A stretch of 64,000 nucleotides of DNA from Limonium bicolor (Eukaryota; Streptophyta; Magnoliopsida; Caryophyllales; Plumbaginaceae): assembly GCA_023374045.1 (NCBI GenBank), contig CM041776.1, positions 144,835,296 through 144,899,295 on the forward strand. Reading direction: 5' to 3'. Position 1 is the stretch's first letter. Each line of letters opens with the position of its first letter. Under the pieces are notes generated by a model that saw nothing but the letters and a program-made list of their open reading frames with translations, did no database searches and was not told the origin of the DNA. Shown piece after piece: positions 1 through 64,000 of the stretch. The translations under genes were made by a program, and so were the position numbers.

Positions 1-423
1 TATTGCTTTTTAATGTATTTGTCTTTTGCAAATGAAAAGAGAATTGAGAGTGTGTGAGAGAGGGCATGAATCGGCTGACACCCAGCCCCATAGGTTTTAA
101 ATTCTATTTACAATATTGGACACACTAGTTTGAGTTATTTATGTTTTTACCCCATAGCTTCCCGTTTTTGACAGTTTTTACTATTTTCTCGTTTTATTGA
201 TTTTATTGGTTCTAAACCTTCACTAATGTTTATTAATGACTATTTAGTTGACCAAAATTGTTACGAGTCTATTTGACCCGCTTAAAGTCACGTTTTCCCG
301 GTTTCCTCGAAAAACGCGCTTTAAGGTTCGTTTGTGTTTTTAATCCATTTTCTTCGGGAATTTGTTTCTACATGTTATTTAGGCATAATTAAGACTTTAG
401 AATCCATATAATACGCTTACCGA
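1..423 (-). mobile_element. Element A, 3' LTR, distal part (continues off the left edge)
   Basis: This stretch closely matches 51798-52233, which lies in the other LTR of the same element (shared opening of ctttttaatgtatttg and the block ending in atacgcttaccga). It runs off the window's left edge and is cut at 423 by solo LTR B1; the LTR resumes at 4965. Element A reads on the minus strand, judged from its primer site at 13242-13253 and its polypurine tract beside 5137. By comparison with the 5' LTR, roughly 3.4 kb of this LTR should lie left of the window. No coding capacity is seen. Confidence 0.85.
419..423. repeat. Target-site duplication ACCGA (left copy, B1)
   Basis: ACCGA precedes the TG of the LTR starting at 424 and is repeated exactly at 4960-4964 after the terminal CA. 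This is the 5-bp signature of an integrase-mediated insertion. Confidence 0.95.
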
Positions 424-781
424 TGTAACACCCCTTCCAACATTAACACACTTTACAACAAACTGCAGCGGAAAACATACTTCATCACATTACTTAACTC
501 GTTGGTGTTACACGCCGTTAACCACCCACGTGGCTAACAAGGATATTACATATACATTGTATCGGTCTGATGGACTAGATTCCCGAGCGACTACACATTA
601 CTGTCCCTTTCCATTAACAACAACAACAACATATACCTTTCAACTGTACCGAGTATTCACAAACTAATGTTGATAACAATTTCGGTCTTACTACACCTAC
701 TGTACATATATAACTTAAATGATTACCCATGTACAAACGACTACCCCGTCCTACTCTCGAGCGGCTTCCAGCTCCTTGTAC

Positions 782-3686
782 CTGAAATAGGAAAAAGAAG
801 AGAAAGGGTGGCCCCCAGGGGCTCAGCACCTTTGCTGGTATGGTAATCCCGCAGCCCGCATGCTACCGGGCCACGCACAACTAATTGTCGTCTTAGCATG
901 CGGTAGATTATATTTGAATCATGCATGTAAACTATCAACACACAACACATAACATTCCACCACAATGGGCTCAACAAACAAATAACACATCCATACTTGA
1001 TAAGTCACTCATTGTGTTCATTAACCCTAGAGGGTTCCCTCTAGTGGAGCTACTTCCTTAATACGACACTTACCCAATAATCGGGTTATCCATAAACGTC
1101 TCTTTTATAAACTGGGATTCATATCCATGATCCACATACACCACATAACAACACTTTTCACGTTTCAACGTGCACATAACATAACATCGCAAATAACTTT
1201 TGCAGTACATCAACAACACATAACAAAATGGGCACGGATCTCTCTAGGAACCGCCCCAAACATAGTTAGTTCACAGGGAGAGCCTAGAGGACGCTGTCAA
1301 ACTCATGCTAAGCTCATTTACATAACTCGTTACCATCCTGTTAGACGAACGGATAACTTAACATAAAGATGGATCGGATTTAGTGACCTGAACACAACAT
1401 TCATAATCCCCAAAAGACGTGAGTCAAGAGCCTTGGTTAAGCTCAGGGGTGATTGAAGACCAATGAAGGAAAACAACCAACAGAGAGGAAGCTGAAGAAA
1501 CTGTATACAACAACTCCCAAACAACGCGCGACCGGAACATACCGGATTCCTCACCCCCCATAATATATAAATAATCACAATAAAGACTCCGCTATGGAAC
1601 CTATCACACCAGCACACAATACAGTATTACAATTGAGTTTATCACACAAAAGAGGGTCATACATTCACAGCAACATCTCACACAACATCACACAACCAAC
1701 TCACGCATAGCCGTGGTTAGAACGTTCCTTAGGCCGGAAACGTTATTACCGGATACCGTTCTCTTACGTTTACCTAATAGTGGTTAACTAGCCTTTCATG
1801 AGCATTCGTGGTTTCCGGTATCGACACGTAAACACACAACAACAATAACGACTGTAAACTCGTTTCATGATTTATCTTATAACGTGGCAAACATACAGAA
1901 AAACACATTGGCATACAAGCCGGTGTAATCCGGTAGGACACAGGTTGTAAGAAAACCATACCTGTCACCGGGGTTTTACTCTAACGTGCCATCACATGTT
2001 CCTCGTAACATCTTTGAAAAACTGGTAACATTACATTTACTTTTATTAACATTGGGGTAACATGATTGATTAAAGTCTAATGCTCATAACTTATCCCCGT
2101 TAACTAGTTAAATAACTTCACATTTTTAACTTGTTTTACTTTTACATTTTAATACAACTTTTCCCCCACTAAATTGTCATTATAACTCACTTAACATGTC
2201 CTTAACAATCTTATAACATCATTACTTAATAATCCCCACCATCCTATAACCTTAAACAATGTTTTTGGTCCATACAGCGCCTTGTCCGAACTTGTGTCCG
2301 GACTTCCCAAGTTCGGACACTGTTCGAGGCTCAAATGGGTGTAAACAGATGACCGTCCGAACATGCGTCCGAGCTTCCCAAGTTCGGACGCTATTCGAGG
2401 CCAAAAGAGGATATAGAGATAGGCGTGTCCGAACGTCCAAATTCAGACGGTAGTTCGGACACTGGTCGAGGCTTAGATCACTTACGCGCAACAAGGCATG
2501 TCCGAACGTCCACGTTCGGACGGTAGTTCAGACGTGCCAAAACCTTCATTTTCTATACCTTTAAACACTTACTCATTTCTTGCCAAAATGCCAACACTTA
2601 TAGTATTTCCCCCTTAGGTTTATAGCATGTTCCCACACATTATTTAGCCCACCAAAAATACTTCATGTCCTTCCAAGAATTTTCTTCACAAGTTTAAACA
2701 TCTTCCTCACCTAAACATCATTTCCTCCTTGTACATCAACATTACCTAAACCTTAACAAACTCCTCCAAGACTTTAGTACATCCTTAAACACCCATTGGA
2801 TTTCTTGAACTTCCAAGATAATGCCTAAATCCTTCTTGCCTTCTAAAACACCTTAACACACCTTTCTTTCCTTAGTAAAACACTTAATCATTCTCAGCAC
2901 TTCCAAACTCACCAAAACTCTTTTTAAACACTTAAAACTTCTTATACATTTTCTAAATTTTGACATGGGTTCTTCTAGCACATTGCTATACCAAAGCACA
3001 TAGCTTTCACCATTAGACATTCAAGAACACCTAAAATCCATCAAGAGTATTCTCACACATAAACACTTAGGTTTTCACCCTTTCACAACCAGAAACACTT
3101 AATCACTTAATACACATTCCTTACACACAAACATATTGTTTTTCCTCCTTTAACCATCCAAGACACTCATCTTTACAAAGAATGTTCTTTACACACATCT
3201 AAATCCTTAAACTACACTACTTCACAATATAGTGCATAAACTTAAATTGCTTGACAGTTAGGTCCTTAAATAACATGGCTCGCAGGCCCTTAAATGCATT
3301 AAACTTAAACACTGAATTTCCCACATATATATTGCCTTTAACCTGCAAATACACTCAACATCACATATGCCTTTTAATAATCTCCTTAAAACAATTCACT
3401 AGCTCTTTTCCCATTGGCTCCTTAGGTATTTTATTAAGCAAATCAAGCTTATTTTTCCTAAGGCATTTAAACTACATTTAGATAGTTTGTTTACCTCTTC
3501 TCCTTCACAAATTTTTCATTGTAACCCCTTTCTACTTCTTTGGTAGAAACCGGCAAGGCTTTGATTGCTTGTCAAACTTCTAATCAATGTACAAGCAAGG
3601 TAATGAGTATTCAAGCTTCATGCTTAAACTCATTGTAAACCCTAGGTTATATATATTGTCTTAACACATTAGGATAGTTGTCTTAC
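782..3686 (-). other. Putative LTR leader intron in B1
   Basis: On the minus strand CAAG/GTAAGA (donor, GT at 3686-3685) is followed about 2.9 kb later by a long pyrimidine run and TTTCAG/GTAC (acceptor, CAG at 784-782). The same two sites recur at equivalent places in C, A, E and B2. The island 2281-2536 lies inside. Splicing is inferred from sequence only. Confidence 0.45.
2281..2536. repeat. GTCCGAAC/GTTCGGAC inverted-repeat island in B1
   Basis: About 255 bp carry a dozen half-sites of the form GTCCGAAC, GTCCGGAC, GTTCGGAC and GTCCGAGC in both orientations, in an otherwise AT-rich LTR that is poor in CpG. Halves are spaced a few to about 20 bases apart and can form 7-9 bp stems. TTCGAGGC recurs at the unit boundaries, giving an approximate 65-bp higher-order period. 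Confidence 0.9.
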
Positions 3687-4229
3687 CTTGGAATAAAAAG
3701 AGAGCTTGAATAAGCATCAAGAGAGGACTCCTCCTTGTCTTTTAATGATAGAAATGGAACTATGGAAAACAAGAGGAGACACATTAATGGTGAATTTTCA
3801 GACATGTAATAAAAATGAAGGAAATGTTGTTTTCTTTGGTTTTTCCTTACCTTGTAGCAAAGGTGATCAACAAGGCATAAAAATATAGACTCAAGCTCCT
3901 TCCATGGAAGTTCTCCTTGGCACCGAAATGGTGGTTTTGAAGATTTGAAAAGAGGGAAATGAAGAGCTTGCTCCAACTAGAAGAATAGTGGTCTTAAAAT
4001 TGGATTTGGATCTTGGAGCTAGAAGATACAAGCATTCAAGGATGGAGATGATATGTTTTTTCTGTAGCAAAAATGATTTCAAGAAGGGAGGATGGAGAAG
4101 GCTACGGTGGTGAGTGAAGGAAATAAGAGAATGAGGTGAGAGAGTACTCTTGTTTAGATATTTATGTAATAAAGGAGAATAATACTTTACTTTATGTCTT
4201 CCTTTCTTTAATTGATTTGCAAATGGTGG

Positions 4230-4236
4230 TGACTCA
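4230..4236 (-). promoter_or_regulatory. TGACTCA motif within a GGTGACTCACC palindrome (B1)
   Basis: TGACTCA, the core bound by GCN4-class bZIP proteins, sits just downstream, on the minus strand, of a TATA-like block (AATATAAGG at about 4250). The same arrangement occurs at 26553-26559, 49323-49329 and 60942-60948. A role in transcription is inferred from conservation and position. Confidence 0.5.
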
Positions 4237-4959
4237 CCTTACAAAAACCGGCCCCCTTATATTACTTAGGGGTGTTTTGGTCTTTGTTGACCAATTAACT
4301 TACTTATATTGACTAATGTGATAAACTAGCATATTTTAGTTACTATTCACAAAAAACAAGGCACATACTTGTGAAATTTTTGATTTCCCATTGATTTAGA
4401 CTTCCAAATGTGATACTAAGTAGTACACATGTTAATTAAAGAGTAATTATGGACATTTAGCCATTCAAAACCCATTTACAAGACAATTTTTCAAAAATGT
4501 GCTTTAAGACTCCTTAAAGCACATTTTGTGTTTTAACTTGTTTTCAAGCTTGGTTTTCTTTAGTAATTGATTTTATATGTTCATTAACATATAATTAAGG
4601 TATAGGTATGACCTTTAGGTCTTATACAAATTTATCCCAAGCTTAGAGCACATTTTTGCCCATATTGACTTTAAGGTATTTATTTGTGTTTTATTTGGTT
4701 TAATTGTCTACCAAGGTTTCCTAAGGACTTAATTAGCCTTATTAAATCATAATTGAATATTATTTAGTCTTGGTAGGTTCTTTGGGTCCTAACCAAGTTC
4801 ACTCCAAGCTTAGAGCATATTTTTGCTCAAGCTGTGTCTTAGTGCTTTGTTGCGTTTTACTATGGTTTAAATTGTTCACTGTTGTTTCTAAGGTACTTTT
4901 TAGCCTTTAAATACCATATTTTAATGTCTAAACAACATATCAAGGTTTGGGGTATTTCA

Positions 4960-4964
4960 ACCGA
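4960..4964. repeat. Target-site duplication ACCGA (right copy, B1)
   Basis: Exact repeat of 419-423. Confidence 0.95.
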
Positions 4965-5137
4965 GGTCTCATACCTCCTATGGTCATTTAACGCCTATTT
5001 AGCGTTTTTCGCTTTTTAAGCGTTTCTTTATTTCTTTTGGATTTATTTTTCCTTACCAATATTACCTAGGCACCATTAGGCCCTTAAATACCTATTAGAT
5101 TAATTTTAATCGCTATATTTAAGTTCGGGGTATTTCA
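4965..5137 (-). mobile_element. Element A, 3' LTR, proximal end
   Basis: This continues the LTR interrupted at 423 and matches 52233-52404 closely, through to the terminus GTTCGGGGTATTTCA at 5137. On the minus strand the LTR therefore begins TGAAATACCCC, immediately after a polypurine tract. Confidence 0.9.
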
Positions 5138-5171
5138 ATCTACCCCCCTTAAAAACTTTGTCCTCAAAGTT
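5138..5171 (-). promoter_or_regulatory. Polypurine tract and upstream hairpin of element A
   Basis: On the minus strand an AACTTTG-AGGA-CAAAGTT hairpin (5154-5171, 7-bp stem, 4-nt loop) is followed by TTTTTAAGGGGGGTAGAT and then the LTR. A purine-rich tract next to the LTR is the plus-strand primer of LTR retrotransposons, and it fixes the element's orientation. The hairpin recurs in C and T3. Confidence 0.85.
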
Positions 5172-5220
5172 GTTCGAGGTTATAGGGTTACTATACTTAT
5201 TTATTTACGCTTGCCTAATA

Positions 5221-5225
5221 CCAAA
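5221..5225. repeat. Target-site duplication CCAAA (left copy, T1)
   Basis: CCAAA is repeated exactly at 7676-7680, directly after the terminal CA of solo LTR T1. Confidence 0.93.
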
Positions 5226-6086
5226 TGTGATGCCCCAGATTTTTTTTTATTTTACTTCTTTTTGATTCGCAAAGGGAGTTCGTATTAAACTGTAATCTTA
5301 TATAAGAATGTTTATGACATTCTTCTGGATGTTATCTTGTTAACTTTGAGGAATGAGGGTTAGAAGAGTTATTCTTTTATTTATTTATTTTGAAGGAGGG
5401 CTATGGATGTCCTTTCGGTTTTATTATCATTTAAGGAGTTAGGAAGTATTTTTTTTCTTTTTCTATTTCCTAACTTTCTTTTCTTATTTTCTAATTCATG
5501 CTCTTCTCCTTCCACGACAGTTTCCTCGCTTCCTCAACCCTCTCTCACTTTCATATCTTCTTCCTCTCTTTGCTTCTCTTCCTTCTCCTCAATCTCCTCC
5601 CTATAATCGATCAATGGAGATTTGCTAATGGAGTTTCGGTGTTGATAGTCAATCGATCGTAAGGTTTGATTTGTAAATTTCGGTTCTCTTCTCCATTGAG
5701 TTTTCTTTTCTCCTTTCTGATTTTGCTTTTGTATTTGGGAATGGTTCAATTCAAGGGATTTTCGTTCAAGTGGGAATTCGAGGAAGGCATTTCGTAGAGT
5801 CCTCTGAGATTGCATTGCGTCGGATGTGAGGTAGGTGGTGAATGGATTCGGTTGTGTGTGTTCGACCATGGGGATTTCTGATTTTGTTTGTTCTTCGTAT
5901 ATGATTGTTTTAACTCTTTGATTTGGTGATGTTTTTGGTTGATTTTGATGTGCGTTTGATGCGTTAAAACCCCATGGAAATGTGTTTTCGATTGGTTAAT
6001 TTTCTACAATAAGTTATGTATGTTTTGTGGGGGATTTGTGGCTTGGTTATGGCTGATTCCCGTAAGTGATTTTGCAGTTTTCGGTA

Positions 6087-6196
6087 TGTCCTAACATGTG
6101 TCCGAACATTGAAGTTCGGACATCATACGCCGGAGGATTTTTCAGACTCTCGAATTAGGTCCGAACATGCAAGGTCGGACGCATGTTCGGACGGCC
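6087..6196. repeat. GTCCGAAC inverted-repeat island in T1
   Basis: A compact cluster of GTCCGAAC, GTTCGGAC and GGTCGGAC half-sites in both orientations. It is the shortest such island among the T-family LTRs. Confidence 0.85.
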
Positions 6197-7049
6197 TTTT
6201 GGTTTAGCATAACTTCTTCGTTTGAGCTCCGTTTTGAGTGCCGTTTGCGGCGTTGGATTCCTCTTTTCGAGTACTATCTGTTCTGGTATGTTTTGGTACA
6301 TGTATATGTATTTTGATTTGAAAGTCTTAAATAAGCCTCTAAACTCTGATTTGCTCTGGAAGAGTGTTTGAGCTTCTATGCTTCTGGTTGGTTTTCGTGT
6401 TTGCTAGTCAGTGTATGACTTTTGTTTTGGTAAAGGATTATGATCCGTTTGATGTGCTTTGGCCCTCTGTTCTGTTCTGTTAAAAGCTTCTACTTTCTGC
6501 TCTGTTCTGACAAGGACTTTTGTCCCGTTCTGTTGAAAGCTTCTGTTTGTTAAGCTTCTGTTTTGGGACCTAGTTACTCTGATTCTGAGCCATGAATGGC
6601 TGGGTCGAGCTATTCCGTGGTATACCATGTAGACGTCATTCTGAGTGTGGGTCATGCCCAATCTGTTCTGTGGGGTTGACGAACCCTTTGGCCTTCGGGT
6701 CATTTCTGCGTTGTCGAGGGATCTGTTAGATCCATGGGTCTACGACCCTTTCTGAGTGTTATGCTTGGTGCTAGTGTCCCACTTCTGATTGTTAAGAGTT
6801 CTGTTTTCTGTTAGCTCTAACTGTTTCTGATTTCTGACAGACTACTATGTGCTTTCTGTCTTCTAAAAGCCTCTGGTTTACTAAGTGATCTGTTTCTGTC
6901 TGCTCTGTCTGTTTTCAAACGTCGACGGACTGCTGTGTGCTTTCTGTCTGCTGGGTATTTCTGCTTTATAAGCGCTCTGCTTCGTCTGCTCTCTATCTGT
7001 ATTTGATTTGAGACGGTCTGCTGTGTGCTTACCGCCTTCTGATAAGTTC

Positions 7050-7150
7050 CGGATTTTGCTATGCTTCTGATTTTGCTAAGCTTCTGATTTTGCTAAGCTT
7101 CTGATTGTGTTTAAGCTTCTGAGGTTCTTAAGCTTCTGATTTCGTCAAGC
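7050..7150 (+). repeat. Short tandem repeat, unit near 20 bp (GCTAAGCTTCTGAT)
   Basis: At least four imperfect copies of TTTTGCTAAGCTTCTGAT and variants stand head to tail in the 3' part of T1, within a broader CTTCTG-rich stretch from about 6780 to 7290. Confidence 0.7.
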
Positions 7151-7675
7151 TTTCAGCTTCAGTTTACCTTCTGCTATTAAGTGTATGTTTTGACCACTGC
7201 TTAGCCTCTTCTGTTTTAGACTTCTGCCTATTTGAAAGTCTTCTGCTTTGACTTTGGTTTCGCTCTGGCTAAGCGCTTCTGTATATGTATAAGTATGTAT
7301 GTTCAGATTATGTTTTGAGCATGCTCAGCTGATGAAGTTTATCACCTGCTGAGCAATAGTTTTGCTCACCCCTATCTCCGTCAGATTTGCAGGTTTTAGT
7401 TCGTGCTTGGAGATTCAGCTCTTACTTTTGGTTTTGGCATTTGAGTTTTGCATTTAGTTTGTTTGGCCTTAGGGCCCAGTTGTATTTAGATTATGCTTTG
7501 TAATTCAGTTTGGCTTCCGCCTGTGTAATGTAAAGACATTTTGTAATCGTTTATCTGGTAATATATGAGGATTAGTTCTATTTTGGGGTTTCGATAGTGT
7601 ATCCTTGCGTGTCTTAGGTAATAAGCGCGCGGCGTGTAACGGTCTCTCAACTAGGGTGGTTTTGGGGTTGTTACA

Positions 7676-8820
7676 CCAAAGCCATACGTTCTCCTCCTTA
7701 CAATTCTCAAATTCATTACTCAAGGTTCCTACATTCCATACCATACAAATGTACCCTCATTACTCCAATCCGTATTACATCCAACCATCCGGTTCCACAT
7801 TTCAAAATTTATACATACATACGGTGCAAAGCTATCCCCAAAGCAATGCAATACACATTACAATCCCGCAGGCACTCAGGTCAATTAGACACAGGACTCC
7901 TCTATGTCCCGCTGCCCTAGGAATAATACAACATGCTACACTACTATCTTTTCTGGTATAAGCTTCTAACAAAACCTCATTCTCCATACTAAGGGAAATC
8001 CCTTCACTACTACTAATTAGAAATTTTCTAAAACATACAACTCCAAATTTCAATTTATATTCATTACATCTATTATATGCGTGATTCTTGTGACCACTCA
8101 AGGGGAGCTTCAAGAATCATTCGACCCTGATGTGATCAGCATTGGTGTTGAACTATCTTTCCACCCCAATTTGTGTTCGGTTTCCCTTGATCTGATCAGG
8201 ATCCAGTTCGACTTCCCACATCAGTTTCAAACAGATAGTTCAATTATTTGCATTTTATATCTTTTTACTGTTCCTAGTCATAATTACAAATTCATACAAC
8301 TCCAAGGGATGGAATTTAGTCCATCAATCATCCTTACTCTACTTCCCAAATACTTTAGTCCAAGATTCAATACCTAAGTGCTCATTTCATCAATCTCCGC
8401 TACTTTCATCCATTACTCTCCAACTTCTCAAATAATCTACTAAGAGTTGCAATACTTATGAAATTCAGTCATCCTCAATTTACTTCCAATAATTTACCTC
8501 TGAATACACTACTTGTAGGTTCCGTTCATCAACTACTCTCAATTATTTTGTACTACTTCTTTAAGGGCTACCATACTTGTGGAACTCCGTCCACTACTCA
8601 TTACTCTTCTTTACTAATACTCTTACGCTAGGGTTACAAGACGGGTATATTCACCCTACCGTATTTGCATCTCTAGTGCTTAATTATCACAATTACAATA
8701 TGAATGAGTACTTATGTTTATTTAACATAGTACCAATCATCAATTCGATTCTCATTTATGCTATGCACATTATAGTTTATTTGTTTTATTCATAAAATTC
8801 ACATTATGCGGTTTTCGCTA
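7676..8820 (-). mobile_element. Element A, extra 3' non-coding segment
   Basis: About 1.15 kb separates a second, internal polypurine-like tract (near 8821) from the true one at 5138. The corresponding stretch in element C is 28880-30030. Both share a block including tgtgttcggtttcccttgatc (8175-8200, 29450-29470). T1 interrupts its start. No coding frame is recognisable; it may be an ancient 3' extension. Confidence 0.6.
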
Positions 8821-8854
8821 TACCCCCCTTAAAAGGGATTACGCCCACGTAATC
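8821..8854 (-). promoter_or_regulatory. Second polypurine-like tract with hairpin, element A
   Basis: On the minus strand GATTACG-TGGG-CGTAATC (8837-8854, perfect 7-bp stem) is followed by CCTTTTAAGGGGGGTATAG. It has the same layout as the tract next to the LTR, but no LTR follows. Element C has the same feature at 30031-30064. Confidence 0.7.
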
Positions 8855-11800
8855 TACCATATGTTATTATTGAACATTGGTTACTAAGTTCGGGCACTCT
8901 GAAGCATTTAGCTTCACTACGGTTTATTATATAATGTACTCTTGTCAAAGGATCTTAACCATACCAATGGTTTAGTCTTTGCACCAAGAATTCCTATATG
9001 AGTTTATTTAACTCATAATTAATTAGGTTCCAGCCTATCAGGCTTCAAGGCATTGATGACCATTCTATTATACTTACTAGGTACATTAATCTCCTAGCTA
9101 GGGCCCACTAGCTTCTGCTGCGTGACCCTGATAATCTTAGTACTTAATTGCTCTTTGGTTATTCCAAATGTGCTACTCATCGCCTTTTTGCCCCTCTATT
9201 GTGGGAATAAGGTTTACTAACAGTGTGGTATTCTTTTACCGCTGTTTGAACTTAATGAGTTTAAGATTTATAATCAGCTCTCTGGCAATCTCTTATGTAT
9301 ACTATTCGTACTCCCATGATTATTCACTAAGTTCCTCCGGCTTATTGTCGGGCGAGGTTAAGTCACTACTTAGTTGTAGTGCTTCCTTTGTTGTCAATAG
9401 CTTCTGAATTATACCAGTTCTTCTGGTTCAGTACAAGTGTTCTTTACTTGTATGACCTTGCATTCTCTATGCGTCAGTCCTAGTGACTTTCTTACATCTT
9501 CTTTCACCTTTTATTCAAATGGAATTCACCTCTTGTGATTGTTAGTGTATGTTACACTCTTCGTGCTTCTTTGGCCTTAGGCCGCACGGTTTGTTGCTAA
9601 GCTTGCTTAACTGGCTTATGCCATGTTTGTTGGTGAAAAGAAGGGTTTACTACGGTTTACATTTTTCCATATTTGTAACTTTCCCACTAGATCATTAGCT
9701 GCACAAGTGCAATACCAAAACACTCAGTCATACAGAGTGTAGAGGCGTAAACACTTGACAGTAATTCACTTATGTGATAGGAATGAATATTTTTTCCTGT
9801 CTTCTCATACTTATACTCCGCGTCATTATCTAACTACTTCCTTATAGCGGTCGCTTCTTGCGGACCGTATTCCTACTCATTGTACAACATTGTTCTTACT
9901 GTCTCTGTTACTGTGGTAGCTCATCTTTACTCATTACCATTGTCGTTGGCACCATTTCCTTATGGTGTAAATACACTAGGAGGTTCCTAGTTCATATGTA
10001 TGATGATTGTCGTAGCATACCGCAATGGTATTATTTTCCCCATGTGGAGATGTTTTATTTCAGTTTAGGTTTCATGTGTAGGTTGGCTTACCTCACATTA
10101 TTTCCATCATTTATGATACAATTTACCAAGTGTCTTGGTTGACCAAGGATAAAGTAATTTATCGGGTCACAAGCTCTCTTGAGCGTGGGTCATTCGTGGT
10201 GTTCAATGGGTATTCACATTGGTTGTTCCTGACAATTATTGTCTTTCCAGTGCTGAGCATTGGTTATAGGCTCTAGCTGTGCAATTTTATTTTGGTATGT
10301 ACATCACTAGGACATCCCAAGAAACTTCAAGGGTTTTCTGGTCCCGTTCTCCAATTGAGGAGAACTCTGTTATTGGTAAATGAAAGTTCTTGTTGAGGGG
10401 TCTATCTCCACTCATATGCCTCATGGCAAGGTTACTATGTCAGTATCTCTTTATGTACTGCATATGGAGTATACTTACTCTTTTAGACTGTAATTGTTTG
10501 TTCAGTCACCTCTTGGCAATATCTACATGCACATGCTTTGTTGCTATTGTTGATGGAAGCCTTCTCTAAGGGTTCACGTCTTCACCACGTTGGTGGTCTT
10601 CGGTTACAAGGGTATCTTTCCTCAAGTCTCTCGTAGTGTCCAAGTGTGGACTAGGCCATTGTTGCCATTATCACAATTCTTATGCCTCTGTGCTACCATT
10701 GCTATAGAAGGCATGAAGGTAATTAAAGCTTGTCAACTGTATACTAGACTGATGCTCTAGTGACAGTGACACTGAGTTGGCCATTACTACAAGCCACTCA
10801 GGATGTTGGGTTTGAATTGATGGTCCAGTTGTTGATTTCTTTGTCGTATGAGACAATATCTCTTGCAAGTCTTGTTATCAAATGGTGTGGGTTATGCAAC
10901 CGTTAAGGTTTACATAACATAGTTGGTTGATGGCTTTTAAGCCTTATTGCTGCAAGCTATGCTCTTTGCAAGCTGCTTATACATGTTTCCACTCCCTGTA
11001 TACCCCATAGGTTGGAGGTATTGCTGGGCTCCATGGTAAGTCGTGACATCACGCTTCCGTTCATGGGAGGCCCTTTAGCCAATCTGGTGCTAATCAGTGC
11101 CTTTTGTGATTTTGGGTATTTCCCGTTATGCGAAATCCCTTCGGTGTCCTAACCGAATGTTCATTCTAGCTTCTCTGCTCTTATCATGCCGCTTGTACAA
11201 CTGTTGTTAATCCAGACACCCTTCAAGGATCGCTCCTGGGTGTTGTTGATCAGGCCGTTACATCCGGCTAATGTTTATGATATGTTATCACTATACCGTC
11301 TTGTGGTATTGTATTTTGAGTTATCCCTTTGTGGGTTATAGCGTCTCTCTTCCTTGGGTAGACCATTTGTAGTTCCTCCTAGTATTCTTGACTAGGTTTA
11401 TATTCCTCTACAATGATGGATTATACTTCATGTTAATCTTTGTGGCTGTTCCCGTTTGTGAGCACTGTGGTGTTCAAGTTAGGCCTTTGCCCTATGGTGT
11501 GTTTAGGATGGGTATGCTTTCCAGCTGTCGTGTATTTGCTTGATGTCTTTCAGACATATCCAAGGTCTATGCTTACTAGTCGGCGCTCCTTGCGCTTCTT
11601 AATCCTCATTCCTTATCTTCAGATGGATTCTCTAAGTTCTCTTACACCAATTTACTTAGATGAGTTCCTTCTCCTTGAGCGTCTGAAGTGTCTAGCTGTT
11701 CTACTTTGAACTTACTGATGGTCCGTAGAATGGAGTTGACCACTTTCCGTGTTTCGTGCACTACATGCATACATACGTGGGGTACCATGTTGATACGTTG

Positions 11801-13241
11801 CCACTTACCTAACTATATGTCAGGCCCGCAAGCTCCTTCGGAGTGCGGTTGTCCCACATCCCGTAATTCGGTACACTCATAGTGCTCGTTACACGCCTAG
11901 GTGAAGTATTCTATTGTCAACTCCTCTTGTATCATTCTATGATACTCACCGTAATTCCGTTAGTTTGGTTTTTAAATTTCAAGGTTTAAAAGAAGGGTTG
12001 TGGTTTGAAAGAAAAATTGGGTTTGAAATAACCGTTCGGTGGTACAAGAAGTTCTTCATGGCGTAGCCATGTTTGAGGTCTTGCCCAAGTACAGCTTTCT
12101 GCTGACTGGTATGTCCTTGTACAATGGTCGGGCCGTTAGGCCTTCCCAAGATTCCCATTCTTCCGGTTTTTAGGATGTGTAATCCTGTAGTCGCTTCATT
12201 GCGGTCACGGTGCATTACTATGTACCGGTGATATGTTAAAGTTCCTCTACATGTTCCTGTTCTTACTGCACTTGCCGTGGCAAGTGCGTGGTACTGGTGA
12301 TTTTTGGGTAAACCTATACCGGACACGGTATGGTTTCCCCTTGTATTTGATAGTCGGGTTGACTCTTCCCTTGATCTTGTTGATCTATGTTTGGGATACT
12401 CGATCCTTGAAGTATCTCCTCAATGTTCTTGACATGGTTGTCGATGATCGGGATATTTCTCCAATCTTTGAAGACTCCCATTTATTCGTCTTATGTTTTT
12501 CCCTTGTTGCTTGTTCCCACTGGTTTACCGTGGTCATTGAGCCTTAGCTTGTTTAGGCACTACTCTTGTAGTCCTATCGTTTCATATCCCGTGGATATCC
12601 TTGTAGTTGTGTTAAGCTATGTCGGCCAGGTATCGTAACCTTTTGGCGTTATATTTTGGAGTTAACCACTTCTGACTATGTCCTTAGTCAGCTAGCATAC
12701 CGTTGGTGGTACTACTTAGCTATTACTGTCCCGTAGACTTATGTCTCGGGTTTTGTTACAGTTCCTTTTTCCGCTCCGTTGCGCCTAGTGCTTCTTTTCC
12801 TGCTGCTGGTTGGTTAGCCAGGTTCTGCGACTGCTAGGCATGTCGCCCCATGTTGTTGCATGTTGTAGTCTCCTTATGGTTGGAGTTCTCATTCTACCGC
12901 CACTAAGTGCGGTTATTGTTGTTCAACCGGGATCCATTTCCGGGACTTCCAATTCTTGGAATCTACTGTGTGTTAAGTTCTTTCCCCTTATAGGATTATC
13001 TCACTACTGCCAGATCGGGTTTTCCCGAGTATGAGAGGTCTTTCCTTCTCTCTGGCATTCTTTCCCACGTTATACAGTGGGGTTTGCGGTGGGCGAGACT
13101 GGTATTGTAGGTACCCGGTACTCACCGGGAGTTCCTAACTAGCATATTTCTAATGCTAACACTCAGCCCTTAGCCCTAAACTTCTAATTGCTAACTTGGT
13201 ATTCCTAAAATCGGTATGTCCAGTCATTAGAGCGATACTTC
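8855..13241 (-). pseudogene. Decayed internal (gag-pol) region of element A
   Basis: This lies between the primer site at 13242 and the 3' tracts, so it should hold gag-pol on the minus strand. No frame longer than about 115 codons survives and no catalytic motif could be read with confidence. Blocks match element C's internal region: about 13005 with 44940, 12130 with 44100, 11575-11930 with 32640-32990, 10377 with 42990, and 9110 with 32270. The order is not the same in the two. A hairpin GCACTTGCC-GT-GGCAAGTGC at 12268-12287 is conserved at 44250-44269. Confidence 0.6.
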
Positions 13242-13253
13242 GCTCTGATACCA
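13242..13253 (-). promoter_or_regulatory. Primer-binding site of element A (initiator Met tRNA type)
   Basis: On the minus strand TGGTATCAGAGC follows the LTR end after a short spacer. This matches the 3' end complement of plant initiator Met tRNA, the usual primer of Ty3/gypsy chromoviruses. Confidence 0.92.
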
Positions 13254-13258
13254 CTTTT

Positions 13259-14595
13259 TGTAACGCCCCTATCGCTAATACTGTCATTACCGTCCAATCT
13301 TCTTATACAATCCAGACTCACGCAGCGGATACTGACATACTCAATGGGGGTGATACAATGCCGTTAGCCACCCACGTGACTAACCAGGCTGCTACTACTA
13401 CTACATACAGCATCGGTCTGATGGACCGGAATGTCCGAGTACTACACACTTACAATACATACTCCAATTACCAAATCAAATACTAGAACTTCCCATTCAT
13501 TACAATACTCCATAAGTTCAATACAATATAATACACCGAGTTTACTAAGATCCTTATACAAATACAACACCTCTTTCAATTTCATGGATACACATTAAGA
13601 GTCTACCCACTACCCATTCCTCACAAACTACTTACTTTTTAAGTACAAGGGGTCTGCCACTTAGTACGCTTCTACATTCTACTTCTAACTATCCAAGTGT
13701 AGCCACCGGTCTCTTCCTTGACCATATCCGCTTCGGGTACCTGCACACTAAAAACGTCCCCCCTAGGGGGTCAGCTTACGCTGAATATGATAACCGCATA
13801 CCCCGCGTACTAGTGAGGGTACGCCGACCACTTAGTCGAATGCATGCAGTTCATTTTATTCATGCATACATGCATGCATGCTTTCATACATAATACTACA
13901 ATACTTTACAAGGAATACATACATACATTTCAATACATACAAGTAGTCCATACAAGCCAATTTATACTTACTTACCTTTCCTGAAATGCGCATACACAAT
14001 ACATACACCATACATATTCCATACATACACAATACATGTTAGCTCCTTTTTGTCCACCCGGGTTAATCGGGTGGAGATTACTCTTTTACTCGTTACACAA
14101 TACTTACGCATACATACTCATACTTTACTTACTTACTTACTTACTCAAGTCAAGTCGTCGGGACCTCCGGCCCGGGGACTACTCTGTCCCACCACCGGGA
14201 TTTACTTGGTTCACCAATCCAGGATGCTACCCATTTAAGGGGTTTGGGCCGTGGACCAGTTTAAGAACCAGGAATCGGATCCAACCTCTTGTGTCTCCTC
14301 ATCCTCACGCGTGGCCGAAGCTATATCGGACTTCTACTCATTCCAATTTACTTATTACTTACGTTAGAAGTTAGGTAGTTAGGAATTAGTAGAAGTCACA
14401 CATCCAAGCCACAATAATACAATACATTGCTCATATACACATCCATACGAAATACGATACAATACACAAGTACATTACAAGGTACAAATACACTTCATCT
14501 TCATCCACATATTTCATGAATTATACAAACTAGTGTTCAAGACAATAAATATCAAGAACACATAATTCAAGCACAAGTAAGTGCAATATAGTCCG
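13259..14595 (-). mobile_element. Element A, 5' LTR, segment 1
   Basis: It starts TGTAACGCCCC next to the primer site and is cut at 14595 by element L; the LTR resumes at 22313 and 49885. Near 13741 it contains the acceptor-like GTGCAG/GTACC preceded by a CCCCC/GGGGG hairpin. It also holds ACTT and ACAT microsatellites (13860-13880, 14125-14150). It is a diverged relative of 56395-57556 in E. Confidence 0.88.
14591..14595. repeat. Target-site duplication GTCCG (left copy, L)
   Basis: Repeated exactly at 22308-22312. Confidence 0.95.
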
Positions 14596-16350
14596 TGTGA
14601 GCCTCGATTTTAAACCCTATCCTGTGTTTATTAAAGCTGATTAGGATCTAACCGGGTTTTAGGTCCACTTATAACCTAAGATTAATAACTATGTCATATA
14701 ACAATAATTATTAAAACCTAAGCTAGCTCACTGGAACCTATTATGAGTCGCCACCTAATTTAACCTAGGTCAAATTAGGAAAGGAGAGTTCAGGTTCGAG
14801 GGCTTGATATTCGACTTAATTAGGGTTCAAATTGCTTTCATTACCCTTCCTAGGCCGTTTTTCCTCTACTTGGTTTATTTACGGCTTATTACGAGTCGTC
14901 TTAACCTAAGTGCGCATTCTTCGTTTTTTTTTTGTGTTTTTTAGCATTTTTTGACATAAAATTAAGTGAAATTAAAAGCTACCCTAAACTAGGGTCGGAG
15001 GCAGAATTAGGTCCAATTTCGTTTACGTCGTAGCCACGGACACCATGTCCGAGACCACGGCCCCCAGTTACCTAATTATACAGAAAAATCGAATTTAGGA
15101 AAAAGAAAAAAAAACAAAGTTTGAAAAGTCCGGGGCCATGGACAGGCTGTCCGTGCCCGGACATTATTTTAGAAAACCTAAATTGAAAATTTTAAATCCC
15201 GCCGCCGTCCGTGGGCGTCCGAGGCCACGGACAACCCGTCCGTGTCCCGGACCATAGGTCCGAGATCCCGGACAACCCACGGACAGGGGTTTTTATGGTG
15301 GTTCCCGAAGGTGTTTCGGCTCAAATTTATGCACGTGTAGCCTGAAAGTGTACAATTCGTTAGTAATTGAAAGATTGCAGTTTGAAGTCGAATTATGTAC
15401 GAAATTGACAAACAAGTAACAAGGCAGAAACAAAAGTAATTAGCAATATAGAAGCGTAAAAAGGTTAGTTTGAACCTAAAATTTGACAGAGAGTTAATAA
15501 GGTCGTGGAGAGTTAGAAAAGTAGAATTGCAACCTGTTTTACCTTCAGATTCGTGGTGTTTCTTCACGTCGGGATTCTTCAAAGGCTCGTTGATGGCGGA
15601 TCCAGAAGAACTTTGAACCGAGCTTCTGACTCCTTGCTGTTCTTGATGTTCTTCACGTTTTGGTGCTGTTTTGGTGAGGGTTTGATGATGGATGATGTTG
15701 TGGAGTTGAAAAATGTGTTTTGGTGTTGATTTCGGTGAGATTTCGGTGTTCGACTGTGGCTCTGGAGTTCAAACGTGGAGAGAGAGAGACGGCTGCCTTC
15801 TTTGAGAGTCTAGGGTTCTTGAGGTTCTCCTTTGATCATGGGATAAGGTTCCTTATATAGGCTTCCTTAAAGATAGAAAAATCCGGTAAAAACCGAGATT
15901 TACCGACGTTTTAGCTCAAAGGCTTCCAAAAGGAATTTGATTATGAATTTCACACATGGGTAAAGGATGATATTTCTGATTTTTCTAAAGTGGAATCGAA
16001 TTTTTTGGATATTGGAATATTTTTAAATTCAATTTCTCGTCAGATTCAATCAGAAATTGCTAGAAAATTATTGGAAATTCGAAAAATCAAAATTCCAACG
16101 CCATTATGCTTCAGATGTCATCCTCTATCATGGGTTAAATTTCAAAGCATTTGGAATTGATTTGACCCTTATTTGGAGGAGAGAGAAAGCCTATAGGGGG
16201 CTTACGAGCCTTGAAAAATTACGAAAATGCCCCTGGAGATGACTAAGCTGTCCCTAGTACTCTGAAATGTGCCGATCGAACTGGGAACCCTCGCTACTAG
16301 CCTATTAGTAGAGACTCTCTTCCGGGGGGGTTGAAATTTTGGGTATAACA
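14596..16350 (-). mobile_element. Element L, 3' LTR
   Basis: Starts TGTGAGCCTCG and ends GGGTATAACA on the plus strand. It aligns throughout with 20545-22307 with few substitutions and some single-base indels, many in homopolymers. It contains a TATATAAGG box on the minus strand at 15851-15859 and a GC-rich inverted-repeat island at 15031-15290. Confidence 0.93.
15031..15290. repeat. CCACGGAC/GTCCGTGG island in the L 3' LTR
   Basis: Repeated half-sites CCACGGAC, GTCCGTG, GTCCGAG, CCCGGAC and GTCCGGG in both orientations. It is the L-family counterpart of the islands in the other LTRs, and the right LTR has the same island at 20977-21236. Confidence 0.88.
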
Positions 16351-16365
16351 GATTGCCCCCCATCA
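16351..16365 (-). promoter_or_regulatory. Polypurine tract of element L
   Basis: On the minus strand GATGGGGGGCAATC abuts the 3' LTR. Similar GGGGGCAAT strings recur inside the element near 17521, 17586 and 18683. Confidence 0.75.
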
Positions 16366-16454
16366 ACTAGACTTTGTAATGGAAATGAAAAGGCTAGTTG
16401 ATGCTTGAGTGATACCCCAAAATTTTGGATCTTAAAGGCCACACGTGCAATCCG

Positions 16455-16735
16455 ACAAGTTACGTCGAGCTATTCTAAGGCGCTGACTACCTATGAGTAA
16501 AGTGGAAGGGTGTCGAGCGGTTCTAAAGCGTCGACCACCTAAAGGTAATAATGAAGTAATGTCAGACTATTCTAAGGCATTGACTACCTGTAATGATGAT
16601 ATGATGTCAAGCTATTCTAAGGCATTGACTACCTGTAATGAATGAGATGATGTCAAGCTATTCTAAGGCGTTGACTACCTATAATGAATGAGATGATGTC
16701 AAGCTATTCTGAGGCGTTGACTACCTATCAGTGAT
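16455..16735 (-). repeat. Tandem repeat 1 in element L (unit about 46-48 bp, 6 copies)
   Basis: The unit is recognised by AGCTATTCTAAGGC...TTGACTACCT, starting near 16469, 16517, 16565, 16610, 16656 and 16701. The two copies nearest the LTR side are the most diverged and the later ones almost identical, as expected for recent local amplification. It lies in what would be the 3' untranslated region. Confidence 0.88.
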
Positions 16736-16799
16736 TGAAAAATGGTGTTGGGTCGAGTTCTTCTATTCGGGTGAGTTCTGGTGCTCTAGTGAGTTCTGC

Positions 16800-17095
16800 G
16801 GCTCTGGTGAATCTGAATCTTTGGCTGAGAATCTGCATCTCTGAAGAGTCTGTATCTTTGGCTGAGAATCTGCATCTCTGAAGAGTCTGTATTTTGGCTG
16901 AGAATCTGTATCTTTGAAGAATCTGTATCTTCAGCTGAGAATCTGTATCTCTGATCGGGTGAGAATCTGTATCTCTGAAGAATCTGTATCTTCGGGCGAG
17001 AATCTGTATCTGTGAAGAATCTGTATCTTCGGGGTGAGAATCTGTATCTCTGAAGAATCTGTACCTTCGGCTGAGAATCTGTATCCCTGAATTGT
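16800..17095 (-). repeat. Tandem repeat 2 in element L (unit about 38 bp, about 7-8 copies)
   Basis: The units alternate GAGAATCTGTATCTCTGAAG and AATCTGTATCTTCGGCT-like halves, so a subrepeat near 19 bp underlies the 38-bp period. It lies next to tandem repeat 1 in the 3' untranslated part of L. Confidence 0.88.
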
Positions 17096-17099
17096 GACG

Positions 17100-20000
17100 A
17101 GGAGTCTCATACGTATAGATGCAATGGTCATGATGAAATTAATTATGAAAGTGCCAAACATGGCAATGAGGATGTGCATGTCAAAATACGATCAAAGTGT
17201 ATGTAGGAAATTTGTCCCAAACAAGAAATTGCTGAAAGAGGTGCCAAACGTGGTTTTTTGAAGAATAATCTGTTTATGAAAAGGAAAGTGAAATTATCAT
17301 TTCCTAACCATAGACTTCGAACTTGTAATTTATCTCCTAGGAGATGAACATGCCATCGGTGGGGTATGGTGTATGATGTAAAGATAAGGGCTTATCTGGG
17401 CCTGTGGTGTTTGATGTGGAGGTAAGGGCTTATGCGGGCCGGTGGTGTGTGATGGTGGTGGTGATGTTTGAGCTCTGGGTTCCAATTGGTGTTGTCATAG
17501 CAATTGTTGGAAACAACAAATTGCCCCTAGTATTTTCCCTTAAGACATATGAGCTAGAGTTCGTGGCAATCGATTGTTCCGATCGATTGCCCCCAGTATT
17601 TTCTTTTATTAAACGTGCGAACGAGTCTCGTCCTCACAGGGTCAGGGCTTATGTTTTTATGTGGTGCTTCCTAACCTACACTCGGCGTGTTTGGTGCTTG
17701 CACTCGTTCCTCACCTACAGTCACAACTTCTAGACCATTGAATTCGATATTTGATGGATTTACGCATTTGATCTGTTACTTTCACATGATTGGACACACA
17801 ACTATCAAGTCGGAAGTCTTTAAGGCTTATAACGTGGCCACGGGGTGTGATGAAGGACAACGGGACCATGGAGGGATATTTGAGGTATGTGGAGCTTAAG
17901 TGGGTGACCAAAGCTGCAACTTGCGTCTTCTCTCAGATTCATCTTCCTTGTCTTGAAGTAGTCTAACTGCTTCATGTTGACGTTGTTTTTGAGCTTCTGG
18001 ACTTGGACTTTTGAAGTTGTCCTTTACACCATTTCTCTTTTCGTCGTTATTTGGATTTCTTCGAGGCACTTCGGTTTTTTCTCTTTGTTTGATCCTTTCT
18101 TGACTTTGCCTTCGGGTTCTTGTGTTTCCCGGTTTTGAGTTTTGAGAGCTATTTGATGTGAGCTCTTTTGATCCTGTGTCACTTTGGGACCATTTGCGGA
18201 TCACTTCGTCATGCTGATAGCGGCTTTGCTTCTCTGGACTGATGAAAACGTTATCTGAGAGTCAGGCTCCTCGCTTCCTTTGGTCACCGGGTTGGTTATT
18301 CATCACGGGCTGGCTTGCTCTGTGGAGCTTTGCAACATCGAAAAGGGATATATGAAAGACTCAGCGGGGGTGCCTAGGGTGTAATGTCAGGGTTTACAAG
18401 CTTTTAGCTATGTGGTGTTGTACCTAGGTGCTTCGTCATTCCTGATAGTTGTGTATCCGTTCGTTGTTACTTTTTGCAGGTCTAAGGGTAAATTTACAAA
18501 TTATCTCCTTCGGTCGGAGTTATGCCGTTTACCTCACCTTTGAATGTGGTCTCACCGAGTCGTGTAAAAATGACACGCTCGTTCACTCATGGTTTTTCCG
18601 CTCAAGACACTCTCGTGAATTTCACTTAGAGACTAGTTCACATGCTTAAACGAAAGATTAAAGATGACGATCTTGAACTCAGATTGCCCCCAGTATTGAC
18701 CTAGGGTTTATGACAACACTTAAACAGGTGCAGATTTGGGAATGCTTCGTGGATATTATGGGATAGTCTATGGTGTGAGGACGGACATGTTCACCCTTTT
18801 AGAAACAAAAGACAAGTCATTCTGTTCCATAGTTGGGAAATGATTACTCTGTGATCCCTTAAAAACAAATTTTTGTGTTTTTGTTTTGTTGAATGAATGC
18901 ACACAAAAAATTACGAAAATAGAACTATGATCTAATTCACGAATGGAAAGATAACATCAAATTGTAATCTAAAATGATAAAGGAAGCTAACCACCATAAA
19001 AGTTAGAAGAATGATTGAGAAAAGAAAACTACTAAATCGAGAAAACTTCTGAAATAGTGATGTTGAACAGTCTGATGCCAACGTGTTGAAGACTGGAGCT
19101 GTTGACCGTCGGGGCGCCATTGACCATGATTGTCTTCCTTCCAAGCTTCGAGTAGGCCCTGTAAAATGTCTGAACTAGGAATGCCTATGGGTTATGTAGG
19201 AAGTAATTGGGCCTGAGTTTTTTGCCAAACTGAGAGTGAAGTGCTAGATTAGAGTGATTCCTAGACTAGAACGGACATGTAGGTCTGAATCCAGAAATTG
19301 AGCAAACAAGCTGAAAGAAATCACATGGACCGTGAATGGGCCACTCGGCCGAGGGATAAGCCTTGAAGTCTAGATTCGTTTGATGCTCTTGTTGGGCCTT
19401 GAAGCCGAAACTGGAATGAACGAATTATGCAAACTATCTTGGATTCAAATGTTTTATGGGCCGAAATTCTGGATTGAGAGCGAAGCTCCTGGGCCAAAAC
19501 TATGAATTGGTTTATGGGCTCAAATGGAATGAGTTATGAGTGTGGTACTTGGGCCAGAATGATTGCTCTATATGTGAACTGGAATTTGGGCCGAGTGATT
19601 TGGTTGGGCCTAACAGATGACACCTAGATCTAGGGTTTTGGGTTAGGGTCATGATAAGAAGTCTACCTAGACTAGAATGTGCCCTTGGGCGGAATGTGTT
19701 TGGGCCTGAAGTAAAGCACATGAGCTGGAATGGTCCCTAAACACAAAATGGGCCTAACTTTCTTCTGGCCAGAGAAGATGGTTGCTAAGTCGAAAAGATT
19801 TTATTTCAAGTTGAAGTGGATTTCTTTTTAATGGGCCTATAACTAATTGGATAATTCAAATTGGGCAAGAAGAGAACCAACCTAAGTCTAGGCTTTTGGC
19901 CGAAGCCCGAATGACTCACATGTTAAACCAAATAGGGCCTCTGCAAATTCGTGTTGGGCTAGGTTGATGTAGGAGAAGTTCCTATCAATCTCTAGGCTGG

Positions 20001-20522
20001 GTAGTGGGCCGATTATACAAGCAAACAAGGCCCACACAAATTCAACATGTCCTCACTAGACGTTTAGATAGAACCGGGTATGGATCGATCCGGAGAGGTG
20101 CTCGGGGCGCGGGCCCAGGTCACCACAAAGGAATAGGGCTTGCACGCTATTCTCTTTGGGCTTCCCCACTTTTTTCACATCACCTGAAGGTGTGTGTCTA
20201 CGGTCGGGTCTTTGACTGACCAAACAATGGGCTAGGTAAGGACACTGCCAGAAAACACTTGGGGCTAAAGCCCAGGTATTAAGGGGATGTGGTTAGACGA
20301 CATCCTCCTCTTTTCCCCACTTATTCACATCACCTAAAAGGTGTGAGTCCTTGACAGGGGACCCTCAAACGGGTCCCGGGTAAATCGATTGCATGGACCC
20401 TCTCGCTCTCACGTGATGCAAAGGTGCAGAAATTAAAGTGTGCACAAAAGTAAACAAACAAAGTAATAAAGCCATAAATAAACATTTTCGAGTTAAGCCC
20501 TCTTTCTTAAAATTAAGAGTTT
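17100..20522 (-). mobile_element. Element L, internal region without recognised genes
   Basis: About 3.4 kb with no retroviral motif on either strand. A charged, Arg/Glu/Gln-rich minus-strand frame (17896-18204, about 102 residues) could be a gag relic but has no zinc knuckle. GGGGGCAAT strings repeat at about 17521, 17586 and 18683. From about 19200 to 20000 the words GGGCC and GGGCTT recur often (TTGGGCC-type), giving a low-complexity texture. Nothing else can be supported. Confidence 0.6.
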
Positions 20523-20541
20523 GTCCCCAGTAGAGTCGCCA
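20523..20541 (-). promoter_or_regulatory. Primer-binding site of element L (TGGCGACTC type)
   Basis: On the minus strand TGGCGACTCTACTGGGGAC lies three bases from the 5' LTR. This class of site is common in plant Tat/Ogre-lineage elements. I have not assigned the tRNA. Confidence 0.8.
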
Positions 20542-20976
20542 GTCTGTGAGCCTCGATTTTAAACCCTATCCTGTGTTTATTAAAGTTGATTAGGATCTAA
20601 CCGGGTTTAGGTCCACTTATACCCTAAGATTAATAACTATGTCATAACAATAATTATTAAAACCTAAGCTAGCTCACTGGAACCTATTATGAGTCGCCAC
20701 CTAATTTTAGCCTAGGTCAAATTAGGAAAGGAGAGTTCGGGTTCGGGGGCTTGATATTCGACTTAATTAGGGTTCAAATTGCTTTCATTACCCTTCCTAG
20801 GTCGTTTTCCTCTACTTGGTTTATTTACGGCTTATTACGAGTCGTTTTAACCTAAGTGCGCAAGCTTCTGTTTTTTTTTTGTGTTTTTTAGCATTTTTTG
20901 ACAGAAAATTAAAGTGATATTAAAAGCTACCTAAACTAGGGTTTCGAAGGCAGAATTAGGTCAAATTTCGTTTACG

Positions 20977-21236
20977 TCCGTAGCCACGGACACCATGTCC
21001 GAGACCACGGACCCCAGTTAACCTAGTTATACAGAAAAGTCGAATTTGAGGAAAAACAAAAGTTTGAAAAGTCCGGGCCACGGACAGGCTGTCCGTGGGC
21101 CCGGACATTATTTTAGAAAACCTAAATTTGAAAATTTTAAAATCCCGCCGCCGTCCGTGGGCGTCCGAGGCCACGGACAACCCGTCCGTGGTCCCGGACC
21201 ATAGGTCGTCCGAGATCCTGGACAACCCACGGACAG
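20977..21236. repeat. CCACGGAC/GTCCGTGG island in the L 5' LTR
   Basis: Copy of 15031-15290 with small indels. Confidence 0.88.
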
Positions 21237-21805
21237 GGGTTTTATGGTGGTTCCCGAAGGTGTTTCGGCTCAAAATTTATGCACGTGTAGCCTGAAAGGT
21301 GTACAATTCGTTAGTAATTGAAAGATTGCAGTTTGAAGTCGAATTATGTACGAAACTTGATGAACAAGTAACAAGGCAGAAACAAAAGTAATTAGCAATA
21401 CAGAAGCGTAAAAAGGTTAGTTTGAACCCAATATTTGACATAGAGTTAATAAGGTCGTGGAGAGTTAGAAAAGTAGAATTGCAACCTGTTTTACCTTCAG
21501 ATTAGTGGTTTTTCTTCACGTCGGGATTCTTCAGAGGCCTCGTTGATGGCGGATCCGGAAGAACTTCGAACCGAGCTTCTGACGCATTGCTGTTCTTGAT
21601 GTTCTTCACATTTTGGTGCTGTTTTGGTGAGGGTTTGATGATGGATGATGTTGTGGGAGTTGAAAAATGTGTTTTGGTGTTGATTTCGGTGAGATTTCGG
21701 TGTTCGACTGTGGCTCTGGAGTTCAAAACGTGGAGAGAGAGAGACGGCTGCCTTCTTAGAGAGTCTAGGGTTCTTGAGGTTCACCTTTGATCATGGGATA
21801 AGGTT

Positions 21806-21814
21806 CCTTATATA
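21806..21814 (-). promoter_or_regulatory. TATA box of element L (5' LTR)
   Basis: TATATAAGG on the minus strand, with a pyrimidine-rich stretch starting about 55 bases downstream. It is conserved in the other LTR at 15851-15859. Confidence 0.7.
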
Positions 21815-22307
21815 GGCTTCCTTTAAGATAGAAAAATCCAGTAAAAACCGAGATTTACCGACGTTTTAGCTCAAAGGCTTCCAAAAGGAATTTGATTATG
21901 AAATTTCACACATGGGTAAAGGATGATATTTCTGATTTTTCTAAAGTGGAATCGAATTTTTTGGATATTGGAATATTTTTAAATTCAATTTCTCGTCAGA
22001 TTCAATCAGAAATTGCTAGAAAATTATTGGAAATTCGAAAAAATCAAAATTCCAACGCCATTATGCTTCAGATGTCATCCTCTATCATGGGTTAAAATTT
22101 CAAAGCATTTGGAATTGATTTGACCCTTATTTGGAGGAGAGAGAAAGCCTATAGGGGGCTTAGAAGCCTTGAAAAATTACGAAAATGCCCCTGGAGATGA
22201 CTAAGCTGTCCCTAGTACTCTGAAATGTGCCGATCGAACTGGGAACCCTCGCTACTAGCCTATTAGTAGAGACTCTCTTCCGGGGGGTTGAAATTTTGGG
22301 TATAACA

Positions 22308-22436
22308 GTCCGATTCATGCATTTATCTTATTTAGGTGATCAAATAAGCACACAAACGGTGTAACCAGATTAGGATATAGGGCATGAGGAAATCATACCT
22401 TTTACTGAAATTTACTTTACCGGGTGTCTCCTTGTT
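22308..22436 (-). mobile_element. Element A, 5' LTR, segment 2 (with GTCCG duplication)
   Basis: A 129-bp remnant between L and C. It starts with the GTCCG duplication of L and ends with the TTGTT duplication of C. It matches 61585-61680 in E (tcttaattaggtgatcaa...gcacacaaac), which confirms that it belongs to the split LTR. Confidence 0.88.
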
Positions 22437-22733
22437 TGTAACACCCTATCTCAATCCAAATGTGGTTTCGCATCTTAACAACATATATATACATGTCCCA
22501 ATGGAATTCAATACACTCCAGGACCCTGCCACGGTCTGACTGACAGAATATACCGAACATTAGTACATACAAATCTTACCAAATACATATCCTTCTTACA
22601 ATCCCCTCACGTCCTATACATCTTACTAACTCAAATTGCCATACGAGTGTACATGCCCAACTCGTAGGCCACACTTAACCTGTAATGCTTGTACCCCATC
22701 TTACTCTCGCGACGGCGGCCTCCTGACGTTCAC

Positions 22734-25700
22734 CTGTGTAGTAAAAAGCCCCCAAAGGGGGTCAGCACGAATGCTGGTACGATCCTCTCATGGCCCCCAG
22801 CTAACGTGGCTACGACGACTAATTGTCGATAGCATGGAGGTTGATTAGATGCACAACATAATAGAAGGTGCAATAAACAACAAACCAATTATGAACAATC
22901 AAAGTTCAAACACAATGAACGACTTAAATGCGTTCCCTTAATTAGTGAGTCAAGTACTTCACTCCTTAAGTTACGTTTCCTCTCAATCTTAGTCCTTCCT
23001 TATCTTACCTCAATCTTAGTCTTATCTTAGTCTTAGAAAACAACCATCCTTTAAAAAGGAATGGATGTAGCTTACCTCAGTCTTATAATACAAACCATCC
23101 TTTAAATAGGAATGGTTGCAACTTATCTCAAAACTTATCTTAATCTTAGAATACAAACCACTCTTTAAATAGAAATGATTGTATCTTACCTCAATGTTTA
23201 TTTTTGTCGGGTCAAAAGCAACCCTAGCCAATGAGCTATTAACTCCATTGGTGAATAAACAACTTATCTTATAATTTAGGATTTAGGTGATCCTACCGCA
23301 CCATCTTAATGCCTCCTACCTTGGACTGTATGTCCAATGTAGCTGAGCCGGCAACCGACCCTAGGCAACAAGTTCGAAGACAAGTCCTTAAGCGGAAGTC
23401 GGATCTGCTTTAGATACCGACCCCCTTATTCCTTATCATGCATGACCGGAGTCAGTCCCGGGTTCCTCACTCCCCCCTTAAGTTCCAGTTAGTAGAAGTC
23501 TCAAGACAATGTTTGTTGGTTAACCTCTTTCGGTTTATAACAAACTAATATTAGGGAGCGTTCCTTAGTCTCACTCAATTCCTTAGTAAACGTTGGTTAG
23601 TAAGTTCTCACCGTAAGTTGTGTTAGTTTTCAAACATCACACAACAATAAATAAACATAATGTTCTGGTTGCATGCTTTATCTTGTTTAGTGAGCACACA
23701 AAAACAGATAGCACACAAGCCGAGGGACACCTCGTTAGCAAGCAGGTCACAAGAAGAACTGTACCGTTCACCGTTGGTCGTTCGGTTGCTTACTCTCCTC
23801 CGGAGTCCAAACTCTCAAGCCCTAAAACATTCATTCAGTTTTAGGTTGTTAATCACTTAACTTAATTCAACTTATTTAGCTTACTTAGCCCATAATGATT
23901 CCCCACCTAACGCCTCTTAAGTTTTACAACTTATTCTTACAACCTAAACGTAAACTTTTAAGTTTATACTTAACTTAATCCCTTAGGCCTTTATACCTCT
24001 AATCATCAATGCCCTCTTAACGGGGTACCATTTATACCTCTAACTTTCTTAGGGTTTCTTTCTTTTTTTCATCTTTAGGGTCGACCGACCTTACCGACCG
24101 ACCTTACCCAAGGTCGGTCCATTCCAGAACTTATTACCGTTTGAAAATTTTACCCCGACCGACCTTGCAAGTCTGGTCCCCAAGGTCGGTCCATTCCTGA
24201 GAGTTTCCCCGTGGGATATTTAGGCCCGACCGACCTTGTCAAGGTCGGTCCCAGTTCGGTCCATTACAGAGACCAATTCGTACACACAATACAAGCCCGA
24301 CCGAACTTGTAAGTCCAGTCCCCAAGTTCGGTCGATTCCAGAAACTCTTTCCGGTAGTGTAAATTGAGCTCGACCGACCTTGCAGGTCCGGTCCCTAAGG
24401 TCGATCGGCTCTAGAACCTTGTTTCTAAATTCCCATTTGACTCCAAAATTCTCCACAAGTTCCCCCATGTGTCCTAATACCACTTAGGCACTTAAACTCA
24501 CCTTAGAACTTCCACCAAACTCTCCAAACAATTTCCAAAGATCTTCTTAAACATTCACTCGATCCTTTTAAAACTCCTAACACTTAGGACTTATTTCCTT
24601 ACATTTCCAACTTGTAACCTTACCAAAACTTCAACCAACCCAAGTGTTCCCTCCTTAACAGTTTGAGCACTTCATAGACATCATCTTTTCCATTTTCAGC
24701 TCATTTACCAAAACTTCCTCAAGTCACCTCGCATATCCATGCACCAATTCCTCTCTTTTCCATTTATTACTCATCATTCCTAAACTCTTGGACACGCCTA
24801 AACATTTCTTCCCATCCTCTTAGCACCTTAACCTTGTTCTTCTTTACCTTGACCTTCCTACACCCTCCTTAGACACCTACATCCCTTTTACTCAATTTAC
24901 TCTCACCATTCTCGTGATCTTACTCTCTTATACATTCCTAGTCGATTTCCTCGACAATCGACAACATTCTTCTTCAATCTTCACTCTCACTCACACTAAG
25001 TCCACTCATTACCATCTAAACTAAACCTTATTGTTACACAAGCTTCCCAAACTCTCATTGTTATATTCCCTAGTTCATAACTAAATCACCTTAAAGCATT
25101 ATACATCTTTTCATCCAAATTTTTGCACAAGTTTAACCATTACTCATACTATGACTTTGGTGTGTTCAATACACCCACCTAAATTCTAATTTCCTCATAG
25201 ACACTTCTAGGTCATTGAAAATTTCAAGAACTCCTTAGTTAACTCATTTCCACTCAAATTCCTCAGGATGATCCCTAGTGAATCCTAGGGCATCTTAACT
25301 CACCACAACCACTTAAACACTTTGTTTTCTACTCAAATTTCGCCATAGCTTCTCTAGTATATTATCATGCCCAAATGCATTTTTTTCCTCATTCAACCAT
25401 CTCACACACATCAAGTTCTTTCTCATCATATTTTATCACCCAAACCAACTCATTCACAACAAACTCAATATATTGCAATAATCTTAAATTGCATAGCACT
25501 AAGGCTCTTAAATGACATGGCTCTTAGGCCCTTAAATAACTTAAACTTAAACACTGGAATTTCCCACATATAAAAGCTTTCACCTGCAAATACACCCATC
25601 AATCTCATAGTAGTTATAATGCTCTTAAAATCCATCTTAAACTTATATTACTAACTCATTCCTATTGGCTCCTTAGTCACAAGTTCACAAGCTTGTTTAA

Positions 25701-26006
25701 ATTCCTTTTCCTAGGTTATATAACCCATTACCTAATGTAGCTTAAAGCTACATTGGTACTTATCTAAATACCATCCCTTAAAACTTAAACCACCATTAGG
25801 TAAGCATTTTACCTTGTTTTCCCAAGCTTATCTTAACTTCCTCCTTAGACCTTTTCCCTTGGGAATCTCGGCCACCATCTTAACTTCCCTTGCCAATGTT
25901 CTAATCAATACACAATTACTCTCATGAGTGCTAAATAATACACTAACCTTAAGGAGTAAACCCTAGGTTGAAAATGTGTTTTAAGGTATTAAATTGAATG
26001 ATTTAC
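22734..26006 (-). other. Putative LTR leader intron in the C 3' LTR
   Basis: On the minus strand CCAAG/GTAAAT (26006) and CTGAC-hairpin-TTTTTACTACACAG/GTG (22734) bracket about 3.3 kb holding the island 24080-24412. An alternative donor CCAAG/GTAATG lies at 26174. Confidence 0.45.
24080..24412. repeat. GACCGACC/GGTCGGTC island in the C 3' LTR
   Basis: About five units of roughly 65 bp, each with (C)GACCGACCTTG, then AGTCCGGTCC or a variant, then AAGGTCGGTCC(ATTCC). Inverted halves pair within a unit. ACCGAC, the core of the plant DRE/CRT element, occurs in several units. Copies are at 46838-47168 and, more diverged, at 58937-59334. Confidence 0.9.
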
Positions 26007-26552
26007 CTTGGATTCTCAAAACAAGCTTGGATATGAATCAAGTAGGACCTCCTCTAGCCCTTGGAGAATAGAATCAAGCTAGAACAATGGATAAAACAAG
26101 GCTCCATGAGAAGGTAATTTTCGGTCATGAAGAAGAAGTGGTGGAAACATGGTTTTTTCTTACATTTACATTACCTTGGATGAATGGAGAACCAAATGGG
26201 CTCTTCAAACTTGATTTTCCTCCATCAATGGAGTTTTCTCTTGGCACCAAAATGGAGCTTTGAATGATTTGAAAAGATAGAAAGGAGGGCCTTGACTTAA
26301 CTAAGACAAATATGCAATTTGTTTTGGATTTGGAGCTTGGAGTTGCATTTGGCAAGTGAATGAAGGTGAGGAGCATGGATGGAGCAGAACTCTCGGTTTT
26401 GGAATATAGAGAAGAATAGAAACCGATAGAATAAGAAGAGAATGAAGAAGGAACAGGAGAGAAGTAAGCTAAATGAGATATTTTTCTAAAAAGGTGAATA
26501 GTTACCTTACTTTATTTCCATCTCTTTTTCCAACTTAGATAACATGTTGTGG

Positions 26553-26559
26553 TGACTCA
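26553..26559 (-). promoter_or_regulatory. TGACTCA motif in the C 3' LTR
   Basis: GGTGACTCACC palindrome downstream, on the minus strand, of a TTATTTAATAAAGG block. Same layout as at 4230, 49323 and 60942. Confidence 0.5.
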
Positions 26560-26724
26560 CCACCCTTAGAAAACTGGCCCCTTTATTAAATAAGGCTAGT
26601 CATGGTCTTTATTGACCAGCTTATTGACTTATGTTGACTAAAACTTAAACTAGTCACTATTGGCACTATTCACTAATTAATGCACATATTCGTGAAATTT
26701 TTGGTTTCCCATTGATTTAGGCTT

Positions 26725-27108
26725 CCTAATGTGATACTAATTAGTACATATGTTGATTAAGGTGTAATCATGGGCATTTAGCCACTCAAAACTCAATTCT
26801 AAGACAATTTCTTAAAAAGGTGCTTTAAGGAGTCTTAAAGCACATTTTGTGTTTAAGCTTATTTTTGAGCTTGGTTTTCTTTGGTAATTGATTTTAAAAT
26901 GTCCATTGACATATTACTAAGTCTTATAATGGTATTTGGGTGCTAATCAAAGTCACTCCAAGCTTAGAGCACGTTTTTGCCTAAATTGCCCTTAAGGCAT
27001 TTTCTTGTGTTTTCCTTGGTTTAAATTGTCTACCAACCTCTCTAAGGCATATTTTAGCCTTACCACATCATATATTGATTTTACTTAACATAATTAGGTT
27101 TGGGCTAT
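26725..27108. repeat. 385-bp direct repeat, copy 1
   Basis: Nearly identical to 28491-28879. Both share private differences from the partner LTR (GGGCTATT instead of GGGGTATT, acatatg instead of acacatg), so the duplication is younger than the insertion of C. Confidence 0.88.
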
Positions 27109-27546
27109 TGATAAGTGTGAAACATATAGGCTTTTTAGGGTTTAAATACCTTATAATTTGTAACAATTCAGGCAATGTTTCCCACTTATTATGTGTTTTT
27201 CCTAAAGATTGATGCTTTGATAAGAACTGATGTGTTATATATGTTAAATGCAGGAAAAACCAAGGAAATAAAGATTATACATCATAAGGATTACAACACA
27301 ACAAACGGGGAACAAATCAGACAAGAGACAGAAAATTGGTCTTGTCCGGATGGTTTGGTTTGGCCGGACACAAAACCGGACATCTCTTGTCCGGGTGTAA
27401 TTGGGCCGGACGCAATCCGGACATGACTAAAAATTCCAGAACCGAGAGTCGAGATCCAGATCTGAAACTCTGTGTCACATCCGGATCCGGACACAATCCG
27501 GACATGATCCGGACGTCACACAGAATTGAAAATAAAAAGCACGCAC

Positions 27547-27574
27547 CGATAATTAGCCTTTCGGCTAATTATCG
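27547..27574. other. Perfect hairpin, 12-bp stem and TTTC loop
   Basis: The arms CGATAATTAGCC and GGCTAATTATCG pair without mismatch around a 4-nt loop, 114 bases before the TATA box of fragment X. A perfect stem in otherwise decayed DNA suggests a young or constrained element. Confidence 0.8.
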
Positions 27575-27687
27575 AACAGACAGGCGGCGAGTAAACAGGG
27601 AGCGGCGCATTAATGGAGAAGACTCCAATTTTCCTCAATCAACTACCCTTACCAAACTTCCACTAATATGTGTTTCCCTTCTAACCC

Positions 27688-27695
27688 TATATAAA
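27688..27695 (+). promoter_or_regulatory. TATA box of fragment X
   Basis: TATATAAA followed within about 20-90 bases by a CT-rich stretch (27700-27780), as at plant transcription starts. Confidence 0.65.
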
Positions 27696-28490
27696 CACCC
27701 TTCTCCTTTCATTTCAATTCGTACCTCACTTCACTCATCTCCTCTCTATTAGTCCTCTCATCCATCTCCATTCATCAAACCTTCCTCCATAAACCTGCAT
27801 CTTTCATTCACGATTCATCTGCTCCATTCACTAAATTTCCTCCGTAAACATTCGCTCTCATCCCGTATCCATTTCACCGCATTTATAGCCCTGTCCGACC
27901 TTGTCCGATTTCCGGACAAGGTCATTCCACCCACGTCCGGATTGAGTCCGACCCAGACAGATCCAGACATATCACGTCCGAGTCTGTGTCCGACCCTACA
28001 CAGTCGGACACCTCACAAATTCGCCCCAACTTCCATTTTCGCCCCATTTCACCCATTCACTCCATTATCACGAGATCAACCTTCAAGCTAGCACGAGCAG
28101 GACAAAGGACGGAGCGAGCAAGAAGATCTTCGTAACAGATGATTTCTTCTAACTCTCTCTCATTTATGATTATAATTGCTATGTCTAGCTAAAAGGATTA
28201 CTCTAGGGGGAAGGGATGTAGTAATTAGTTAAACTCTGCATTATTTTGCTGTGTTGAGACAATTTGGATTGTTCAGGTTAATGCTTTTAAGTGCTTTTAA
28301 TAAACGTTGCTAAGTATTATAGCCCTCGAATCATGTTATGATCAGACCAGGTGATTAGCATTGATGGTCCTATTAACCTGTTACCTGTGATAATTGCAAT
28401 CGGAAAGATACTTTAGTCACTAGGGAGCTTTAGGTCCGGATTGAACCAATCAGAATAGTAATTCTGAGCGATAAAACCATCTTAGATATA

Positions 28491-28879
28491 CTTCCTAAGT
28501 GATACTAATTAGTACATATGTTGATTAAGGTGTAATCATGGGCATAGCCACTCAAAAACTCAATTCTAAGACAATTTCTTAAAAAGGTGCTTTTAAGGAG
28601 TCTTAAAGCACATTTTGTGTTTAAGCTTATTTTGAGCTTGGTTTTCTTTGGTAATTGATTTTAAATGTCCATTGACATATTACTAAGGCTTATAATGGTA
28701 TTTGGGTGCTAATCAAAGTCACTCCAAGCTTAGAGCACGTTTTTGCCTAAATTGCCCTTAGGCTTTTTCTTGTGTTTTTCCTTGGTTTAAATTGTCTACC
28801 AACCTCTCTAAGGCATATTTTAGCCTTACCACATCATATATTGATGTTTACTTAACATACTTAGGTTTGGGCTATTTCA
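28491..28879. repeat. 385-bp direct repeat, copy 2
   Basis: See copy 1 at 26725-27108. This copy continues to the true LTR terminus TTTCA at 28879. Confidence 0.88.
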
Positions 28880-28914
28880 AATCTACCCCCTTAAAGAACT
28901 TTGTCCCCAAAGTT
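28880..28914 (-). promoter_or_regulatory. Polypurine tract and hairpin of element C
   Basis: On the minus strand AACTTTG-GGGA-CAAAGTT (28897-28914) is followed by CTTTAAGGGGGTAGATT and the LTR. Same architecture as in A and T3. Confidence 0.85.
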
Positions 28915-30229
28915 CCCATACATCTTATCTTATTAGAATACATGTCTTACCTCATTCCATAGATCATACTTATTATACTTAAACTCATTGGATCATTAGA
29001 TCCGCCATATGCTTATACTTAAATATCACACAACATGCTTAAGCACGTATAGCACTCAAAATTCTCTTTGTTTCTTTTGATGATTAAAACAATCACATAA
29101 TTTCCTACTTATTCTCCCATGTCACCGGTCCGTAGACAATGGCTCGTTCGTCCTCATCACCATAGGCCAGAATACAAAACACTCTGCTCTCTCCATGTCA
29201 CACGGTCCGAAGACAAAGGCTCGTGCGTCCTCGACTTCATGGGCGAGACTCAGTAAAAGGTAATCCTTTTTACGAGGTCATGTGAGGAATAATTCCTCTA
29301 ATTAAAAATACAATCAACTCCAATTTCATTTTATCCTAATGCCTCTATCCTTAGGGTGATTTAATTGTGACCACTGGTAGGGAGTTTCAGGAATCATCCA
29401 ACCCTGATGTGATCATCATCAGTGTAGAACTATCCTTCCACCCCAATTTGTGTTCGGTTTCCCTTGATCCCTAGAAAATCAAGTTCCACCTCCCACGTCA
29501 TTTTCAAACATCAAAATATTCACTCATTTCCAATTTTCTATCTTTTTAGTCTTCTAATCATGATCAATACATCTCCAAGGTGTGGACTCAGTTCATCAAA
29601 CATTTATGATTCATCTCTTAGTAATTACCCAAGACTTAAATTCCTACTAAGTTCTATAACCGTCTCATACCAATTCTCACCATCTTATATCTCATAGCAT
29701 TACTATTTTCTTCCTCATATTCATATCGAACAGTATCCCATAGTCTTATCTTATTCTTATCTCACACATAGTCTCATATCGACTCATACCTCATATATTC
29801 CTTATTTCTTAAGTCTCCTTATCCTCTTCCTTAATTTTCTTAACTTGTACTCACACCGGAGTTAAAAAAATAGGTACTTAATATGTATGGTATTCACATC
29901 TTCAGTGTGCAATAACCATGATTTATCTCAAAATGTTTATGTAAAACATATTCTCAAATTCTTTTGTGCTATGCAACCGTAGTTTATGTAACATACGCTA
30001 AGCGGTAACATACGTTAAGCGGTTTTGCTCTACCCCACTTAAAATGGATTACGCCCACGTAATCAACATTATATCATCCCTTAACATAAGTTCAAGATGT
30101 CTAATTCTTACCATGCATTCTAGGTTCCATGTCATCTATCTCACTTATAATTGGATCAGAGGGTCATAACTATGTTAATGGCTTAGCTCTGTATCGAGGA
30201 TTCTTAACGGTACTTATACCATTTTCTTA
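28915..30229 (-). mobile_element. Element C, 3' non-coding segment with a second polypurine-like tract
   Basis: Matches the extra segment of A. A hairpin GATTACG-TGGG-CGTAATC (30047-30064) precedes CATTTTAAGTGGGGTAGAG (minus strand, 30030-30046). A pair of related sequences near 29130 and 29205 (ATGTCAC-CGGTCCG-AGACAA-GGCTCGT) forms a short direct repeat. No gene is seen. Confidence 0.6.
30225..30229. repeat. Target-site duplication TCTTA (left copy, T2)
   Basis: Repeated exactly at 32258-32262. Confidence 0.92.
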
Positions 30230-31196
30230 TGTTATAACCCAAAGTTTATTGCATTTTATTTCATCACAAGTGGCATTATATGGATGCATTCTGGCTTCAG
30301 GACACGGAAGTCTCTATTATTAAAGGCAAGGACGAGGAGGTCTTGCCTTGTGTCTGGTTAATTAGGTAAGGATTTTTTAGGTAATGAATTCCTTTATTAA
30401 CTTTCCTGATCACGCTTTTGAATCACGTTCTCACGACTCCCCTCACTCTGTCAGTTTTAGAATATCGTCAGTACGCTCTTCCTTCCTTGCTCTCTTTCTC
30501 TCTCTAAGAGAAGTTGTGTTCTTGCGAGTGCCCAAGTTCCGTTGATTGAAGCTCTGTAACCAGAATCTCTGTTGCTACTCCTCTGCGAATTCCAGTTCAG
30601 ATTAAGGTATGAATGTCGGTTTGTTTTGGTTCGATTAGGCAATTTGGGAAATCTCTTTCCGTTTGATTTCGGCTCTGCAATCTGATTGTCAGAGCTGTTG
30701 ATCTCCTGCGCGGCTGTGTTCGGATTGTCCTCTGTGTTCTCTTCTGCTGTCGAATTCAGGTATGGATTGTGGTTCCGTTGGCAAGTGCCGTTTTCTGATT
30801 TTAGGGTTCAGCGTTTTGAGTTTGAGTTGTCTCTGCATTTGTTGTTGAATCAGTGATTTGGAATTGCGTTTCGATCTACGTTTCGGTCTGTGTTGGCTGG
30901 GTTCTGCTGCTCCAGACCGTGGGGTTCGCCTCTGCTGTTCAGATTGGTTTCTTTTGCTGATTATCGAGGTAGGTGGCTTATGGATTCGGCTTGCGTGTTC
31001 GGCCTTGGGGAGTTCCGTTTCGGTTCTGGATTTGGATTGTGATCTGTTGTGAAATTGTGTTTGTGAACTGTCTGTTGAAATGCATTTAAACTCCTACAAA
31101 CCCCCAAGGTTGTTTTCTGCAAACTAAAAATGTTTTGACATTGTTTTGGTGCCTCTGTTTGTGTGAAAATCGCCTCTGTTCACTGTGTTTTTCGTC

Positions 31197-31377
31197 GAGT
31201 CCGAACTTCCGTCCGACCTTGGAAGTTCGGACATGCATCGTTGCGTGTTTTAAATTTTCTGAAGTTTTACTGTGTCCGAACTTCCGTCTGACCTTTGAAG
31301 TTCGGAACAGCCTTCTGTATTCTTTGATTTTGCCTCGACTTGTGTCCGAACATGTATGTCCGAACAAGTTCGGACAT
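31197..31377. repeat. GTCCGAAC island in T2
   Basis: Half-sites GTCCGAAC, GTCCGACC, GTTCGGAC and GTTCGGAA in both orientations, including TGTCCGAAC-ATGTATGTCCGAACAAGTTCGGACA-like overlapping pairs near 31345-31377. Confidence 0.87.
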
Positions 31378-31599
31378 GCCTCTGTTTTGACCGTAACTTG
31401 CCCGTTTGGGCTCCGTTTTGACTTCCGTCTGCGGGGTTGGATTCCCCTTCTGATTTCCAAGCTATCTTATGTGCTTTCTGGTGCCTTTGGTGCACACATG
31501 CTTAATGGTTTTAAGCTTCTGTTTTGGGACCTAGTTATCTCTATGTCTGAACCTTTGGATGGCTGGTCTCGCTGTCTCGTAGCGCGCTATGTAGGATCC

Positions 31600-31700
31600 T
31601 TCTGTTCACGGGTGATGTTCCCCATTCTGTTCACGGGTGTTTTCACCTGTTTTGTTTACGAGTGAGGTTTCCTCGTTCTGTTCACGAGCTAGTTGCTTGT
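31600..31700 (+). repeat. Short tandem repeat (CTGTTCACGGGTG), about 4 copies
   Basis: Units near 27 bp starting CTGTTCACGGGTG or TTGTTTACGAGTG. They take the place of the single block seen at 34700-34790 in T3. Confidence 0.75.
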
Positions 31701-32262
31701 TCTGTCTGTATGCTGTGATCAACTAGTGTCCCGCTTTGTTTTCTGCTTCTATCTGCTTTTGGCTCTGTTAATTCCTCTATTGTATGGACTTCTGTTCTGC
31801 TTTCCGACATGCTTATGGATTCCGTCTATCCTTCTGATTTGATAATGTTTCTGTAAAATGTTTTGAGCATACTAGTTGATGAAGTTTGTCATCTACTGGG
31901 CATAGTTGTTTGCTCATTCCCCTACTTTATCTAACATTGCAGATTGATCAGCGAGGGGCACTTTGCTCAACTTCTGGAGTTTAGCTTTTGATTTGTTTAG
32001 TTTGTTCGAGACGATTTGTATTTGACTTTGAGCCTTCGGGCCTCCTCTGCTAGCTTCCGCTTTTGATATTCGTTCAGTGGATTTTGTAATAGCTTTTAGG
32101 ATGTTTCCACATCTCTTTGTTACACTTTTATTCAGGTATTTGTTTGGGCCTTACTTGATGTTTGTTTAAGTTCGTTTATTAGAGCCTTGCGTCATTATGT
32201 AATAATACGCGGCGTGTGTAATACCCCTAACTCCTAGGCCTGGTTGGGGGTGTTTCATCTTA

Positions 32263-33122
32263 ACTTAGTTTGGTCTAATCTCAAAGGTAGTGGTCTGCTA
32301 GCTTCAGCTGCGCGACTCTGATAATCTTAGGCTTAACTGCCTTTCTAATCATTCATAGTATTGTCTATCCTTCTGCCTCCTTATAGTTTAGGAAATTGCT
32401 CTCTCAGTGGACATGTGTTATCTTTTTATATACACGGCCTAAATTAGTTGTAACTCGTCTATCCATTCTCCTTGAAGATCTTATGTTCATACTCTAAGTG
32501 TTTTCTCGAATGTCTAAATTGTTCTCTCCAACTGACCTTTGGTCTGAGGATGACCCTTAATCTGAAACTACTGTTTAGTGCTTATTACGCTTTACAGTTT
32601 AATCTCTTACATCGTAAGACATGTCCAATGTCTGTACTTAACAATCCGTGCTCTTCGCACTTCATAGTCCTTAATTATCTGTTCTCTGATTCCTTTGTGT
32701 TGTTGGTTCAACTGAATTCTTCTCTTCGACTGTTTGTGGTAGTAGCTGCTCTTGTCTGATCTTGCGTCGTTGTCCGTGGTACGGAGTCGACTACTTCCCG
32801 TGTTCCTTACACCACTCGTCTACATGCATGGGGTACCTTACTGGTACATTACTACTTACCCAACTAACTCATAAATGAGCGTATTAGGCCTGCAAGCCCT
32901 GTGGGGTGCAGTTGTCCCACGTCTCGTTTAGTAAACTCATAGTGTTCGTCACACGTTTAGCTATTGCTAATTATGAAGTATTCTGTTGTCAATCTCCTCT
33001 TCATCGTTCCATGATAACATTTATTATTCTTCTTGAACTTAATCAAGGGAAATTTATTTACTGTTTTCTAAGTATGGTATGCTCTAGTTCTTTTTGTATC
33101 CCGTACTGATTCAGTCTCCTAG
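32263..33122 (-). pseudogene. Element C pol remnant with integrase motif
   Basis: On the minus strand, 32552-32521 reads HPQTKGQLERT, matching the conserved HPQTDGQ-ERT segment of the Ty3/gypsy integrase core that contains the catalytic Glu. The flanking frame has stops and shifts. The block 32640-32990 resembles 11575-11930 of element A. T2 bounds it on one side and T3 on the other. Integrase would insert the element's DNA into the genome; this copy is dead. Confidence 0.65.
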
Positions 33123-33859
33123 TGTTATAACCCGTATAATTCCTACTTTATATTATATCAGTTGCAATGTTGTTCTAAGTTGGATTATCCATTTCCTTGT
33201 TGTCAGTTGGGACGTCGGCGGTATTGTTTTATTTGTAGAGGGCAAGGAAGCCTTCCATAAAACAATTAGGTAATTGTTTTATTAGTGAATAAGTAAAGGA
33301 ATTATCTTTTTATTCTTTCCATTTAGCGATCATTATTTCCTCATCAATCTGAATCGTGGGAGCGTCTCTTCATCGTGCCTTCAGAGCGACAGTTTGACTC
33401 CTTCCTCCCTCTCTGCTCTCTCTCTCAATTTCTTCCTCTGCTGCGATCGTGTGTCCTTCTGTTGCTGCTTCGGATTGTGTCGCTCATTGTTGCGTGGCTG
33501 CTGAGAATTCCTGTGTCGCGAATTCAGGTTTGGAGTTACAGATTGTTGTATTCCAGCGTAGTTTTTCCTCTCTTCTGTTTTCTGATTTTGAGACTTCGGT
33601 TTGATGAATTCAGAGGTTGCTGGGTTGTCTTCGATCTGCGAGTTGCGCGGGCTGTAGACTGTTTGGATTGAGGGATTTCTAGACTCCCGAATTCAGGTTT
33701 GTGTTGCAGTTTTCGAGGTTTTGAGTTTGGGGTTTCCTTCTTTGTTTTCTGATTTTGGATTTGACATTGTGGGAATCAGTTGCTGTGGATCTCTGTCGGA
33801 TTTTTGGACTGCTGTAGACTGTCTCAGATCGTTGGATTGTTCGGCTCAGATTAAACGAG

Positions 33860-35048
33860 GTAGGTGGTTACTCGATTCAGTTTGGAAGTTCAGCCATGGG
33901 GTGTTGCAAGAGCGTTATCTGATTTTTGTGTGTGATTCTATTAGCATTAATTGTGATTTTGGAATGGCTAAACCCCCATGGTTTCCTGTTTAATGTCTGA
34001 TTTGGTGTGTGTGCTTAATTGGCAATTTGTGGTGTTGAATTGCGTTGTTTTTCTGCTCTGTTCGTCTTCTGAAATTTGCAGTTTCGCACTGTCCGAACTT
34101 CTATCCGAGCTTTGAAGTTCGGACAGTGCGTTTTTGCCTTTCTGATTTCTAAATTCGGGGTATGCCGAACATCTGTCCGAACTTGGATGTTCGGACACAC
34201 CTCAGGTTTTTTTCTGATTTAAGCTCGACCTGTGTCCGAACTTCGACGTCCGGACACAAGGTCGGACCTTCCGCGTGTTCTTCCGTAAAACCTGTCCGAA
34301 CATCCGTCCGAACTTGGATGTTCGGACATTCTGAACTTCTCTATCTGATTTCAACTCGACTTGTGTCCGAACATTGATGTCCGGACACAAGTTCGGACAT
34401 TTGGCATTCTCTGGTTTCTAAGTCTCGACTTGTGTCCGAACTTAGACGTTAGGACACAAGTTCGGACATCCCTCTGTTTTCAGCATAACTTCTTCGTTTG
34501 AACTCCGATTTGAGTGCCGTCTGTGGCATTGGATTCCTTATGTCCTGTACTACTGATTTATGAGTGTTTTGGCATATTTAAATGCAACTTTGCTTCTGTT
34601 TAAGCAACCTTTCTGTTTTGGGACATTGCACACTGTTTCTGAGCCGTGAATGGCTGGGTCGAGCTATTCCGTGGTATACCATGTAGACGTCATTCTGAGT
34701 GTGGGTCATTCCCTTTCTGTTATGTGGGGTTGACGAACCCTTTGGCTCTTTCGAGTCATTTCTGCGTTGCCGAGAGACCTGGTATGGTCTATGGGTCTCC
34801 GACCCTTCTGAGTGTGTGCATTGTGGTTTGTCCCCTTTCTGTTTAAGCGCTCTGACTGTTTTTGATATGGGAACCCCCTTGAGTTCCACTCTGTTCTGTT
34901 CTGAAAGCTTCTGGATATTGAGAATTGTGGATAAATGCTTATCTTCTCCTTCTTCTGTTTTCAATTGTTTTGAGCGACCTTGCTGATGACGGTCGCTGCT
35001 TACTGGGTAGTTGTTGTGCTCATTCCCCTACTTCTAACATTTTTGCAG
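33860..35048 (+). other. Putative LTR leader intron in the T3 5' LTR
   Basis: Donor-like AAACGAG/GTAGGTGG, branch-point-like CTAAC at 35034-35038 and TTTTTGCAG/A at 35048 bracket 1189 bases holding the island. Other donor-like sites (ATTCAG/GTTTGG near 33525 and 33695) could also serve. Confidence 0.5.
34090..34469. repeat. GTCCGAAC island in the T3 5' LTR
   Basis: About six inverted-repeat units of 50-80 bp. Two designs alternate. In one, two GTCCGAAC copies precede one GTTCGGAC, competing for it. In the other, CTTGTGTCCGAAC...GGACACAAGTTCGGAC, the hairpins CTTGTGTCC/GGACACAAG and GTCCGAAC/GTTCGGAC share bases and exclude each other (for example 34429-34467). Confidence 0.92.
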
Positions 35049-35357
35049 ATTGATCAGCGAGGATCATCTTGAGTTCTGGAGCTATAGTGTTTAGCTTTTA
35101 TTGTTCATTCAGTTTGATACTTTGAGATGTTGTAGCCTTCGGGCCTTATACTTTTGACTTCCGTTTCTGACTCAGTTTCGTATTTGGGATTTTGGTATTT
35201 GCTTCCGCTGTATTTGAATACATTGGTTTACATGTTTATGTAAACTTCGTTTTGGGCCTTTATTGCGTTTGAGTGTTTTAGAGCCTTGCGTTATTAGGTA
35301 GTAATACGCGGCGTGTAGCACCCTAACTCTTAGGCCGGTTTTAGGGGTGTTACATTT

Positions 35358-35372
35358 AGTGGTATCAGAGCC
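35358..35372 (+). promoter_or_regulatory. Primer-binding site of T3 (initiator Met tRNA)
   Basis: TGGTATCAGAGCC lies five bases after the LTR end and complements the 3' end of plant initiator Met tRNA, which primes minus-strand DNA synthesis. Confidence 0.95.
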
Positions 35373-35485
35373 AGGTTTGGCTTTCTTTGGTGTATGTGGG
35401 TGTGTTTGCTTGTGTGAGAGTCAGTTGTGACAGTGGTTGACAGTATGAGTTAGTTCTGACAAGTTTTGGATTTGTATATCTCAGA

Positions 35486-36480
35486 ATGGCTCCTCGTAGG
35501 ACACCAGTGACCCTCAGGGAGATGCTGCGGATGTAGTGCAGCAGTTTGTGACGCAGTTGATGCAGACGATGGCTGCAGCTGCTGGGGGAGCTGGTGGAGG
35601 AGCTGGTGGTGCTGGCCCAGCAGGGGCGAATGCAGTGGGAGGCCGAGTCCGAGCACTCAGGAGTTCATGAAGCTAAAGCCACCTTCTTTCGACGGCTGTG
35701 GCGACCCTCAGGAGGCAAGCCATTGATTACTGAGGTCGAGGACCTGCTGAGAGTGATGGGGTCGGAGGACGACCAGAAGGTAGACTTCGCTACGTTCCTC
35801 TTCAAGGGGGAGGCGAAGGCGGAGTGGTGGCGCATAGTGATGGGTAGACATCCCCAGCCTTGGACCTGGGATCAGTTCTGCTTGGAGTTCAACAAGCAGT
35901 TCTATCCGGATGTCTACAAGGACCAGAAGATCAATGAGTATAACCGGCTGCGTCAAGGAAGAGATATGACCGTAGAGGAGTATGTGAGGAAGTTCGTGAC
36001 TCTGTCGAAGTATGCTCCGGAGCCAGATGAGGATAGGAAGGCTCGTAAGTTCGAGAGCGGTTGAGGCCAGACATCAGGTCGGCGGTGACACTCTTCGTCA
36101 CCGGACTTTCAGAGATGTGGCGGATGTCGCCCTGCTGGTAGAGGCTGACATCAGGGGCAGACAGGCGGGCAAAGACCATAAGGGAAGAGGCGTGCTGAGG
36201 AGCCTCAGAAGAAGGAGGCTGCTCTCTCCTCAAAAGAAGCAGACCTATGGAGATCGCCGGGGAGCTTCTTCATCTTCGTCAGCTGGGGCGAAGTGTGGGG
36301 CTTGTGGTCGCTCCCATCCTGGTAGGGAGTGCTACAAGAAGACTGGTGCCTGCTTTAAGTGCGGGTCGATGGAGCACCGGATCGCTCAGTGCCTCAGGCA
36401 TCCAGTAGAGGTTCAGGAGATAGAGGCACCGGCTCAGATTCAGGGGCGAGGTCTGATCAGAAGAAACCTCAGACTCAGGC
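35486..36480 (+). pseudogene. gag: T3 gag (nucleocapsid polyprotein), broken
   Basis: The likely start ATG at 35486 is followed after 16 codons by TAG (35534), and the frame then shifts. The capsid-like part is readable at 35594-36064 (motifs VEDLLRVMG, FLFKGEAKAEWWR, QFYPDVYKDQKINEY). A shift near 36050 moves the rest to another frame, where two zinc knuckles occur: CGACGRSHPGREC (36294-36332, CX2CX3HX4C) and CFKCGSMEHRIAQC (36351-36392, CX2CX4HX4C). Gag packages the RNA; the paired knuckles are typical of Tekay/Del chromoviruses. This copy cannot give a full protein. Confidence 0.9.
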
Positions 36481-37000
36481 CCGGGTTTATGCTATGGCGG
36501 GGGAGCGTGATCGTGCTGGTGATCGCGTCATCTCAGGTATCCTCCAGATTCATTCTCGAGATGTATTTGTCTGTTTGACTCTGGAGCTACGCATTCTTTT
36601 GTGCTATGATTTGTTGGGTGATCTTGGACTGACTGCTGTGCCTAGTGAGATAGACCTATGTGTGAGTAGTCCGTTAGGTGGGGTTGCCCCTTGTGTGCTG
36701 GATTCTGTGTGTAAGGCTTGTCCCATAGTAGTTCGGGACAAGACCTTTTGTGCTGACCTCATCCCGATGCGGATGACCTGTTTTGATGTGATCCTGGGCA
36801 TGGATTGGCTAGCAGAGCACCATGCCCATATAGATTGTGCAGCGAGGAGAGTAGTATTCGACTTGCCAGACGGGACTCGCTTTGCTTTCTCTGGGAATGC
36901 AGTTCCATGTGCGCCGGTGATTGTGTCAGCGATGCAGGCAGCCAGTTTCTTGAGGAAGGGCTGCCAGGGCTTCTTATGTTATCTGCCAGAGGTGCGAGAG
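36481..37000 (+). pseudogene. pol: T3 aspartic protease, frameshifted at the active site
   Basis: The catalytic motif DSGAT is readable at 36577-36591 in a frame different from both flanks, consistent with a single lost base before it and another shift after it. Downstream, FDVILGMDWLAEHHAHIDC and VVFDLPDG belong to the conserved protease C-terminal part (ILGMDWL). The protease would cleave Gag-Pol. Two nearby indels of opposite sense are needed to explain the reading. Confidence 0.87.
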
Positions 37001-37890
37001 GGATCTAGCTTGGAGAGCATCCCGATCGTCAGAGAGTTCCCAGAGGTCTTCCAGGACGACGTGCCCGGACTTCCACCAGCTGCGAGGTGGAGTTCACGAT
37101 CGATTTAGCGCCAGAGACTTAGCCGTCTCTAGGGCCCCTTACCGTATGAGTCCAGCGGAGTTGAAGGAGCTGAAGGTTCAGCTTCAGGAGTTGTTAGATA
37201 AGGGCTTCATACGCCCTAGTGTTTCGCCTTGGGGAGCGCCAGTGCTGTTTGTGAAGAAGAAGGATGGACCTTCAGATTGTGCATCGACTATAGAGAGCTG
37301 AACAAGGTGACCATCAAGAACGTCCCCTTCCGCGCATAGATGATTTGTTTGACCAGTTGCGGGCGCCACAGTGTTCTCGAAGATAGATCTTCGTTCAGGC
37401 TACCATCAGTTGAGATTAAGGCCGACGAAGGTTAGGCCGGCTTTTCTTGTAAGTAGGACCGTTATGTCTTACAAGTTCCTAGTTATGCCGTTTGGTCTGA
37501 CTAATGCTCCATCAGTATTCATGGACATGATGAACCGGGTTTTCAAACCCTATCTGGATCAGTTTGTAGTGGTCTTCATAGATGATATCTTGGTGTACTC
37601 CAGGAGCGCAGAGGAGCATGAGGAGCATCTGAGGATTGTTTTGCAGACGCTGAAGGATCGTGAGCTGTATGCTAATGTGAAGAAGTGTGACTTCTGGCTT
37701 GATCGCGTGGTATTCTTGGGACATGTGGTCTCGAAGGACGGTATCTCAGTGGATCCTGAGAAGGTTAGAGCTGTGATGGAGTGGGCGAGGCCCACGAATG
37801 TGGCTGAGATCCGTAGTTTCCTTGGGTTAGCTGGGTATTACAGGAAATTTGTCGAGGGGTTCTCTAAGATTGTATCCCCGCTGACCCGTC
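37001..37890 (+). pseudogene. pol: T3 reverse transcriptase, broken
   Basis: Conserved blocks appear in order: [79 protein letters not shown], the catalytic FIDD (37575-37586) and [14 protein letters not shown]. The part 37371-37895 stays open, while the N-terminal part has several one-base shifts between 37080 and 37370. It copies element RNA into DNA. The YxDD-box variant is FIDD, as is usual for Ty3/gypsy. Confidence 0.93.
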
Positions 37891-38340
37891 GTTGAGGAAG
37901 GAGATTAAGTATGAGTGGAGCGAGGCTTGCGAGCAGAGCTTCCAGGAGATTAAGAAGAGACTGACGACGGCACCGATTCTGACTTTGCCTTCTGGGACCG
38001 AGGGATTCGAGGTCTTCTGTGATGCGTCCCATAAGGACTAGGGATGTGTTCTGATGCTGCAGGGTTAGGTGGTGGCTTATGGCTCTCAACAGCTTAAGCC
38101 CTATGAGAAGAACTACCCTACCCACGACCTGGAGTTGGCAGCTGTAGTGTTCGCGCTGAAGATTTGGAGGCATTATCTGTATGGAGCGTCGTGTAAGGTT
38201 TACACGGACCACAAGAGTCTCAAGTATTTGTTCACTCAGAAGGAGCTGAACTTGAGACAGAGGAGGTGGTGGAGCTACTTCACGACTACGATTTAGAGAT
38301 CCTCTACCACCCGGGTAGAGCGAATGTTGTTGCAGATGCC
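37891..38340 (+). pseudogene. pol: T3 RNase H, with in-frame stops
   Basis: Follows RT directly. Recognisable parts are the tether (CEQSFQEIKKRLTTAPIL), FCDAS with a catalytic Asp near 38018, [14 protein letters not shown] with catalytic Glu, and YTDHKSL with catalytic Asp. TAG stops interrupt it at 38039-38041 and 38066-38068, and there is a shift at about 37893. RNase H removes the RNA strand after copying. Confidence 0.9.
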
Positions 38341-39740
38341 TTGAGCCGGAGAGGTGCTTCGGGTGTAGCTTGTGCTCTGACAGGAGTTCAGAGGTCCGCC
38401 TTAGAGCTGCAGGTATGGGTGTTTGGGTAGTCAGACCAGCCAGTGCCAGTGTGATAGCAGCGCTTCAGGTTCAGTCTTTGTTGGTCGACAGGATCCGGGT
38501 TGGTCAGAAGCAGACTCAGCTTTGTGCCGGATTAGAGAGGGGCTGTCTTCAGAGCAGAATTCAGACTTCAGTGTCTCCAACGATGGGTTTGTACGTTTCA
38601 GAGGCCGTGTATGTGTGCCAGACGATGCAGTGCTGCGTAGGGAGATCCTTCAGGAGGCTCATGGAGCGCCATATTCAGTTCACCCAGGAGGGGTGAAGAT
38701 GTATCAAGATCTCAGGGAGTCATTCTGGTGGTCTTGGATGAAGCGTGACATCTCCGAGTTTGTTTCGAAGTGCCAGACCTATCAGCAGATTAAGGCTGAG
38801 CACCAGAGGCCAGCGGGTTGCTTCAGCCCCTTCCCTTCCTGAGTGGAAGTGGGAGAGTGTGGGGATGGATTTTGTTATGGGTTTGCCCAGGACTCCTTCG
38901 GGTTGTGATGCTGTATGGGTGATAGTCGATCGTCTGACGAAGTCTGCTCATTTTCTGCCGGTGAAGAAGACCTTCAGTTTGGAGCGTTTAGCTCGGTTGT
39001 ATCTTGATGAGATAGTGAGGCTTCACGGTGTGCCTACTACTATTGTGTCTGATCGTGACCCACGTTTTGTTTCGAGATTTTGGCGCAGTTTGCATAAGGC
39101 CTTGGTACGTACGATTTAGCGTTCAGTTCAGTTTACCATCCTCAGTCGGATGGCCAGGCAGAGAGGACTAATCAGGTTTTGGAGGACATGCTTCGCGCAT
39201 GTGTCCTGGACTTTGGAGGTAGCTGGGAGCAGCATGTGACTCTGATTGAGTTCGCCTACAACAACAGCTTTCAGGCGAGCATTGGTATGGCTCTGTTTGA
39301 AGCGTTGTATGGTAGGAGTGCAGGTCACCCATCTGTTGGGATGACCTGAAGGAGAGGGTCTTGGTTGGACCCGAGCTGGTGCAGGGAGCAGTAGAGAAGA
39401 TCAGGACGATTCGGGAGCGTTTGCTTGTTGCTCAGAGCAGACAGAAGTGCTATGCAGACCAGAGGCGCAGGCCGCTTGAGTTTGAGGTTGGAGATCATGT
39501 TTATCTGCGTGTGTCGCCGGTCAGAGGCGTGGTCCGGTTTGGGAAGCGTGGGAAGCTTAGCCCGAGGTTCGTTGGACCGTTTGAGATTCTGGAGAGGATT
39601 GGCCCTGTGGCCTACCGTCTAGCCTTGCCTCCATCTTTGTCAGCTGTGCATAACGTCTTCCATGTGTCTATGTTGAGGAAGTATCTGCATGATCTGTCTC
39701 ATGTGATCGACTACAGCCAGCTTCAGTTGAGAGAGGAATG
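38341..39740 (+). pseudogene. pol: T3 integrase, broken
   Basis: The zinc-binding end reads AHGAPYSVHPGGVKMYQDL...[10 protein letters not shown], with the second Cys of the HHCC motif replaced by Tyr. The core reads MDFVMGLP, then SDRDPRF, and then YHPQSDGQAERTNQ in another frame (about 39128-39170), giving the D,D,E triad. The C-terminal GPY/F module reads RFVGPFEILERIGPVAYRLALP (about 39565-39630). Shifts occur near 38840, 39095-39120 and 39345. It would insert the DNA copy. Confidence 0.92.
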
Positions 39741-39908
39741 CTGCTTCGAGGCGGTGCCTACTCGTATTTTAGCCAGAGATGTCCGTCGGCTTCGTAGCAA
39801 GACCTGCCTATGGTGAAGGTCCAGTGGTCGGATCAGTTAGAGAGTGAAGCTACATGGGAGCTCGAAGATGAGCTGCGTGCCAAGTATCCCTCCCTGTTCG
39901 AGCAGTAA
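39741..39908 (+). pseudogene. pol: T3 integrase C-terminal chromodomain remnant
   Basis: After a TRILARDVRRLRSK linker the frame breaks near 39805. The tail VKVQWSDQLESEATWELEDELR continues to a TAA at 39906-39908. VKVQW and ATWE match the beta strand and helix start of chromovirus chromodomains, which steer insertion to particular chromatin. The first aromatic-cage position is not evident, as in group II chromodomains. Confidence 0.8.
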
Positions 39909-39916
39909 GGTGAGTT

Positions 39917-39952
39917 AATCTCGAGGACGAGATTCTTTTAAGGGGGAGGTGA
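39917..39952 (+). promoter_or_regulatory. T3 polypurine tract with upstream hairpin
   Basis: AATCTCG-AGGA-CGAGATT (39917-39934, perfect 7-bp stem) is followed by CTTTTAAGGGGGAGGTGA and the 3' LTR. It is the same device as in A and C, with a different stem sequence. Confidence 0.92.
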
Positions 39953-40693
39953 TGTTATAACCCGTATAATTCCTAGTTTATATTATATCAGTTGCAATGT
40001 TGTTCTAAGTTGGATTATCCATTTCCTTGTTGTCAGTTGGGATGTCGGCGGTATTGTTTTATTGTAGAGGGCAAGGAAGTCTTTCCATAAAACAATTAAG
40101 GTAATTGTTTTATTAAGTGAATAAGTAAAGGAATTATCTTTTTTTTTCCTTTCCATTTAGCGATCATTATTTCCTCATCAATCTGAATCGTGGAGCGTGT
40201 CTTCATCGTGCCTTCAGAGCGACAGTTTTGACTCCTTCCTCCCTCTCTGCTCTCTCTCTCAATTTCTTCCTCTGCTGCGATCGTGTGTCCTTCTGTTGCT
40301 GCTTCGGATGTGTCGCTCATTGCTGCGTGGCTGCTGAGAATTCCTGTGTCGCGAATTCAGGTTTGGAGTTACAGATTGTGTATTCCAGCGTAGTTTTTTC
40401 CTCTCTTCTATTTTCTGATTTTGAGACTTCGGTTTGATGAATTCAGAGGTTGCTGGGTTGTTCTTCGATCTGCGAGTTGCGCGGGCTGTAGACTGTTTGG
40501 ATTGAGGGATTTCTAGACTCCCGAATTCATGTTTGTGTTGCAGTTTTCGAGGTTTTGAGTTTGGGGTTTCCTTCTTCGTTTTCTGATTTTGGATTTGACA
40601 TTGTGGGAATCAGTTGCTGTGGATCTCTGTCGGATTTTTGGACTGCTGTAGACTGTCTCAGATCGTTGGATTGTTCGGCTCAGATTAAACGAG

Positions 40694-41881
40694 GTAGGTG
40701 GTTACTCGATTCAGTTTGGAAGTTTAGTCATGGGGTGTTGCAAGAGCGTTATCTGATTTTGTGTGTGATTCTATTAGCATTTGTGTGATTTGGAATGGCT
40801 AAACCCCCATGGTTTCCTGTTTTAATGTCTGATTTGGTGTGTGTGCTTATTGGCAATTCGTGGTGTTGAATTGCGTTGTTTTTTCTACTCTGTTCGTCTT
40901 CTGAAATTTGCAGTTTCGCACTGTCCGAACTTCTGTCCGAGCTTTGAAGTTCGGACAGTGCGTTTTTGCCTTTCTGATTTCTAAATTCGGGGTATGTCCG
41001 AACATCTGTCCGAACTTGGATGTTCGGACACACCCTCAGGTTTTCTTCTGATTTAAGCTTGACCTGTGTCCGAACTTCGACGTCCGGACACAAGGTCGGA
41101 CCTTCCGCGTGTTCTTCCGTAAAACCTGTCCGAACATCCGTCCGAACTTGGATGTTCGGACATTCTGAACTTCTCTATCTGATTTCAACTCGACTTGTGT
41201 CCGAACATTGATGTCTGGACACAAGTTCGGACATTTGGCATTCTCTGGTTTCTGAGTCTCGACTTGTGTCCGAACTTAGACGTTAGGACACAAGTTCGGA
41301 CGCCCCTCTGTTTTCAGCATAACTTCTTCGTTTGAACTCCGATTTGAGTGCCGTCTGTGGCATTGGATTCCTTATGTCCTGTACTACTGATTTATGAGTG
41401 TTTTGGCATATTTAAATGCAACTTTGCTTCTGTTTAAGCAACCTTTCTGTTTTGGGACATTGCACACTGTTTCTGAGCCGTGAATGGCTGGGTCGAGCTA
41501 TTCCGTGGTATACCATGTAGACGTCAATCTGAGTGTGGGTCATTCCTTTCTGTTCTGTGGGGTTGACGAACCCTTTGGCTCTTTTGAGTCATTTCTGCGT
41601 TGCCGAGAGACCTGGTATGGTCTATGGGTCTCCGACCCTTCTAAGTGTGTGCATTGTGTTTTGTCCCCTTTCTGTTTAAGCGCTCTGACTGTTTCTGATA
41701 TGGGAACCCCCTTGAGTTCCACTCTGTTTCTGTTATGAAAGCTCTGGATATTGAGAATTGTGGATAAATGCTTATCTTCTCCTTCTTCTGTTTTCAATGT
41801 TTTGAGCGACCTTGCTGATGACGGTCGCTGCTTACTGGGCATAGTTGTGTGCTCATTCCCCTACTTCTAACATTTTTGCAG
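40694..41881 (+). other. Putative LTR leader intron in the T3 3' LTR
   Basis: Same sites as in the 5' LTR: ACGAG/GTAGGTGG and CTAAC-ATTTTTGCAG. It is 1188 bases long. Confidence 0.45.
40920..41302. repeat. GTCCGAAC island in the T3 3' LTR
   Basis: Copy of 34090-34469 with very few changes, some of which alter single half-sites (for example GTCTGGAC for GTCCGGAC near 41213). Confidence 0.92.
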
Positions 41882-42188
41882 ATTGATCAGCGAGGATCGT
41901 CTTGAGTTCTGGAGCTATAGTGTTTAGCTTTTATTGTTCATTCAGTTTGATACTTTGAGATGTTGTAGCCTTCGGGCCTTATACTTTTGACTTCCGTTTC
42001 TGACTCAGTTTCGTATTTGGGATTTTGGTATTTGCTTCCGCTGTATTTGAATACATTGGTTTACAATGTTTATGTAAACTTTGTTTTGGGCCTTTATTGC
42101 GTTTGAGTGTTTTAGAGCCTTGCGTTATTAGGTAGTAATCACGCGCGTGTAGCACCCTTAACTCTTAGGCCGGTTTTAGGGTGTTACA

Positions 42189-45100
42189 CTTAGTAACTGA
42201 GGTCTCTTTCCATAGAGCCTCTTATCTTCTTTCTGATTTTTGTCTACTAGGAATGCACTTCCAGTTCCTTAAGGAAGTGGGTAGTGTGCTTCCTGTGAAA
42301 TCTTACCTAACCAGGTCCAGACTACTGGGATCAATGCACAGTTCGTCTACCATCTTATTCCTTACTTAATCGGTCTAAACTCATAAATCTAATGGCTCAG
42401 TGTCAATATTCGACAACTTATACATGATGGTCACTTTCTGCGCGCATGACTTAATCCCCTTATAATAAATATTGTACTCACGACCCACTACCGTGGTGGT
42501 TGCCTTTACTCTGTTGCCCATTGATGGGGCAACTACTTACTCATTTATTTAACATCTTATCTTATATTCATCCCTTCTTGGTTAAGCACACTGGGAGTTC
42601 TCTAATTTCGGTGTTGGCGGTTGTCATACCGTGCTGTAAAATGGTTATCTCTAATACAAAGGTGTTCTTCTCAATCTCAGGTTCATAAGTAGGCTAATTT
42701 TTTTTTCTCACATTCCATCCTTATGATGTTATCTACATGTAATTTACCGGTTACTGAAGAAGTCATCCGTTTACTCAAAGCTCTTCTGAGCGTTGGCACT
42801 TGACGTGCCATTCTGTGCACTCACCAGTTATCTCTGATGATTATGAATCTTAAATCCTGGGTGTTGGATATGAGGTCTGTCTCTGCGCCTTCCTTATTAC
42901 TCAAGTGTATCTGGTATGTTCTAAGGTAATTTCAAGGTTTACAGTTTCCATTCTCTAACAAACGTATTATTTCTCTAATAAGTGAAAGCCCTTTTTGAGG
43001 GGTTTATTCCCACTCTTGGCCTCACAACAAGGAGAGGTATCCCCACCCTAAAAGGCATGGTTCGTTCTCCTCCCTGCCAATGTACTATCTCATTATTCTC
43101 ATGGTGCCTTTCGGGGTAATATTTCCACAATCTAAGTTATAGGTTGTAACCGTTCACATCTACAATTGTAGTTCCTTCATGGCTTGAATAAGCTCTTTAC
43201 AACTTACTGTGCCTCGGGCTCTGATGTGGTTAACATCTTGGCTCATAGGCTGTTAGTGCTTAATGTCATTGGGGGAGAGCGGTGCTCGGTCATCCCTGTA
43301 CTCTACTCATCTGTGGGTTATCTCTAAGACTTGTTCTTAGACGCTATCCACCGTTAGGTTACATTTTAAATGTAGTATCGGATTCATGGTAAGTTGCTGC
43401 AATCCTGCTTCCTGCTATGGAAGTTTATTCAGGTGATCTGAGGTTACTTAATGTCCTTGACAATACTGTCATTTACTAGACTTATGTCTTTTAGCAAATA
43501 AGGCTAAGTTCGTATTAGGCGTTTGCCTTACGGTGTCCAAGTCGGAATCATCCTGTCATCTTATACCCCCACCTCAACGCTTCGTTCAACTTCCGTTGAC
43601 TATGCCACCCATTGATAATTGTTCACACTGGGGTGTTAATGAGTAGGCACCCAGTATTAGCTGTCATTCATCAGTTCGTTCGGCTCGTCTATGCACGCTC
43701 TGTGGGGGTAGTCCTCTGAGCTTTCCTTTTCCAGGGTTGTACGTCTTTAATCTTAGTAGGTTATAGCTTACGTTCATTTCTTTTATCCTTGTTTTTGGGT
43801 TTCCCACATCTTCATTGAAGAATGCTTATTACTGGTATTCTTAGTGGATCAATCTGGGAGTCTATCCCATTCTTGTTGAAAGTCGTTGTGTCAACAGTCT
43901 CCATTGTATTCCGTAATACATTCTGTATGTTATTCCTTACATAGTGTTTACTCGGATCACTGAGCGATCTCCTAGGTTTTCTCTCGGGGTTTGGGATGAT
44001 GTTCTTACCGCACTGCGGTTGTTGTTGTAGTAGGTTGTACCGTTGCTAATATTTATATCGTTTAGTATCTGTCCAAGTTCGCTCCCTGCTGTGGTGTAAC
44101 CACTCATCTCATCATGGTCAGGCCGTCAGGCCCTTCCAAGGTCTCATTCTCCCGTTCTTATAGATTTACAATCCCGTATTAGTGTGTACTACAATTGTAG
44201 CGTTTGGTTATCTCACCATGATGGCTTTCCATACTATTTATCCGTGGTAGCACTTGCTATGGCAAGTGCGCCATGCAAGATGGGTTACCGGTACTGTGTG
44301 CGTCGGTAGTGGTACTTCCACCTGATCTTTTATATCTTTGATAGTCCTCGGGAATCCTTCGATGTACTTCCGTTTGGATAACTAGCCATCCGGCAGTTTC
44401 CTGTTGTTTTGACCGTACTGTCACTTATCCGGGCGTTCCTCTTTCTGAGGGAAACCCTTATTATTTTCTTATGTCTTAATCCTCGCTCCCGTTCCCACAC
44501 ATTATGTCGTGGTTACTAAGTAATGATCCTCCTTTAGGCACTACATCGTAGTCCTATTCTGGTGTACAGTTGTATGAGTTTCCACCGTCGTCCACGTTAT
44601 GTCGGCCAGGTTTGTAACCTTCTTCATTGTTTGGGGTTTGGATTCCCGTTCCTAACTGGACTTCCAGTAATCACAACTCTTATGCTTTATACTATCCCAC
44701 TGTCATGCTCACCGGATCACTGTCCGGTACTCATGTCGCTTATCTCTTCCTTTCCATTGCACTCGTAGTGCTTTTCTTATCATTGATATGGTGGGGTAAC
44801 TCGACTGCGTTGCATGTCGACCCATGTTGCGGGGTAATTACCATTCTCTTTTTGGTAGGATTCCATTGGTAGCGCCTATTTCCACGTTGCGCTCCATTTA
44901 AAACCTCCAAGTTCTCCGTAAACTGTTGTGCAACAAGATGTTTCTCGTATTGCTTACTGTTAACTAACTGCCAGATCGGGTTTTTCCCGAGTAAGAGAAG
45001 GCTTTCTTCTCTTTGGCGTTTGTTCCCATATTCAGGGTTAGGGATGTGGAGGGCGGGCTTAGGTACTATGGATATCCGGTAAATACCGGGAAGTCCTAAC

Positions 45101-45202
45101 TAACGCACCTCTCACTCTATCACTCAACCCTTAACCCATAACTCAAACTCAACCTCTATATTCTCCTAAGTTCGGTATTTCTTGTCTTCAGAGCGTAACT
45201 AC
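42189..45202 (-). pseudogene. Element C, 5' part of the decayed internal region
   Basis: On the minus strand this should hold gag and the start of pol. No long frame or clear catalytic motif can be read. It shares blocks with element A near 44940 (gccagatcgggttttt), 44100 and 42990. A hairpin GCACTTGC-TATG-GCAAGTGC at 44250-44269 is conserved in A. Confidence 0.6.
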
Positions 45203-45214
45203 GCTCTGATACCA
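45203..45214 (-). promoter_or_regulatory. Primer-binding site of element C (initiator Met tRNA type)
   Basis: TGGTATCAGAGC on the minus strand, five bases from the 5' LTR. Confidence 0.93.
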
Positions 45215-45508
45215 CTTTTTGTAACACCCCTATCTCAATCCAAATGTGGTTTCGCATCTTAACAACATATATATACATGTCACAGCGGATTCAATACACT
45301 CCAGGACCTTGCCACGGTCTGACTGAAAGAATATACCGAACATTAGTACATACAAATCCAAATACATATCCTTCTTACAATTCCCTCACATCCTATAATT
45401 ACTAACTCAAATTGCCATACGAGTGTACATGCACAACTCGTAGGCCACACTTAACCCGTAACGCTGGTACCCCATCTACTCTCGCGATGGCCGCCTCCTG
45501 ACGTTCAC

Positions 45509-48500
45509 CTGTAGTAAAAACAGCCCCAAAGGGGGTCAGCACGAATGCTGGTACGATCCTCTCATGGCCCCCAAGCTAACGTGGCTACGACGACTAATTG
45601 TCGAAAGCATGGAGGTTGATTAGATGCACAACATAATAGAAGGTGCAATAAACAAAAACCAATTATGAACAATCAAAGTTCAAACACAATGAACGACTTA
45701 AATGCGTTCCTTAATTAGTGAGTCAATACTTCACTCCTTAAGTTACGTTTCCTCTCAATCATAGTCCATCCTTATCTTACCTCAATCTTAGTCTTATCTT
45801 AGTCTTTGAAAACAACCATCCTTTAAAAAGGAATGGATTTAGCTTACCTCAGTCTTATAATGCAAACCATCCTTTAAATAGGAATGGTTGCAACTTATCT
45901 CAAACCTTATCTTAATCTTAGAATACAAACCACTCTTTAAATAGAAATGATTGTATCTTACCTCAATGTTTATTTTTGTCGGGTCAAAAGCAACCCTAGC
46001 CAATGAGCTATTAACTCCATTGGTTGAATAACAACATATTTTATAATTTAGGATTTAGGTGATCCTACGCACCATCTTAATGCCTCCCTTGGACTGTATG
46101 TCCAATGTAGCTGAGCCGGCAACCGACCCTAGGCAACAAGTCCGAAGACAACTCCTTAAGCGAAGTGTGGATCTGCTTTAGATACCGACCCCCTATTCTT
46201 AGCATGCATGACCGGAGTCAGTCCCGAGTTCCTCACTCCCCCTTAAGTTCCAGTTAGTAGAAGTCTCAAGACAATGTTTGTTGGTTAACTCTTTTGGTTT
46301 ATAACAAACTAATATTAGGGAGCGTTCCTTAGTCTCACTCAATTCCTTACTAAACGTTGGTTAGTAAGTTCTCACGGTAAGTTGTGTAGTTTTCAAACAT
46401 CACACACAATACAATAAACATAATGTTCCGGTTCCATGCTTTATCTTGTTTAGTGAGCACACAAAAACAGATAGCACACAAGCCGAGGGACCTCGTTAGC
46501 AAGCAGGTCACAAGAAGAACTGTACCGTTCACCGTTGGTCGTTCGGTTGCTTACTCTCCTCCGGAGTCCAAACTCTCAAGCCCTAAAACATTCATTCAGT
46601 TTTAGGTTGTTAATCACTTAACTTAATTCAACTTATTAGCTTACTTAACCCATAATGATTCCCCACCTAACGCCTCTTAAGTTATACAACTTATTCTTAA
46701 ACCTAAACTTAAACTTTAAGTTTATACTTAACATAATCCCTTAGGCCTTTATACCTCTAATCATCAATGCCCTCTTAACGGGGTACCATTTATACCTCTA
46801 ACTTTCTTAGGGTTTCTTTCTTTTTTTTCATCTTTAGGGTCGACCGACCTTACCGACCGACCTTACCCAAGGTCGGTCCATTCCAGAACTTATTACCGTT
46901 TGAAAATTTTACCCCGACCGACCTTGCAAGTCCGGTCCCCTAGGTCGGTCCATTCCCGAGAGTTTCCCGTGGGATATTTAGGCCCGACTGACCTTGTCAA
47001 GGTCGGTCCCAAGTTCGGTTCATTCCAGAGACTCAATTCGTACACAAAATACAAGCCCGACCGAACTTGTAAGTCCGGTCCCCAAGTTCGGTCGATTCCA
47101 GAAACTCTTTCCGATAGTGTAAATTGAGCTCGACCGACCTTGCAGGTCCGGTCCCTAAGGTCGGTCGGCTCTAGAACCTTGTTTCTAAATTCCCATTTGA
47201 CTCCAAAATACTCCACAAGTTCCCCCATGTGTCCTAATACCACTTAGGCACTTAAACTCACCTTAGAACTTCCACCAAACTCTCCAAAACAATTTCCAAA
47301 GATCTTCTTAAACATTCACTCAATCCTTAAAACTCCTAACACTTAGGACTTATTTCCTTACATTTCCAACTTGTAACCTTACCAAACTTCAACCAACCCA
47401 AGTGTTCCCTCCTTAACAGTTTGAGCACTTCATAGACATCATCTTTTCCATCTTCAGCTCATTTACCAAAACTTCCTCAAGTCACCTCGCATATCCATGC
47501 ACCAATTCCTCTCTTTTCCATTTATTACTCATCATTCCTAAACTCTTGGACACGCCTAAACATTTCTTCTATCCTCTTAGCACCTTAACCTTGTTCTTCT
47601 TTACCTTGACCTTCCTACACCCTCGTTAGACACCTACATCCCTTTTACACAATTTACTCACCATTCTCGTGATCTTACTCTCTAGTACATTCCTAGTCGA
47701 TTTCCTCGACAATCGACAACATTCTCCTTCAATCTTCACTCCCATCACCTAAGTCCACTCATTACCATCTAAACTAAAACCTTATTGTTCCACCACTAAC
47801 ATCCTCTTCACTTACGCAGCTTCCCAAACTCTCATTGTTATATTCCCTAGTTCATAACTAAATCACCTTAAAGCATTATACATCTTTTCATCCAAATTTT
47901 TGCACAAGTTTAACCATTACTCATACTATGACTTTGGTGTGTTCAATACACCCACCTAAATTCTAATTTCCTCATAGACACTTCTAGGTCATTCAAAACC
48001 TCAAGAACTCCTTAGTTAACTCATTTCCACTCAAATTCCTCAGGATGATCCCTAGTGAATCCTAGGGCATCTTAACTCACCACTACCACTTAAACACTTT
48101 GTTTTCTACTCAAATTTCGCCATAGCTTCTCTAGTATATTATCATGCCCAAATGCATTTTTTTCCTCATTCAAACCATCTCACACACATCAAGTTCTTTC
48201 TCATCATATTTTATCACCCAAACCAACTCATTCACAACAAACTCAATATATTGCAATAATCTTAAATTGCATAGCACTAAGGCTCTTAAATGACATGGCT
48301 CTTAGGCCCTTAAATAACTTAAACTTAAACACTGAATTTCCCACATATAAAAGCTTTCAACCTGCAAATACACCCATCATCTCATAGTAGTTATAATGCT
48401 CTTAAAATCCATCTTAAACTTATATTACTAACTTATTTCTATTGGCTCCTTAGTCACAAGTTCACAAGCTTGTTTAAATTCCTTTCCTAGGTTATATAAC

Positions 48501-48780
48501 CCATTACCTAATGTAGCTTAAAGCTAAATTGGTACTTATCTAAATACCATCCCTTAAAACTTAAACCACCATTAGGTAAGCATTTTACCTTGTTTTCCCA
48601 AGCTTATCTTAACTTCCTCCTTAGACCTTTTCCTTGGGAATCTCGGCCACCATCTTAACTTCCCTTGCCAATGTTCTAATCAATACACAATGACTCTCAT
48701 GAGTGCTAAATAATACACTAACCTTAAGGAGTAAACCCTAGGTGAAAATGTGTTTTAAGGTATTAAATTGAATGCTTTAC
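45509..48780 (-). other. Putative LTR leader intron in the C 5' LTR
   Basis: On the minus strand CCAAG/GTAAAGC at 48780 and GTGCTGAC-hairpin-TTTTTACTACAG/GTG at 45509 bracket about 3.3 kb. CTGAC fits a branch point, and a CCCC/GGGG hairpin separates it from the pyrimidine run. The alternative donor is at 48944. Confidence 0.5.
46838..47168. repeat. GACCGACC/GGTCGGTC island in the C 5' LTR
   Basis: Copy of 24080-24412. Here the halves are slightly better matched, with GGTCGGTCGG near 47159. Confidence 0.9.
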
Positions 48781-49322
48781 CTTGGATTCTCAAAACAAGC
48801 TTGGATATGAATCAAGTAGGACCTCCTCTAGCCTAGGAGAATAGAATCAAGCTAGAACAATGGATAAAACAAGGCTCCATGAGAAGGTAATTTTCGGTCA
48901 TGAAGAAGAAGTGGTGGACACAGGTTTTCTTACATTTTCATTACCTTGGATGAATGGAGAACCAAATGGGCTCTTCAAACTTGATTTTCCTCCATTAATG
49001 GATTTTTCTCTTGGCACCTAAATGGAGCTTTGAATGATTTGAAAAGATAGAAAGGATGGCCTTGACTTAACTAAGACAAATATGCAATTTGTTTTGGATT
49101 GGAGCTTGGAGTTGCATTTGGCAAGTGAATGAGGGTGAGGAGCCATGGATGGAGCAGCACTCTCGGTTTTGGAATAGAGAGAAGAAGATAAACCAATGGA
49201 AGAAGAAGAGAATGAGAAGGAAGAGGAGAGAAGTAAGCTAAATGAGATTATTTTTCTAAAAAGGTGAATAGTTACCTTACTTTATTTCCCTCTCTTTTTC
49301 CAACTTAGATAACATGTTGTGG

Positions 49323-49329
49323 TGACTCA
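49323..49329 (-). promoter_or_regulatory. TGACTCA motif in the C 5' LTR
   Basis: Within the GGTGACTCACC palindrome, between the TATA-like block and the CT-rich leader on the minus strand. Confidence 0.5.
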
Positions 49330-49879
49330 CCACCCTTAGAAAACCGGCCCCTTTATTAATAAGGCTAGTCATGGTCTTTGGTTGACCAGCGTATTGACTT
49401 ATGTTGACTAAAACTTAAACTAGTCACTATTTGGCACTATTCACTAATTAGTGCACATATTCATGAAATTTTTGGTTTCCCATTGATTTAGGCTTCATAA
49501 TGTGATACTAATTAGTACACATGTTGATTAAGGTGTAATCATGGGAATTTAGCCACTCAAAACTCAATTCTATGACAATTTCTCAAAAAGGTGCTTTAAG
49601 GAGTCTTAAAGCACATTTTGTGTTTAAGCTTGTTTTGAGCTTGGTTTTCTTTGGTAATTGATTTAAAATGTCCATTGACATATTAATAAGGTCTTATATG
49701 GTATTTTGGTGCTAATAAAAGTCACTCCAAGCTTAGAGCACGTTTTTGCCAAATTGCCCTTAGGCATTTTCTTGTTTTTCCTTGGTTTAAATTGTCTACC
49801 AACCTCTCTAAGGCATATTTTAGCCTTACCACATCATATATTGATGTTTACTTAACATACTTAGGTTTGGGGTATTTCA

Positions 49880-52404
49880 TTGTTCCTCGGTCCTTACTTG
49901 TTCCTCGAGTCTTATTCTCGAACCAATGACTACATGCCAAATGGTTCAATTAATACTATGTATTACAATACATATATAATTACTACTCCTATACTTACCC
50001 CGTTATCCCATTGTTTCGGTTTAACTTAATGTTCTTAAACTTACAACTTTCTTAATTACTTCTCAAACTTGCTTACACTTCTTAGGACCTTAAAAAGTCA
50101 CCAAACAAGGCCTTAACAACTTCTAAAACAATCTCCAATCAATCCCCCAAGTTTAGAAGCCCTTAAAAAATTTTTTTTTGCTCTCTGGTCCAGACCTCCC
50201 CACAGGGGCGGTCCGAGACAGAAACGAATCCGTCCAGCAGAATTCGACTGGACCTCCCCACAGGGGCGGTCCATAGGGGCGGTCCACAAACAAACCCTGT
50301 TTTTAAAAGTGTTTTTCTACTCATTTTGGACTCCAAATTCACCCTAATATTTTCCCACTTATTCCACAATATTTCCACATGTTTAAACACCTTAAAACAT
50401 GCACTAAGCCTCTCCAAATCATTGGTTAAACACTTACTCCAATTCTTGCTCAAATTCACAAACATCAATTCTTACATTTTGCACTTTGCACACTAGTGCA
50501 CTTCTAACTTTCTCTTGCTAGTTTCCTACCTCCTACCAACTCACTTAATAACCATTCCAATCCTCTATACCATTTGCAATAACTATACTCAAGTTCTTCA
50601 TTCATTTCCAAGGTTATGCACACCAACTTTCTTCCTAAAATTCAAGGTACTAATACACTGTTTTGCTACAGATTTTTGTTCCCACTTCTACCATTCAATA
50701 CTCCCTCTATCAATACCATTCCTAGCATCCTAATTGCAATACCTTCCACTCAAGTTCTCGCCATTATCTAGCTCCATTCAAAATCTGTTACAACATGGTT
50801 AGTCACTCACAACTTCTACCAAAACACACCTAGTTATTGTCTAGGTTGTTCCCCTCCTTACACATCTAGTTCCTCTAATTTCCATACAAATTTGGGCATA
50901 GTTTCCCCTAAAATTTCTATATTCTCACCCCATCATTTTCACTCACATTCTCATTCATCTCAACTGTTTATAACCTACAACAATACATAATTCTCCAACA
51001 TCAATACTACACATCAAACACTCACTAAATCCTGCACATTCACCATTTCCTTCCTTAAGGTTTAACAAGTTTTCCAATGTCTTTTAAAGCTTTAAAACTG
51101 TTTGGTTCTCTTACACATTACACTACTACTCATTACCTTTTACAATACACATTTTAAACTACTAAAATCTGTTACAACAACATACAAAAATTGTACAGCC
51201 ATTCATTATACACATTCTAAATTAAACTAAACCCTTAATCATCTTTAAAGCTTTAAGGTAAGTTTTAGGGTTTAGGAATTGACATTACCTTGCAAGTGAG
51301 TAGATGGGATTTAGAATAGCACAAGAGCAATATTTTTACTCCTCCAAGAATGCCAAAATCGGTGGAACAAAAGGCATAGGAGCTCACAACTTAGAAATCT
51401 CTATTTGGGAATAAGAGCAAGAAAAGGTAATGTTTTTTGGATTTTTTTTACCTTAAACCAAAGAGGTGAAGAAGGGCCTTCTAATGGTGGTCTTCAAGCT
51501 CCAAACCAAGAATACCCATGGAGATGAAAATGCTTGTTTTCGAATTTTGGAAAGAGAGGAATACTCTCTTGATGAGAGGAAGACAATGGTATAATTTTTG
51601 TAATTTTGGTGGAGGTTCAAGGGGTTAACAAGAGGAGAGAAGATGAGGTTTTGTGAGTTCTTCATTTTCTCCATTGTTGTCGCATGGGGTAGAAGAAAGA
51701 ATTGAGAGAGTGAAGATGGGGCTGCTGTATGTGAAGGTGTGGGGAAATAGAGGAGAGAGAGTAGTAAAGTAAGGTAAGTAGTAAAGTAATGTTACTTTTT
51801 GCTTTTTAATGTATTTGTCTTTTGCAAATGAAAAGAGAATTGAGAGTGTGTGTAAGAGAGGGCATGAATCGGCTGACACACACAGCCCACATAGGTTTTA
51901 AAATTCTATTTACAATATTGGACACACTAGTTTGAGTTATTTATGTTTTTACCCCACAACTTCCCGTTTTGACAGTTTTTACTATTTTCTCGTTTTATTG
52001 ATTTTATTGGTTCTAAACCGTCACTAATGTTTATTAATGACTATTTAGTTGACCATAATTGTTACGAGCCTATTTGACCCGCTTAAAGTCACGTTTTCCC
52101 GGTTTCCTCGAAAACGCGCTTAAGGTTCGTTTGTGTTTTTAATCCATTTAAGAATCCGTTTTCTTCGGGAATTTGTTTCTACATGTTATTTAGGCATAAT
52201 TAAGCCTTTAGAATCCATATAATACGCTTACCGAGGTCTCATACCTCCTATGGTCATTTACGCCTATTTAGCGTTTTTCGCTTTTAAGCGTTTCTTTATT
52301 TCTTTTGATTTATTTTTCCTTACCAATATTACCTAGGCACCATTAGGCCCTTAAATACCTATTAGATTAATTTTAATCGCTATATTTAAGTTCGGGGTAT
52401 TTCA
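49880..52404 (-). mobile_element. Element A, 5' LTR, segment 3
   Basis: It begins with the TTGTT duplication of C and continues the LTR broken at 22436, ending GTTCGGGGTATTTCA at 52404. The last 600 bases match 1-423 plus 4965-5137. On the minus strand it holds a donor-like GCAAG/GTAATG at 51288 and the island at 50189-50288. Joined, the three segments give an LTR near 4.0 kb. Confidence 0.9.
50189..50288. repeat. GGTCC/GGACC island in element A's 5' LTR
   Basis: Short cluster: GGTCCAGACCTCCCCACAG then GGGGCGGTCC, repeated with GACTGGACC, plus a further GGGGCGGTCC. It is the smallest island, but equivalent in position to the others (between donor 51288 and acceptor 13741). Confidence 0.8.
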
Positions 52405-55400
52405 ACACATAACACACAAGTTATATCAACCAAATCCGAGCCCAAGGAATTCCTTAGGACAACCCGATCAAACCCCTTTATATACCGTTCACCAAGACCT
52501 AGGATGCGCAGTGTAGACCACTAGCTCGTCAAGCGCCTTCGTCTAAAGTATGATCTAAACGGTAATAAAACTATAAGTCAGTCTCCATGACTAACTACAT
52601 CCGGTATTTCCGAATAACAAGTAACCCCGACAGTTCATCCCCGGATTTCTACAGTTAATTGTTATGGGTTTCTCTAAACGGTCGGTTTTGTTAAAAAACT
52701 CGTACGTCGAAATGTTCGACTGTTAAGTTTAATTCGTTATATTCCTTTAATCTTATCCATCATTTAATTTAGGTATATAACCTATAGTTGCATGTATGCA
52801 TGCATTACTTATTATATCGTATAATTTTTCCACATCCATTATAATACATTTGTTTATATAATCCATATCTTTAGCAAACTATATTTGCATTCAAAAACTT
52901 AAAATTATAGTTTGTAACTATTTTTATGTAATAAACCACCCCATTAATTATATGGTTTCCAACCATAATAATGTCATCCTTATATACATTATCTCGCATA
53001 TGTGTATATATTTACCATATAGGTAAGTTTCATGAGTTGTAAAACACTTGTATTATATGTTACATCTTATCATCTTATATTAGATGATTATTCCCATTAG
53101 TTGTATTATATTATACAACTATATTAAGATCATTATCCTAATATTATGTAACATTTATGTTGTATAATTACAACTCCTAAGATTTATTCAATATAAACCT
53201 TAGTTTATAAATCCAATTTATTTATAGTTTGTCACATTATTTAATGTGAATATCCTTACTTATATTAATTCCAACTAAACCACCTTAATACCATATAATT
53301 GTTATAACATTTATAACATAGTAGACCATAGTCTAAAATTCATTTTCCATCTTAATATTTCGGTACCGCCCTTTATTTTTTTAAATTCTATTTTGACCAC
53401 ATAACGTTATGCAATGTTATACCATATACTATATCATATAATATGATATTTTTAATCCTTTAAACTTATAACGTATAGTTTTATACAAACTATATTTATT
53501 GCGAGAAGGCAACAATGTATAAAACCTTATTTCTTTTCCATAATCTATAGTTTTCTTTATTTACAAAATCATCCATAATTTATACCATGTTATATATATC
53601 ATATAATATAACATTTTTAACTTATAAAAGGGTATAACCTATGGTTTTATTTTTGTAAAAAATTACCGAACATACCATGTGTTTGTGTAATTAATTTCCA
53701 ACCCTTAACTTTCCAAATCTATAATTTGAACACATATATAATGTTATGTAATATATATATATCATATATTATAACATTTTAAACTTAGTATAAATATAAC
53801 ATATAGTTATATACTTTGAAATTTCCGAACAGAAACCCATATATGTTCTATAATTCCATTTGGCCCAACTTATAACATTTAGTTTTATAATAAACATTAT
53901 AACTATATATTAACATATCTCTTATTAAATACTCTTATATAATTCTAAAAATCACCAAATTTCACCTAAGGGTTATAATTACCCTTATTAACCATATACT
54001 CTCGGTATATTACAATTCCACCCCACCACTATCCAAAGTGTCATAATGACATAAATAACTATATATTATACATATATAGTTTATTTTAAATCTAAAATCA
54101 ACCCAATAAATTCCTAAAAATTCCTAATAGCCCATGGGTGTTTATAATACCATTTTACACCCTTTATATTCGGTAATAACATATTTACCACATATGTTAT
54201 AAAATTGTTACAATTAAATACTTATCTTATTACAAAACCTTAAATAAGTTATTTAACTTATTTAATTTGGTCAAGACCTACCATATGGTCAAGGTTGACC
54301 TCCTTAATATTGCCTTGACCATTAATTTCCATATAATACGGTTGTACCCATATTTTCAGAAATTACCATTTAACCCCAAAACTTTATAAAACTTATAATT
54401 TTTATTTAAACTCATTTAAACCTCTAATTTTCGGCTTTATCATTATAAAGCCCCCAAATTTAATTTAATTACACTTTAAACCCCTATTCCTTGCGGTAAT
54501 ACATATATATTACCTAAACTAATTAAAACCTTATAAATACATAAATAAAATGGCCTAAAGTACATGGCCTTATTACAAACTTACCTTATAAATAAATTAC
54601 ACATAAATGCCCAAAAATGCATTAACTCTCGGCCTCCCCCATACGTTTTTCCATATTTACCAATTTTCCACATAATGTCTTAAATTTGATAATTATGCTA
54701 ATTAATTACTTATATAAATTTACTAAACTATTCCTTAATCACCTAAGGTCAAAATAAGACCTTAATAACCATATTCACTCACGGCATATATATATACATA
54801 TGTATAAACACATATTAATATACAAGTGTAGGTTTAAGTGATTTATACCTTATTATTGCCAAGTTTATGCCTTGTTTGGCCACGGCAATTAAAGGAGAAT
54901 TTCCACAGCTTCTTAGATGAGTTCTAACAGCAATATAATGATATGGTTAGGTCTCACACATGAACTAACCATAAGAGTAATTTAAGTCGTGAAAAACATG
55001 AACTTTTACCTTGAAAAATCAAGGATCTCCCAAGCTGCTCTCGGCCTAAATTTCCAACAGAAAGAAGGCATCAAAACACTCTTAAACTCAGCTATATAAC
55101 AGCCAATGATCTATGTAGAAGAAAGCTAGGGTTTACCTTGATTAAAATGGCTTAAAATGGAGTTTAAGCTTGGAATCAGCCACCAAATGATGTGGTTGCA
55201 ATTTCTACTGATCAAGCATGATAAATGGAAGATTATAAGCCAAGGAAAACAGGTTTTACAACCGGAATTGAAGAGGATCAAGAGATAAGTGCTTAAAGCA
55301 CATTTTTATACCTTAAGAACAAGATTATAATTCTCCACCTCCTTCCCTTGTTACAGCCGAGGATCACCTTTATTTTAACCTCCAAAACAACCTAGAACCA

Positions 55401-56394
55401 TGGATGGAAATGGTTGTTGCTTAGCTCCATGAAAAGAGGAAAGAAATGTGAAGAGAATGAACATAAAATAGCTTAATAAGCTTACCTATGTCAATTGTTG
55501 TTCTCTTCTGAACTTGGTGACTTCCTACGGTAATGGAGAAGCAAAAGAGAGGATGAAGGCTGCTGGTGTCGGCTGGGAAGGAAGCTAATGATGTAAGAAG
55601 TCTAAATTTGCTTTTTATGTTAATTAATGTTACTTTAGGAATAGTAAATGGTGATTCATTAGATTGGCTAGATATTTGTTTTAGAGGTTGTTTAATGAGT
55701 GGGTATGCCAGCTAATATGGGGCGGCAATGGGTAGTATGGTCAATGGATGACATTTGACCGTGTTTAAGACTAAGTAATTAAATGTTATTTTTGGGTACT
55801 ATTCATCCAAAATTACCCATTTTGATTTTATTTTTAAACTTTGATTTAGACTTTATAATATAGTCTATCATGTCACATTAATGTTATAAAAATGTACTCT
55901 AGTCTTTAAAGTGACAAAAAGTCATTATCTTAGAGCTCATACACAAAAACGTGTTTTAAGGTGTTTTAGTGCACATTTTGTGTCGCAAGGTGTTTCTGAC
56001 CTTAGTTTTCTTTTAGAAAAGTTTTTTTGTGTTCCTTACATGATACTTGATCTTAGGAATCCAATTTTATATAAAAATAGAGGTCATAAGACCTTTAAGG
56101 GTTTCTTATAGCACATTTTTGCCCTACTTGACCTTGAAGCATGTAAATGCTTGTTCTTTGTGTTGGAGTGTTGTCCAATGATTATAATATGTTCCTCTAT
56201 CGCTAATATGCTTAGGACAAAGTTTTAGGTCCTAAGAAGTTCATTTGGGTATGTATTTACCCTAAACAGTCAAAGGGTGCAATATCTTGCTTTGTGTTGA
56301 CCATTGTTGTTCTCAATTGACTTTTAAGGCATGTTTAGGCCTTAATTAATGTGATTAGATGTTTAATCCATGTTTATTAGTTTGGGGTATTTCA
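52405..56394 (-). mobile_element. Element D: AT-rich LTR segment ending at 56394
   Basis: It ends TTTGGGGTATTTCA, the terminus shared by the minus-strand LTRs, and its last 500 bases have their GCACATTTTTGCC and TTAAGGC phrases. Its start is not in the window, which fits A being inserted within D. About 52700-54850 is extremely AT-rich with TATA and ATAT runs. Donor-like CAAG/GTAAAA (minus) occurs near 55008. No CpG-rich island is present, only weak GGTCAAG/CTTGACC pairs near 54270-54325. No genes are seen. Confidence 0.7.
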
Positions 56395-57556
56395 CCTACC
56401 GCTAATCCCTTACTTACCGTCTAATCGTCCCAATTATACTACTACTCGCAGCAGAAATACAATTACTACGGCGGGTGATACAATGCCGCTAACCGCCCAT
56501 ACGGCTAGCAAGGTTTACACTACATACGTAACGGTCTGATGCTTAAGAAATACCGAGCTACTAACATTACTTACCAAATACAAATATCATTTACTTATAA
56601 TAGTTGATTACCGAGTATCAAAGTGTAAACCATTACATCCCTTCTCCAAGATATATACCAAACTAATCAGTTTAACAATCTACTCATCCTATCAATTCAC
56701 AATTTTTTCATTATCAAAAAGGTGTACCCATGGTACACTGGCTAGTCAAAAGGCCTATAGCCATGTACAACTTGGTACACCATTCATAGTTCACTAAGTA
56801 CTCAAAAAGAAATCATCTTGATATCATCACAATCTTCACCCTTCACGAGCACCTGTAAAATTAAAAACAGTGCCCCAAGGAACTCAGCAAAACGCTGCAA
56901 TAAACTTCGCATATACCGCGTACTAACTAAGGTACGCCGACTAATTTGGTCAACTATACATGGAGTTTCATTTTATACATGCATACATGCGGTTACATAC
57001 AACGATACATTCATACAAATACAATACATACAACTGAAGGAAATACATAAGCCAAACAGTAATACGACACCATACACAATACTTACTTCCTCAATGGTTA
57101 GCCAGTTACCCATCCGGGTTAATCGGATGTTCTTTACTCTTTTACTCGGTGCACATTACTTGCACAATCATACTCCTACAAATACTTACTTACTTTTCCA
57201 TACTTACTTACTTACTCTTACTTACTTTACTTATACTCATGTTAAGTCGGTATGACCTCTGGGCAGGGACTACACCGTCCCACCACCGGGCTTTAGGGTG
57301 GCCCACTAATCCAGGATTCTACCCATTTAAGGGGTTTGGTCCATGGAAAAGATTAAAGTCAGGATTTGGATCCAACCTCTTGTGTCTCCTCCTCCTCACG
57401 CGTGGCCGAAACTATATCGGACTTTTACTCATTCCAATTTACCAATTTCTTAATGTTAGAAATGTTAGCTTGTTAGGAATTAGTTATAAGTCCATTACAA
57501 TAACATTCGGTCACTACAATGTACATCAAGGCACACACACAATCATTCTCATTCAT
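56395..57556 (-). mobile_element. Element E LTR, segment 1
   Basis: Starts CCTACCGCTAATCCC, which aligns with position 9 onward of the A 5' LTR (13259 TGTAACGCCCCTATCGC...). So D must have landed about 13 bp inside this LTR. An acceptor-like TTTTACAG/GTGC lies at 56853 (minus), and an ACTT microsatellite at 57183-57238. Confidence 0.8.
57552..57556. repeat. Target-site duplication TTCAT (left copy, B2)
   Basis: Repeated exactly at 61479-61483. Confidence 0.94.
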
Positions 57557-57956
57557 TGTAACACCCCTACTACGCACTTACCAATACTTGAAATCGCAGT
57601 GGAATTAAACAACTAAATAATAACTAAATGATTCGGTGCTACAACGCCGTTAACCACCCACGTGGTCAATAAGGCAGAATAAATACAAGCGTACCGGTCT
57701 GATGATCAGACTCCCGAGCATAGAACTAATAACCCTTAATACATAAACAATACCGAGTTTGTAACTACATCCATAACTGTAAACTGTACACCACTACTGT
57801 CACTGTAAACTGACAACGACCGTCATTGTAATACAAACGGTACCAAAATATATCGCCACGGGAGCACAGGCGCATCCCGGGCTCAACATCCAAAAATAAC
57901 CAAAAGTATTCCTGCAGCCTAGAATCTATAGCCATTCCGCTTCCTCGATCCTCATC

Positions 57957-60327
57957 CTGCAGTAAAAATATGGAGCCCCCGAGGGGGTCAGCAACCCTTG
58001 GCTGGTATGGTTAACGCGCAGCCCATCGGCTACCGGGATACGCGCAACTAATTGTCATGATGACATGGCATTCATTTTGAACATACAACATATATATATC
58101 ACAGCAAGAATATTGCACAACATCATCACACATAACATACAAGAACGAATCCTTTTAGGAAGCGAACCAACACAGTTAGATCCCATGGAGAGCCTAGAGA
58201 ATGTTTCCAAACCCATGCTAAGCTCGTTACATAACTCGTTACCGTCCTGTTAGATTGAACGGATAACTTAACACAAGGTGCCTCGGATATAGTAACCCAA
58301 GCACACCGAACAAAACATAGTATGCCCCTGTGGCCCGACGTGAGTCAGTAAAATAGCCTTGGTTAAGCTAAAGGGGAGGTTGGAAACCAAATTGGAAAAA
58401 CAACCATAACATACAGAGAGAATCGAACCGGTTATGACATCGACTTCCATACTCACACGCGTGGCCGGAACAGACCGGACTCCTCACTTCCCCCGTTAGC
58501 ACTTGTTAGAAGTACAACATTGAACTCAATGAACAAATCACAACTATTGGTTAAGTCTTGTTAGACACACACAAGGGAAGAGAGAGTCACACTTAACAAT
58601 ATAATAATATTTAACAACAGTAAACTCATTACATGACTTAAGTCTTACAAGGTCATAACAAACAGAAAAACATACAACACACAAGCCGGTGTTAACCGGT
58701 AGGCAACAGACTGCAAGAAAATCATACCTTGGTCCTTGCTTCGACTGGTTTCCACCGTAGGTCACTCCTATACATGATTAATAACGTCGGTCAATTTACT
58801 TACTTAACTTCAATTTTACTAAGTATTTTACATGGTTATATGACATGTTTTAATGCCTAAACTTATCCTTGTTTACCTACAATATACCCCCTAGGGTTAA
58901 CTACTTAAGCCACTCTTTTTATTTTTTTTTACAGGTTTGGTCCGACCGACCTTACACAAGGTCGGTCCATTCCAGAACATATTACCGTCAAAAATTCTAC
59001 TCCGACCGACCTTGCAAGTTCGGTCACAAGTTCGATCTATTCCCGAAAGTTTCTTTCCTTTGAAAATTCAGGCCCGACCGATCTTGGCAAGTCCGGTCGC
59101 AAGATCGGTCGATTCCCGAGACTCACTTACGTACAAAAATTTAGACATGACCGAACTTGTAAGTCCGGTCCCAAGGTCGGTCTATTCCAGAGACTCAAAC
59201 CGTACTAAAAATCCATGCCCGACCGACCTTGCAAGTCCGGTCCCCAAGGTCGGTCCATTCCAGAGACCATTTCTCGCAGGGTAAACTGGGCTCGACCGAC
59301 CTTGCAGGTCCGGTCCCCAAGGTCGGTCTGCTCCAGACCCTTGTTTTTAAATGCCCATTTAACTCCAAACTTCACCTCATATATCCTAGTATGTTCTAAC
59401 CTTATTTGGGCACTTCAAACACACCTTAAGACCTCCATTAAACTCCTTAAATCATTCATCAAAACCTCCTCAAGCATTACACAAATTCTTATAAAAAGGT
59501 TGGCACATGCAATACTTTTCCCTAAGTTTCTATGTGGTGTTTCATACCTAGAACTTCCACTATTCCCAAATGTTTTCTCACCACTACAACATCATCTCCC
59601 AAACATCTTTTCTTAACAACCTAAACTTCTAGTTGATGTCTAAGTCCTTTTTGTTTCCTAGAACATTTAAGACATTACTTTTCCTCTAGTAAAACACCTA
59701 AAACATTTCTAACACTTCCTAGTTCACCAAATCTTGTTTAAACACTTATATTTTCTTGTACATTACCTAAATTTGGACATGAACTCTCCTAGAACATTAC
59801 TAAGCCAAAACACATTGTTTTCACCATTAAACAATCAAGAACACTAAAATCCATCAAGAACATTCTTATACACAAAACTTCACTCATTTATCACTACATC
59901 ACAATATAGTGCATAATTTAAATTGCTTGGCACTTAGGCCCTTAAATAGCATAAACCTTAAACACTGAATTTCCACAATATATTTGCCTTTGACCTGCAA
60001 ATACACCCAACAATACATATGCCTTTTACTAAGCCCTTGAGAGCATTTTTCTAAGTCATTTACCATTGGCTCCTTAAGTAGTTTTAATAAGCAATATAAG
60101 CTCATTTCTCTTAAGACATTATAAGCTACATTAGGTTAGCATATTTACCTCTTTTCCTCACAAACGTCTTTCTTGTTTCCTTGTTCAAAAATCGGTAAGG
60201 GTGTTTGATTTCTTGTCAACTTCTAAACAATATACAAATAATGAAATGAGTATACAAGCCTTATGCTTCACTCATTGTAAACCCTAGATACATCGATTGT
60301 CTTAGAACATTTAGATGATTGTTTTAC
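57957..60327 (-). other. Putative LTR leader intron in B2
   Basis: On the minus strand CCAAG/GTAAAAC at 60327 and CTGAC-hairpin-ATTTTTACTGCAG/G at 57957. The island 58937-59334 lies inside. Confidence 0.45.
58937..59334. repeat. GACCGACC/GGTCGGTC island in B2
   Basis: Six units near 65 bp, each with CGACCGACCTTG, AGTCCGGTC and GGTCGGTC, separated by ATTCCAGAG-type spacers. Closely related in layout to the C islands. Confidence 0.9.
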
Positions 60328-60941
60328 CTTGGATATGAAAGAGAGTTTGGATATGTAGCAAGAGAGGACTCCACCAAGCCCTTGGAAGATTCAAATGAAG
60401 CTAGAACAGCATAGGGCACCATTAATGGCGGACAACATACAAACATGAAGGAATGTTATTTTCTTTGAGTTTCAGATTCAAAGAAGCATTAGAGCTTTTT
60501 GGTGAGCTCATCTTTCCTTGAAAAGATCTTACATTGAAAGTGAAGCTTTCTTTTTCTTCCTTTACAATTGCTTTTTTGGTCTTGCAAGAATATAGTGAAG
60601 ATGAGCTCAAGCTCCTCCCATGGAGATTCCTCTTGACCGAAAGGAGCTCTTGGAATTTTAGAAGATAGGAATGAAGAGCTTGGCAAGACAAGAGAATGGT
60701 GGTCTTTGTTTTTGATTTGAATGAGCTAGGAATAATGATAATGGAAGTTGGTGTTGGAGTTGATACTATTGCAAAACCGTGAATGGAGAGCAAGAAGGAG
60801 GTAGAAGAGAGGTTGGAGACGTGGGAAATGAAGAGGGAAATAAGAGAATGAAGATAAGTAGCTAGTTTTTGATATTTAAAGTAAAAGTAAATAGTGATTT
60901 GCTTTATTAATTTTACTTACTTGATAACTAACAAGGGGGGA

Positions 60942-60948
60942 TGACTCA
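60942..60948 (-). promoter_or_regulatory. TGACTCA motif in B2
   Basis: Same relative place as at 4230; here the flanking palindrome is imperfect (ATGACTCACCC). Confidence 0.45.
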
Positions 60949-61478
60949 CCCTTATAAAAACTGGCCCCCATTAAGTAGGAAGGGTGTTTTAGTCTTTGTT
61001 GACCAATTATCACACTTATATTGACATATGTTATAAACTTGGTTAATTTGGTTACTATTCACAAAAACAAGGCACATTGTTGAGAAATTTTTGATTTCCC
61101 ATTGATTTAGACTTCCTAATGTGATACTAAGTAGTACACATGTTACTTAAAGAGTAATGATGGACATTTAGCCATTCAAAACTCATTTACAAGACAATTT
61201 TCAAAAATGTGCTTTAATTAACTTGTTTTCAAGCTTGGTTTTCTTTGGTAATTGGTTTAATATGTTTTATTAATATATAAATAAGGTCTTGGTAAGCTCA
61301 CTAGGTCTTAACCAAGCTTATCCTAAGCTTAGAGCACATTTTGGCCTTTATTGACCTTAAGGTATTTACTTATGTTTTCTATGGTTTAAATTGTTTACTA
61401 ATGTTTCTAAGACTCTTTTTAGTCTTTATATACCATATTTAGATGTTTAAACAACATACTAAGGTTTGGGGTATTTCA

Positions 61479-63624
61479 TTCATTAATTTCATGAATTACA
61501 CAAACTGTGAGTTAAGATAAACATTCGACAAGGAACAATATCATGTATTCACAAGTAAGCATAATAAATCCGATTCGTGTGTATTATCTTAATTAGGTGA
61601 TCAATTAGCACACAAACACACAAATCAGAGTAGCCAAGGTAGCATACAGGGCATGAGAAGTTCATACCGTTCACCGTTGACTTGGACTCACCGACTTCCC
61701 TTCGGTGTTCGACTTTCGAATCCTACCACATACATGTGATCGAGCGGTTAATTAACTATAATTAACTTAACTCGTTTTATCTTTTACGGTTCCGATCTTA
61801 TACTTACTATGTCTTTACAATTATTACACTTACACATTGTCTACTTACTCTTCATTACTTTTAAAATTTGTTTATACCCTTAATGACCATTAACATCATT
61901 AATCAAGTACTAATTATCTTATACTATCATTACCATCCTTTACCTTTACTTAAAAGCCACATTTTAAATTAATTTTTAACTTTCAGGGTTGGTCTGGGAC
62001 CTTGTCCGGGTCTTAAGTCCCGGACCACCCTGTGGTCTGAATTCTCGAACAGATTTTACTAGTGGTTCGGGTCATTATACATAAGGTAAGTCCCAGACTA
62101 GTGGCCTTGCAAACTCTCGAGAAAAATTTCAATGTGGTTCGGGTCCTTGTACCCTAGTCAACTCCCGGACCAGGAGTTTGGTAGACTTTTGGACGTTTTT
62201 CATGGGGTGGTCCGGGTCCTTGTATGGGACCTATGTCCCGAACCACCCATTACTTGCACTCTCGGCCTAATATATTGGTCCGGGAATTAGTCCTGGACTT
62301 AAGTCCCGGAGCCTGCTACAATTTCTATAGTTTTGACATTTTCAAAATCTGTTACATTCCTCTCTTTGCCTAATTAATTCCCCATTGTTCCTGCACTTAA
62401 TCCCACATATTCGAGCATCTAATTAGCCTCCTAAACATATCTAAATCCATTACTAACTCATTACTTATTTTCATACTAATTCACACACATTATTTTCTAA
62501 GTTTCCTTTCAGCACCTACATTATCTCTTCTTAGTCTAGTTACGCTACAGATTTTGGTTCCCTCATCTACCATTCTTGGTTTCCCTTCCTAATGCCATTT
62601 CTAAGGTTTACAATGCATTATCTATCACTCTTAATCTACCCACAACTTAGCTCCTTTAAAAATCTGTTTCAAAGTGTTTTCCTACCTAGTTTCTAGCTCT
62701 TAAGTGTTCTAGTTTCCTAGGTAAAATTTGACATAGTCTCCCCTAAATTTTAAACATTCTCACCACATGTTTTACTCACATATTGTCATTTTTCAAACCT
62801 GTTCAACACACATATTACAACATACACACTAAACACTAAACACTCATTTTAATTCCTGCACACCCACAATTTCTTTCCTTAAGGTTTATACAAGTTTTTA
62901 ATCATCTTTAGAAGCTTTAAAACAGTTGGGTTCTCTTCCACATTATGCTACTACTCAAGACCATTTACAATACTCATTCTAAGCTTTAAAAATCTGTTAC
63001 ACAAAATATACACAAGGTACACAAGGTGAGTGCAGTTTACCTTGATTTCTTTCTAGCTTTCTTCTTTCTTCTTTCTTCTTTCCTTCTTCCTTCCTTTCCT
63101 TTCCTCTCTTCTTGACCCCGGTAATGGAGTTCCAATGTTCTAATGCTACAGCCCAATGATATACCACCAATTTAATTCAAACTAACCCTTAAATCATCTT
63201 AAAGCTTTAAGGTATGTTTTTAGGGTTTAGGAAAAGGCCTTACCTTGCAAGGGTGTAGATGGAGTTTAGAACAGCAACAAGGCAAGATTTCCACTCCACA
63301 AAAGAATCCAAAAATCCGGTGGGAACAAAGAATAAGAGGCTCCAAACTTAGAAATTTCTTATTTAGCGAATGGGAGTTAAAAATGCTAGTTTTTCGAATT
63401 TCTTTTTACCTTAGACCAACAAGGTGAAGGAGGAGCATCTAATGGTGGTCTTCATCTTCAAAAACAAGAACACCCATGGAGATGAACATGGGTATTTTCG
63501 GATTTGGAAAAGAGGGAAATGTTCTCCTTAATGAGAGGAATCCAATGGTACTATTTTTGTATTTTTTGGAGAAGATTTAAGGGTTCAACAAGGGGAGAGA
63601 AGGGAGAGTGTTGGATGGGTTATG
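61479..63624 (-). mobile_element. Element E LTR, segment 2
   Basis: It begins with the TTCAT duplication and resumes E. The stretch 61585-61680 matches 22313-22410 of A, and 63410-63530 matches 51455-51560. It has a donor-like GCAAG/GTAAGG at 63243 (minus) and the island 61985-62312. A CTTT/CTTC-rich microsatellite at 63050-63112 stands in the leader region. F truncates it at 63624. Confidence 0.85.
61985..62312. repeat. GTCCCGGACC/GGTCCGGGTC island in E
   Basis: About five units containing GGTCCGGGTCCTTGT followed by AAGTCCCGGACCA or variants. Inverted halves are 5-8 bp with CTTGT/TTAAG between. It lies between donor 63243 and acceptor 56853. Confidence 0.87.
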
Positions 63625-64000
63625 TGTAACGCCCCGGTTTACCACCACCATTTACTTAGTCATTTTTTTTTTAATTTCTTAAGACATACCATAACTGAAG
63701 TAGCATCATAAACGTTAGTTTATATTATACATGCGTCAGTTTACAAAAGGTCCCCTAATACTATCCCCGGGGGTTACCGCCACACTTACTAAAGACTAGT
63801 AAGTGTAAGGCTATAACCACCACCACCCCTACGTTAGCTATCTTACATTGCCGTTCTACTACCAAAAGAGTGACACAACCAAACCGTCACTTTACACCTT
63901 AGTACCAAAAGACCCCTTCCAGCCAACTACTATGTTAACTCCTACTCCTATTTTACACCAAAAGCAAGGGGTATCAAAAGACTATTACATCACTAGGATC
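63625..64000 (-). mobile_element. Element F: start of another LTR, cut by the window edge
   Basis: TGTAACGCCCCGG is the shared start (on the plus strand) of the minus-strand LTR families, here interrupting E. The 376 visible bases have no gene. The flank TTATG (63620-63624) should recur after its far end. Confidence 0.7.

Follow-up and report, generated by a model that had tools for sequence, protein, structure and literature searches.

The closest known system to the sequences described here is, by analogy, that of the repeated motifs (RM boxes) in the LTRs of Sireviruses (Ty1/copia): in the available parts of the original account these are clustered CGG-CCG palindromes with element-specific words that form CpG islands in the LTR, and they are reported to be specific to Sireviruses, the remaining Ty1/copia elements of that study lacking them (Bousios et al., 2010, PMC2829016). 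The palindrome-rich cis-region of maize Sireviruses is described, in the accessible text of two later articles, as a small-RNA hot spot (via PMC10760457, PMC5311732). Two other systems bear comparison, again as far as the available portions of the papers go: the 5' CpG islands, variable and lineage-specific, in the LTRs of Del (Tekay) elements of grasses (Cruz et al., 2014, PMC4029996), and the targets of the VANC proteins of Arabidopsis VANDAL elements, which are often tandem repeats varying between related elements (PMC5735166).

We analyzed a 64,000-nt stretch of the Limonium bicolor genome (GCA_023374045.1, CM041776.1, 144,835,296 to 144,899,295, forward strand), referred to as a whole as the window. 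A sequence-only reading had proposed that its LTRs carry islands of GTCCG/CGGAC inverted repeats that are also CpG-rich patches, and we confirmed that these islands are real. At the coordinates of that reading, with 500 dinucleotide shuffles per island as the control, GTCCG/CGGAC or GACCG/CGGTC exceeded the shuffle maximum in 12 of 13 islands, the sole exception being 50189-50288 (GACCG 3, shuffle maximum 3), and exact 8-nt inverted repeats did so in 10 of 13 (not at 15031, 50189 or 61985). CpG observed/expected was 1.10-1.40 inside versus 0.41-0.91 outside in 11 of 13 islands, the comparison being weak at 50189 (0.69 vs 0.44) and 61985 (0.63 vs 0.43); island GC was 0.45-0.64. The islands total 3,988 of the 64,000 nt (6.2% of the window), and 82 of the 96 strong stems (at least 11 nt, GC at least 0.4) found in a whole-window scan start in them or within 20 nt, none of the 82 belonging to the island at 15031. 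A window scan for clusters of at least four half-sites (GWCCG/CGGWC) found 14, 12 of them with at least five: 13 lie in the islands and one (4 sites, 29126-29209) outside, and the island at 61985-62312 was not picked up.

The solo LTR E1 (424..4959, minus strand), supported by its ends and flanks with target duplication ACCGA and 60-71% identical in blocks to LTR B2, carries an island at 2284..2521 (minus) with the type I word GTCCGAAC in 4 units of ~72 bp. Type I islands also occur on the plus strand, in the solo LTRs C3 (5226..7671, target duplication CCAAA, of a family abundant in the genome; island 6088..6192, 2 units) and C2 (30230..32257, target duplication TCTTA; island 31199..31377) and in both LTRs of the Ty3/gypsy element C1 (5' LTR 33123..35354, island 34091..34467, 6 units; 3' LTR 39953..42188, second island copy 40923..41301). 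Type II islands lie on the minus strand, in element B (3' LTR 22437..27109, island 24080..24412, word GACCGACC; 5' LTR 45220..49879, primer site at 45204, second copy 46842..47166, 5 units) and in the solo LTR B2 (57557..61478, target duplication TTCAT; island 58940..59328, 6 units). Element A, on the minus strand and nested in an F-type LTR (13259-14595 and 22308-22405), has islands in its 3' LTR (14596..16350; island 15031..15290, word GTCCGTGG/CCACGGAC, GTCCG 13 vs shuffle maximum 5) and its 5' LTR (20545..22307; second copy 20976..21236). What had been described as a single island at 27343-28010 is actually two clusters flanking a TATA box (at 27688) in an At-type LTR-like insertion on the plus strand (27110..28490, starting TGATAAGTG at 27109): one upstream (27344..27514, word GTCCGGAT) and one downstream (27893..28009), in which forward and reverse arm words disagree. 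The weak minus-strand islands D (50189..50288, GGACCGCCCC/GGGGAGGTCC) and D' (61985..62312, GTCCCGGACC-like, GTCCG 5 vs shuffle maximum 4) barely show the half-site pattern. To call the carriers unrelated families was an overstatement: C1, C2 and C3 are related, both LTRs of a single element are counted in each of A, B and C1, and B, B2, E1 and D have LTR ends in common.

Element C1 has Retrotrans_gag, RVP_2, RVT_1 and SH3_Tf2-1 domains (RVT_1 and SH3_Tf2-1 above cut-off; its Chromo match reaches 22.7 bits vs a cut-off of 25.1), and two neighbors of the At-type LTRs carry Retrotrans_gag (L028) and RT_RNaseH, H2C2 and rve (L031) in gypsy-type order; by their domains, C1 and these neighbors are gypsy elements and not Ty1/copia Sireviruses. 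The inner region of element A gave no Pfam domain above cut-off in the 9 scanned of 40 open stretches. The plants named for the window's reverse transcriptase were eudicots, among the matches listed.

The half-site reaches well beyond the window. CGGAC/GTCCG ranks first of 512 5-mer pairs in the window, both by observed/expected (2.28) and by clustering, and it again heads the ranking by over-representation in a sample of 20 random 10-kb stretches from this genome. Clusters occur in 12 of these stretches and amount to 15 in 200 kb from four contigs, or very roughly 75 arrays per Mb. In the same 200 kb CGGWC formed more clusters (15) than any of 16 other words of the same letters (the overlapping CCGGW formed 10), and in 10 LTRs 118 of 188 CGG triplets inside islands read CGGWC versus 23 of 236 in the remainder. 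The words themselves are specific to the element, and for the A-type, At-type, D and D' islands no homology to other islands was found, the half-site being their only common feature. From these patterns we read the islands as putative cis-regulatory cassettes, most likely an enhancer array for a host factor, a function to which we give about an even chance: a dimeric or multimeric host DNA-binding protein would read the half-sites, and the array would be an enhancer or an upstream activator.

The arrays of the C, E1, B and B2 LTRs repeat a unit of ~72 bp whose hairpin is formed around the half-site, its palindrome consisting of 11-bp arms with inverted half-site copies; outside the GWCCG/CGGWC core, the two arms change in step. 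Among the outer arms of 26 units, chosen by eye from the arrays, two-sided changes fell at arm positions 2, 7, 9 and 11 and none at 1, 3, 4, 5, 6, 8 or 10; 258 of 286 positions were paired, above within-LTR shuffles (18 of 5,000 reach that), and the 28 unpaired ones included 4 G-U and 4 C-A. When all half-site pairs were tested, outer and inner mixed, there was no within-array covariation (0.650 vs 0.652; 2,856 of 5,000 reach that). Array periods were 69-75 bp in 19 of 20 cases, and the spacers of B and C matched each other no better than after shuffling (0.451 vs 0.450) despite this near-constant period, which may be partly a product of duplication.

Arm pairing beyond the half-site is unnecessary for simple half-site binding and counts against a host factor as the reader. 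It would suit arrays that act as RNA, whether as transcribed hairpins for packaging or translation or as small-RNA decoys or templates, with selection on pairing in the transcript; the maize small-RNA reports, as far as their accessible text goes, point the same way, as do a pyrimidine-rich, leader-like stretch that precedes the island by 0.5-2.1 kb in C, B, E1, B2 and D and a mean predicted folding energy that, in each of the 10 LTRs tested, is lower for the island than for the remaining sequence (single windows elsewhere can reach the same extremes, and the lowest window of E1 is not in its island). Pairing, however, leaves the five letters fixed across families unexplained, equal numbers of G-U and C-A mean no sense-strand wobble excess, the At-type islands lie upstream of TATA, and no Rfam family matches the window; we consider an RNA role unlikely.

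Recombination is known to swap LTRs between retrotransposon families, in soybean for example, and to make mosaic elements. Unlike in such LTR swapping, the piece exchanged here is the palindrome array with its near flanks (~0.3-0.6 kb), not the whole LTR. The islands of the C, E1, B/B2, F (L015, L021, L024) and L014 LTRs align without inversion, spacers included: those of C2 and E1 are homologous (E=2e-26; spacer-shuffle control 0 of 500), and the pairs C1a-E1 (32 of 500), C3-E1 (57 of 500) and B5-E1 (500 of 500) are no more alike than spacer-shuffled ones. Island and backbone are demonstrably discordant. In L014 a backbone of B2 type bears the island of L015 and L024, and in L021 a backbone of L015 type bears that of B2, so that island replacement is seen directly, and the B2 island tract sides with B against the rest of its LTR (232:88 inside vs 310:704 outside). 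At the sequence level, then, the islands look like homologous, exchangeable cassettes that families have swapped; their transfer from one element to another may involve template switching among co-packaged RNAs or gene conversion. In L020, tentatively, an array has perhaps moved in inverted orientation. An apparent occurrence of other islands on the A-type backbone was dropped because the link was the F-type LTR fragment housing A.

The sequence-only reading had inferred repeated replacement under a shared constraint. A shared constraint, a common core with family-specific words and the replacement of one island by another, the last as observed in L014 and L021, are supported; independent re-invention of the words is not, since the C, E1, B/B2, F and L014 islands align with their spacers, and for these the result that the reading had named as its own refutation, one captured sequence spread by recombination, largely holds. 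It does not hold for the A-type, At-type, D and D' islands. Common descent of several groups of islands, together with the tandem structure, arm symmetry and array growth expected from such copying, is also what functionless by-products of replication (template switching, unequal exchange) would give, the half-site being inherited from an ancestral array. This we judge improbable: A-type, At-type and Sirevirus arrays have the half-site in common although no homology between the islands is detectable, CGGWC beats all 16 other same-letter words, and the islands remain CpG-rich though their CpGs decay as elsewhere.

The further claim that islands diverge more rapidly than the remaining LTR was borne out in some pairs and contradicted in others: island identity was lower in E1-B2 (0.43 vs 0.67), B5-E1 and C1-C3, higher in B5-B2 (0.70 vs 0.56) and C1-C2 (0.62 vs 0.55), and near equal in C2-C3. 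Three LTR pairs pooled showed no overall excess of substitutions in islands (30/963 vs 204/7,614, p=0.40) and lend no support to a mutation hot spot, although the A pair alone was higher (13/251 vs 33/1,487; p=0.017). In the same three pairs CpG decay was equal inside and outside (9/78 vs 23/183, p=1.0), which leaves a protected CpG island unsupported; combined with the higher CpG content inside, it fits renewal or selection in the active lineage. Selection on the half-site would keep CpG-rich words in the replicating lineage, although CpG decay in inserted copies proceeds at the usual pace. That the arrays are instead methylation-related, kept unmethylated or serving as methylation targets with the words incidental, would agree with their CpG enrichment and with the variable islands described in the available text on grass Del LTRs (PMC4029996), but the equal CpG loss and words far more specific than CpG make it highly improbable.

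A place close to the promoter speaks for the enhancer reading. In all 5 of the 5 At-type LTRs, which have four different words among them, the island is found 229-262 nt into the LTR and is followed by TATA at a distance of 57-225 nt; TATAAATGG lies 44 nt past the B island in LTR sense. Against it, the best TATA of element A (CTATATAAG) is upstream of the island, and in C, E1 and B2 no promoter was located. For a reader encoded by the elements themselves, for instance an anti-silencing protein with which the words co-evolve, there is a precedent in VANC and VANDAL (PMC5735166, in its available portions), yet the same half-site is used by lineages whose coding regions differ, arrays are also present in families that are solo or non-coding (A, C3), and a scan of window pieces revealed no protein of this kind; we hold this to be very unlikely. 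LBD transcription factors would be conceivable half-site readers, an idea that we do not claim; no paper on it was found in the literature searched. No related loci were found in viral contigs, and five lone matches to the hairpin pattern in prokaryote genomes were treated as background.

LTRs are usually thought free to diverge; here the half-site, dyad symmetry and spacing outlast changing surroundings, and arrays appear on different element backbones. Should the array be an enhancer, it would be a candidate binding site of a widely exploited plant regulator, usable directly as bait in DAP-seq or yeast one-hybrid work. It would then also account for a joint activation of several families within one genome, and the "Sirevirus-specific" palindromes would be one case of a broader retrotransposon strategy. 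A bolder and more doubtful extension is that one conserved plant factor reading CGGWC dyads has been exploited by Ty1/copia Sireviruses, chromovirus-type gypsy and At-type gypsy elements, the array itself being a swappable enhancer mobile between elements. If the main role of the palindromes is instead to supply small-RNA pathways, elements of different lineages could be silenced jointly through the half-site that they share.

Set beside the described systems, the islands share with VANDAL targets, as the available text presents them, short motifs, tandemly arranged in non-coding regions, that vary from one related family to the next; those, however, are DNA transposons with an element-encoded reader, whereas one half-site crosses lineages here. 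Like the islands in the gypsy chromovirus LTRs of Del/Tekay, they are CpG-rich patches, varying in length and sequence, in gypsy LTRs; unlike here, a term search of the available text finds no mention of palindromes, inverted repeats or tandem repeats, and those islands are reported in monocots only, whereas the plants named among the listed matches of the window's reverse transcriptase are eudicots (PMC4029996). With the maize Sirevirus cis-region, in its partly available descriptions, they share predicted hairpins, rapid sequence change and the CGGWC half-site, contained in its palindromes CACCGGACNNNGTCCGGTG; that small-RNA case concerns copia elements in maize only. The likeness to Sirevirus RM boxes is closest: clustered CGG-CCG-core palindromes in many copies, element-specific words (the CGGWC half-site occurs in 9 of the 13 published for Sireviruses), and the place of the At-type island within the LTR, before TATA, with the clusters of 5 of 5 At-type LTRs and of B so placed and that of A not. 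They differ from RM boxes in the long symmetric unit of C, E1 and B (11-bp arms, ~72-bp period), in their Ty3/gypsy carriers and in the exchange of islands between backbones. Judging from a literature search that covered few subscription papers, the Ty3/gypsy carriers, the shared half-site and the swapping of cassettes are apparently new.

The palindrome-island pattern is real and genome-wide. A sequence-only reading had listed 13 GTCCG/CGGAC-rich inverted-repeat islands within the LTRs, and its claim is borne out: 12 of the 13 carried more GTCCG/CGGAC or GACCG/CGGTC than all 500 dinucleotide shuffles, and 10 of the 13 exceeded all 500 in 8-nt inverted repeats. By this shuffle test the islands of D (50189) and D′ (61985) were weak. 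Window-wide, 82 of 96 stems of at least 11 nt fell inside islands, and CGGAC/GTCCG ranked first of 512 5-mer pairs in both over-representation and clustering. Beyond the window, we sampled the 2.92-Gb genome in 20 random 10-kb stretches from four contigs (200 kb in total), in which CGGAC/GTCCG was again first of 512 in over-representation (1.89) and third in clustering, behind ATATA and AAAAA. Fifteen clusters with at least five half-sites (GWCCG/CGGWC) were spread over 12 of the 20 stretches, versus an average of 0.14 and a maximum of one in 50 shuffles of the sample; among 17 words of the same letters, CGGWC had the highest cluster count (15), while CCGGW, which overlaps it, gave 10. The sample also yielded further palindromic words (GTCCGACC, GTCCGGAC, GTCCGTTT and GTCCGGCT). 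One GTCCGTTT/CGGAC cluster (L025:7245-8834) adjoins an open stretch in which a plant mobile domain (PF10536) is recognized; arrays may therefore occur also beyond ordinary gag-pol LTR elements.

The window is a nest of LTR retrotransposons. C1 (33123-42188), of the Ty3/gypsy type, carries gag, protease, reverse transcriptase and an integrase SH3 domain, plus a sub-threshold chromodomain match; among the 120 listed of 8,000 matches to the window's reverse transcriptase, the few that name an organism are from Tanacetum, Trifolium, Vitis, Drosera, Sesamum, Cajanus, Cucumis and Xanthoceras, all of which we take to be eudicots, making a eudicot host probable. A (14596-16350 and 20545-22307) and B (22437-27109 and 45220-49879) are LTR pairs; C2, C3, E1 and B2 are solo LTRs, each flanked by a 5-bp target duplication; of D and D′ there are cut fragments. 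To call the families unrelated goes too far for B, B2, E1 and D, given that all four share their beginning (TGAAATACCCC) and that B, B2 and E1 share their end as well (GGTGTTACA).

A is nested within an F-type LTR, whose left part (13734-14595) matches L015, a stretch elsewhere in the genome, at 74% over 883 nt and is continued by 22308-22405 at 88%; on L015 the two flanks (14595/22308) have about 5 nt in common (7338-7342), which fits a 5-bp target duplication. A also holds tandem repeats at 16545-17091, with periods of 46, 37 and 17 bp, and no Pfam domain was found in the pieces of it that were scanned. Two copies of the initial 388 nt of the B LTR (26722-27109 and 28491-28876, 97% identity) flank an At-type insertion (27110-28490), an arrangement for which no simple target duplication accounts. 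A primer-site-like TGGTATCAGAGC, presumably of the initiator-Met type, lies on the minus strand at 13243 (beside the F-type LTR end) and 45204 (beside the B LTR end); C1 has such a site at 35360, and A carries a different one. The island of C3 (5226-7671) has at least 40 near-identical copies in the genome (99-100%; 1,574 first-look candidates), many of them paired 3.8-4.0 kb apart and four following one another at 3.87-kb steps on genome contig C1 (364525890-364537621). This makes C3 a recently active, short element that is probably non-coding and has tandem LTR arrays.

In C, E1, B and B2 the islands are built of units of about 72 bp (the period is 69-75 bp in 19 of 20 cases and 60 bp in the other), with arms such as GTCCGAACTTG...CAAGTTCGGAC or GACCGACCTTG...CAAGGTCGGTC enclosing another half-site. 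We chose 26 units by eye, and their arms pair at 258 of 286 positions; when letters were re-dealt within each LTR the mean was 249.8, and 258 was reached in 18 of 5,000 trials. Two-sided changes occurred at arm positions 2 (T-A/A-T), 7 (A-T/C-G/T-A), 9 (T-A/A-T) and 11 (C-G/G-C), and none were seen in these units at positions 1, 3, 4, 5, 6, 8 or 10. In all 10 LTRs compared, the island has the stronger mean predicted RNA folding, with single outside windows comparable. The 28 unpaired arm positions hold four G-U and four C-A, so that there is no RNA wobble excess. A test that pooled every half-site pair, outer with inner, showed no covariation within arrays (0.650 versus 0.652). With one cluster taken from each of 12 island families, the forward-arm flank equaled the reverse-arm flank at 0.33, versus 0.07 when permuted (0/5,000), an agreement nearly absent in two of them (L032 1354-1629, 0.04; window 27893-28009, 0.00). 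An array of enhancer sites for a host factor would be the likeliest function, one to which we give roughly an even chance; a function of the islands at the RNA level we rank second, and think unlikely.

Within three LTR pairs, substitutions numbered 30 in 963 island sites versus 204 in 7,614 elsewhere (p=0.40); in the A pair alone they were higher in the island (13/251 versus 33/1,487, p=0.017). CpG loss was equal inside and outside islands (9/78 versus 23/183, p=1.0); inserted copies therefore shed CpGs alike in both, and island CpG richness, we infer, has to be renewed in the replicating lineage, through selection or through fresh arrays. That the islands are simply a by-product of replication is our third-ranked explanation, somewhat less probable still than a role in RNA. 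In all five At-type LTRs (At, L020, L028, L031 and L032 at 1354), the island starts 229-262 nt into the LTR and a TATA box follows 57-225 nt after it, with GTCCGGAT, GTCCGAAC, GTCCGGAC (twice) and GTCCGTGG as words. Both B LTRs have TATAAATGG 44 nt past the island; the best TATA of A is upstream of its island. A pyrimidine-rich stretch resembling a leader precedes the island by 0.5-2.1 kb in C, B, E1, B2 and D.

Alignment shows that islands are homologous among several LTR backbones (the LTR sequence outside the island); they keep to one half-site, which recurs in other lineages whose islands have no detectable homology. The sole BLAST similarity found between the E1 and C2 LTRs is the island (best E=2e-26), flank scores being within shuffles. 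With sense-antisense alignment as a control carrying the same palindromic words, sense-sense scores were higher for C2-E1 (110 versus 38), C1-E1 (90 versus 44), B2-E1 (53 versus 37) and L014-B2 (60 versus 16), and had no advantage for B2-C1 (28 versus 36) or C1-C3 (55 versus 65). Shuffling the spacers only, the real score was reached in 0/500 trials for C2-E1, 3/500 for B2-E1, 32/500 for C1a-E1 and 57/500 for C3-E1, and in 500/500 each for B5-E1, B2-C1a, B5-C1a and B2-C2 (B5 and C1a being copies of B and C1); the E1 island is therefore tied to both C and B2, and the B and C islands have no direct tie. CTC stands exactly 10 nt ahead of the arm in 5/8 spacers of C, 3/3 of E1 and 5/9 of B/B2, which 2,000 register-shuffled controls never matched.

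Island and backbone do not always agree. L014, with its left neighbor L034, carries a B2-type LTR (left, 78% over 924 and 82% over 856 nt; right, 79% over 1,420 nt, the match resuming at the island edge), and L034 has no match to the L015 backbone. The L014 island did not match that of B2 at settings that gave its match to the L015 island (71% over 436 nt, E=2e-48; SW 219 for L015 versus 60 for B2). Under lax scoring the L014-B2 alignment runs through the island at 66.5%, and its SW of 60 exceeds spacer shuffles (0/300), so these island types are distant relatives. L021 has an L015-like backbone (75% over 556 nt, 69% over 399 and 66% over 971), and its island matched that of B2 (70% over 433 nt, E=5e-39; SW 203 versus 41 for L015) at settings that gave no match to the L015 island. 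Spacer shuffles reached the island score in 0/300 trials for L014-L015, 0/300 for L021-B2 and 1/300 for L014-L024. When B5, B2 and E1 were aligned, B2 grouped with E1 outside one tract (704 sites, versus 310 shared with B5) and with B5 inside this island-containing tract (232 versus 88; run sum 144 versus a maximum of 29 in 2,000 permutations); quicker change of E1 within the tract would add to the latter grouping. Each island type is accordingly found on several backbones: type I on C and E1; type II on B, B2, L018, L032 (4612-4945) and L021; and type III on L015, L024 and L014. Tentatively, the At-type LTR of L020 carries an island resembling type I in inverted orientation (antisense 95 versus sense 58 against C1a), a homology that is not secure because spacer shuffles reach the score in 30/300 trials (2/300 for E1, 125/300 for C2). 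Palindrome cassettes thus sit on the "wrong" backbone at two loci at least; anatomy, homology and discordance can be read from the sequences directly, and what the islands do and how they are exchanged is what we infer.

This kind of island is already known, from the palindromes of Sireviruses. In the portions of the literature returned by our searches, we found no gypsy carriers, shared half-site or cassette exchange; variable CpG islands are described in grass Del LTRs, and none are reported in the authors' eudicot group (Cruz et al., 2014, PMC4029996). Sirevirus LTRs carry clustered CGG-CCG palindromes with element-specific words that form CpG islands and sit 200-400 bp into the LTR, and the remaining Ty1/copia elements of that study are reported to lack them (Bousios et al., 2010, PMC2829016). 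Nine of the 13 Sirevirus words published there contain CGGWC, the half-site that we defined on the window (1e-6 under a crude 1-in-8 chance for 12 CGG-bearing words, relatedness of the words ignored), and the island/TATA geometry of our At-type LTRs is close to that published there for Sireviruses (PMC2829016).
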